Virus record (IMG/VR): IMGVR_UViG_3300021964_011517
Span: 1 to 35,634 of that record
Direction: 5' to 3' (one strand)
Source of the DNA: a virus
DNA length: 35,634 nt
In this document: positions 1 to 35,634 of the stretch, one piece after another
Position numbering within the stretch: the stretch's first letter is position 1
How the letters are laid out: every line of letters starts with the position of its first letter
Position numbers and translations under genes: made by a program
Notes under the pieces: model-generated
Databases searched by the model: none
The model's input: only the letters and a program-made list of their open reading frames with translations
What the model was told of the DNA's origin: nothing

Positions 1-1616
1 AGTTGTTGATTCATATTAAATATAACTTTATATGGTGTTCCACTTTTAACAAACTTGGCTCCATTTGTATCTAATGAACCTATCCATATTTTATCTTCTT
101 TTACTCTTGAGAAGTTAGTCATTTCATTTCCTGTATCGTAGACTATACTATCAAAAGTCAATTTAGTAGTATCGTATTTTAAGTTAATTTGTGCTCCTAC
201 TAAATCTTCTCTAGTTAAATTAACTGTTAATTCTACTTTTCCATTTACTATAGCTGAATTAACATCTAAATTGTAATTTTCATCTGGTGCAAATGATACT
301 ATCATATCATTATTTTTACTTGTTAAGTTAACCATTGATGAAACTGTAAATGGATTATTTTTAGCTGCTGCAGCTGTTGGTTCTGTAGAGTGTGAGAAAT
401 CTAAATCACCTCTAAATGAATGAGCAAAATTAAATGTTTTAACTGTTTCAGTTACTGTGAACACTCTTGTTAACATTTCTTCAGCTGGTACTCCCCAATC
501 TGCAATTAAACTATTTAAATGATATGCTCCAGTACCTGCTGCTGATGTTACATTATTGGATGTTGTATATCCATTTATATGAGCTAGTATTTCATATGAA
601 TCATCAAATGTTAATGCTTCATCTTCTGTTACTTCTGCCATTACTTCTTGTATTTTATATTCAAATACTGCATTAGCTGTATTGTTTATATCTGTACCGC
701 TTAAATATTGAAATACTTTATATGCATCTGTTACTGTTACTATTTCATCCATCCATCCTGAACCTCCATCTTCTGATATTAAATTTAAGAGATACTGTCC
801 ATCTATTGCAAGGTTAGTTGTTTGAAATTGTCCGTTTGCATCAAAGTTACCTGAATATATAGGTGTTTCTCCTGTTTTAGGCCAATATGAACCATTAGTT
901 CCATCACCATCCCAATCTACTGCTTCTACTTGTGTGAAATCATAAATCTCATACTTCATTTTATCTTTATTAGAATGAGGTGATAATACATTTATTGTTA
1001 CTGTTCCTGCATTTACTCCTGCTACATTTGTTAATGATATTGTTCCTGCTTGAGTGTGTGTATCATAGCTTGTATTACTACTATTGTTAACTAATCTACC
1101 CCAGTTTAGTTCTACTATACTACTATAGTTTGTATAGTTAGTAGATGCTCTATCTTTTATTACAAATGAAAATGTTACAAGACTTGTATCTGTATCAAGT
1201 GTTTGTCCATCTTGAATTGTAGTTCTTAGTACTGTCCAATCTGTGCTTGTACTATATCCTGAACTATTTGTACCCCAGTTATCATATTGTTGTGATATTA
1301 CTGTACCACTTAGGTTAGTACCATCACTCCATTTATAACCAGTAAATGTTGATAGTGCTGTTTGTGCTGATGAGTTAGTACCGTTTGATGTTACTGGGTA
1401 AGTAGTACCTACGTGGTTTAATAATTGGTTATTAAATTCTATATCAAATTGTGCTAACGATGGTGTTGATTGCATGTTTGTGTTCTTTACAGTAACCTGT
1501 AAAGTATCACCTACAGCTATATTACTTACATCTGATGTGGTCATATTTAGATAAGCTGCCTGTGAAAGTGCAAATGTGCTTGTTAATAATAATAATGTTG
1601 CTAAAAAGTTTTTCAT
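1..1616 (-). CDS. Large secreted protein with cohesin-like and dockerin-like segments (partial, 3' end outside window)
   Basis: The minus strand is open from an ATG at 1616 to the window edge (538 codons), so the C-terminus is missing. Residues 1-19 form a clear signal peptide (K near the start, a Leu-rich core, ending FALSQ), so the product should be exported. Residues about 30-200 and 448-538 look like cohesin-type beta sandwiches; the second has VELTVNLT, then GAQINLKYD and KLTFDSI. Between them is a Ca-loop-like DWDGDGTNG (234-242), and two dockerin-like helices, TVTDAYKVFQYLSG (about 294-307) and LTFDDSYEILAHING (about 335-349). The start is preceded by TTAGGA and overlaps the stop of the 33-codon gene as ATGA. 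The fold assignment is my pattern reading. It could be a virion-surface or host-surface adhesion protein. Confidence 0.75.
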   Translation of the reverse strand, partial: MKNFLATLLLLTSTFALSQAAYLNMTTSDVSNIAVGDTLQVTVKNTNMQSTPSLAQFDIEFNNQLLNHVGTTYPVTSNGTNSSAQTALSTFTGYKWSDGTNLSGTVISQQYDNWGTNSSGYSTSTDWTVLRTTIQDGQTLDTDTSLVTFSFVIKDRASTNYTNYSSIVELNWGRLVNNSSNTSYDTHTQAGTISLTNVAGVNAGTVTINVLSPHSNKDKMKYEIYDFTQVEAVDWDGDGTNGSYWPKTGETPIYSGNFDANGQFQTTNLAIDGQYLLNLISEDGGSGWMDEIVTVTDAYKVFQYLSGTDINNTANAVFEYKIQEVMAEVTEDEALTFDDSYEILAHINGYTTSNNVTSAAGTGAYHLNSLIADWGVPAEEMLTRVFTVTETVKTFNFAHSFRGDLDFSHSTEPTAAAAKNNPFTVSSMVNLTSKNNDMIVSFAPDENYNLDVNSAIVNGKVELTVNLTREDLVGAQINLKYDTTKLTFDSIVYDTGNEMTNFSRVKEDKIWIGSLDTNGAKFVKSGTPYKVIFNMNQQ

Positions 1617-1714
1617 TTTTTTCCTAATTTTCTGTTGTCTATACCGTACATATCTCTCAAATGATCATCTATTCTTTCGAAGAAGTCATAAATTTTGTTT
1701 AATATTTTTTTCAT
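1613..1714 (-). CDS. 33-residue coupled microprotein
   Basis: A very short open frame of 33 codons beginning MKKILNKIYDFFERIDDHLR and ending in GKK. Its ATG overlaps the stop of the upstream secreted-protein gene (TAATG at 1712-1716), and its own TGA overlaps the ATG of the downstream cohesin-like gene (ATGA at 1613-1616). Locking at both ends is what translationally coupled genes show, and it is the main reason to call this real. The peptide is charged and probably a single amphipathic helix, with no signal peptide or membrane span. I do not recognise a family. It could alternatively act only as a coupling leader for the next gene. Confidence 0.6.
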   Translation of the reverse strand: MKKILNKIYDFFERIDDHLRDMYGIDNRKLGKK

Positions 1715-2208
1715 TATATTTTAAGTTTTTCTATAAGTTGTTCACATAGCTTTTTCATAGCAGTTGAAACGTTTGCTTGTGAAAACTGACCTCCCTGATC
1801 AATGATAAGGGTGGCTGTAGATATAGATTTCGCTGTGCCTTTAGCAGTAGCTATTTTTTTCTTTTTTCCGTTATTGTAAAGAGTTGCTCGTGCAATTATT
1901 TGATAGATGTCAGTATTTCTACCATATACACCGATCTGTACATTGTTTTTTTGTACATCAAAAAATAATATGTCGACTGTGATCTCATTAGGTGCATCTG
2001 GATATAAGTCATATCCTGCATCCTGAATAACTTCTTCCAAAATATTTTCTACACCAAATGCTAGATCTCTGTTACCAGCAAAATCTCCTAAAACAATTTT
2101 GTTCTCAACTGATTTAATTGATATTGCTTTATCTTGCGAGTCAGCATTGAATGCAAACAGTACAATGAACACCACTGCACTAAGTACAATTCTTCTAAAT
2201 AATATCAT
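1714..2208 (-). CDS. Small secreted protein, possibly YajG/CsgG-like
   Basis: 164 residues with an N-terminal signal peptide (RR followed by a hydrophobic stretch to about residue 21, then NADSQ). There is no lipobox cysteine, so it is probably a soluble periplasmic or secreted protein. The mature part alternates strands and helices: IVLGDF, an amphipathic helix with LEEVIQDAGY, then EITVDILFFDV, a basic GKKKK turn, and a C-terminal helix. This order resembles the small YajG/CsgG/TolB-N-like periplasmic fold, but it is much shorter than CsgG (about 277 residues), so the assignment is only suggestive. The start follows AGGTAAAGG. It is the first gene behind the late-promoter motif at 2286-2298, and its stop overlaps the next small gene. 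Confidence 0.7.
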   Translation of the reverse strand: MILFRRIVLSAVVFIVLFAFNADSQDKAISIKSVENKIVLGDFAGNRDLAFGVENILEEVIQDAGYDLYPDAPNEITVDILFFDVQKNNVQIGVYGRNTDIYQIIARATLYNNGKKKKIATAKGTAKSISTATLIIDQGGQFSQANVSTAMKKLCEQLIEKLKI

Positions 2209-2285
2209 CCTTTACCTGTTACTGTTTTTCAACAATAAACAACTATTGGATATAACGGTTGTGGAAAACTTACTAGGGTTATTAG

Positions 2286-2298
2286 TTTATTATAAATA
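2286..2298 (-). promoter_or_regulatory. Putative late promoter
   Basis: Exact copy of TATTTATAATAAA on the coding strand, 78 bases before the start of the secreted-protein gene. It follows directly on the terminator at 2299-2323. Confidence 0.6.
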
Positions 2299-2323
2299 TA
2301 AAAGGGGAAGTAAAAACTCCCCC
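2299..2323 (-). terminator. Intrinsic terminator after the two-helix membrane protein gene
   Basis: On the minus strand GGGGGAGTTTTTACTTCCCC forms an 8-bp stem with a T4 loop (one G-T pair), followed by TTTTAT. The run of T merges into the next late-promoter motif. Confidence 0.65.
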
Positions 2324-2348
2324 TAATATGTAAAATTAAAATTAAAAT

Positions 2349-2588
2349 TTATACTGTTTTGTGTTTCAGTATATGATATAGAATAAAAGCACCTACTAAT
2401 CCTAATAGTCCTTCATTACTGAGAGATCCTAATATTCCCATAATATTATCTACTACAGAAATTTCAGGCCAGAATGGAATCTTAGCACCCTTGAATAGAA
2501 TCTCAAGTACAACTCCAAGTGCGATAACACTTACACCTACTTCAGTAATTTTGTTAGCCCAAGAGCTAACTTTTTCTAAAATGTTCAT
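2349..2588 (-). CDS. Small two-helix membrane protein (holin-like candidate)
   Basis: 79 residues with two hydrophobic segments: VGVSVIALGVVLEILF (about 17-32) and LLGLVGAFILYHIL (about 60-73). An amphipathic N-terminus and a short basic tail (KHKTV) flank them. Size and layout fit a small holin, and it sits alone between two terminators with its own late-promoter motif, as a lysis gene might. No endolysin lies beside it. The only peptidoglycan-cutting domain in the window is on the tail hub. Holin function is inference; it could be any small inner-membrane protein. Confidence 0.65.
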   Translation of the reverse strand: MNILEKVSSWANKITEVGVSVIALGVVLEILFKGAKIPFWPEISVVDNIMGILGSLSNEGLLGLVGAFILYHILKHKTV

Positions 2589-2621
2589 GTGATTTAAATT
2601 TAGTTAGACATAAGAAAACTG

Positions 2622-2632
2622 TCCGACTCGGA
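2622..2632. promoter_or_regulatory. Short palindrome in the 5' leader of the membrane-protein gene
   Basis: TCCGACTCGGA is a perfect 5-bp inverted repeat around one base. A second palindrome, GCAATTGC, lies beside it at 2635-2642. Both sit between the promoter motif and the start codon. It may be an operator or a small RNA hairpin; the function is unknown. Confidence 0.3.
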
Positions 2633-2641
2633 TTTGCAATT

Positions 2642-2654
2642 GCTATAATAAATA
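2642..2654 (-). promoter_or_regulatory. Putative late promoter (variant)
   Basis: TATTTATTATAGC on the coding strand, three mismatches from the consensus TATTTATAATAAA. It begins a few bases after the T-run of the terminator at 2658-2683 and precedes the 79-codon membrane-protein gene by about 53 bases. Confidence 0.5.
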
Positions 2655-2657
2655 TAC

Positions 2658-2683
2658 AAAAAAAGGGAACAAAAAGTTCCCTT
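2658..2683 (-). terminator. Intrinsic terminator after the nuclease gene
   Basis: On the minus strand AAGGGAAC, loop TTTTT, GTTCCCTT, then continuing T to a run of seven. It closes the replication and nucleotide transcription unit that ends with the 140-codon nuclease gene. Confidence 0.8.
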
Positions 2684-2710
2684 CATATTAAATAATTGAT
2701 TATCAGTCTG

Positions 2711-3133
2711 TTATTTATTTACATTTGACTCAACTCTTACCTCATGCCAGTGTACTTTTCCATTTTTTATAGCATCTCTAATATGTCTTTGATGTTTTAA
2801 AAGTTGACTTTTTCCACTCTTGACCTCTATGATATGAACTGCACATTTTTCTGGATCGTCTGTATCAGTAAAAGATACGTAATCAATTGGCTTACCCATA
2901 AAAATTGCACTCTCCGATGGGACTGGAAATTTGTCCATAAAAGGTACAAAGTTCTCTATTGTCATTCCCCAATTTATAGCTGATGATTTGAATGCTGCAT
3001 CTTTCCTAATCTTAGCTCTCTCTTTATTAAAATCATCTTTAAGAGTTTCAATCTCAATCTTATGTTTCTGGTGTTGAAGGAATATTATAATTGATAAAAC
3101 AATTATACCTAATAACAAAATAAAAGTAATCAT
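2711..3133 (-). CDS. Membrane-anchored endonuclease related to archaeal Holliday junction resolvase
   Basis: 140 residues. Residues 2-20 are a single strongly hydrophobic helix, followed by a charged coiled-coil linker (about 21-47) and a PD-(D/E)xK-type nuclease domain. Visible motifs are GKPIDYVSF (the first catalytic Asp) and HIIEVKSGKSQLLKHQRHIRD (the E-x-K pair and the following basic helix). This is the signature of the family of predicted endonucleases related to archaeal Holliday junction resolvase, many of which carry the same N-terminal membrane helix. It lies 2 bases after the thioredoxin stop, so the two are co-transcribed. The likely role is cutting branched DNA or degrading host DNA; the substrate is not known. 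Confidence 0.8.
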   Translation of the reverse strand: MITFILLLGIIVLSIIIFLQHQKHKIEIETLKDDFNKERAKIRKDAAFKSSAINWGMTIENFVPFMDKFPVPSESAIFMGKPIDYVSFTDTDDPEKCAVHIIEVKSGKSQLLKHQRHIRDAIKNGKVHWHEVRVESNVNK

Positions 3134-3135
3134 AC

Positions 3136-3396
3136 TTATACTACTTGTCTTAGTTTTTGAACATAGGTATCTTCTGTGTTTAAACCTGCGATTCTATCAA
3201 TGACTTGTCCATCTTTTTCAATAACTACTAGTGGAATGTTTCTCACATGATTTGCCTGTGCTTCTTCAGGATTTTGATCTACATCAACATCAATAAATCC
3301 TACTTGAGGAAATTGTCCTTTTACTTTTTCCATAGTTGGAGCTAACATTTTACACGGACCACACCATTCAGCATGGAATCTTTTTACTTGTACCAT
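3136..3396 (-). CDS. trxA: Thioredoxin
   Basis: 86 residues carrying the redox motif WCGPCK at residues 11-16 and the cis-proline segment NIPLVVI at about 53-59. The protein is shorter than bacterial thioredoxin (about 105) because the first strand and helix are missing. This is usual for phage thioredoxin and glutaredoxin genes. It follows nrdA by 37 bases and very probably supplies electrons to the encoded ribonucleotide reductase, whose large subunit ends in a CxxC pair. The start is preceded by TTTAGATT, with no strong ribosome binding site. Confidence 0.92.
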   Translation of the reverse strand: MVQVKRFHAEWCGPCKMLAPTMEKVKGQFPQVGFIDVDVDQNPEEAQANHVRNIPLVVIEKDGQVIDRIAGLNTEDTYVQKLRQVV

Positions 3397-3433
3397 AATC
3401 TAAATTTTAAGTTTAACAATAACTCGCAACTAT

Positions 3434-5215
3434 TTATCCATCACAGGCTTGGCACAAAGGATCTACAGCTGCTGATGCAATATCTCCACGAAGTACTGAC
3501 TCTGTTCTCATATAATATAATGTTTTTATTCCTTGTTTCCAAGCTTCCATGGTAACTTGATTTATCCATTTTGGTGTAGCAATCGATGGAAATGCTAAAT
3601 TTAAAGAAACTGACTGATCAATATATTGTTGTCTAACACCAGCTTGTTTTATTAGATCAAGTTGATTTATTTCTTTAAAAGTTTTGAAAACATCTTTTAC
3701 TTTAAAAGTTTTAAAATTATCTCCTTCTGGAACATCTGTGCAATTCAGAAGTTTTCCATCTAAAAAACACCAGGAATCTAATTCTTTTATGTCTTGAATA
3801 GATCCTCCATCTGCTAATATTTTATCCCAAGTATCTTTATTATTAATTCCTGCTTTTCTAAGGACTTTTATAAGTTCAGAATTTTTTCTGATAAAGGTTC
3901 CCTTTGCTGTTTGTTCTGTAAATACATTAGCTGCCCAAGGCTCTATACCAGCTGATACATTTCCACTGAGTTTAGAGTTTGACACAGTGGGTGCAATAGC
4001 TCTTAAATGTGTGTTTCTAAACCCACTATCTTTACACCAAAGAGGCTCACCTAATTCAGTGGCCATATCTCTACTTGCTCTTTCAGATTCAATCTTTAAT
4101 TGTGAGAATATTTTTCTAGTTTCAAATTGAGCTGTCATTCCCTCAAATGGAATACCACTCTGCTGTAGATAAGTGTGCCAACCTAAAACTCCTAATCCTA
4201 ATGCTCTACCTTTTTCTGCTGATCTAACTGAATTTTCAAATCCTCTAAGACCTTTTGCCTTTTGGATAAATTCTGAGAGTACTCCATCTAAAAACCAAGT
4301 GGCTGTATATATTAAATCCGTATTTTTCCACTCATCATATTTAGCTAAGTTTAAAGAAGATAAACAACAAACAAAAGAGTGTGATTCATCAGTATGGAGA
4401 ACAATTTCAGAACAAATATTTGTCATAAAAACTTTAAGACCATTTTGCTTATACATTTCAGGGTTTTGTTTGTTTACATTCCCCTTGAACAGAATATAAG
4501 GTTCTCCTGTAGCTTTTCTTTTTTGAAGTAGTTTACCCCACTTTCTTCTTGCAGTTTCATCACCATCTTGAAGTTTTCTCATAAATTTATCACCAACAAC
4601 TGCACATTGGTGTAAATTGAGTGATTGTCTATTTACATCTCCTTTTGGTTCTCTTATTTCTAACCATTCTTCGAAATCATCATGTTCAATATTTAAATTT
4701 ACAGATGCTGCTCCCCTTCTAACTGATCCTTGATTAGTAGCTAAAATTGTTGAGTCATATATTTTACAAAAAGGCACGACTCCATCTGAAGTTCCATTAC
4801 CAGTAATTTTAGCACCTGCAGGTCTGATTTGATTGATACCAATGCCAACTCCCCCACCATGCTTTGCTAACAACATCATTTCTAGATTCTTAGCACCTAT
4901 GTCATAGATTGAATCTGCTACATCAATACCAAAACATGATATGGGTAAACCTCTATCTGTTCCAGTATTTGAAAGTACAGGGGATGCTAAACATAGCCAA
5001 CCATTCCAAATATAATCGAAAAATTTTGTAGCTAATTGTGGTTTATTTAATCTCTGTGCTACTCTAGATGCTACTCTCCAATATGCATCTTTTGGTTTCT
5101 CTCCTGGTAGGAGGTATCCCCTTGAGATTGTTTTTACATAAATTTCAGTATCTGCCCATAAAGGATAGTCTACTCCTAATTCCCAACCTAATTCTTTTCC
5201 GTAATGTTTGCTCAT
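3434..5215 (-). CDS. nrdA: Class I ribonucleotide reductase, large (alpha) subunit
   Basis: 593 residues. It reduces ribonucleotides to deoxyribonucleotides for phage DNA synthesis. Active-site features are visible: Cys94 in PISCFG, the N-x-C-x-E triad at 266-270 (NICSE), a cysteine pair at 283-284, and the conserved tyrosine pair Y567-Y568 in TLYYMRTES for radical transfer. A C-terminal CQAC (588-591) serves as the redox shuttle. The protein is about 160 residues shorter than E. coli or T4 NrdA. It begins close to the catalytic barrel, so the N-terminal ATP-cone that lets dATP switch the enzyme off is absent. Its start lies 12 bases after nrdB, with AAGG upstream. The stop is followed by thioredoxin, giving an nrdB-nrdA-trx unit. 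Confidence 0.95.
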   Translation of the reverse strand: MSKHYGKELGWELGVDYPLWADTEIYVKTISRGYLLPGEKPKDAYWRVASRVAQRLNKPQLATKFFDYIWNGWLCLASPVLSNTGTDRGLPISCFGIDVADSIYDIGAKNLEMMLLAKHGGGVGIGINQIRPAGAKITGNGTSDGVVPFCKIYDSTILATNQGSVRRGAASVNLNIEHDDFEEWLEIREPKGDVNRQSLNLHQCAVVGDKFMRKLQDGDETARRKWGKLLQKRKATGEPYILFKGNVNKQNPEMYKQNGLKVFMTNICSEIVLHTDESHSFVCCLSSLNLAKYDEWKNTDLIYTATWFLDGVLSEFIQKAKGLRGFENSVRSAEKGRALGLGVLGWHTYLQQSGIPFEGMTAQFETRKIFSQLKIESERASRDMATELGEPLWCKDSGFRNTHLRAIAPTVSNSKLSGNVSAGIEPWAANVFTEQTAKGTFIRKNSELIKVLRKAGINNKDTWDKILADGGSIQDIKELDSWCFLDGKLLNCTDVPEGDNFKTFKVKDVFKTFKEINQLDLIKQAGVRQQYIDQSVSLNLAFPSIATPKWINQVTMEAWKQGIKTLYYMRTESVLRGDIASAAVDPLCQACDG

Positions 5216-5227
5216 AATATAACCTTA

Positions 5228-6223
5228 TTAAAATAAATCTTCCCAATCTTCTCCTTCACCAGCTTTACTGTAATCAGTCGGTCTTGTTGCAAAGAAGTCT
5301 GTGTGTGTCGTACCACCTGAAAGATGATAAAACCAGTCTAAATTTTCTGCTTTTTTCTTGTTGTAATCAAAGATAGGATCGTATCCTAATTCTTTGAGTT
5401 TTGTATTTGTTCTAGCTTTTATAAATTCTTTTAAGTCTGATGATTTAAGATTTTCTAAATCTCCCATCTCAAACATTTTGTCAATGAATTTTAATTCTAA
5501 TTCTACGATAAGTTTTGCAGCTTCCTCAATTGTTTTCTTACACTCATTTTTTAGTTCTGGAAACTCCTCACACATATGTCTGAAAAGTTGGCATCCCATT
5601 TTAGAGTGAAGTGATTCATCTCTAATTGACCATTTCATTTGTTGACCAATCCCTTTAAGATAATTTCTCATCTGAAAAGAATAAAGAACTGCAAATGAAG
5701 AGAATAATGATACTCCTTCTGAAAATGCTGAGAATATTGCTAAACTTTTTCCTACTTCTTGTCTAGCTTTAGCATTTTTAGCTAGATCATTGTGTGTCCA
5801 ATCTGCTGTAGTTTCTGTCAATAACTCAAACTTATCGGCAATAGCAGGTTCGTGTAAGAATGCTTCAAAATCTTCAAGACCTAATGTTTCATTTAGGTAT
5901 GAATATGCAGTGGCATGAATAGTCTCAGAAGATCCAAAGGCCATAGCCATTTGTCTGATTTCATGTTTTGGAAACCATTTTGTAACCATGTTGGTCCAGT
6001 AATCAGAAACTGCACATTCTGTTTGTGCGAATCCTAATAAAATGTTTCCTACTAAGTTTTTTTCTGATGCTGAAAGTCTTTCATTCCAATCCTTGACATC
6101 TCCTTGCATGGAGATCTCTGTATGAAGCCAGTGGGCTTGTTGTTGTGGCATCCAACCATCATTAAAATATGTAGGGTATTCGAAGGGTTTAAACGGAACT
6201 CTTTCCTGGAAAAGTTGTGGCAT
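5228..6223 (-). CDS. nrdB: Class I ribonucleotide reductase, small (beta) subunit
   Basis: 331 residues of the ferritin-like R2 family, which makes the metal/tyrosyl radical cofactor. Ligands are readable by spacing against E. coli NrdB: E100 and H103 (SETIH), E169 (FSEG), and E203 and H206 (DESLH). The radical tyrosine is Y107. The first ligand, Asp84 in E. coli, is Glu69 here (QTEC), exactly 31 residues before E100. The C-terminus EDWEDLF fits the flexible tail that docks on the alpha subunit. The gene starts directly after the helicase stop, in a TTAATTATG context without a clear Shine-Dalgarno sequence. Confidence 0.95.
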   Translation of the reverse strand: MPQLFQERVPFKPFEYPTYFNDGWMPQQQAHWLHTEISMQGDVKDWNERLSASEKNLVGNILLGFAQTECAVSDYWTNMVTKWFPKHEIRQMAMAFGSSETIHATAYSYLNETLGLEDFEAFLHEPAIADKFELLTETTADWTHNDLAKNAKARQEVGKSLAIFSAFSEGVSLFSSFAVLYSFQMRNYLKGIGQQMKWSIRDESLHSKMGCQLFRHMCEEFPELKNECKKTIEEAAKLIVELELKFIDKMFEMGDLENLKSSDLKEFIKARTNTKLKELGYDPIFDYNKKKAENLDWFYHLSGGTTHTDFFATRPTDYSKAGEGEDWEDLF

Positions 6224-6225
6224 AA

Positions 6226-7581
6226 TTAAAAAGGTAAATCTTTTATTTCTTTTGGTTTTAGTTGACTCAATCTGTTCATTATATTTTTACTTGTTGCACT
6301 AGGTAACTTGACATCATCCTCATCTATATCGATGTAATCAGAAACGACAAAATGCCCAGTGGATGTGTCTGCATTTATTGAAAATGTCATACCATCCATT
6401 CCATATCTATTTTTCATGAAATGAAATCTGCCAGTACCATTGACTTTATCTTCCTTCCTTCTGGAAAGTGAGAGAGCTATATCTGTGATCATAATTTTAT
6501 CATATGACCCAGCAGCTTTATCTCCTTCTATAATTTTTTCTTGAGCTCCCGATCTATTTACCTGAGACACAGACCAGATGGGAATTTTCAGCTCACGTGC
6601 TAGTCCTTTGGTACTGGTATAAATATCATCTATCTCCTGTTTTCGTTCAGTAGATTTCCTACCTGACTTTAATAAATCAACATAGTCAATGATCACTAAA
6701 TCTGGCTTAAATTCCACATCCTCAATCTTTTGTAAGTGTGCTTTTACAGTTGAGAGTGAAGCTTTTCCCATAGGAAAATCTTTAATAATTAATCTTCCCT
6801 TTAAATTTTTAACTGCTTCTGTTACTTTTGCTTTATGTTCGAAAATTTGGTCAACAGGAATCTCAGTAAAATACGCATCGTATCTCCTTCCTACATAATG
6901 CTCATCAAGTTCTAAGGTATAATGAACTACATTATATCCTTGTTGCACAGCATATCCACCAAGTGCTACAAGACACCAAGATTTACCACCTCCAGGATTA
7001 CCAAATATCAATCCAAAATCACCTTGACCTAATCCTCCTTGAATATGTTCATTTATCATACCCCAAGGAGTTGGTATCTCATTTCTGATGTTTTCTACAT
7101 ACCTTTCTTCAATATCTTTGTCATACTCATGTCCTACATTTCTATCACCCCCAATTTTTTTGACAACTTCTAATTGCTCTATAAGGGTTTCTAGATCATC
7201 TCCAGTGTTTAATATACTGCTATGCTCTAAAATTGTTTGTTTTCCTTTTTTTACTTTCAGAAAATTTACAAGAACATCTTTGTAGTATTCAATATCAGTT
7301 TCTTTTATTTTTGCAATCTTCTTAACTTCTTCGAAGAAATCCTGCTCTTCATGTAAATTCTCATTTTTAAGAGCTACAATAATGGCTTGAGTACTGATCA
7401 ACGTATCATATTTGTTATAATGCTGTAGTATCTGATCAATTAACCATTTGTGTGCATTGTGACTAAAGTATTCATTGCTCAGAACATCATGAACACTTTT
7501 AAGGAAAGGCTTATCGTTTACTAAAGAAGAAATTAAATGTCTTTGAAAACTGATGCCATATCCATCAAGACTCTTTACCAT
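6226..7581 (-). CDS. Replicative DNA helicase, DnaB / T4 gp41 type
   Basis: 451 residues. It has an N-terminal helical domain (about 1-140), then a RecA-fold motor domain with Walker A GNPGGGKS at 194-201 and Walker B DLVIIDYVDLL near 295. The later segments WSVSQVNRSG and AAGSYDKIMITD fit the DnaB motif 3/4 region. In T4-like phages this 5'-3' hexamer unwinds the fork and works with the primase. Its start overlaps the 3' end of the exonuclease gene by 17 bases, and its stop is 2 bases before nrdB, so it sits inside a tightly packed operon. No primase or helicase loader is present in this window. Confidence 0.9.
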   Translation of the reverse strand: MVKSLDGYGISFQRHLISSLVNDKPFLKSVHDVLSNEYFSHNAHKWLIDQILQHYNKYDTLISTQAIIVALKNENLHEEQDFFEEVKKIAKIKETDIEYYKDVLVNFLKVKKGKQTILEHSSILNTGDDLETLIEQLEVVKKIGGDRNVGHEYDKDIEERYVENIRNEIPTPWGMINEHIQGGLGQGDFGLIFGNPGGGKSWCLVALGGYAVQQGYNVVHYTLELDEHYVGRRYDAYFTEIPVDQIFEHKAKVTEAVKNLKGRLIIKDFPMGKASLSTVKAHLQKIEDVEFKPDLVIIDYVDLLKSGRKSTERKQEIDDIYTSTKGLARELKIPIWSVSQVNRSGAQEKIIEGDKAAGSYDKIMITDIALSLSRRKEDKVNGTGRFHFMKNRYGMDGMTFSINADTSTGHFVVSDYIDIDEDDVKLPSATSKNIMNRLSQLKPKEIKDLPF

Positions 7582-8581
7582 AACTGTTTAAGTGTTTGAA
7601 ATTATATAACCATTTTTTTACATCCCTGATAACTGCGTAAATATAATCTTTCTCTGCAAATTCTGCAATAATATCTTCATTTAGTTTTGGAACACCTTCT
7701 AATATCAAAGAGTCTAAATTATCCTTGTGTGATTGATGAATTAGAGGATCTAAAAGGTTCATTACTTTATGTTGCTTTCTTATCTCCTCTTCAGTTAGTA
7801 TTATTTTTGAATATAAAGGCTTTTCTTGCAACTTCTCTGCACAAACCTCCAGTAACGTATCTATAGTGAAAACTCTCTCTAGAAGCTCTGGAAATAGCTT
7901 GGTAACTCCTTTTGGTCCTATACCACGAACTCCTTCAACATTATCTGATTTATCACCAACCAAAGTTTTATAGATTATAAAATTTTCTGGTAGGATACAA
8001 TAATCATTTTTTATTCTTTCTGGTGTATAAAAGATTTTTTCTATAGGTCTATAGACAGTTATCCTTTCATTTACAACTTGAAGAAAGTCTCTATCTGATG
8101 AGACTATAACACATTTTTTAGTTAGAGATTGTGCTAAATAGGAGATAGCATCATCTGCTTCTATTCCATTAATAATAATTGTTTTAACAGGAAGAAACTT
8201 TAAATATTCAATAATTCTACCTAGCTGTTCTAATTTAGCTTCATGCTCCTCATCTCCAGATCTGTATAAAAACTTGTTTGTTATTTTTCTAGTTCCCCTG
8301 CCCTTTTTATAATTTGTAAGAACTCTTTTCTTTCTATTGGTAGATTCAGCCCCATCAAAGAAAACATATACTTCTGTAGCTTTTATCAAAGAAATCATTC
8401 TACCAAGTGAATTTAAAAAACCACCTAATCCTCCTACATGTCCTCCATTAGGATTAAGTGTGTTTATGGCAGAGAAATTCCTGAAAAAAAGATTCAATCC
8501 ATCAACAAGGAGAACCCTCTCTTCTCTAATTTCACTACCTTCTTGAACTTGATCTAATAAGCTAAGAAGTTTCTTTTTCAT
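7565..8581 (-). CDS. 5'-3' exonuclease / RNase H of the FEN family
   Basis: 338 residues. The FEN/PIN-like nuclease core is recognisable from its acidic clusters: LLVDGLNLFF (Asp27), VYVFFDGAEST, GIEADDAISYLA, and VSSDRDFLQVV. A helix-hairpin-like region GDKSDNVEGVRGIGPKG follows (near 220). A basic stretch, NRKKRVLTNYKKGRGTRK, lies where the helical arch of these enzymes binds DNA. The T4 counterpart (Rnh) removes RNA primers from lagging-strand fragments. Having a separate gene fits the absence of such a domain from the encoded polymerase. Its start follows the uvsX-like gene directly, with no gap, and its end overlaps the helicase start. Confidence 0.88.
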   Translation of the reverse strand: MKKKLLSLLDQVQEGSEIREERVLLVDGLNLFFRNFSAINTLNPNGGHVGGLGGFLNSLGRMISLIKATEVYVFFDGAESTNRKKRVLTNYKKGRGTRKITNKFLYRSGDEEHEAKLEQLGRIIEYLKFLPVKTIIINGIEADDAISYLAQSLTKKCVIVSSDRDFLQVVNERITVYRPIEKIFYTPERIKNDYCILPENFIIYKTLVGDKSDNVEGVRGIGPKGVTKLFPELLERVFTIDTLLEVCAEKLQEKPLYSKIILTEEEIRKQHKVMNLLDPLIHQSHKDNLDSLILEGVPKLNEDIIAEFAEKDYIYAVIRDVKKWLYNFKHLNSYGKES

Positions 8582-9655
8582 CTATTCTGGCTCTTTTTCG
8601 TAAGCTGGTGCCTGAATCGCTGCTTGTGGCTCTTCTTCTACTAGATCGAAGTTTGAACCTCCCATAATCTCTGCCCATTGATTTGAAAATTCTTTCTTAT
8701 AGTTTTTCAGATCTGAATCAGAATCTTTTATAAACCCATGGGGAGTCATGATTAGTTTTCCTCTAGTAGTTATTCCATTGATATGGTTTTTATCAATCTG
8801 GATATTTACCCTTTTAGCAAACTCTACCTGTTTACCCTCTTTGATTGCTTTTACTTTTGATGTACCTGCATTTGTTATATTACCAAAAGTGATTACAAAT
8901 GTTGAATCATACCACATTGCCATTCCTCCCTTGTTTTGAAGTTTGGGTTGTCCCATTGGTGATTCAGCTTTCATAGTCCATACTTTGTTTATTGCAACTA
9001 AAGTATTTGTGTAAGGATATGATTCTTTTCTAGATAAGGTAATTCTTTGATTTACATTATTACCAAATTGAGTAGACATAGCTCCAGCATTCCATTCGTT
9101 ATTATTCTTATTTGATGTGATAGAAAGTTCACAAGGAACTGATCCCACACTATCCCAAAAGAACATCAAATCATATGGAAGATCTCCAGCTTTCTGATCA
9201 TCAAGTAAATCTCCAATGAATGTAGCTACATCTTCAATACTGTTTATATTTTGTCTATCAACATAAATGAAGAATCCATCATAATCTACAATCTCTCCAG
9301 TCTCCTCATCAACTACTTCATTGACTTCAAATCCCATATCTATGGCATGTTGCCAATTCCATTTCATCTCTGTTATAATGAACACTGGTAAAATGCCTCT
9401 CTTCTGAGCAGATACTGCTCCTTCAATCATAGCAGTTGTCTTGCCAGTATCACTATGACCTCTCATAATAACTATGTGTCCAAGGGGGATACCTGGTATA
9501 GATGTTACGTCAGAAAAAGCATCTGATAGTGGGATCCACTTCTGTTCTTTATATTTTGAAACTGCTGAGATTCCCTTTTTCTCTCTATACTTGTTAAGAC
9601 TAAAGTTTTGTTTAGAGACTGCAGCAGCAGCTTGTGTTAGTGATTTCTTTGCCAT
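8582..9655 (-). CDS. uvsX: RecA-like recombinase, UvsX type
   Basis: 357 residues. The ATPase core has Walker A GHSDTGKTT at 66-74 and a Walker B-like strand DLMFFWDSVGS. A glutamine/asparagine-rich switch region follows, with MSTQFGNNVNQRI. The C-terminus is acidic and Pro/Glu-rich. In T4-like phages UvsX forms the strand-exchange filament that drives recombination-dependent replication, displacing gp32. The adjacent SSB gene fits that partnership. No UvsY mediator gene is visible here. The gene starts 5 bases after the SSB stop. Confidence 0.9.
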   Translation of the reverse strand: MAKKSLTQAAAAVSKQNFSLNKYREKKGISAVSKYKEQKWIPLSDAFSDVTSIPGIPLGHIVIMRGHSDTGKTTAMIEGAVSAQKRGILPVFIITEMKWNWQHAIDMGFEVNEVVDEETGEIVDYDGFFIYVDRQNINSIEDVATFIGDLLDDQKAGDLPYDLMFFWDSVGSVPCELSITSNKNNNEWNAGAMSTQFGNNVNQRITLSRKESYPYTNTLVAINKVWTMKAESPMGQPKLQNKGGMAMWYDSTFVITFGNITNAGTSKVKAIKEGKQVEFAKRVNIQIDKNHINGITTRGKLIMTPHGFIKDSDSDLKNYKKEFSNQWAEIMGGSNFDLVEEEPQAAIQAPAYEKEPE

Positions 9656-9660
9656 GTATT

Positions 9661-10533
9661 CTAATTAAAAGGTAAATCGTTGAATGGATCTTCTTCCACT
9701 GTTTCCTCTTCTTCAATTTCTTGTTTTGGAGCAGCCTTATGAACACTAGAATAATCAGTACCAGTTTTTTCTTCTGTAGGTTCTTTGTTTTCTTCTCCTA
9801 CAAATGGAGCTAAAACTTGATTCACTATCTCTTTAAGTTCATTAAATGATTTTCTAGAAAACTGCTCAATGAGATCTGGATGATTGTTCATTATGCTTTT
9901 AATGCCCTCTTCTGTTTCTGTAAGTGGTTTTTCTTTCCCTACTTCAAATTTAGTTTGCTTGTAACTTCCAAGATCCTCGATCCAAACTCTCATGTCTCTA
10001 CCTTTATTAGGATCATATATTAAGTTTCCATCAACCTCTATTCGGTCTAAGATAAGTCCAAGAAGTTTTTCAGATACACCCCAATACTGTACACCTTCAG
10101 ATTCTTTACCTCTCACAATAATAGGAATATAATATTTCGTAGAAGGTCTAAGTTTGTAAAGAATCTTGTTTTTTATTTCAGCATCTAAATTAGCATATTC
10201 ATCAGAATTCTCAGATGTAAAAATGTCTGTAAACATCTCAATAGGATCAGACTCATTATAACTTGTAGGTGATAGAATAGATATATTTACTGTTCTCTCA
10301 CCAAGTTGCTCTGTAACTCCTGTATTGAAGTAAAATTTTAGTTCATTTATTGGTGGTTCTCCTGAAGGATCTGGAACAATACGAATAATCTGAGTCTCAT
10401 TTAAACGAGGTCTCCATAAGGCTCTTGATTGTTTTTGTGTTGGTTGTGTATTTCCTTGAATCTTTTGACGAAACTTAGCAAGCTTGTCCAGCTGATTCTG
10501 CTGATTAAACGAATAACTCATAATTGATAACAT
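9661..10533 (-). CDS. Single-stranded DNA binding protein, gp32-like
   Basis: 290 residues. The N-terminal basic segment (DKLAKFRQKIQG) corresponds to the cooperativity region of gp32. The central part (about 50-190) reads as an OB-fold with many aromatic residues (YFNTGVTEQLG, KYYIPIIVRG). The tail is strongly acidic and ends EEDPFNDLPFN, like the protein-docking tails of SSBs. I see no His-Cys zinc site as in T4 gp32. Two starts are possible: ATG at 10533, or ATG four codons later at 10521, giving MSYSF. The second has the AATTATG context common in this genome and may be the true one. The gene sits beside uvsX, as expected for the recombination machinery. Confidence 0.85.
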   Translation of the reverse strand: MLSIMSYSFNQQNQLDKLAKFRQKIQGNTQPTQKQSRALWRPRLNETQIIRIVPDPSGEPPINELKFYFNTGVTEQLGERTVNISILSPTSYNESDPIEMFTDIFTSENSDEYANLDAEIKNKILYKLRPSTKYYIPIIVRGKESEGVQYWGVSEKLLGLILDRIEVDGNLIYDPNKGRDMRVWIEDLGSYKQTKFEVGKEKPLTETEEGIKSIMNNHPDLIEQFSRKSFNELKEIVNQVLAPFVGEENKEPTEEKTGTDYSSVHKAAPKQEIEEEETVEEDPFNDLPFN

Positions 10534-10563
10534 TTAAATTAAAACTTATTATATAAAAACTTT

Positions 10564-11037
10564 TTACAATTCCAAAATTTTGTGAACTTTTGTGTTCAAC
10601 TGTTTTAAGGAATTGTGTTGTGTGAGGAGAATACAATTTCTATAGTGATTCCACTCAACTTTATAATTTACATCTACTACACCATTGTTTAATCCCTTGA
10701 TCAATTCATTCAAAGCATTAATTGTATATAATGTATTAGATTCTTTCTTTCTATGTAATAATATTGTATTGCTTGGAATTGAGTCAACATTACCATTGTC
10801 TACATTGTAAGTTATGACTAATTCATCAGTATCTAAAATCTCAAGTACGAAAATTTTGTTAAATCTTATATCGTAAGTGGATCTGATATCTGCTACTAGT
10901 TCCTCTAACTCACTTTCTGTAGTAAATGTGGCAAATAGCTTATTATTTATGTCTGGCATGTTATCGATAGTATTAAAATCATAACTACTATGATTATAAA
11001 TATCCAGAACCCTATCTAAAGTCGTAATCATATCCAC
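10564..11037 (-). CDS. Hypothetical protein between polymerase and SSB genes
   Basis: 157 residues, acidic in the N-terminal half, with mixed alpha/beta predicted character and no membrane segment. I do not recognise it. Visible features are a low-complexity LDIYNHSSYDFNTIDN start, a strand pair FVLEILDTDELVITYNV, and a C-terminal helix. A second ATG (MITT) lies two codons in. Its first 26 bases overlap the end of the polymerase gene in another frame. The SSB gene precedes none of its coding, as it follows 30 bases after this stop. Its location suggests a replication accessory role, but nothing in the sequence shows one. Confidence 0.75.
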   Translation of the reverse strand: MDMITTLDRVLDIYNHSSYDFNTIDNMPDINNKLFATFTTESELEELVADIRSTYDIRFNKIFVLEILDTDELVITYNVDNGNVDSIPSNTILLHRKKESNTLYTINALNELIKGLNNGVVDVNYKVEWNHYRNCILLTQHNSLKQLNTKVHKILEL

Positions 11038-12280
11038 TCTTTATCGATGTTTTAAATTTATATTTCTTAAATACATTATTTATTTCTTCTAATAATTTTT
11101 CTTCTCCTGATTTTACATCAAATAGAAAACTATCATAAACAGTCAAAACAATCTGTGTATATCTGTTTTCTAGTACTTTCTGTATGTCAGAAAGAATCTG
11201 AACGTTCAATGAACTCTCAGTTGCTTGTAAAAAATAGTTGAATAATTTCTCTTTACTTATATTTCCTAAGTTGCTTTTGTAGAACCTATAACCACTTATT
11301 GGTTCTTCTAAATAACCTTTTGATTCGAAAGAACTCTTTAATTCATCCTGTTTTTGTAACAACAATTTAAAATACCTCAAATCTTTATATTTTGCAAATA
11401 TTCGACCATAAAATTGCTGAAATGTTATTTCTTTAGCTTTTTCTCTACTGGTTTTGTACATGTTAGCAAAATCTTGGTGAACATCATTACTTTTAAACTC
11501 ATATCCAATCAAGTGTGAAACTATCATAGGATGATAAGCTGTTATGTCAAATTCGACAAAATAATCATTCTTTGGTACAAAACTAGCTCTTTCTCCTGTC
11601 TTTTTGTTTAATGCAGCATAGTTCACCCCTCCAAACTTATTTGAAGGCCTTGTAGTTGTTGTATTTAAGTTATATTGAGTGTATACCCAGGGCTTTGGTC
11701 TATTGTAAAAATGCTTGAAGAACTTATCCACATCGATTCCAATTGAATTTCTCTCGATGTTGTAGTATACCAATGAAACTCTTTTGTTATAGAATTGCTC
11801 ATACTTAGTGTCGTGCTTCTTTATCTTATCTTTGAGTTGTTCATATTTGGCTTCGCAATATTGATAATGCTTGACAATAGGGACAATCTTGTTGACGTTC
11901 TGCTGGTTTGGGTATTTTTTATAAAAAATCTTGTGAGTATCTGTGAGATCCACACTATTGTCTTCAGCAGATAATATAAAATCGTGAAGGTTGTCCAGAT
12001 GAAAATAATGCCAAAAAGATTTCTTATCTGAAGTAAATAGAACTTCAAACTTTTGAAAAATTTCGACAACTTGTTTTTTACTGACATTGAACCCCTCTGT
12101 ATGATTTAAAGGCATCATATAGCCTTTAGTTGCTTCTAGTGGTCTTATATAAATAACACAAGGGTTATTTTCTGCTGGATGTAAGTTATGATCAATACCA
12201 ATAACTTCTACAAATGCTTTCTTATAACCACTTCCACGTAACCACGATAGTTGAAAATCACTTTCTACTAACCAATACAT
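11012..12280 (-). CDS. Short family-A DNA polymerase
   Basis: 422 residues. The polymerase half shows the family-A motifs in order: TTTTRPSNKFGGVN (T-x-R, R211), motif A VEFDITAYHPMI (Asp245), motif B R279-x3-K283-x7-Y291-G292, motif 6 QATESSLN, and motif C VYDSF (Asp383, with Ser where most have Glu). The first about 120 residues have a layout reminiscent of a 3'-5' exonuclease domain (PLEATKGYMMPLNH, then KKSFWHYFHLDNLHDF), but none of the usual exonuclease acids are evident. At 422 residues it is far below the usual size (600-900). Most T4-like phages use the family-B gp43 instead. It may be the replicase, with proofreading elsewhere or absent. Confidence 0.85.
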   Translation of the reverse strand: MYWLVESDFQLSWLRGSGYKKAFVEVIGIDHNLHPAENNPCVIYIRPLEATKGYMMPLNHTEGFNVSKKQVVEIFQKFEVLFTSDKKSFWHYFHLDNLHDFILSAEDNSVDLTDTHKIFYKKYPNQQNVNKIVPIVKHYQYCEAKYEQLKDKIKKHDTKYEQFYNKRVSLVYYNIERNSIGIDVDKFFKHFYNRPKPWVYTQYNLNTTTTRPSNKFGGVNYAALNKKTGERASFVPKNDYFVEFDITAYHPMIVSHLIGYEFKSNDVHQDFANMYKTSREKAKEITFQQFYGRIFAKYKDLRYFKLLLQKQDELKSSFESKGYLEEPISGYRFYKSNLGNISKEKLFNYFLQATESSLNVQILSDIQKVLENRYTQIVLTVYDSFLFDVKSGEEKLLEEINNVFKKYKFKTSIKSGYDYDFR

Positions 12281-12305
12281 AAAACCTATTTACAAACATT
12301 ATATA

Positions 12306-12899
12306 CTATTCCTGGTAATATTGCAAATAATTCTCTTTGAAAATTTTACTAAACCCAGGTAAATTTTGTTGTTGTTGTGTCAAAAGTACTATGTTTCTGT
12401 TGGTTTTAAAAACTTCTTGTTTATCTCCTGTAAGTTGCCATGGTAGTGATATACCATTATAAAGCTGCCAAAGGACAGAATCCTTTTGTCCTATAATGTT
12501 GTTATAATCACTTTTGGATATCTCATAATAGATACTCTGGTTTGCTTTCTTTGTGAAGTATCTTTGAAACTCCCCAGTATCGTACTGCCCCTGAGTAGGA
12601 GCAGCTTGATACCTTGAGGGTATATTACCAGGCTTTTGATTTGTTATCTTAGGATTATAATCTGTTACCCAATTTACTGATGTGTCTAGTGGATCTGCTA
12701 CGTCTGTTACAGGTTCTGATGCAGTTTGTGTTATAAGAGCAACTGTTGGTTTTTCTTGTGGTATTTTTCCTGTGAAAGCTTGGTTTCTAGAATTTAACCA
12801 ATAAAAACCTACATAAGCTTCTTTTGTATCAGATCTTACATATTCGTCACCATTGGTGTACTGATTCGTCTTTATTTTAGATTTTGGATAATAAGCCAT
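12306..12899 (-). CDS. Hypothetical protein, probably virion-associated
   Basis: 197 residues, rich in Gln, Asn, Tyr and Thr, with a disordered Pro/Thr/Gln-rich middle (about 45-110). There is no signal peptide or membrane segment. The N-terminus has YTNGDEYVRSDTKEAYVGFYW. I recognise no family. It begins 3 bases after the hub protein stop and is the last gene of the tail block before the polymerase, so a role in the baseplate or virion is the reasonable guess. The gap of 25 bases to the polymerase gene has no terminator. Confidence 0.75.
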   Translation of the reverse strand: MAYYPKSKIKTNQYTNGDEYVRSDTKEAYVGFYWLNSRNQAFTGKIPQEKPTVALITQTASEPVTDVADPLDTSVNWVTDYNPKITNQKPGNIPSRYQAAPTQGQYDTGEFQRYFTKKANQSIYYEISKSDYNNIIGQKDSVLWQLYNGISLPWQLTGDKQEVFKTNRNIVLLTQQQQNLPGFSKIFKENYLQYYQE

Positions 12900-12902
12900 T
12901 TA

Positions 12903-15900
12903 CTATTTCTCTAATGAATATTTTAAATCTTGTGGGTTTATTGCTTTATTTAACTTTTCTACTCCATAATGTATATGGTTTGTAACACCTTGATAGTTTT
13001 TTTGAAGGTCTACTTGTATAGCGTTACCTATAAAATTGCCTTTTTTAACTTGTTGTCCATATAATTTTTTCTCAGGAGCAAAATAAAATATTTTTACTAC
13101 ATATCCTGTATACTTTCCTGTTCCTATAATTTTAGCTCCAGGCAAAACTGAATCTTTATCCGATTTCCAAAAAAGTAATCTTCCATCTATAGGAGCAAAA
13201 ACTTGAGTCCCCCTTCCTGAATAAAGTGATGATAATAATGCTGTTGTTGGTGCGACAGTACCAGTTTGTGTTGGTAAATTAGCATTATTTTTATTTGTAG
13301 CAGTGTTTGGATACTCGGCAAAAATATTTATATCTCTAGATGGGGGTACTACTGTTGATAAATCAATCCCTTCATGAGTCCTTCTATTTTTCTTGCTTGT
13401 ACTTCTAGGTGCACCAAAAGATCCTGCACCTTGATCATCATTTCTAATATTTAAACTAAGATTTCCTAAAGGTGGAAAGAAAGTTAAATCTTCATCTTCT
13501 TCTGGTGTTTCTTGATTTTGTTGTTCTGAAGCCTGTTCTTCTTCTTTTGCAAGTATCTCATTAACTGCTTCTATATCAGTTTTAGCCACATTTGGCTTTG
13601 AAATCGCTCTAATTTCAGTTTCCCATGCGTTATTTGAAATTCTATGTGTTACATTCATTATCACAAAATCTATGACTTCTGGGTACGGTTTTGGTAAAAA
13701 TTCTGAATCTATTGATAGTTGGTTATAGATTTTTATACCTGATATTCCATCTAGAGTTAAATTTATATCTATAGGTATAAAACCTAATGTTGTTGAAGCA
13801 AGTGAGCTTCCTATTTCCTTTTCTAAAAAAACTTTACTTGCTCCTAAAAATTTCTGTAGAGCAGATGATAATCTTGCTTCTCTTTTACCTTCACTATTAA
13901 ATTCAAAATATTTAAAATGTTTTGTATCAAATTCACCACCTTCAGTAATTGAATCTTCTGTTCCAAACATTATAGATAGAAGTTGAAAATATGTATCTCC
14001 AGCTTCTGATAGATTTTCTCTGGCTATTTCTATATCAGTTTGATCTTTTTTATCTTCAGGTTTTGATGAATCTGATGAGAAATCAGTACCTGAAAAATCT
14101 GGTGTTATAGGACCAACTCCTCCAGACTTGATAGCACCTTTTAAATAAGCACCAGCTATTTTTAACAAATCAGAAGACGAAATGTTTTTATTTGATTCAC
14201 CTGCTCTACATGATTCAATGAAAGGTTCAGTCTCTTCATCAGGATTGTTATCCGAACTTTTTTCTTGAAACCTATCTTTCAAACCTAAATTAAGATTCTC
14301 AAAAAATCCAGATACATTTGTTGTGTTTGTTCTATTAGAAGCAGCACCAATAGTTATTTGAGAGGCTAATTGATTTGATATTCTAGTATTAAATCTGAAG
14401 TTTTTTACAAAATTTGATTCTAAACTATCTGGATCATATCCAAAAACTTTGATTATGCCTTCCTTATCTTCTTCTTCTTTTTCAAACCTTTCCCCGTCTG
14501 TTCCTACTCTACTTTCTAATTTTGTGTCCCTTATGACCAATACGTTACCCTCTTGTATACCAACTCTTAAATCAACATAATTACCAAAACACTTATTTAC
14601 ATTAGTCAGAACTGTATTAAGTAAAGATAAAAGGTCAACGTCAACGGTATTTGAACTACCTAGTAAATTTTTAAAAGTATTTTCTAAAGTACCTATATTC
14701 AGGTATATATTCATAATTTTACCTAAATACGGATTATCTCCTACATTTATTGATCTAAAATTAGAAAAAAGCTTGTCGTGTGCATAGTTGCTGCCTATTT
14801 TCTTTTTTTCAAATTCCCCCAAAAAATCATTCTTTATGACACAGACACCAGGATTTGTAGATATAAAACCTGGAAATGTTCTCATATAATTTGTATCTGA
14901 TGTACTAACAGAAACCATTGGAAAAGTTTTACTTTGGTTTGTGATATGTGGAATTATATTCTTTTCCAACCACTCTAAAAAAGCCCCAAATCTTATATAA
15001 AGAGTATTTTGTGGCATGTCAATGTTAGGATCTAAAACATTCTCATATTCCTTTACATTTACGTAATCAGAATTATTTTCTTCACTATTAAAAGGATTAT
15101 TTTCTTCAAGGGTATTTTGAAGACAATATAAATAGTTTCTTACATCATCCTGATTTGCTTGTGTTTGTTCAGTTTCATTATTCTCAGTAAAGTTAGGTAC
15201 TGTATTCTTTTTGGTTAATGCATTTACCTTGAAGGATTCAACTACGTCTCCTAAATCTCTTAAAACAAGATCAATCTCATAGTACCCAGAAGGATGAAAT
15301 GTCCAATCAAAATTGACTACTCTGCCAAAAAAGGCATCATAGTTTCCTTGAAACTCTTCTCTTTTTTCCTCTATTTTTTGAAAAAAACCTAAATGAGTAA
15401 GTAATTCAGCAGGAGGATCAAACCATGTTCCATCATCTATTAAAGTTACTGTATCAACTCCTGTATATTTTAGTCTTGTATTTATCTGACCTGTTCCAAC
15501 TGATTTTGGTGCTGGGCCGATATTTGTTGAGCTAGTTTGATCAAGTTGACCTTCAGTACCAAATTCTCCAAAAGAACCCTGTCCAACTTCAACTGTACCT
15601 ACTGGTTTTCTCTTTTTTTCTGAGTTTTCAAAATACATGTTGTTACCCCATTCAACAAAAATTGTATAACCCAATCTTACATAAAGAAGTTCTAATATTT
15701 CAAATTGTAATTTATTATTTGCTCTTATTTTAAGTTGGCCAAATCTTATAGATCCTATATCATTGTGAGTCAATGTAAAATCTAAAATACCAGGCATCGG
15801 TTGTTGACCAAAATCTAGTCCTCCTATTCCATACAAAGAATTTGGCAAAGCATTTTCAACAAGCCCTGAAGTTTGTGGATTGTCAGATTTACTTGAATAT

Positions 15901-16205
15901 CCTCCTCTTAAATCTGTTGGATTATTATAATCTTGAATACCATTGAAAAGAACAAACTTTTTTGCTAGTTCTGTGCCTTTTAAGTTTCCATTTAATCCAA
16001 TATTTGTAAGTCTAGAAGAATCTTCTATAGAAACAGAAGAAGCACATTTAATCCATGAATTTTTAGAATTCAGATAGGCAATCTCCTCTGGAGTTCTTGT
16101 ATCTGAGCCTAAACCTGCACCATGGATTTTTTGTCGGATCTTTATCTGATCCTTAACATAATCTTTATAGGGTTCTCCAACTATAGAAGGATTGATATTT
16201 GCCAT
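12903..16205 (-). CDS. Baseplate hub protein with C-terminal M23 endopeptidase domain
   Basis: 1100 residues. Residues about 100-330 contain a hub-like beta region (GILDFTLTHNDIGSIRFGQL, LGYTIFVEWGN). A long middle follows, then an acidic linker near 880-910 (QQNQETPEEDEDL). The C-terminus (about 940-1100) is a lysostaphin-type M23 peptidase: H944-x3-D948 in THEGIDLS and H1077-x-H1079 in NHIHYGV. These are the zinc ligands and catalytic His. A 40-residue insertion follows the first motif. The domain should cut peptidoglycan cross-links as the tail enters the cell. This is the job that the gp5 lysozyme does in T4, so a different enzyme class fills the slot. The N-terminal gp27-like assignment is less certain than the peptidase. 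Confidence 0.88.
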   Translation of the reverse strand: MANINPSIVGEPYKDYVKDQIKIRQKIHGAGLGSDTRTPEEIAYLNSKNSWIKCASSVSIEDSSRLTNIGLNGNLKGTELAKKFVLFNGIQDYNNPTDLRGGYSSKSDNPQTSGLVENALPNSLYGIGGLDFGQQPMPGILDFTLTHNDIGSIRFGQLKIRANNKLQFEILELLYVRLGYTIFVEWGNNMYFENSEKKRKPVGTVEVGQGSFGEFGTEGQLDQTSSTNIGPAPKSVGTGQINTRLKYTGVDTVTLIDDGTWFDPPAELLTHLGFFQKIEEKREEFQGNYDAFFGRVVNFDWTFHPSGYYEIDLVLRDLGDVVESFKVNALTKKNTVPNFTENNETEQTQANQDDVRNYLYCLQNTLEENNPFNSEENNSDYVNVKEYENVLDPNIDMPQNTLYIRFGAFLEWLEKNIIPHITNQSKTFPMVSVSTSDTNYMRTFPGFISTNPGVCVIKNDFLGEFEKKKIGSNYAHDKLFSNFRSINVGDNPYLGKIMNIYLNIGTLENTFKNLLGSSNTVDVDLLSLLNTVLTNVNKCFGNYVDLRVGIQEGNVLVIRDTKLESRVGTDGERFEKEEEDKEGIIKVFGYDPDSLESNFVKNFRFNTRISNQLASQITIGAASNRTNTTNVSGFFENLNLGLKDRFQEKSSDNNPDEETEPFIESCRAGESNKNISSSDLLKIAGAYLKGAIKSGGVGPITPDFSGTDFSSDSSKPEDKKDQTDIEIARENLSEAGDTYFQLLSIMFGTEDSITEGGEFDTKHFKYFEFNSEGKREARLSSALQKFLGASKVFLEKEIGSSLASTTLGFIPIDINLTLDGISGIKIYNQLSIDSEFLPKPYPEVIDFVIMNVTHRISNNAWETEIRAISKPNVAKTDIEAVNEILAKEEEQASEQQNQETPEEDEDLTFFPPLGNLSLNIRNDDQGAGSFGAPRSTSKKNRRTHEGIDLSTVVPPSRDINIFAEYPNTATNKNNANLPTQTGTVAPTTALLSSLYSGRGTQVFAPIDGRLLFWKSDKDSVLPGAKIIGTGKYTGYVVKIFYFAPEKKLYGQQVKKGNFIGNAIQVDLQKNYQGVTNHIHYGVEKLNKAINPQDLKYSLEK

Positions 16206-16207
16206 AA

Positions 16208-16507
16208 CTATGCATTTGCTTTTTGGAAGTTTGAGATGATTCCAGTGATATTAGCTGGTATTCTTATTTGAATTCCTACTGGTGGGTAATAACTACTCTG
16301 ATCTGTTCCATAATTTGCTATTGAGATAGCCCACCATAAAGAAGGATCTTTATAATATTGATTAGCAAGAACGTCATATCGATCACCTTGGCCTGTTATT
16401 ACATACAAATCTTGATCAGAAAGTTTTACTTCAGGGTACCTTACAGTTCTATAGAATTCAGTTCCCTGTAAATTTATTCTTTTTTTTATGTTAGTATATC
16501 TTCCCAT
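16208..16507 (-). CDS. Baseplate wedge protein, gp53-like with LysM fold
   Basis: 99 residues. The segment LYVITGQGDRYDVLANQYYKDPSLWWAI followed by PPVGIQIRIP has the LysM-like pattern found in gp53-type baseplate proteins: strand, helix with D-x-L-A-N-x-Y-Y, Trp-Trp, and a closing strand after PVG. The start overlaps the stop of the preceding large gene as TAATG (16505-16509). The hub protein follows after 2 bases, so these three are one coupled block. In T4 gp53 joins the wedges to the hub; the same role is inferred here. Confidence 0.8.
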   Translation of the reverse strand: MGRYTNIKKRINLQGTEFYRTVRYPEVKLSDQDLYVITGQGDRYDVLANQYYKDPSLWWAISIANYGTDQSSYYPPVGIQIRIPANITGIISNFQKANA

Positions 16508-18594
16508 TATCCACCAAAGGGTAATCCTCCTGATTTTTTACTGCTAATTGACGAAGGTGCTGAAATTTTAAAAGGACTAGCTTGAGGCCCTGTAGTTTTA
16601 AGTTTTTGTGCACCAGTTTGTAGACTCCTAATCCCATTTCCTAAAACTTTTGCTGCTGTAGTAGGCCTGAAACTTAAATTAGGATTGGTTGCTCCTACAT
16701 CATCTGAATCAAAAATTGATTTTCCAGCCTCTGATTTTAGGGCAATAAATGCTTCCTTACCAAACTCTTCTAATTCTCCATTAGGTCCAAATTGATTCTG
16801 CTGTTTTCTAGGTGCGAAATCATGTATTGGGTTAAATGCAAATCCAGTAACTTGAATTATATGAGGCATTTCTCGTACTTCTAGGTCAGTTGGTATAGTT
16901 TGTCTACTGTTAAAACCTGTACTTTCTTCGCTATCTGGTAATCCTATTTCCCATGGTGATTCATTTGGCACAGAAATATTCATTGATGTTATTACCCCAG
17001 GAGTTTCCCAAAAATACCCACCAACAGTCAAATTAACAACATTACCAGCAAAATAACCTTTACTAGTGTAGTCCCCTGTCATTACAGACTGCAAATAGTT
17101 TAATTTAGTATACATAACCATAAGCTCCTCTCTAGATTGAGCAGCAATAGTCCATGATAAAACAACATTTCTTTCAAATCCCTGAAATCTATATAAAGGA
17201 TCTGTTCTACCCATATATCTTAAAGTTTCATAATTAGATGTGTAATTATCAGTAAATCCATCTAAAAATGCTCTAAAGTGAATATATGTTCTTTTTCTCG
17301 GATTATTGGTGTCAGGAACAGAAAATCTAAATTTTACTAGATCGTTTTTGAGAGCATTTGCTGTAACTCCTGAAGACTCATAAAGAGGTAATCCATTTAC
17401 TTTGTCTAATTTCTCTCCTAGGCCTTGTGTATATGAAGAAAGATCTTTTGTTACTTTGCCTGGATCACCTAAACCAACTCTTGTTTCTATGTTTTTAGTA
17501 GTATAATCTACAGGTGCACTTAATATATTTTTTTTCTGTCCTTTATTTTGTTGTCCAAATACATCAAAACGAAAATCTGGTAATATTTTTCCAGGATTGT
17601 TAACTACTAAATCTGCTTTTTGCTGTATTGTACCAGCATCTAAAAGATAATATTTAGATCTAAAAGATTCAGTATTATAAGCATTAGTATCTGACGCTCT
17701 TTTTATAATTGTTTTTCCTATCCCTAAAAAAGAACCTGGTCCTCCTCCATATGACAAAATCTCCCCTTTTGCTGTAGAAATATTTAGTTTTGAAAGAGAT
17801 GGATTGTTTGAAGATAAATCTGGTACTTTATCTTGTACTCTACCACTTACAGGATCTTGTAGTCCTAAAAGACCCGTTAAATTATTACCTATAGTAGTAA
17901 AGTTCAATGCTCTAGCAAAAGCAGCAGAAGCACCATTTGGTGTTTTTGGTGCTATTTTAGCTGATCTAAGTTGAACCAGCCTATTCGCAGAATCTTCTTG
18001 GTCTGAAGTTACTTGATTTAAGTATAAAGGGAAAGTTGTTGCATTATCAGCAGCTTGTAAACCTTTTTTTACTGTACCTAAAGCTTTTTGAAAAAATCCA
18101 TCTCCACTCGGTGCAGTATCTTGCTCATTAAGAGGGTTTACAGACAGGTCCCTAAAAGGGTTTATTCCTTGCTTAACTAAATGACCTCCTATAAAAGAAA
18201 CACCAGCTTGTGCTAAGGTATTTGTTGGTAAATAAATTCCTTGATTGAGAATGCCACCTCCCTGTGGTTTCACATTTGTTCTAGAAAGCAAATTTTGCTT
18301 GGCTACAAAACCCAACCCTTTACCAGTAGTAAAATATTTTGTTAGCCTTACAACATCATTTAAGCTTCTTTCTAGAGAGCCAGCTCTAAGTAAAAAGTCT
18401 CCGTTACCTAATAAACCAATATTAGGATTGTCTTCCTCTACTCCAGGAAGTGATTCAGTGATAAAAGGCTCTCTTGAGTTTCCACCCCCTTCACGGTCTC
18501 TACCATATTTGAGAGATCTTAGTCTAGTTCCAGAGCCTTCACCAGTAGAGTCTTTTATCAACCTATCTTTTAAGTTTGTAGGTTGTTGAGACAT
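16507..18594 (-). CDS. Large tail/baseplate structural protein (tube-cap or tube-initiator candidate)
   Basis: 695 residues. The first about 400 residues are Gly/Ser/Asn-rich, low in hydrophobic runs, and look partly disordered. The second half (about 410-610) is more ordered and reads like a tail-tube-fold domain, with KFRFSVPD, ERNVVLSWTIAAQS, LMVMYTKLNYLQSVM, NLTVGGYFWETPGVITSM and the Pro-rich end of the domain. It lies between the tape measure gene and gp53, where T4 has gp48 and gp54, which cap and nucleate the tube. That assignment is from position and pattern only. The tail after 610 is again low complexity, ending in GGLPFGG. Confidence 0.75.
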   Translation of the reverse strand: MSQQPTNLKDRLIKDSTGEGSGTRLRSLKYGRDREGGGNSREPFITESLPGVEEDNPNIGLLGNGDFLLRAGSLERSLNDVVRLTKYFTTGKGLGFVAKQNLLSRTNVKPQGGGILNQGIYLPTNTLAQAGVSFIGGHLVKQGINPFRDLSVNPLNEQDTAPSGDGFFQKALGTVKKGLQAADNATTFPLYLNQVTSDQEDSANRLVQLRSAKIAPKTPNGASAAFARALNFTTIGNNLTGLLGLQDPVSGRVQDKVPDLSSNNPSLSKLNISTAKGEILSYGGGPGSFLGIGKTIIKRASDTNAYNTESFRSKYYLLDAGTIQQKADLVVNNPGKILPDFRFDVFGQQNKGQKKNILSAPVDYTTKNIETRVGLGDPGKVTKDLSSYTQGLGEKLDKVNGLPLYESSGVTANALKNDLVKFRFSVPDTNNPRKRTYIHFRAFLDGFTDNYTSNYETLRYMGRTDPLYRFQGFERNVVLSWTIAAQSREELMVMYTKLNYLQSVMTGDYTSKGYFAGNVVNLTVGGYFWETPGVITSMNISVPNESPWEIGLPDSEESTGFNSRQTIPTDLEVREMPHIIQVTGFAFNPIHDFAPRKQQNQFGPNGELEEFGKEAFIALKSEAGKSIFDSDDVGATNPNLSFRPTTAAKVLGNGIRSLQTGAQKLKTTGPQASPFKISAPSSISSKKSGGLPFGG

Positions 18595-18608
18595 GTTTAA
18601 CTAAGTGT

Positions 18609-18836
18609 TTATCCTTCTGTAGCTACAGCAGATGCGTTAGTTGCGTCTTGAAGTCTATTGATATCAGCAACACTAATTGTAGCATCATATGTACCGTTTT
18701 TAAAAGTATCATTGATGTACAAAGTAAACTCTCTTTTTAAAGGAGCTGTTGGTGCTGAATCATCCTTAGATACTCCTGTACTGTTTGGAGATCCTTGACC
18801 TGCGTAGCGATCTAAAATGTTTGTATAATTTGCCAT
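18609..18836 (-). CDS. Small hypothetical virion-type protein
   Basis: 75 residues with an Asn/Ser/Thr/Ala-rich composition and a short central strand region, KREFTLYINDTFKNGTY. There are no membrane segments and no cysteine. It follows a perfect late-promoter motif and stands between the tape measure and the large tube-cap-like gene, so a structural or assembly role in the tail is likely. I recognise no family. Confidence 0.7.
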   Translation of the reverse strand: MANYTNILDRYAGQGSPNSTGVSKDDSAPTAPLKREFTLYINDTFKNGTYDATISVADINRLQDATNASAVATEG

Positions 18837-18853
18837 TTTATAAAATGTTTATG

Positions 18854-18866
18854 TTTATTATAAATA
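18854..18866 (-). promoter_or_regulatory. Putative late promoter
   Basis: Exact TATTTATAATAAA on the coding strand, 17 bases before the start of the 75-codon gene, in the 48-base gap after the tape measure gene. Confidence 0.6.
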
Positions 18867-18884
18867 TTGAGTTGTTATATAATT

Positions 18885-21722
18885 TTAACCAAATTCTACT
18901 CTGCTACTAAACATACTTACATCAGTACCAAAATCTTGTACTCCAACCTGTAATTTCTGCTTAGATCTTCTTGTCATTTCGCTTTCTTTAGCTAAAACTC
19001 TTGTTTGATTCTCCGTAACTTCTATAAGCTTTTTATTCATACTCAAAAGCTCTTTCAAATCTAGATTTTGTGTATTATTGTTTATAGTAGATACCTGTGA
19101 AGTATTTATGTTTGAAACAGGATTGAACATTGACTCATTAGCAATCGTATAAGTTTGCCCAGTCATAGATGATCTCATTGGCTTTATTGACTCAAAACCT
19201 CTATATGAAGGTTGTCTTTCAGATGGCCTCATAAAACCTAGATCTCTAAAAGATCCATCTATCATTGCTTTAGATACTGCTGTTGAACCTAATTCTCTAA
19301 AAGATCCATCTGTCATTGCTTTAGATACTGCTGTTGAACCTAATTCTCTAAAAGATCCATCTGTCATTGCTTTAGATACTGCTGTTGAACCTAATTCTCT
19401 AAAAGATCCATCAGTACCAGCTATCACAGCTTTATCTTTATCGTTTAATTTAAATGTACCCTCTGGTCCTTTAATTACAGTGTCTCCATATTCTGATTTA
19501 TTTGGATATACTATATCATCGGCAAAGCTTGTAACTATTTCACCTACACTTGCTATTCCTGCTCCTATAAGTGCACCAGCTCCTGCTCCAATAGGTCCAC
19601 CAATCATCCCTATTGCTGCACCTGTTAGTGCTCCAATACCTGCTCCAGTTAAAAGCCTATCTACTGTGGCTGCTACTTTTTCTACACTTTCTCCTAAACC
19701 ATCAAAAAAGGAAACTAAAGTTTTTACTGGATTTAACAGTCCTTTTATTACTACTCCAACGTATCCTAAAACTTTTCCTATAGGTGCTAATGCTGTTGCA
19801 ATACCCACAAAAGCTTCTTTTAGTTGTAGAATAATAGCGTTAAACTCTTCTGCAACAGAGGCTTGTTTTTCAAGAGTTTCAATGCTTTCTTGACCTAAAA
19901 CATTTATAGCACCTTGTAAACCTCTTTCTGCTATAAGATTATCAATAACAGCCCTTCTTCTATCTGCTGCTTCACCTGTAAGAGTTCCTAATTGCTCTTG
20001 AATCAATAACTGAGCACCAAGTTCCTCTCTTGACATCATTACAGCATCTGCAAGTGCCTGTTGTTGAATTCTATTTAATTTGGCAAATTCAGCTGCGGAT
20101 CCTGCTTGCTGTGCAATCTCTTTTGCTACAGTTGCTATATCATTATTTAATGCTGCAAATCTTGCTCGTTCAAGGTTTAAATTTCTGCCTAAAAGAAGTT
20201 CTGCTTCTAATTCAGAAGTTATAGAAGATTCAAACTGTAGTAATCCATCAGCTATTTTTTCAACTTGGGATAGTTGTAATCCTAAAGCTTTAGCTGTTGC
20301 TGCTGCATCTGCTATCGCAGCTGGACTTCTTTGTAAAGAAAGTAGTGTCGCAGCAGAGATATTTTTTATCTCTCTAAATAATTCTTTTTCATTTACTAGA
20401 ACACCTTGCCTTGCTGAAGAAATTTGTGCTTGTGCTAAGAATTCAGCTGTTATGGCCTCTGCACTATCTCCTGTTGCAAGAACTAATTGTGAAACTCCTA
20501 CTAATTCTTCATTTGTTAAACCTGCTTGTTCTCTAAGTTTTGTTAAAAATACTAAGCTTTCTTCAAATCCATCGCTTAGACCTGTGAATTGTCTAGTTCC
20601 AAGTGATTGATTTATAGCTGATAAAGTTTCTAATAATCCTTTACTCGTTACAAATATTTCATTTGTAGATCCTGCAATCCCTACAAATTCTTGTCTTATT
20701 CTTTGAGCCTCAAAGTATGTAAGGTTAAATTGCTTAGCTAAGTCTCCTGCTTGTGTGTCAACTTGTTTTAAAGCTGAATATAGTTGTTTTAGAGCTGCAC
20801 TCGCAAGAAGAATTGGATTAGTTAGATTTTTTTTAATTTTTGGTCCTAATTTTGATATTAGTAAACCAGTTGCATTAAACCCTTCTGGTAATTCTCCTTG
20901 TTCTTTTATAATATCTCTAACTTCTTGTTGAACTTCACCAAAAGCTTCTTTTATAGAGGGTCCTATTAAAGGAACTTTTCCTAAAACATCAGCTACAGAC
21001 TTTGCGTCTTCAGTAGCTTTTTTTACTTGTCTTTCTTCTTCCTTTCTTTGTTTTATTCTTGCTTCTAAAATTTCACCAATGGTTGTTTCTCTTTCAATAA
21101 CACCATCAAGTCTATCCTGTCTTGCTTGTATTTCATCATTTATAATTTTTTCTATTGATGAAACTTCTTTAAGTCTTACAGTTTTTCTTTCTAATTCTCT
21201 AAGCTCTTCTTTAGAAGCTAATCTAAGATCTCTTTTGTTTATGAGTGCTGCTACTTCTTGCTCTAAATTTTCTTTACTTGTAGATATTAGGTCTTTATTA
21301 CTCTCTAATATTGAAAAATTTCTTTGTAGTCTCTTATCTAAAGTTTCAAGTTGTTTATCACTTAGGTTTATTATATCTCTTTGATCTAACTTTAAATCAG
21401 TGGCAACTCTTCCTATGTCTCTATAGGCATTCCTTACTTTATTTATCGGCTCATTTGATTTAGAAAATTCTGCAACTGTTGCAGCTAGTGCAGCCTCTAT
21501 TCCTCCTAGATCATTATTTATAGCATCTAAAATATTTGAATAGGACTGAAATTGGTTTTCTAAGTCTTCAAAAGCTTTTGAAGTGTCTTGAATATTGCGA
21601 ATACTTTCTTCACTTGAAAATCTAGGGTCTTGTGAGAAAGGTGAAGTTTCCCCTAGCTCTTTAGCTTGTTGTTTGATCCTTTCGAGAAGTTCCTGTATCC
21701 TTTTTAGTTGTTCTTCGTTCAC
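18885..21722 (-). CDS. Tail tape measure protein
   Basis: 945 residues. The N-terminal 240 residues are long charged coiled coil (ELLERIKQQAKELG onward). The middle is helical and Ala-rich, and hydrophobic segments lie near 640-725, including ALTGAAIGMIGGPIGAGAGALIGAGIAS. These are the usual marks of a tape measure that sets tail length and may enter the membrane. Near 775-835 sit four copies (three full) of DGSFRELGSTAVSKAM, encoded by 51-bp DNA repeats. The position after gp26/gp51-like genes matches T4 gp29, although the T4 protein is shorter (about 590). The start is GTG with a late-promoter variant 9 bases upstream. Confidence 0.88.
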   Translation of the reverse strand: MNEEQLKRIQELLERIKQQAKELGETSPFSQDPRFSSEESIRNIQDTSKAFEDLENQFQSYSNILDAINNDLGGIEAALAATVAEFSKSNEPINKVRNAYRDIGRVATDLKLDQRDIINLSDKQLETLDKRLQRNFSILESNKDLISTSKENLEQEVAALINKRDLRLASKEELRELERKTVRLKEVSSIEKIINDEIQARQDRLDGVIERETTIGEILEARIKQRKEEERQVKKATEDAKSVADVLGKVPLIGPSIKEAFGEVQQEVRDIIKEQGELPEGFNATGLLISKLGPKIKKNLTNPILLASAALKQLYSALKQVDTQAGDLAKQFNLTYFEAQRIRQEFVGIAGSTNEIFVTSKGLLETLSAINQSLGTRQFTGLSDGFEESLVFLTKLREQAGLTNEELVGVSQLVLATGDSAEAITAEFLAQAQISSARQGVLVNEKELFREIKNISAATLLSLQRSPAAIADAAATAKALGLQLSQVEKIADGLLQFESSITSELEAELLLGRNLNLERARFAALNNDIATVAKEIAQQAGSAAEFAKLNRIQQQALADAVMMSREELGAQLLIQEQLGTLTGEAADRRRAVIDNLIAERGLQGAINVLGQESIETLEKQASVAEEFNAIILQLKEAFVGIATALAPIGKVLGYVGVVIKGLLNPVKTLVSFFDGLGESVEKVAATVDRLLTGAGIGALTGAAIGMIGGPIGAGAGALIGAGIASVGEIVTSFADDIVYPNKSEYGDTVIKGPEGTFKLNDKDKAVIAGTDGSFRELGSTAVSKAMTDGSFRELGSTAVSKAMTDGSFRELGSTAVSKAMIDGSFRDLGFMRPSERQPSYRGFESIKPMRSSMTGQTYTIANESMFNPVSNINTSQVSTINNNTQNLDLKELLSMNKKLIEVTENQTRVLAKESEMTRRSKQKLQVGVQDFGTDVSMFSSRVEFG
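19243..19412 (-). repeat. 51-bp tandem repeat in the tape measure gene
   Basis: Three full units at 19243-19293, 19294-19344 and 19345-19395, plus a partial fourth of 17 bases. Units 2 and 3 look identical; unit 1 differs by one codon (Ile for Thr). Since 51 is a multiple of three, the number can change without breaking the frame. Confidence 0.9.
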
Positions 21723-21731
21723 TTAGAGTGT

Positions 21732-21744
21732 TTTAGTATAAATA
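21732..21744 (-). promoter_or_regulatory. Putative late promoter (variant)
   Basis: TATTTATACTAAA on the coding strand, one base from the consensus, 9 bases before the GTG start of the tape measure gene. Confidence 0.5.
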
Positions 21745-21757
21745 TTTAAAAAACAAA

Positions 21758-22093
21758 CTATTTGTATGAAGTTTTACCCTTATATTGTTTTGATACTTCT
21801 GCGAATTGTTCTTTATTTATTTTTCCTGAAGGGTCTATTAGAGATTTCTTATCTCCTTTAAGAGCAGATTTCTCAGCTTCAGATTTTTTATCGTAGAATT
21901 GCTTGATTTCGTGAAAAGTGTATTTACGAAGCCAAAGAGGCATATTATAAATTGTCTCCCAATCATATCCCCCTTGTCCATGAAATACTATCTCATGGAT
22001 CTCTTTAAATATGTTTAATCTAAACTGTTTTGCAGATTTAGATGTCAGGCCAAAAAAAGCTAAGATTAATCGGGATAGTGGCCTCCTCTCCAC
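21758..22093 (-). CDS. Hub assembly / tail chaperone-like protein, gp51-like candidate
   Basis: 111 residues from a GTG at 22093. The conserved-looking core is FRLNIFKEIHEIVFHGQGGYDWETIYNMP followed by LWLRKYTFHEIKQFY. That matches a small protein often found after gp26 in marine T4-like phages; by position I compare it to gp51, the hub assembly catalyst of T4. The first 18 codons overlap the last 19 codons of the gp26-like gene in another frame. No ATG is available near the conserved core, so it is translated either from the GTG or by a frameshift on the T7 run at 22052-22058. The C-terminus is Lys-rich. Confidence 0.7.
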   Translation of the reverse strand: MERRPLSRLILAFFGLTSKSAKQFRLNIFKEIHEIVFHGQGGYDWETIYNMPLWLRKYTFHEIKQFYDKKSEAEKSALKGDKKSLIDPSGKINKEQFAEVSKQYKGKTSYK

Positions 22094-22766
22094 TATCCGA
22101 CCTAAAAGTAAGGTCTACGTCAGGTTGAACTTGTTTGATATACTCTCTTAAAGCTCTTGAATCACGAGCTAATAAATAGTTATCTACGAAGTCTCTGACT
22201 GCTTTTTGATCATTATCTCCTTCTACAGAAGTAATAATATATTTTAGTCTTGTAGTTAGTTCTGGTGCTGTACCATTTCCAGTCCTTTTAAGGCCCTCTA
22301 TTTCACGATTTAACTTCTTCTCAGTATGACCATCCAAAATTCTAAAAGTGATCTTATTTTGGCTGTGAGGTAGCTCAAATTCGAATTCATTTTTTCCTTT
22401 AGTAACTTTACTCTCATCGAAGAATTTATTTTCAAGATCTGCTAGATTCACTGATTGCTCTTTGCCCATAAAAGTAAATTTGTAGTCACTTCCATATCCT
22501 AATACTCTAGCAGCTATAAGTGCAGCATTCTTGTCTCCTACAATCAGATCATCAACTTTTACTCCCTCTGTTACAATTAGAGATTCTAAAAGTTTGTCTA
22601 ATACTGTTCCTTTCTGAATATAGTTTTGATTTGTAAGGATATCCTCTTCCTTAGCTGTCATGTACTTTATTTGTATAACTCCTTTTGAAAGAACATTATC
22701 TTCAGGATAAAGTAATCCTTTTGAAGGTAGCACAACCTCTTCAGTTGGCATTTTTATTTCACTCAT
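22038..22766 (-). CDS. Baseplate hub subunit, gp26-like
   Basis: 242 residues. It begins with VVLPSKGLLYPEDN and continues with KYMTAKEEDILTNQNYI, a pattern familiar from gp26-type baseplate proteins of T4-like phages. It ends in the family-typical IPINLSFFWPDI. Cysteines that form a zinc-ribbon-like C-terminus in some relatives are missing here (DLTFRSDSGEEATI). The gene has its own late-promoter variant and follows a terminator, so it heads a tail transcription unit with the gp51-like gene and the tape measure. The start has an AAATTATG context. Confidence 0.8.
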   Translation of the reverse strand: MSEIKMPTEEVVLPSKGLLYPEDNVLSKGVIQIKYMTAKEEDILTNQNYIQKGTVLDKLLESLIVTEGVKVDDLIVGDKNAALIAARVLGYGSDYKFTFMGKEQSVNLADLENKFFDESKVTKGKNEFEFELPHSQNKITFRILDGHTEKKLNREIEGLKRTGNGTAPELTTRLKYIITSVEGDNDQKAVRDFVDNYLLARDSRALREYIKQVQPDVDLTFRSDSGEEATIPINLSFFWPDI

Positions 22767-22784
22767 AATTTTTTTAGATAACTA

Positions 22785-22797
22785 TCTCTTATAAATA
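22785..22797 (-). promoter_or_regulatory. Putative late promoter (variant)
   Basis: TATTTATAAGAGA on the coding strand, 18 bases before the gp26-like start. It lies downstream of the terminator at 22821-22848. Confidence 0.5.
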
Positions 22798-22820
22798 TAT
22801 ATAAATTTAATTTTAGACAC

Positions 22821-22848
22821 AAAAAAACCCGACAGAAAGTCGGGTTTT
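22821..22848 (-). terminator. Intrinsic terminator after the tail tube gene
   Basis: On the minus strand CCCGACTTTCTGTCGGG with a 6-bp stem, followed by seven T. The opposite strand also has a T-rich flank, so it may work in both directions. Confidence 0.9.
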
Positions 22849-22870
22849 GTTTTCATCTTTATAGGGAAGG

Positions 22871-23359
22871 TTAGAAGTTTAATACACAGTAATCAGGCTG
22901 TACTGTCATTGTAATTTCTTGTGCTGCATTCTCAGTATCATAGTTGTATGCACCGAATGCTGCAGAAGTAATAAGGGCTCCTTTAATTACCCACTGTGAA
23001 ACGATATCTCCTACAGGACCTAACACATCAAATGTTAAATCTTTTTTGTAGAAATCAGAGTATCCATCTCTACCAGTAACTGATTCATGATGTAATCTTA
23101 CCCATTCCATTACTGCTTGTGCACCTGATGGTGTGATAGGATCAAAAAGTGTGAAATCTATTGTACCCCAGGTTGTTTTCCCTTTTACAAATCTTTGAAC
23201 GTTGATATGATTTAAGGTTACTGTTCCTTGTGTTAGTGATACAGCACTTACTCCTTTCACCATATAAGCAGGGAAACCATCTATTAGCATTCTGAACCTA
23301 TTTGCCTGTTTCGGTTCGAACTCGGTGAAAAAGATATCATTTGATTCTACTATTGCCAT
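22871..23359 (-). CDS. Tail tube protein, gp19-like
   Basis: 162 residues, the usual size for the gp19 tube subunit (163 in T4). Typical segments are ANRFRMLIDGFPAYMVKGV near 18-36, KTTWGTIDFTLFDPI, AVMEWVRLHHESVTGR, and the C-terminal strand QEITMTVQPDYCVLNF. Hexamers stack to make the rigid inner tube through which DNA passes. It follows the sheath gene, as in T4, and has its own late promoter before it and a strong terminator after it. This would allow the high output needed for a major structural subunit. Confidence 0.93.
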   Translation of the reverse strand: MAIVESNDIFFTEFEPKQANRFRMLIDGFPAYMVKGVSAVSLTQGTVTLNHINVQRFVKGKTTWGTIDFTLFDPITPSGAQAVMEWVRLHHESVTGRDGYSDFYKKDLTFDVLGPVGDIVSQWVIKGALITSAAFGAYNYDTENAAQEITMTVQPDYCVLNF

Positions 23360-23369
23360 CTTGTGTTAT

Positions 23370-23382
23370 TTTATTATAAATA
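23370..23382 (-). promoter_or_regulatory. Putative late promoter
   Basis: Exact TATTTATAATAAA on the coding strand, 10 bases before the tail tube start, in the gap after the sheath gene. Confidence 0.6.
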
Positions 23383-23399
23383 TTTATTTTTCAGTTTTA

Positions 23400-25124
23400 T
23401 TAGGCTGGGAATGTTGCTCCAGTTGGTAAGACATTAAAGTCTAAGATTATATATTCAGCTGTTTTAGTTGGTTGTAGATAAATTTGTCCTACAAGCTCAT
23501 TTCTGTCTACGACATCAGGTCCATTGTTAGACTCATCCATTACAACTTTGAAAGCATACAATCCTTGTCTCTGTCTTACAGACTCTAAGTATGGATTTAC
23601 TTGAGTAAGGAAGTTGTTTCTTGTTGCAGCTGAATTTTGCTCAAATACTAATGAATCAGAAATTTGAGAAATATAATTTTTAAGAGAGATTAACAATCTA
23701 CGTACATTTACTCTATCAAGTGCTGTAGCAGATTTTTGTAGAGTTTTTTGACCAAATACTACTACTCCTGCTTGTGGGAATGTAGCAATTGGGTTTACGT
23801 TAGCTGTGTAGAGTGTATCTCTTGTAGCTGATGCTAATTTTTTCTCTGCTCTAATTACTGTTCCTAATCCTCCTCTGTTAAGACCTGCAGGTGCAAACCA
23901 TGGTTCAGAAGATTTATCTGTAAATGCCATTACCCCAGGAATAACAGTTGAAGCAGGTACCCAAACAGTCTGTCCTGTATCAGGATCAATTGTTTGTACC
24001 CATGGCCAGTAAGTAGCAGCATAGCTTGTATTAAACGTTGCAGCTTGTGTAGTTACAGTGGCTGTTTCAGCACCCCAGTTTACAAGATCAACAATTGCAA
24101 TATTGTCTCCTCTATTGATAGCTACACTAGAAAGTGAAGTTACTTGAGAAGAAGCATTTTGTGTTGTAAGTCCAGGTGCAGAGATTACATTAAATCTATA
24201 GTCATCTTTATTGTTTAATAGATTAAGTGCAATGGTATAATCTGTTCCAGTAAGTCCTTGAATATTTCCAGTGGTAACATTATCATAGAATTGTGCTGGT
24301 GATCCTGTTGCTTGAGAGTATAGATCTCCAGTTGCTCCTGAGAAGGACCCTGATCCTGCTGTTGGTATAGAAGCAGTGTATTGAGATTTTACATTCCCAT
24401 CATTATCAAAATAGTCAGAAGTCTTTTGGTATACAGCAGAAACTCTAACATAGCTTGACTTGTTAGTGTAAGACCCTTGATTTTGGATATAATATTGTCC
24501 TCCATCACTTTGAACTGTTTCAGTAGAGTTACCAATAACTTTCTCAATATAGTTATCAGCTTTAGGATCTAATGAAAGGTTTTGCCAAGTTTCAAGGACA
24601 GTTTTGTCATTTGTTGTATCATCACCACGTCTAATCAATAGGCTGAATACCCCTGATTCAGTATTTGGATTAGCAATTTCCCAACGAATGTTATCAATTG
24701 ATCCAGATGCAAGTGCTCCCCCACTTGACAGAGATCCTGAACTATTCATGATAGTTCCTTCAGACAACGTTGTAAGTTGAAAAGTATTTGATGCTGTTGT
24801 AATATTGTTATGTACTGTTGTCGAAGTCGCTGGGGTGAATGATCCTGAAGTAACACGAGTTACTAATAAGGAATCCCCTCCATTTTGGAAGTAGTTAAAT
24901 GCTCCAATAGAAGTGAAGTAAGAAAATTGTTGACTCCCACTCTCAAAAGCAGCTCCAAAGATTGCTTTATATTGAGAATAAGAAGTTACAAGTCTTGGTT
25001 TCTCTACTGGCCCTTTAGGAGTTGGGCCAACTATTGCAGCTCCAGCTTGTATAGGTTGTGCAGTTACAAACGAAGAATCGTTTTCTCTTGCTAGTACACC
25101 AGGTGATAATAATGTCTCTGCCAT
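23400..25124 (-). CDS. Contractile tail sheath protein, gp18-like
   Basis: 574 residues. The N-terminus ETLLSPGVLARENDSS and then AGAAIVGPTPKGPVEKPRLVTSY are typical of sheath proteins. The C-terminal domain is the best conserved part (GVVVFGQKTL, RVNVRRLLISLKNYI, then FLTQVNPYLESVRQRQGLYAFKVVMDESNN, and IYLQPTKTAEYIILDFNVLPTGATF). The middle is Ser/Thr-rich and variable, probably the outward-facing protrusion. The subunits form the contracting outer tube. A late-promoter motif lies 24 bases upstream. The gene is followed by its own gap with a second promoter for the tube. Confidence 0.95.
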   Translation of the reverse strand: MAETLLSPGVLARENDSSFVTAQPIQAGAAIVGPTPKGPVEKPRLVTSYSQYKAIFGAAFESGSQQFSYFTSIGAFNYFQNGGDSLLVTRVTSGSFTPATSTTVHNNITTASNTFQLTTLSEGTIMNSSGSLSSGGALASGSIDNIRWEIANPNTESGVFSLLIRRGDDTTNDKTVLETWQNLSLDPKADNYIEKVIGNSTETVQSDGGQYYIQNQGSYTNKSSYVRVSAVYQKTSDYFDNDGNVKSQYTASIPTAGSGSFSGATGDLYSQATGSPAQFYDNVTTGNIQGLTGTDYTIALNLLNNKDDYRFNVISAPGLTTQNASSQVTSLSSVAINRGDNIAIVDLVNWGAETATVTTQAATFNTSYAATYWPWVQTIDPDTGQTVWVPASTVIPGVMAFTDKSSEPWFAPAGLNRGGLGTVIRAEKKLASATRDTLYTANVNPIATFPQAGVVVFGQKTLQKSATALDRVNVRRLLISLKNYISQISDSLVFEQNSAATRNNFLTQVNPYLESVRQRQGLYAFKVVMDESNNGPDVVDRNELVGQIYLQPTKTAEYIILDFNVLPTGATFPA

Positions 25125-25148
25125 TGTATTTTATTGTTTGATAAACGT

Positions 25149-25161
25149 TTTATTATAAATA
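25149..25161 (-). promoter_or_regulatory. Putative late promoter
   Basis: Exact TATTTATAATAAA on the coding strand, 24 bases before the sheath start. Confidence 0.6.
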
Positions 25162-25181
25162 CTAAATTTTTTTCTAAAATT

Positions 25182-25433
25182 TTATTTCTGTGGAGTTATT
25201 TCTCCAGTTTCTATGTTTATGATCCCATCTCCATACTTTTTAGTCAATTCAGAAGCAAAATCGGATCTCATTTTCTCAAGTTCTTTTCTCGTTTGTTTAA
25301 TTTGGTCTTTTTGCTCATTTAAAATTTCTTTTTGGTAAGCTATTTGACCCAAAGAAACTATAATTTCATTCTCTTTTTCTTGAAACTTTTTTAACCTTTG
25401 CAACTCCTCTTCAGTCAAAACTTTTTTTTCCAT
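25182..25433 (-). CDS. Small coiled-coil hypothetical protein
   Basis: 83 residues, nearly all helical and charged, with heptad-like Leu/Ile spacing from ELQRLKKFQEKENEI to KELEKMRSDFASEL. It ends in the motif KYGDGIINIETGEITP. Similar small proteins with this closing motif occur next to tail and neck genes in other marine phages, but I know no function. It has its own late-promoter motif, and another follows for the sheath. It might be an assembly chaperone; that is speculation. Confidence 0.75.
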   Translation of the reverse strand: MEKKVLTEEELQRLKKFQEKENEIIVSLGQIAYQKEILNEQKDQIKQTRKELEKMRSDFASELTKKYGDGIINIETGEITPQK

Positions 25434-25451
25434 AAAATATATCTTTATTTC

Positions 25452-25464
25452 TTTATTATAAATA
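25452..25464 (-). promoter_or_regulatory. Putative late promoter
   Basis: Exact TATTTATAATAAA on the coding strand, 18 bases before the 83-codon coiled-coil gene. Confidence 0.6.
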
Positions 25465-25472
25465 TTATATAC

Positions 25473-26438
25473 CTACTGTAAAGTAGATATATTTTGTACA
25501 GTTTCTGTAGTTACAGTCACTTTTGCCTTGGAATTAAATGCTTTTAGTGCATTTAAATCTTTTTGAAGTACTTCTGGTATTATTTGTCCTCTCAATCGTA
25601 TTGTAAAATTACCTCTTACCAATCTTTCTTGACCATCTGTAAGTTCTGTAGTGCTCCCAAAATTATCTATGAATGCTCTAAATTTATATCTTTCAGGATC
25701 TCCCCAATATGAATCAGAAGCATATTCAATAGCTTCTATAACTCCATTGAGTTGTTCCATATAATAAGTTTGTATAATACAATCATAAGTGATTGTTACA
25801 AAATCTCCTACAACTATAGCTTGTGATTGCTGTACAGGTTTTCTGTTATTCAATACATCAAAGTTGTTATAAAAGTTCTTACTATTATATCCCTTGTCTA
25901 AAGAATAATATAAATGTGGAGAATTAGAATCTATCTTAGCTGTTACAGATCTATCTTTTTCAAGATTTGTTCTTTGTACTACTAAAATGGGTAGCATTAT
26001 TCTACCACTTTTATCTCTGTAGAATCCATCCTTTTGTTGAGATTTCCATCTTTCAGGATTACCATAAATTACAGGAACTGATATATATCTGCTGTTTTGA
26101 TAAACTGAAGGCTGAATAACTTCATTAAAATAGTAAAATACTGCTTCATCTATGTCCTGAACACCAACTTTAAATGATTTAGTGGCATCATTCTTAGCAG
26201 ACAATTTTGTTGATCTATTAAAATTGATCCCTGTTTCTCTCTCGTTTGGGTTTGGTGCTGTATTAGGATTTCCTAATTCATCTATATATGGTTCAGCTAA
26301 TTCTCTCTCCATCTCAGCCTGATTTTTTGGTCTAGGCTTCATGTTTCTTTTTGACAAAGGTGCCTCTGGCACTGCAGGATAAATTCCTCGTGATTTATTA
26401 AATCTTTGTTCAAAAAGTTGAGATTTAGTTACTGCCAT
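25473..26438 (-). CDS. Tail completion / sheath terminator protein, gp15-like
   Basis: 321 residues. The central region matches the pattern of gp15 of T4-like phages: YISVPVIYGNPERW (compare a similar segment in T4 gp15), a basic loop RDKSGRIMLPILVVQR, then TYDCIIQTYYMEQLNGVIEAI and a closing FTIRLRGQIIPE. The first about 100 residues are an extended, charged N-terminal arm not present in T4. It starts with a TAATG overlap of the gp14 stop (26436-26440), so it is coupled to the neck gene. In T4, gp15 caps the sheath and joins the tail to the neck, and the gene order here agrees. Confidence 0.8.
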   Translation of the reverse strand: MAVTKSQLFEQRFNKSRGIYPAVPEAPLSKRNMKPRPKNQAEMERELAEPYIDELGNPNTAPNPNERETGINFNRSTKLSAKNDATKSFKVGVQDIDEAVFYYFNEVIQPSVYQNSRYISVPVIYGNPERWKSQQKDGFYRDKSGRIMLPILVVQRTNLEKDRSVTAKIDSNSPHLYYSLDKGYNSKNFYNNFDVLNNRKPVQQSQAIVVGDFVTITYDCIIQTYYMEQLNGVIEAIEYASDSYWGDPERYKFRAFIDNFGSTTELTDGQERLVRGNFTIRLRGQIIPEVLQKDLNALKAFNSKAKVTVTTETVQNISTLQ

Positions 26439-26953
26439 TACATTCTCTCTTTATAGGGTGATAAATTCAACTTATCTGCTGGTACATAATGTGTACTAGC
26501 TACTATTGATATACTGCTACCAAATCTTTGTAGATTCGGGTTTAATGGGTTTACATCATTTGGATAATCTGGATTCTTTCCAGTCCAATATTGGTTAGCA
26601 TTCAAGTTATCAATTTCGTAATAACTTTCTTGATATAATACAATGTCACCAATTTCAGGTACATACATAGAATCAACAAGATCATCTCTAAGAAATGCAA
26701 AATCAATACCCCATTGAAAGTTAACACCCAGATCACTTTCTGGATAGTCTTGATCTTTTCTTGCTATCAAACAGTTGAATAAGAAAGGACCATCGAAATA
26801 CTTAGCTCCAGAGGCTTCTCCATAAATGTTTACTTTAGTATCCTCTATCTTGTATTTGTAAAAGGATGCTTGTTGGGTAATTATGTCTCCTAATAACTCC
26901 CTGTTTATATGTCTTACTAGACTTACATCTCTTTGTCCTCCAAATAATGCCAT
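26438..26953 (-). CDS. Neck protein, gp14-like
   Basis: 171 residues, shorter than T4 gp14 (256). Recognisable parts are LLGDIITQQASFYKY, VNIYGEASGAKYF, and MYVPEIGDIVLYQESYYEIDNL followed by NQYWTGKNPDY. These are typical of the neck gp14 family. It lies 3 bases after gp13 and overlaps gp15 by one base, so gp13-gp14-gp15 form a coupled cassette that builds the head-tail connection. Confidence 0.85.
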   Translation of the reverse strand: MALFGGQRDVSLVRHINRELLGDIITQQASFYKYKIEDTKVNIYGEASGAKYFDGPFLFNCLIARKDQDYPESDLGVNFQWGIDFAFLRDDLVDSMYVPEIGDIVLYQESYYEIDNLNANQYWTGKNPDYPNDVNPLNPNLQRFGSSISIVASTHYVPADKLNLSPYKERM

Positions 26954-26956
26954 ATT

Positions 26957-28132
26957 TTAAAATGGTACTATAGTAATTAAAGCTGCTAATGCACCTACAT
27001 AAATAGTGTATGGTACTTGTGCCAACTCTTTATTCTTAAACTCTGATTCGTTTGCTCTCCTCTCTAACAATGCCTGTCTTGATGTTTGATCTAAATATTC
27101 TCTCAATCTCTCTATCAATCTAACTTTGTTGTCTGCTGCCTCTCTTAAAAGAGAATCACCATTTAAAGTTACTTCAGAGTTAGGGATGGGTAGAGTTGAA
27201 TACTTACTTCTAACCCAACCAAGCATTTCTTTAGCTATTGCTAGTGTATACTCGAATATCCATTGTCTTCCTACTGAATTAATTCTGCTATAGGTTGGAT
27301 TACTATATGGAGCATCAGCAACAGAACTTACTTTATTATCGCTAGGATCTATACTATTACTTAGTCTTTCATCATCTTTTATATACTCAATGAAGATGCT
27401 ACCTGTGCTTACAGTTGGTATAGGGAAAATTCTTAGTCTGTTATTTATAATCTCAAATGAGTAGTTAGATTTTCTAACTTGCTGATTCATCTCAATAGCC
27501 TGTATTGTCTGCAAATCATAAGACAAAGGCATCATCAGATAATTCGTTGCAGGGGACATGGCTGCAAATCCAAATGAATTAAATAAAGCTTGGAAGCCAA
27601 ATCCTGTTCCTGAATAAGGGTCATAATATTGTGTTATTGCAGGTGGTGCTTCATAGAATACTTTTTTCACCTCAATACTACTTGTAATTCCTAAATTGTT
27701 TTTCCAGGCTTCTAAGTCATAATCTTGTTGATTACTAACTACATTTATACTTCCTGAATAATATTCTAAGTTACCTCCTGATCCTGCTTCTGCACCATAT
27801 TGTTTTGATAATCTTATGATATTACCCATGTTTGGAGTTACTACTTTATTTGTAGCATCACCATTTACATCAGATCCTTCAAGTGAAAGTTGATTATCTC
27901 TCACTTTAAAAGCAAATACTTCATTTCCATAAGTAGTGATTGCTTCTTCAAAAGCAGTATAGAAATTTATGTCTTGAAGTTCAATATCATTCAAGGGATA
28001 TCCCATTCTTCTAGTACAGAATTCAGCTACTTTATCTGCATCTGTTCTAAAATCTTGATCTAAGTCATAAAATCCAAAAGGAGTATCTCCAATATCAAAG
28101 GAACTAGATCCTGGCCAAATGGGTATATTCAT
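26957..28132 (-). CDS. Neck protein, gp13-like
   Basis: 391 residues. N-terminal features typical of gp13 are FTYG-like spacing in CTRRMGYPLNDIELQDINFYTAFEE, and a helix with AITTYGNEV. Later come RLRIFPIPTVSTGSIFIEY, and IFEYTLAIAKEMLGWVRSKYSTLPIP, as in other marine T4-like neck proteins. The C-terminus carries RLREYLDQTSRQALLERRANES. It binds the portal vertex after packaging and serves the gp14/gp15 join. The start has a leader TAAATAAAGAATTATG, nearly identical to that of the tiny Cys-rich gene just upstream. Confidence 0.85.
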   Translation of the reverse strand: MNIPIWPGSSSFDIGDTPFGFYDLDQDFRTDADKVAEFCTRRMGYPLNDIELQDINFYTAFEEAITTYGNEVFAFKVRDNQLSLEGSDVNGDATNKVVTPNMGNIIRLSKQYGAEAGSGGNLEYYSGSINVVSNQQDYDLEAWKNNLGITSSIEVKKVFYEAPPAITQYYDPYSGTGFGFQALFNSFGFAAMSPATNYLMMPLSYDLQTIQAIEMNQQVRKSNYSFEIINNRLRIFPIPTVSTGSIFIEYIKDDERLSNSIDPSDNKVSSVADAPYSNPTYSRINSVGRQWIFEYTLAIAKEMLGWVRSKYSTLPIPNSEVTLNGDSLLREAADNKVRLIERLREYLDQTSRQALLERRANESEFKNKELAQVPYTIYVGALAALITIVPF

Positions 28133-28142
28133 AATTCTTTAT

Positions 28143-28211
28143 TTAACAATCGCAGCAATCGCAGTCGCATGATGTGCCGCAGTTACAAATTTTGCAATTA
28201 CATTTATTCAT
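28143..28211 (-). CDS. Cys-rich metallothionein-like microprotein, 22 residues
   Basis: A 22-codon frame with nine cysteines at residues 4, 6, 9, 11, 15, 17, 19, 20 and 22; the rest is mostly Asn, Asp, Lys and Gly. The Cys-x-Cys spacing (CNCKICNC, CDCDCC) is that of metallothioneins and other soft-metal-binding peptides. It has a proper ATG and TAA, and fits exactly between the 141-codon gene and gp13. The 10-base linkers before it and after it are almost the same: TAAATAAATAATTATG and TAAATAAAGAATTATG. This shared initiation context is the best sign it is translated. Metal or disulfide chemistry, or a zinc-bound virion part, are guesses. Confidence 0.65.
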   Translation of the reverse strand: MNKCNCKICNCGTSCDCDCCDC

Positions 28212-28221
28212 AATTATTTAT

Positions 28222-28647
28222 TTATGTTGTAGCAATAAAATATTCAATCTTAGCTGAACTACCTGATGGTTTTAATTTTATTGATGCTATATCATCATAT
28301 GCATAACTAGAAGATAAACTTCCAGTGTATTCACTTGTAGATAGTGTAAATATACTTCCACCATTTACTTTAAAATGAGCTGATTCAGTTGATGATGATA
28401 CATGGACATCTACAAAACTTGAAGTAGTAACATTACTTATTCTAGCATACTTGATAGAACTTGTTATAAAAGTCCCTGCTCCTACAGTATTACTTAAATT
28501 AAATATAGCTGCTTCAGTATCTGCAGGTATAGTCATGGTTCTATGATCAACAGAATTTATTCCTGTTATATCATGTTGATAGTAAGTGCTTCTATCATTA
28601 CCATCTAAAGTAATGTCTTCTTGCACTACAAGTTTCAAAGTTGCCAT
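28222..28647 (-). CDS. Beta-rich hypothetical virion-type protein
   Basis: 141 residues, rich in Ser, Thr and short alternating strands (TLKLVVQEDITLDGND, FVDVHVSSSTESAHFKV). It ends with KLKPSGSSAKIEYFIATT. There is no signal peptide, membrane segment or cysteine. The composition resembles small decoration or fibre-associated proteins. It is preceded by an exact late-promoter motif 9 bases from the start and heads a unit with the Cys-rich microprotein, gp13, gp14 and gp15. A head or neck surface role is plausible but not shown. Confidence 0.75.
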   Translation of the reverse strand: MATLKLVVQEDITLDGNDRSTYYQHDITGINSVDHRTMTIPADTEAAIFNLSNTVGAGTFITSSIKYARISNVTTSSFVDVHVSSSTESAHFKVNGGSIFTLSTSEYTGSLSSSYAYDDIASIKLKPSGSSAKIEYFIATT

Positions 28648-28656
28648 TATCTACAT

Positions 28657-28669
28657 TTTATTATAAATA
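28657..28669 (-). promoter_or_regulatory. Putative late promoter
   Basis: Exact TATTTATAATAAA on the coding strand, 9 bases before the 141-codon gene. The distance to the start is so short that the mRNA would have almost no leader. Confidence 0.6.
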
Positions 28670-28671
28670 TC

Positions 28672-29406
28672 TTATCTTTTAGACGAACCACTGAAATCTG
28701 AGAATGTTATGTGATTCAGTTGCTCTTCATAATACATTAAGATATCTTCTACTATTGGATCTCTATGATTTGTTGTTAGAGTTAAGGCTTCTAGATTTTT
28801 TATTCTTCTAGAGGCTTTATACAAAAATTTAAATCCACTATCAGCTTTTCTTCTCAAATCTATCTGTTTATCATCACCACAAATAATCATCTTAGATCTT
28901 AATCCCAATCTAGATACTAACATTTCCATTTGCTCGTGGGTAACATTCTGTGCTTCATCTACAATCACTATAGAATCAAGAAAAGTTCTCCCCCTCATAA
29001 AAGATACTGGTACTATTTCTATACTGCCATCAGTTAGATATTTTTCCATTTTATCTTTTCCATAAAGAGTATAAAAGTTCTGATATATAGGCTGTACCCA
29101 AGGATCCATTTTTTCCCTCATATCTCCTGGTAGGAATCCTATATCTTCTTTTGATACAGTTGGTCTTGTAATTATTATGTTTTGATATTCTCTCCTGAAT
29201 AATCCATCTAAAGCTATATTACAAGCTAATAGAGTTTTTCCTGATCCAGCTGCTCCTGCTAATAAAGTTATGGTATTTCGGAGTATTATATCCTTAGCTT
29301 CTTTTTGCTCTTCGTTTAATTGAATCTGAAACTTGATAGGGTTTTTACGAGTTCTTTTCCCTTTGTACACATCATCTGTGTGATGTTTTGAGGTAGGCAT
29401 AAACAT
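28672..29406 (-). CDS. phoH: PhoH-like ATPase
   Basis: 244 residues. Walker A is GAAGSGKT (near 52-59) and Walker B is SIVIVDEAQN. ITRPTVSKEDIGFLPGDMREKMDPW and SFMRGRTFLDS are the signature stretches of PhoH, with ICGDDKQIDLRRKADSG as the sensor part. PhoH is a predicted RNA/DNA-binding ATPase common in marine phages. It is often called an auxiliary gene of phosphate stress, but its activity in phages is not established. Here it lies directly after the major capsid terminator and has its own late-type promoter, so it is probably made late, with the virion proteins. Confidence 0.92.
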   Translation of the reverse strand: MFMPTSKHHTDDVYKGKRTRKNPIKFQIQLNEEQKEAKDIILRNTITLLAGAAGSGKTLLACNIALDGLFRREYQNIIITRPTVSKEDIGFLPGDMREKMDPWVQPIYQNFYTLYGKDKMEKYLTDGSIEIVPVSFMRGRTFLDSIVIVDEAQNVTHEQMEMLVSRLGLRSKMIICGDDKQIDLRRKADSGFKFLYKASRRIKNLEALTLTTNHRDPIVEDILMYYEEQLNHITFSDFSGSSKR

Positions 29407-29410
29407 TTGG

Positions 29411-29423
29411 TTTATAATAAATA
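29411..29423 (-). promoter_or_regulatory. Putative late promoter (variant)
   Basis: TATTTATTATAAA on the coding strand, one base from the consensus. It lies 4 bases before the phoH start and 9 bases after the T-run of the capsid terminator. Confidence 0.5.
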
Positions 29424-29432
29424 TTTTCCAAT

Positions 29433-29458
29433 AAAAAAACCCCTCACAAGGAGGGGTT
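29433..29458 (-). terminator. Intrinsic terminator after the major capsid gene
   Basis: On the minus strand CCCCTC, loop of five bases, GAGGGG, then seven T. It starts about 23 bases after the capsid stop codon. Confidence 0.9.
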
Positions 29459-29481
29459 ATTTTCTAATCTAAATTTTTAGA

Positions 29482-31110
29482 TTATAGAGTATTTAAACCA
29501 GCTACTTCAATTGTACCATAAAATTCTGGTCTGACTATCTTCTTAGCGTATCTAGTCAAGAGACCTTTTCTTGGTGTAAAGGTGTCTGGATCGTACACTA
29601 GAGGAGTCATAATTAATGGAATATAAGGAGCAAATACAGCACCACTTTCCAAGAACTGAGTACCTCTATATCCTAAAAGGATTTGGTTTTCAGTCATGTA
29701 TGGGTTTTTGTATACTTTATATCTTCCATTCAACTGTCCTACTTTTTGCACACCGAATGCATAAGTATTTTTAGCTGTATCTCCATCGCTATCAGCAGCA
29801 AATCCAGGAATAGACTCAAGGATTGTACCTACAGTCGGAGAACATACTAGGAAGTTTGCACCACCTCTAAGGGTTTTTTGGTGAATGATGTTAGAAAGCT
29901 TTTGGATTTTAGTTCCAAGTGTTTGGAACCACTGTCCTTGGCTGTTATAATATCCACCGTCAGCTACACCTTTTCCATCAAATGCAGTACCTGCGTTGTT
30001 GATGAATTGGTTAGAAACTGCAGACCATTTTTCTGTACCTGCACCTGCAGAAGTAAGAAGCATATCTAAGATTTCAAGATCGATCTCTAATGAGATGTGC
30101 TCTGAAAGGATAGAAGTCAATTCTGCTTCAGCATCAAGTGCATGGTAAGCATTCAAGTCTTGTGCAAACTCAGGAGTCCATACAGCTTTTAGTTTTCTTG
30201 TTTTAGCAACAATAGCAGATGATTTCATCTGTACGTTGATTTCAGGAATGCTGATTGGGTTGTTATTGTTGTTCAATGCAGTGTTTTGATCTTCGAAATC
30301 ACCTCTGTACTGATCAGTTGGTTGTAATTGATACTCAACTGCGAATGTTTGTCCATCACCTACGTCAGATCCAGAAACGATAAATGTTACGTTAGTAGCA
30401 TCTACAGTTGTGAATGCAGGAAGGTTTTCAGCAGCAGTAAGAGCTGAACCTGTGATTACAAATCCACGTACTCCTTCTACATCTAGGTTAGCTAATTGAG
30501 CTCTTGTTACAGCAACTTTAGTATATCCACTAGCAGCTGCAGAAGCAGAGTAAGTAGAATCAAAGTTTAAATCTGCCCAAGTTGCAGATGAAGTTACACC
30601 TGTTACAGCAGATGAAGTGTTGTTGATAGAATATGTAAATCTACCAGCTCCATAGAATCCACCTGTGTTAGTGTTACCAAAAGGAGTGTTTCCTCCTGTA
30701 TCACCATATACAGAGCTTCCAGCTGTGTAAGGCTGCTTGCTAGTTCCATATTGGAAATCTAGATAAAATACAAGCCCAGAGGGCAAGTTCATTGGCTGTA
30801 CAGAAACAAATTCTTTAGCAGCAATCTGTCCGAATACTTTACGTACTAGGGGAAGTGCTACTCCAGCCCATTGCTCACCTACACCAGCAGTAAATGTACC
30901 TTGTGAAGATGTACCCCCACCAGTTTGAGAGCTCTCTACTACAAGCTGCTTAGCTTGGTTTTCTAACAACATAGACATGTTGCTTTTGTGGGTATTATCA
31001 AGACCTTCTAAGAGTCCTGTTTTTTCCCACTTTTGTGCTAGTCTCTTAGCATCACTCATTTGTGACTGGTAAGGGTTAGCACTTTCTAAAAGTGTGTTTA
31101 TATTACTCAT
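29482..31110 (-). CDS. Major capsid protein, gp23-like
   Basis: 542 residues, close to T4 gp23 (521). Diagnostic segments: NTLLESANPYQSQ at the N-terminus, LPLVRKVFGQIAAKEFVSVQPMNLPSG, RKLKAVWTPEFAQDLNAYHALDAEAEL, LEIDLEILDML, and TRYAKKIVRPEFYGTI near the end. A likely maturation cut by the prohead protease is after Glu59 (LVVE, then SSQTGG), which would remove the propeptide as in T4 (cut after Glu65). It lies 13 bases after the scaffold gene and is followed by a strong terminator, with no separate promoter motif directly before it. Confidence 0.96.
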   Translation of the reverse strand: MSNINTLLESANPYQSQMSDAKRLAQKWEKTGLLEGLDNTHKSNMSMLLENQAKQLVVESSQTGGGTSSQGTFTAGVGEQWAGVALPLVRKVFGQIAAKEFVSVQPMNLPSGLVFYLDFQYGTSKQPYTAGSSVYGDTGGNTPFGNTNTGGFYGAGRFTYSINNTSSAVTGVTSSATWADLNFDSTYSASAAASGYTKVAVTRAQLANLDVEGVRGFVITGSALTAAENLPAFTTVDATNVTFIVSGSDVGDGQTFAVEYQLQPTDQYRGDFEDQNTALNNNNNPISIPEINVQMKSSAIVAKTRKLKAVWTPEFAQDLNAYHALDAEAELTSILSEHISLEIDLEILDMLLTSAGAGTEKWSAVSNQFINNAGTAFDGKGVADGGYYNSQGQWFQTLGTKIQKLSNIIHQKTLRGGANFLVCSPTVGTILESIPGFAADSDGDTAKNTYAFGVQKVGQLNGRYKVYKNPYMTENQILLGYRGTQFLESGAVFAPYIPLIMTPLVYDPDTFTPRKGLLTRYAKKIVRPEFYGTIEVAGLNTL

Positions 31111-31123
31111 TTTAAAATTAAAT

Positions 31124-32383
31124 TTAGACGATACCTGCTAGTTTTTGGAATCTAGCTACCATACCATCCGATTCTACAATTTGATTTTTGTTTTCTTTGA
31201 TAACTTGAGTTGGTTTAGATGCTGAAGCTTTAATCTCAGAAACCATAGATCTTCTTTTAAAAGTAGGTCTAGATTTGATTCCTTCACTTAAAGTTTCATA
31301 AACCAACTTAGCTTCTTTAGTTGAATTTGCTTTGTCAAAAGACTCAAGCACTTTTACCTTTTGAGACTCAGAAAGATTCTTGTCTTTAAAAAGCTTGTTT
31401 GAATAAAGAAGTTTAGCATTTAGTAAGTTTACTTCTTGAAGATCCTTTTTAAGAGCTTCGATTTCAGCTAATGCTTCTTCCATCTCTTTTTTGTGTTTCT
31501 TCATTCCATATCCTTCTTCTACTTCATCCTCTTCTTTCATGTAATCAATCTCACCTTCCTCTTCAGCAGTTTCTTTTCTTTTAGGTCCTTTGCCATGATG
31601 ACCTTTTTTCTTCATGTCATCTTTGTGCTCGTCACCTTTTTTACCGCCTCTTTCTTCAGTGATCTCTTCTTCGATTTCTTCAGATTCAGTTACTTCCTCT
31701 GATTCTTCCATCATGTCAGATTCTGAATCTATAGTAATTTCTACTTCTTCACTATCTTCCATTTCCCCTTCTTCTTCGCCTTCTTCGGCTTCAAAGTCAG
31801 GTCCTGGCTCTAGTTCTCCAGCAGCTACCATGTCTTTCATTACATCTTCAATGAAGTCTTTTAAATCTTCCTCAGACATTTCGTCTAAGTCGAGTTCCTC
31901 TTCTTCTACTTCTTCAGATTCCTCTTCTTCCTCTTCTTGCTCCATCTTAGTGTCGTCTTCTTCGTAGTGGTCCTCTTCTTCAATAGTCTCTTCAGACTCT
32001 TCTAAAGATTCTTCCTCTTCTTTAAGACGCATCTCTTCAGTTTCTTTCTCAACAGCATCATCTCCTTTCATGCCTTTTCGCATTACAGGGTCTGACATCT
32101 CATCAAGTTCTTCTGATTCTTCGATTTCATCAAGTTTAGAAAGTAAGCTCTCTAAAGAAATATTGTCAGATTGCTCTTCCATTTTTTCTTCTTTGTGGTC
32201 TTTTTCCTTCATTTCTTTAATTTTAGTTTCTTCGTTTTCCAGTTCTTGAACTTTCTTGGAAAACAATTCTTTGATATGAGGGGCAAAAGACTCTTCCAAA
32301 GCAGCTTTTGCATTTGCTAATGCAGCTTCTTTAATAGAAGTAGCTTCAGCAATAGCTTCGTTTAGCAAAGTTCTTGTTGCCAT
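31124..32383 (-). CDS. Prohead core scaffold protein, gp22-like
   Basis: 419 residues against 269 in T4. The two ends fit gp22: an N-terminal helix (LLNEAIAEATSIKEAALANAKAALEE) and a C-terminal helical part with NAKLLYSNKLFKDKNLSESQKVKVLESFDKA. The insertion between them (about 65-290) is extremely rich in Glu, Asp, Ser, Lys and Met, with runs such as EQEEEEEESEEVEEEE. A basic patch GGKKGDEHKDDMKKKGHHGKGPKRKE lies at about 247-272. It forms the inner core on which the capsid assembles and is destroyed by gp21. It has the longest untranslated leader of the window, with hairpins and a promoter variant. Confidence 0.85.
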   Translation of the reverse strand: MATRTLLNEAIAEATSIKEAALANAKAALEESFAPHIKELFSKKVQELENEETKIKEMKEKDHKEEKMEEQSDNISLESLLSKLDEIEESEELDEMSDPVMRKGMKGDDAVEKETEEMRLKEEEESLEESEETIEEEDHYEEDDTKMEQEEEEEESEEVEEEELDLDEMSEEDLKDFIEDVMKDMVAAGELEPGPDFEAEEGEEEGEMEDSEEVEITIDSESDMMEESEEVTESEEIEEEITEERGGKKGDEHKDDMKKKGHHGKGPKRKETAEEEGEIDYMKEEDEVEEGYGMKKHKKEMEEALAEIEALKKDLQEVNLLNAKLLYSNKLFKDKNLSESQKVKVLESFDKANSTKEAKLVYETLSEGIKSRPTFKRRSMVSEIKASASKPTQVIKENKNQIVESDGMVARFQKLAGIV

Positions 32384-32409
32384 AATCCTAAAAATTGTTT
32401 TTTGGAAAT

Positions 32410-32473
32410 ACGCTTATTGAATAATAGCGTAATGTGTAATTATTATTTGTCAGATAGCATATATAAATGCTAT
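32410..32473 (-). promoter_or_regulatory. Structured 5' leader of the scaffold gene
   Basis: Two inverted repeats lie between the promoter motif and the start of the scaffold gene. One is ATAGCAT with ATGCTAT (32454-32460 and 32467-32473), a 7-bp stem with a 6-base loop. The other is ACGCT with AGCGT (32410-32414 and 32426-32430). They could affect translation or mRNA stability; no known family is recognised. Confidence 0.4.
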
Positions 32474-32476
32474 ATT

Positions 32477-32489
32477 CTAATTATAAATA
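32477..32489 (-). promoter_or_regulatory. Putative late promoter (variant)
   Basis: TATTTATAATTAG on the coding strand, two bases from the consensus, 93 bases upstream of the scaffold start. It would drive scaffold and capsid together. Confidence 0.5.
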
Positions 32490-32510
32490 TATCTAAATTT
32501 ATAAAAAGTC

Positions 32511-33122
32511 TTAAAAAAGTGGACACGAGCCTTTTGAACAAAGGATTTCTTTAATTATCTCGTCTACTTTTCTGTATTTATCCAAATTTTGGAACGTTTG
32601 TTTATTTTCATTTAGCTGCACTGGAGACATGAAACTTCCTGGGTTTGAGGGTGTTGATACAAAATCCCAGCATATTAAATTGAAATCATCTTGTACTTCA
32701 TATACACCTCCTATTTGTTTTACACTTCCTTCTCCTCTTGAGGAAACTCCTACGACTATACCACTATCTATAAGAGATTTTAGAATATTTCCTGCTGGTG
32801 TTGGTAATATTTCTATTCGACCCATTACGTGATCTCCATCCCACCAAGTAGACTTTATACAGTGTGAGACATTTTGTAAATTTATTATTCCTGTTTCTGG
32901 ATGGTCTAATTCGCCTATAGCACGATTTTCTTTTATAAGAGTTTGATAGTTATCTATTTCCCTTTTCCATAAATCCTCTGGATATTCTCTTTGATTGCCA
33001 TTTTTCTGATTTACAGTTGTAAGAATTCCTTCTACCTGCATATTTCCAGATGGAGACTTCGATTCAACCAAATTTTTAGAAGGTTGAAACAACGAAGTTT
33101 CAATAAGTACTTGCTTTGTCAT
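32511..33122 (-). CDS. Prohead maturation protease, gp21-like
   Basis: 203 residues, close to T4 gp21 (212). The serine protease signatures are His74 in AIGELDHPE and the serine pair 127-128 in VVGVSSRGEG. The region GNMQVEGILTTVNQKNGNQREYP is typical of this family. It cleaves the scaffold and the capsid propeptide inside the prohead and then degrades itself. The C-terminus has a Cys-x4-Cys-PLF end not needed for catalysis. It starts 2 bases after the preceding helical core gene. Confidence 0.9.
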   Translation of the reverse strand: MTKQVLIETSLFQPSKNLVESKSPSGNMQVEGILTTVNQKNGNQREYPEDLWKREIDNYQTLIKENRAIGELDHPETGIINLQNVSHCIKSTWWDGDHVMGRIEILPTPAGNILKSLIDSGIVVGVSSRGEGSVKQIGGVYEVQDDFNLICWDFVSTPSNPGSFMSPVQLNENKQTFQNLDKYRKVDEIIKEILCSKGSCPLF

Positions 33123-33124
33123 TC

Positions 33125-34219
33125 TTATTTTTTTGAAGCTCTTTCGTGCATTTTTTGGTACTTAGCTTTCTTTCTCTCTAGAAGCTTTATTTCATTTTTA
33201 AGTTCTTTGAGTTTTTTTGGATCCATCAATTCTTTCATTGACTCATTCTCATCGATCATTGAAATTTGACTCTCTCTCATTTCAATCTCTTCTTGAATTG
33301 CATCCATTTTAGCTTCAAGTGCTAAAGCAGTTCCTAATTTATCTATTTCTGACATTCTTTTATGAATAGATACTTTTTTAGCTTTAGTCTTAGGTTTTTC
33401 TTGAATAACTTCATCCTCTTCCATGGGATTCATATCAACTACCATATTAGTCACAGACTCATCTGATGGTAGTGTCTCATCCTCTTCGTTGATATCTTCT
33501 TGTTGTACTCCCCATTCTTTGTCAACTTCAGCCATTATATCTTTAATAATCTCATTAGATTTAGAGGCAAAGCTGTCTTTATGGCCTGATGTTACAATAC
33601 CTGCACCCATCAAACTTTCTTTAACAACATCTTTTAATTTGTCAGAGTAGCCAGAAGATTTGTGATCTCCTGATACCTCTTGATTTTTAGATTCTTGATA
33701 TCCTAAACCTTCTACTCCAAACTGACCTTCTTTTACGTAATGTAAAGGATCTTTTGCTAGATTTTTAGTTACTAGCTCTTTAGCTTCTTCCAAGGACATG
33801 TCAGGATTGTTTTTAAGCTCTGTATAGAGACCTTTAAGGATTTCCTCACCTACTTGATTGTCAGGATTTTTTTTGTCCTTATAATCGAAGTTATGGTCTT
33901 CTATCTCTTCTACTGAAGAATCTACTTTTTTAGACTCTGCAGGAATCTTCTCATCATGCTCTTTTGATGCTTCGGCTAAGAATGTTGAAAATTTAGTTTC
34001 CCAACTTTCTTTCTCACGAGGCTCTAGAATGTTGATAGGTTGTAAATCAACATAATTTTCGCTAATTATATTTTTTTGCTTTAAAATATTTACAGTCTCA
34101 TCAAAGCTATTGATGTTAGAAATAATATTAGAATGATTTCTCTTTGCTTCCTTGAGAAATACCCCTTTATTTCCTTTGCCTTCTTTTATTAGATTAAACT
34201 GTTCCTGTAAAGTCTTCAT
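33125..34219 (-). CDS. Helical, acidic hypothetical head protein
   Basis: 364 residues, highly charged and mostly helical with a coiled coil at the C-terminus (KLKELKNEIKLLERKKAKYQKMHERA). There is no signal peptide or membrane segment. A middle GQFGVEGLGYQESKNQE stretch and an acidic EEDETLPSDES region are notable. It sits directly before gp21 in the place where T4 has small core proteins (gp67, gp68), so an internal core role is likely but unproven. A late-promoter motif is 5 bases upstream of its ATG, so the mRNA may be nearly leaderless. Confidence 0.75.
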   Translation of the reverse strand: MKTLQEQFNLIKEGKGNKGVFLKEAKRNHSNIISNINSFDETVNILKQKNIISENYVDLQPINILEPREKESWETKFSTFLAEASKEHDEKIPAESKKVDSSVEEIEDHNFDYKDKKNPDNQVGEEILKGLYTELKNNPDMSLEEAKELVTKNLAKDPLHYVKEGQFGVEGLGYQESKNQEVSGDHKSSGYSDKLKDVVKESLMGAGIVTSGHKDSFASKSNEIIKDIMAEVDKEWGVQQEDINEEDETLPSDESVTNMVVDMNPMEEDEVIQEKPKTKAKKVSIHKRMSEIDKLGTALALEAKMDAIQEEIEMRESQISMIDENESMKELMDPKKLKELKNEIKLLERKKAKYQKMHERASKK

Positions 34220-34224
34220 ATTTT

Positions 34225-34237
34225 TTTATTATAAATA
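34225..34237 (-). promoter_or_regulatory. Putative late promoter
   Basis: Exact TATTTATAATAAA on the coding strand, immediately after the stop codon of the frameshifted extension at 34238. It lies 5 bases from the start of the 364-codon gene. Confidence 0.6.
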
Positions 34238-34447
34238 TTATTTATATGTGGCATCCCAAAGGTCATTGTAATCAAACATTTTAGAATCTTTCGCCAATTT
34301 TTTTCTATCTACTAATTTGAAACCTAGTTTATAATAGTAAGGATTTTTAACTCCTTGCATGTTTACTTTTTCTGTTCCTGCAGTTATTTTAGCAGGTTTA
34401 TAATTGGGCAATCCCCCCTTTGTACCTTTTAGCTGTCCTTCTTGGAC
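34238..34447 (-). other. Open -1 frame extension of the 162-codon gene
   Basis: Downstream of the A9 run at 34448-34456 the -1 frame is open for 69 codons and ends at TAA 34238-34240. It encodes VQEGQLKGTKGGLPNYKPAK, then a Tyr/Lys-rich end with KNPYYYKLGFKLVDRKK and YNDLWDATYK. The segment YKLGFKLVDRKK echoes YGYKLVKKK just before the A-run in frame 0. A slip of -1, or one more A, would give a 226-residue protein. An internal ATG at 34360 could give only 40 residues. It is either programmed slippage or an indel in a homopolymer; I favour a single continuous protein. Confidence 0.5.
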
Positions 34448-34917
34448 TTTTTTTTTACTAGCTTATAGCCATACTTTGGTTTAAAAGCTGCTTTTGTCAA
34501 ATATGCTCCAGCACCTGCTGAAGTGCTAATTTCTTCCATTTCTTCATCTATGTCTACTAAATCTTTTTCGTCTTCAAGTTCAGGTTTGATATCAAATTCA
34601 ACTTCTCTTGAAGCAGACTCATCTTCTTCTTCAGAATCCATGTCTATCATACCTTTATCAATATACTGGTGTGCTAGTTGTCTGGTAATATCTGGGGCTG
34701 GTGACATATTATTAGCAAAATCAATAAGATCTATCATAAAAGATCCTATTTGATCGACACTTTCTAAACTACGAATGGCTTGAAGTAATCTTTCATCAGA
34801 TACATTGAATAATGCATTTCGTGCAGCTTCTACTTCATCTTTAGGATCATCTTGCTCCTTTAATCTAATGTTGTTTTCAGCTATATATTTTTTAAGTGTC
34901 TCTCCTAGATTAGCCAT
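34429..34917 (-). CDS. Hypothetical head-module protein, ends at an A9 run
   Basis: 162 residues in frame 0. The N-terminus is helical (LGETLKKYIAENNIRL), followed by an acidic middle (EEEDESASREVEFDIKPELEDEKDL) and the short STSAGAGAYLTKAAFKPKYGYKLV before the poly-Lys codons. It overlaps the start of the downstream gene's neighbour by 8 bases (34910-34917). The frame-0 stop falls just after the A-run, while the -1 frame continues for 69 codons. The family is not recognised; the position between the right-edge gene and gp21 suggests a head or core part. Confidence 0.7.
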   Translation of the reverse strand: MANLGETLKKYIAENNIRLKEQDDPKDEVEAARNALFNVSDERLLQAIRSLESVDQIGSFMIDLIDFANNMSPAPDITRQLAHQYIDKGMIDMDSEEEDESASREVEFDIKPELEDEKDLVDIDEEMEEISTSAGAGAYLTKAAFKPKYGYKLVKKKSKKDS

Positions 34918-35634
34918 GGGATGATTTAATTTCTTTGATTAGTTCATAATATTCTAAGAGATCAACAATATTGTCATTGTCAACTTTTTTTGTTTTATCA
35001 ATCTCTACGACATATTTTAAAACCTCTTGCAATTTTATTTTAATTACTTCATTATCTACTTTAGCTATTTCTGTTGCTAAAGTTTTTTTGATCTCTGTAA
35101 TCTTCTCATTATAGAAATCTCTTAGTTTTACACCAGAGTTTTCACTTTCTATAAACTCTTTCAATACTTTCTTTTGTTCTGAACTAAGATCAGAATATTT
35201 ATCGTTAAACTTTTCTAAAAGTATTCTGTATGCAAGAGCTCTTGTTTCAGGATCTTGCTCTTTAAACTCCTTTAATACATCAGTTTCTACTTCTGCAGTA
35301 TTTACTTCCTCTTTGGTTAGAAACTCTAATAAAGTGATTTTATTATCTACAATTTGATCAGTATCTACGTCTTCCTCTATGTTAAAAGATTCTATAAGTG
35401 TATAGACTGAGGCTAGTCTTTTATAGTTAGGAAGCTTTGTTGAAAAGAATGTATTTATATCGTAGTTATCTTTAATCTCTTTAATTAGATTATACTTTTC
35501 TCTTTTAAGAGATTTTCTATTTAGTTTAGATGAGCTCTCTAAAATTGTAGAAATCAAAAGATTAGCTTTGGTTTCAGTAATGACCTCTGATTTCAAAACA
35601 GACTCATAAAGCTTATACTCTTTGCCAAGTTGAG
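34910..35634 (-). CDS. Helical hypothetical protein (partial, 5' end outside window)
   Basis: The frame is open from the right edge to the stop at 34910-34912, at least 241 codons. The first visible residues are QLGKEYKLYESVLKSEV. A TTG at 35596 would give 228 residues, but the frame continues upstream without a stop, so the true start is probably beyond the window. The protein is nearly all helical, Lys/Glu-rich, with no membrane segment. In T4-like phages the portal gene gp20 lies upstream of this region, and small core proteins follow it. The family is not recognised. Confidence 0.75.
   Translation of the reverse strand, partial: QLGKEYKLYESVLKSEVITETKANLLISTILESSSKLNRKSLKREKYNLIKEIKDNYDINTFFSTKLPNYKRLASVYTLIESFNIEEDVDTDQIVDNKITLLEFLTKEEVNTAEVETDVLKEFKEQDPETRALAYRILLEKFNDKYSDLSSEQKKVLKEFIESENSGVKLRDFYNEKITEIKKTLATEIAKVDNEVIKIKLQEVLKYVVEIDKTKKVDNDNIVDLLEYYELIKEIKSSHG

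Follow-up and report, generated by a model that had tools for sequence, protein, structure and literature searches.

Gene content and motif sites of the window

The stretch of DNA analysed here (the window) is a 35.6-kb virus record in which every gene lies on the minus strand. Virion genes identified with PHROGs included those for the major capsid protein (gp23), the gp21 protease, PhoH, neck, tail sheath, tail tube and baseplate proteins, and a replication block contained genes for a UvsX-like recombinase, a gp32-like single-stranded DNA-binding protein (SSB), DnaB, an exonuclease, NrdA/NrdB and thioredoxin. The best isolate match of the gp23 protein was to Flavobacterium phage immuto (57% over 99% of the length), followed by Microcystis phage Mel-JY01 (51%), the uncultured phage LR756508 (50%) and Rhodothermus phage RM378 (34%), with the matches to these four phages spanning 97-99% of the length and those to the T4 and cyanophage gp23 types reaching about 34-38% over half the length. 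The gp23 type is shared with the Far-T4 phages (RM378, freshwater and marine contigs, and immuto), and with immuto the window also agrees in the order of modules and genes. Judged by best gp23 matches, the window is a fragment of a Far-T4 phage with immuto as its nearest isolate.

Far-T4 phages are common in freshwater and marine waters. An association of the group with Bacteroidota hosts has been described (PMC7198788), and the T4 core genes for transcription regulation went undetected in Far-T4 phages in the study of Roux et al. 2015 (PMC4360716). A search of the open-access literature found no reported late promoter or late sigma factor for Far-T4 phages, and no earlier report of the 13-mer described below or of late promoters in Flavobacterium phages.

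All 12 copies of the 13-bp motif TATTTATAATAAA that the original prediction had placed on the coding strand were present there, on the minus strand (seven exact, two with one mismatch, two with two and one with three; Table 1). They lay 4-93 nt upstream of a start codon, in agreement with the predicted 5-95 bases. With at most one mismatch allowed, the motif occurred at nine sites on the coding strand, all nine of them intergenic, and at no site on the opposite strand. Intergenic DNA makes up 3.9% of the window, and Markov-simulated intergenic DNA gave a chance expectation of 0.004 exact copies and 0.13 one-mismatch copies. At the three-mismatch level the strands were even (51 coding versus 48 other) and the sites at 2642, 32477 and 22785 are therefore without individual support by count; these three are within chance and rest on their position instead. 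Site 32477 was conserved in just 2 of 31 relatives and so is not kept, while homologues of the baseplate hub gene behind site 22785 had a copy with two or fewer mismatches in sense in 39 of 95 cases and in antisense in 18. Terminator-like hairpins directly precede the sites at 2286, 2642, 22785 and 29411, as is expected where a new transcription unit begins. A point against the late-promoter reading is that the genes for gp23, gp21 and several head proteins lack a motif and have to be transcribed by read-through from upstream.

Table 1. Motif sites and terminator-like hairpins of the window, with the fraction of homologues that carry the core TATTTATAA within 100 nt upstream (242-sequence set)
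Feature	Position	Strand	Context	Homologues with core
Candidate late promoter element, exact TATTTATAATAAA	34225..34237	-	5 nt before gene 33125-34219 (head region)	
Weak copy TATTTATAATTAG, 2 mismatches, core exact	32477..32489	-	93 nt before gp22/scaffold-like gene 31124-32383	
Intrinsic-terminator-like hairpin and T run	29438..29458	-	End of gp23 unit	
Candidate late promoter element TATTTATTATAAA, 1 mismatch	29411..29423	-	4 nt before phoH (28672-29406), terminator directly before	
Candidate late promoter element, exact	28657..28669	-	9 nt before gene 28222-28647	19/19
Candidate late promoter element, exact	25452..25464	-	18 nt before gene 25182-25433	49/90
Candidate late promoter element, exact	25149..25161	-	24 nt before tail sheath gene 23400-25124	81/92
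Candidate late promoter element, exact	23370..23382	-	10 nt before tail tube gene 22871-23359	101/101
Intrinsic-terminator-like hairpin and T run	22824..22848	-	End of tail tube unit	
Weaker copy TATTTATAAGAGA, 2 mismatches	22785..22797	-	18 nt before baseplate hub gene 22038-22766	
Candidate late promoter element TATTTATACTAAA, 1 mismatch	21732..21744	-	9 nt before 945-aa tape-measure-like gene 18885-21722	9/10
Candidate late promoter element, exact	18854..18866	-	17 nt before gene 18609-18836	
Intrinsic-terminator-like hairpin and T run	2662..2684	-	End of replication/nuclease block	
Weakest copy TATTTATTATAGC, 3 mismatches, uncertain	2642..2654	-	53 nt before gene 2349-2588, after terminator	
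Intrinsic-terminator-like hairpin and T run	2303..2324	-	Directly before site 2286	
Candidate late promoter element, exact	2286..2298	-	77 nt before gene 1714-2208	

Conservation in relatives and shape of the element

Tail tube homologues were collected from 80 other contigs, selected by protein and not by motif. The motif was found before the tail tube ATG in all 80, at a distance of 8-23 nt (50 exact, 18 one-mismatch and 12 two-mismatch copies), while the opposite strand mostly had 3-4 mismatches. A gene-anchored comparison of 242 de-duplicated sequences, in which the core TATTTATAA was sought no more than 100 nt upstream, gave the fractions in Table 1 for the tail tube, tail sheath and tape measure genes and for the small head/tail genes at 28222 and 25182, and 52 of 68 for the neck gene. 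Upstream of replication-block homologues the core was found in 2 of 371 cases. Virion homologues with the motif spanned about 100 independent contigs and the replication genes were without it, which confirms the restriction to late units claimed by the original prediction. One exact core, at 10990, is in the replication block, a copy located inside a gene and not kept in relatives.

A scan of the long relatives with a matrix revealed a strong bias towards one strand and towards intergenic DNA. Sense to antisense ratios in eight records of the group were 22:0, 11:3, 15:1, 21:2, 20:1, 16:3, 13:1 and 13:1, and outside these eight were 2:1 in T4, 1:2 in Mel-JY01 and 1:2 in RM378, with none in LR756508. 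Equal occurrence on both strands was therefore seen neither in the window (9 versus 0 at one mismatch or fewer) nor in the sense-biased relatives. The sense cores of immuto were intergenic in 15 of 17 cases, although intergenic DNA is about 6% of that genome, and an exact copy at 153828 lies between the tape measure gene and the next gene, as does the window site at 18854.

A family-balanced profile built without requiring the core gave the element as A-TATTTATAA-Y-AAA, with a frequency of 0.92 for the leading A and of at least 0.94 for each core base. Motif position 10 was the most variable (T 0.61, C 0.28, A 0.10). The profile showed no conserved -35 box, and information did not exceed about 0.25 bit at any position from -45 to -21. 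Between roughly -20 and -3 the flank was AT-rich. T4 late promoters are also without a -35 box (PMC2988020).

Two options had been left open for the element, a recognition sequence different from that of T4 or a TATAAT-like -10 element. The former is favoured; the core is TATTTATAA and not the T4 late octamer TATAAATA. The latter is disfavoured, since its would-be T-7 is the least conserved position and a -35 box is missing. Pairs of a TATAAT -10 and a sigma-70 -35 occurred in the window about as often as by chance (66 versus 64.9 expected and 77 versus 84.5 expected). The statement that TATAAATA occurs solely as the reverse complement of the motif did not hold, as the coding strand has five copies, of which four are within genes and the fifth, at 34246, adjoins a copy of the motif. 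Six of eight positions agree between TATAAATA and TATTTATA of the window and just the two central bases differ; the apparent reversal arises because both octamers have the form TAT-NN-ATA, where swapping the central bases looks like reading the other strand. In the T4 structure, gp55 takes the bases at -12, -9 and -8 into pockets (PMC7892883). Aligned to the T4 octamer, the motif would keep A-12 and A-8 and would be changed at -9.

A candidate late sigma factor in the long relatives

The original prediction suggested a search for a gp55-like sigma factor beyond the fragment. The window does not contain such a gene; all relatives above 98 kb do. A faint Sigma70_r2 match in a long relative led first to a 234-aa protein with orthologues in relative G008 and in immuto (gp118, annotated as hypothetical). 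Orthologues were found in seven of seven relatives above 98 kb (G004, G008, G016-G019 and immuto), at a length of 232-235 aa, and also in Mel-JY01 (38.6% identity) and LR756508, and a genome search gave a weaker match of RM378p020 to the family (E 2e-6). The RM378 protein annotated as a sigma factor, RM378p144, was not an orthologue (1.8 bits). No orthologue was found in T4 at the sensitivity of that search, nor in the 77-kb fragment G003.

Direct HMM matches of the family to phrog_234 were weak (E 0.05-0.5), and Pfam Sigma70_r2 was sub-threshold in the family and absent in immuto, so that it took a comparison between profiles and a model of the structure to place the protein. The sigma family aligned to the gp55 family profile over 104 collinear columns (hhalign, E 7.9e-6), and the gp55 profile ranked immuto gp118 first among 350 proteins of immuto and G004. 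Run the other way, with the late-sigma profile searched against individual T4 ORFs, the comparison placed gp55 sixth by score; a single sequence is too weak a target in that direction. A sequence search of the family against the PDB gave no match. The AlphaFold2 model (mean pLDDT 80) superimposed on sigma-2 domains, for instance on that of S. aureus SigB with Z 10.1 and an rmsd of 2.4 A over 90 residues. Nearly all matches listed in the fold search were sigma factors, and the T4 gp55 chains 7d7c and 7d7d were absent among the matches listed. Profile comparison and fold together point to a sigma domain 2 homologous to that of gp55, and on this basis we identify the immuto gp118 family as a divergent gp55 consisting of a sigma domain 2 and a C-terminal helical domain. 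The gp55-like version in the close relatives, very divergent and previously unrecognised, probably reads the motif.

T4 gp55 is a sigma-2 only, and a separate protein, gp33, replaces sigma-4 in contacting the flap. The C-terminal helical domain of about 90 aa in the Far-T4 protein was modelled with a pLDDT of 87. Compared alone to sigma-4 chains it reached just Z 4.5-4.7, which is not above unrelated folds, and whole-model alignments covered sigma-2 and sigma-4 of bacterial sigma factors but with large rmsd. It is conceivable, if rather doubtful, that the Far-T4 late sigma is a one-piece factor in which a gp55-type sigma-2 and, at the C-terminus, a flap-binding (sigma-4/gp33-like) domain are fused and which has its own promoter class, TATTTATAA. 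A 2010 review of T4 late transcription asks for a fused late sigma and states that none had been found (PMC2988020). If the one-piece model is true, the Far-T4 sigma would be the natural example that the review asked for, and the Far-T4 system makes the existence of a one-protein fused late sigma testable.

Sister motifs were seen in the more distant phages with members of the sigma family. Mel-JY01 had no TATTTATAAYAAA set; instead, elements resembling ATATTTATRTATG preceded genes of its sheath, tube and head regions, and a GGAG Shine-Dalgarno sequence separated this sister motif from the ATG. Of 80 starts tested in RM378, 13 were preceded by TATTTAAA(ATAAA) in sense and 2 in antisense, and the element often took the form TATTTAAAATAAA abutting the ATG. 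S-PM2 cyanophages use the late promoter NATAAATA (PMC2984593). Late promoters of a TATTTA type, together with orthologous late sigma factors, thus seem to be common to the clade and to set it apart from T4 with TATAAATA and from cyanophages with NATAAATA. Co-varying sigma factors and promoters (TATTTATAAYAAA, ATATTTATRTATG and TATTTAAAATAAA versus TATAAATA of T4) offer a test case for a change of specificity in sigma domain 2.

Late-promoter reading, alternatives and known systems

In our estimate the motif serves these phages as their late promoter, with the phage's own gp55-like late sigma as the most likely specificity factor (probability about 0.85). The proposed late-promoter set is supported by the strand and intergenic bias, the conservation at virion genes, the replication genes without the motif and the sigma gene in the long relatives. 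The element, its strand, position, gene class and conservation, the lack of a -35 box, the association with terminators and the sigma-2 protein of the relatives can be read from the sequence, and co-occurrence and homology suggest the link between sigma and promoter. The motif precedes virion genes and hardly ever replication genes. The promoter would consist of one -10-like element with no -35 box, which reads A-TATTTATAA-Y-AAA in the non-template strand and which the gp55-like sigma (immuto gp118) would recognise once that strand is opened. From it, host RNA polymerase would begin a short leader a few bases ahead of each virion-gene unit. Motif-bearing genes would then be expressed late, a gp45-like clamp may activate as in T4, and the complete genome of the window phage presumably also encodes the sigma. 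The gene-expression programme of Far-T4 phages was previously unknown, and both halves of a late-transcription system are now proposed. One is a promoter readable from sequence, the other a sigma gene that had gone unnoticed in the cultured immuto, where its product is annotated as hypothetical, with a weaker case in RM378.

The main alternative, though an unlikely one, is that the host primary sigma (Bacteroidota sigma-A) reads the motif, perhaps with a phage activator, and that the gp55-like protein has another role. Bacteroidota promoters are of a -33/-7 type with the -7 consensus TAnnTTTG (PMC7366714). The small-ORF region of immuto contains a different long element, GTTG-N~20-TATATTTAGGTATCAATAATTAAAAC, with the tail TATCAATAATTAA found 15 times in sense and never in antisense. 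The predicted early promoter sites of immuto are TATNTTTAG. These early promoters resemble the host type and share ATATTTA with the late motif, which would fit a common reader, but the late motif diverges completely past ATATTTA, and its profile contained neither TAnnTTTG at -7 nor TTTG/TTG at -33. The two motifs also never share gaps, as the late core TATTTATAA was present in 0 of 24 early gaps in immuto, which sets the early class apart from the late class. An orthologous gp55-like sigma accompanies the motif in every long relative, and a sister motif accompanies the sigma even in Mel-JY01, which was recorded from a cyanobacterial host.

That the motif is a translation-initiation element, an A-rich start context free of a Shine-Dalgarno sequence, is very improbable. 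Most sites lie no more than 25 nt from the start codon, the motif ends in AAA and few Shine-Dalgarno sequences are evident in these genomes, but spacing ranges over 4-93 nt in the window and 8-23 nt in the tail tube homologues, and this variable distance to the ATG does not suit a fixed-distance ribosome signal. Replication genes need translation too and almost never have the motif, which moreover comes after terminators and, as the sister motif of Mel-JY01, stands upstream of the GGAG Shine-Dalgarno sequence. Least credible is an operator, in which the near-palindrome TTTATNATAAA could bind a dimeric regulator. Although TTTATAATAAA is palindromic about its centre and several sites match the opposite strand at 2-3 mismatches, the palindromy is not kept, given C at position 10 in 28%, a variable right arm and TATTTAAAATAAA in RM378, and the orientation to the gene is almost invariant.

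Compared to Bacteroidota sigma-A promoters (-7 TAnnTTTG, -33 TTTG), the late motif has in common an AT-rich -7/-10 element and differs in having no -33 element, no TTTG and a separate gene class. With the late promoters of T4 (TATAAATA; gp55/gp33/gp45; Straboviridae) it shares a single -10-like AT-rich octamer without a -35 box, an AT-rich flank and a location immediately ahead of the virion genes of a T4-type genome, whereas the central AA of T4 is TT here and the conserved part extends into A-Y-AAA. Column identity between the Far-T4 sigma and T4 gp55 is about 15%. As read from the alignment, the gp55 pocket residues F86 and Y97 would be kept (F84 and Y95) and H95 and T99 would be replaced by Y93 and G97, and the conserved C-terminal helical domain of the Far-T4 sigma is absent in gp55. 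The gp45-type clamp and the gp44 loader of T4 late transcription likewise occur in several relatives, with the clamp in G004, G008 and G018 and the loader in G004, G008, G016, G018 and Mel-JY01. Neither was detected in immuto, so coupling to a clamp as in T4 may not be universal in the group.

Late-sigma orthologues and the RM378 motif

Orthologues of the late sigma, a divergent gp55-like protein, were located among unannotated genes of Flavobacterium phage immuto and Rhodothermus phage RM378. The annotated sigma of RM378, p144, is a different protein from this orthologue. The RM378 motif TATTTAAAATAAA directly adjoins the ATG at several genes including 3445-4395 and 29547-29996, and from this sequence arrangement the late mRNAs of such genes would be expected to be nearly leaderless.

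Late-sigma orthologues and an intragenic copy of the late core
Feature	Location	Remarks
Immuto late-sigma orthologue	KNV73_gp118, NC_055915 78174-78872	Unannotated; strong match
RM378 late-sigma orthologue	Rm378p020, NC_004735 17032-17826	Unannotated; weaker match, E 2e-6
Exact TATTTATAA core	Window 10990-11002	Inside gene 10564-11037; ~31 nt before internal ATG (10959)

Other elements and the polymerase region

Beside the late motif, immuto carries another element that resembles a promoter; it is long and conserved, reads GTTG-N~20-TATNTTTAGGTATCAATAATTAAAAC, and its tail (TATCAATAATTAA) occurred in 15 sense copies versus 0 antisense. Most small early ORFs at ~66-76 kb of NC_055915 were headed by this element. 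The intragenic TATTTATAA core showed no conservation among relatives. A short tandem repeat, DGSFRELGSTAVSKAMT, was present in ~4 copies in the tape-measure-like protein (window 18885-21722).

The polymerase was present in the window only as a 422-aa piece (11012-12280) adjoining the SSB gene. The matching place in immuto holds a 1.3 kb family-A polymerase piece, and a longer family-A polymerase gene lies elsewhere in that genome, which together suggest a split or duplicated polymerase.

Clamp and loader in immuto

Neither the T4-type gp45 sliding clamp nor its gp44 loader was detectable across the whole immuto genome (NC_055915). Immuto carries the late sigma and late motif without a detectable gp45 or gp44, unlike its relatives G004, G008 and G018, which are long phage records of the same group.

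Follow-up and report, generated by a model that had tools for sequence, protein, structure and literature searches.

A nine-cysteine microprotein family of environmental phages with metallothionein-like traits

Can an open frame of only 22 codons, nine of them for cysteine and lying between two genes of a phage, be a gene, and if so, what might its product do and why should it be sited there? The question is raised by a window of 35,634 nt (positions 1 to 35,634 of IMG/VR virus record IMGVR_UViG_3300021964_011517), in which a first-pass annotation had pointed to such a frame as a gene too short for standard callers. The features on which the argument turns are as follows.

28143..28211, minus strand: gene for the nine-cysteine 22-aa microprotein MNKCNCKICNCGTSCDCDCCDC (open reading frame, with same-length relatives in unrelated viral contigs)
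28222..28647, minus strand: upstream gene 'vir', 141 aa, all-beta protein (structure model)
26957..28132, minus strand: downstream gene, gp13-like head-tail adaptor (PHROG 211)
28672..29406, minus strand: PhoH-like protein, the neighbour used for fetching relatives
29482..31110, minus strand: T4-type major head protein (context)
32511..33122, minus strand: head maturation (prohead) protease (PHROG 207); in L214 and L320 a homologue immediately precedes the family member
28205..28224, minus strand: upstream repeat copy TAAATAAATAATTATGAATA (vir stop, spacer, microprotein start), one of only two copies in the window
28126..28145, minus strand: downstream repeat copy TAAATAAAGAATTATGAATA (microprotein stop, spacer, gp13 start), the other copy

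The frame, its flanks and a direct repeat

The frame runs from ATG to TAA and occupies most of the 89 nt (28133-28221) between vir and gp13, with the cysteines of its product at positions 4, 6, 9, 11, 15, 17, 19, 20 and 22; coordinates and cysteine count thus bear out the frame as originally described. Allowing up to two mismatches, the nine-cysteine scaffold occurs once in the window and in none of 100 shuffles. Designation of gp13 as a neck protein is supported by its match to PHROG 211 (head-tail adaptor Ad2) at E 3.7e-12. The label 'virion' for the upstream gene at 28222-28647 is no more than plausible: the gene has no PHROG or Pfam match, and its all-beta model has weak PDB matches only. 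Elsewhere in the window, frames of 1100, 695 and 945 aa, all large and with no counterpart in PHROGs, lie within 12903-21722 (minus strand). The large subunit of a ribonucleotide reductase is encoded at 3434-5215 (minus strand), on the downstream side of the structural genes.

The first-pass annotation had also drawn attention to an almost identical 16-base initiation context common to the microprotein and gp13. The near-identity stands, but it extends to 20 nt (TAAATAAA[T/G]AATTATGAATA, with one difference) and is better explained as a junction repeat. The period of this direct repeat is 79 nt, no third copy with up to three mismatches is present in the window (chance expectation of such matches, 0.10), and the 20-nt context is not shared by the starts of other genes in the window. 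Since it is found only at the two edges of the frame and not at other starts, it would be a duplicated junction flanking an insertion and not a common initiation signal. The microprotein frame looks inserted, and reading the repeat as the insertion scar accounts for the initiation context noticed earlier.

Relatives with the same gene order are pertinent here. Relatives of gp13 (58-67% identity) were taken from viral contigs, with further loci reached via the PhoH neighbour. In the closest contig (L002, the sole near-identical one) the frame is identical to that of the window and so uninformative on selection. L002 aside, loci in which gp13 directly follows the 141-aa gene mostly have 9-20 nt between the two and no frame; two further relatives with gaps of 76-82 nt are likewise without it, and at many more distant loci several hundred nt separate the two genes. 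Of 25 longer contigs with relatives of gp13 or PhoH, two carry the microprotein, and in the contigs of L017 and L039, two further ones bearing gp13, it is far from that gene. Given these vacant gaps, no conservation in place with the neck module was found. The proposal that the peptide might be part of the connector fails on this evidence: related phages with the same gene order and no frame, the very finding named beforehand as counting against it, do occur, and family members elsewhere adjoin many other genes. As most relatives of the window are without the gene in the stretches examined, it is not essential.

Extent and conservation of the family

A scan of viral contigs for MNKCNCxxCNC gave four contigs beyond L002, all with 22-codon frames and the same terminal cysteine, e.g. 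MNKCNCQVCNCGTSCGCSCCNC. Scanning for the nine cysteines plus the glycine yielded at least 120 matches, which, low-complexity ones aside, are frames of 20-23 aa with their own ATG and, among the matches listed, with the stop codon at, or at most two residues past, the last cysteine. When the glycine was not required, 32 of the full set of 50 matches were family members and the remainder mostly of low complexity. Viral contigs and fetched loci together give at least 143 distinct peptides, 20-23 residues long and built on the scaffold CxCxxCxCxxxCxCxCCxC, in at least 166 distinct upstream contexts. These counts are lower bounds. The IMG/VR contigs are mostly fragments. Carriers scanned across the whole record have one copy each.

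Against well over a hundred family matches in viral contigs, about 85,000 bacterial and archaeal species genomes gave a single match (nine cysteines plus glycine, with a TAA stop), on a contig labelled uncultured Flavobacteriaceae, and the family is nearly confined to viruses. That contig, together with Flavobacterium phage relatives of gp13 and of the cupin considered below, provides the sole hints of host. A scaffold match in Flavobacterium phage immuto was rejected, as it reads through a stop codon, and tiny genes after the cupin in immuto encode hydrophobic peptides outside the family. Single peptides gave no matches in Pfam, NCBIfam, PHROGs or the PDB, nor did tblastn against named phages, although with only 22 aa of low complexity as query that search has little power. 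The gene is also missing from six related phage records, four of named phages and two uncultured, when these are scanned for the first six cysteines of the scaffold. The open-licence literature yielded no prior description of phage metallothioneins or phage cysteine-rich microproteins, an earlier account in closed literature being possible. Fremin, Bhatt and Kyrpides are said to have predicted very short phage genes on a large scale in 2022 (Cell Rep 39:110984), and the present family may be among their small phage gene families. The family is widespread, strictly conserved and apparently unnamed.

Pattern scans select for cysteines, and so only a half-pattern scan and neighbour-anchored retrieval count as tests. 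The former fixed only M-K-C-[ND]-C-x-x-C-x-C-G, that is, the first four cysteines, and the remaining five were all kept in 118 of the 120 matches listed. The other two (one variant, in L283 and L301) have histidine in place of the sixth scaffold cysteine, the sole cysteine replacement seen among the matches listed and one that turned up without being specified; histidine is a metal ligand too. Across the 67 distinct second halves, which the pattern leaves free, TGT and TGC are both used and between them make up 334 of 335 cysteine codons; diversity at the three codon positions is 0.22/0.18/0.47, and these features together are taken as a coding signature. With loci fetched through a neighbour and no cysteine pattern, the frame was present in 33 of 77 reached via a 163-aa protein with two CxxC pairs and in 21 of 68 reached via an FAD oxidoreductase, and divergent peptides among them, e.g. 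MKCECKNCGCNKSCDCTCCNC, have lost the glycine and retained all nine cysteines. The two approaches show that the frame codes for protein, that purifying selection on its cysteines is strong and that its distribution is patchy. Family-wide conservation and the coding signature thus vindicate the notion of a real but uncalled short gene, and the frame in the window is, judged by these features, a genuine accessory phage gene that is presumably translated, and presumably late.

Two variants are of separate note. L523 (minus strand, near 795-854) has a pair of cysteine modules, MRNRQNCNCENCKCQKACNC-MKCNCSKSCDCACCDC, in the manner of modular metallothioneins. In L176 one A fewer in a run fuses the upstream cupin-like frame to the microprotein, which is either real or a sequencing error.

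Neighbours of family members

Among the matches listed (133 non-redundant loci), co-directional neighbours are the rule, at 123 of 127 on the upstream side and 121 of 130 on the downstream side, with 49 of the 123 upstream genes overlapping the microprotein start or ending at most 1 nt before it. A small protein whose model (pLDDT 93) matches RmlC-like cupins in the PDB is upstream in 30 of the 133 loci listed, with an overlap of 4, 8, 11 or 14 nt in 26; the cupin fold is often metal-holding. The FAD oxidoreductase (Pfam Pyr_redox_2, PHROG 12409) is downstream in 41 of the 133 and the 163-aa protein with two CxxC pairs is a partner in 15. The prohead protease homologue, matching window positions 32541-33113, is the upstream neighbour in L214 and L320. 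Some other neighbours may be capsid-targeted, as their N-termini resemble T4-type capsid-targeting sequences (for which see PMC9958956 and PMC9026906). The microprotein gene is usually an accessory one and is found at various late-gene sites in environmental phages; its recurrent neighbours (cupin, FAD enzyme, CxxC protein and proteins with capsid-targeting-like N-termini) indicate no single pathway.

Several features of these neighbourhoods merit mention in their own right. The N-terminus MDNFDLxKYLAEGxL is common to many otherwise different proteins (e.g. in L186, L199, L204, L265 and L288) and looks like a capsid-targeting tag on a large set of head-cargo genes. Larger upstream proteins in L161, L164, L176, L235 and L277 have a cysteine-rich N-terminus of their own (MCxCGCNTC or similar) that precedes an LNE motif, a possible prohead-protease site, and this N-terminus may be a propeptide. 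Located 5′ of the FAD oxidoreductase gene (L171, at about 825-925, L182, L205, L237 and others) is a conserved hairpin whose loop hardly varies (ATTCATAGC, once ATTTATAGC) and whose stems covary, with 20 distinct ones, e.g. GACTG-ATTCATAGC-CAGTC and GTCCG-ATTCATAGC-CGGAC; 3′ of it are a GC-rich terminator-like hairpin and then a CGTATATT box. The loop-bearing hairpin has no match in Rfam, is found with or without the microprotein and is possibly a new phage RNA element. Its candidacy as a binding site for the peptide was set aside because it persists where the peptide gene is absent.

Metal binding and its rivals

Given the conservation pattern, the metal-binding peptide initially envisaged is the best reading of the product, and that it binds metal through its thiolates is very likely. 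High cysteine content, small polar spacers, absence of a tenth cysteine from all 143 family peptides listed, a single aromatic residue in one of those 143, and replacement of cysteine by histidine only, are metallothionein-like traits. The cysteines, nine of 20-23 residues (the variant with histidine excepted), are in CxC, CxxC and CC arrays, as expected for the class. Similarity to a defined family was not found, however: Pfam and NCBIfam gave no match at E<=10, and the sole PDB match of the family profile, wheat Ec metallothionein (2KAK), is at E 6.9, not significant. With homology to metallothionein families tested and not found, the microprotein is filed under no named family. The fuller proposal, to which we would give a probability of roughly 0.6, is of a minimal metallothionein-like peptide that, by metal-thiolate binding, buffers or delivers zinc or copper late in infection.

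Mechanistically, a peptide without its own fold would close around a metal-thiolate cluster, and, if the nine-cysteine beta domain of metallothionein is a guide, its nine thiolates might accommodate some three Zn(II) or about six Cu(I). If produced from a late operon, it would most likely serve to buffer or pass on zinc or copper while metal-dependent phage proteins fill the cell (metal and purpose both being guesses), and to scavenge oxidants. The N-terminal beta domain of human MT3, also with nine cysteines, binds Zn3 or Cd3, or else four, six or ten Cu(I) (PMC13107397). In contrast, the microprotein is a free-standing peptide of 20-23 aa with a 19-residue core and another cysteine spacing that includes a CC pair, and homology between the two is not detectable. 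Closer in size are the single-cluster copper metallothioneins of Neurospora crassa and Agaricus bisporus, and that of Neurospora has a CNCGxxCxC stretch in common with the microprotein. Short fungal copper metallothioneins have seven cysteines (PMC13107397). They are eukaryotic, no sequence match to them was found, and the likeness is probably convergent. Wheat Ec-1 (TTCGCGEHCGCNPCAC, aligned with the family consensus keCnCGtsCeCtCCdC in the match of E 6.9) is larger. Among prokaryotic cysteine-rich zinc proteins, SmtA/BmtA share CxCxxCxC spacing with the microprotein, which has no match to a family in Pfam or NCBIfam, and SmtA is larger, with histidine ligands. SmtA binds four Zn in a zinc-finger fold (PMC10612145).

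Alternatively, the metal could be structural, and the peptide could act as a zinc-cluster adaptor or inhibitor by binding to a single protein of host or phage, such as a nuclease, polymerase or protease. Its fixed scaffold and near-invariant core positions (Gly9 in 120 and Ser11 in 119 of the 143 peptides listed) are stricter than a pure metal buffer would need, but the residues between the cysteines are mostly small and polar, they vary, and hydrophobic or aromatic side chains from which to build an interface are nearly lacking; the idea is rather unlikely. Packaging with internal head proteins, the peptide then bringing metal or thiols to the next host, draws on the neighbours with capsid-targeting-like N-termini and on the prohead protease adjacent to the gene in L214 and L320. 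However, though its neighbours have look-alikes of the T4-type targeting sequence, the peptide itself begins MNKCNC or MKCNC, with neither such a sequence nor the glutamate cleavage motif, and its site in the window, between vir and gp13, is no cluster of internal proteins. Virion carriage is accordingly quite unlikely, and the bolder version, a virus-borne metallothionein-like family that shifts from one late operon to another in environmental phages, is packaged or injected and controls host zinc, copper or redox from the first minutes of infection, is at least as doubtful.

For a very short, cysteine-rich frame ahead of another gene, there is precedent in the polycysteine short ORFs of mycobacteria, which are reported to act as attenuators (Canestrari 2020, cited in PMC7790235). 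Leader translation would there sense cysteine supply and set expression of the next gene. Exact spacing, the Gly and Ser positions and the change of cysteine to histidine would be pointless for codon counting; the downstream genes are many and unrelated, no cysteine-synthesis gene was recognised among the diverse neighbours, and a terminator-like hairpin intervenes in the FAD context, so that this role was rejected as highly improbable. As improbable is that the adjoining FAD enzyme or cupin turns the peptide into a modified (RiPP-like) or disulfide form: frequent as these neighbours are, the FAD gene is behind the terminator-like hairpin and has no adjacent peptide gene in 47 of 68 loci, the peptide in the window adjoins neither enzyme, and a leader region is absent. 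A chance frame or non-coding DNA, to which the shortness of the frame and its uninformative identity in L002 give some opening, is already refuted at the family level by conservation, the coding signature and the shuffles, and its probability is close to nil.

A metallothionein-like peptide thus remains the preferred reading, and the family has significance beyond it. Strictly conserved proteins of 20-23 residues went unseen in Pfam, NCBIfam, PHROGs and the PDB, and they illustrate phage coding capacity beneath the thresholds of gene callers. If virus-borne and metallothionein-like, they would be among the shortest and most cysteine-dense of conserved proteins; and if they do bind metal, phages bring their own metal-buffering peptide, which would be an unrecognised layer of phage-host conflict or metabolism.
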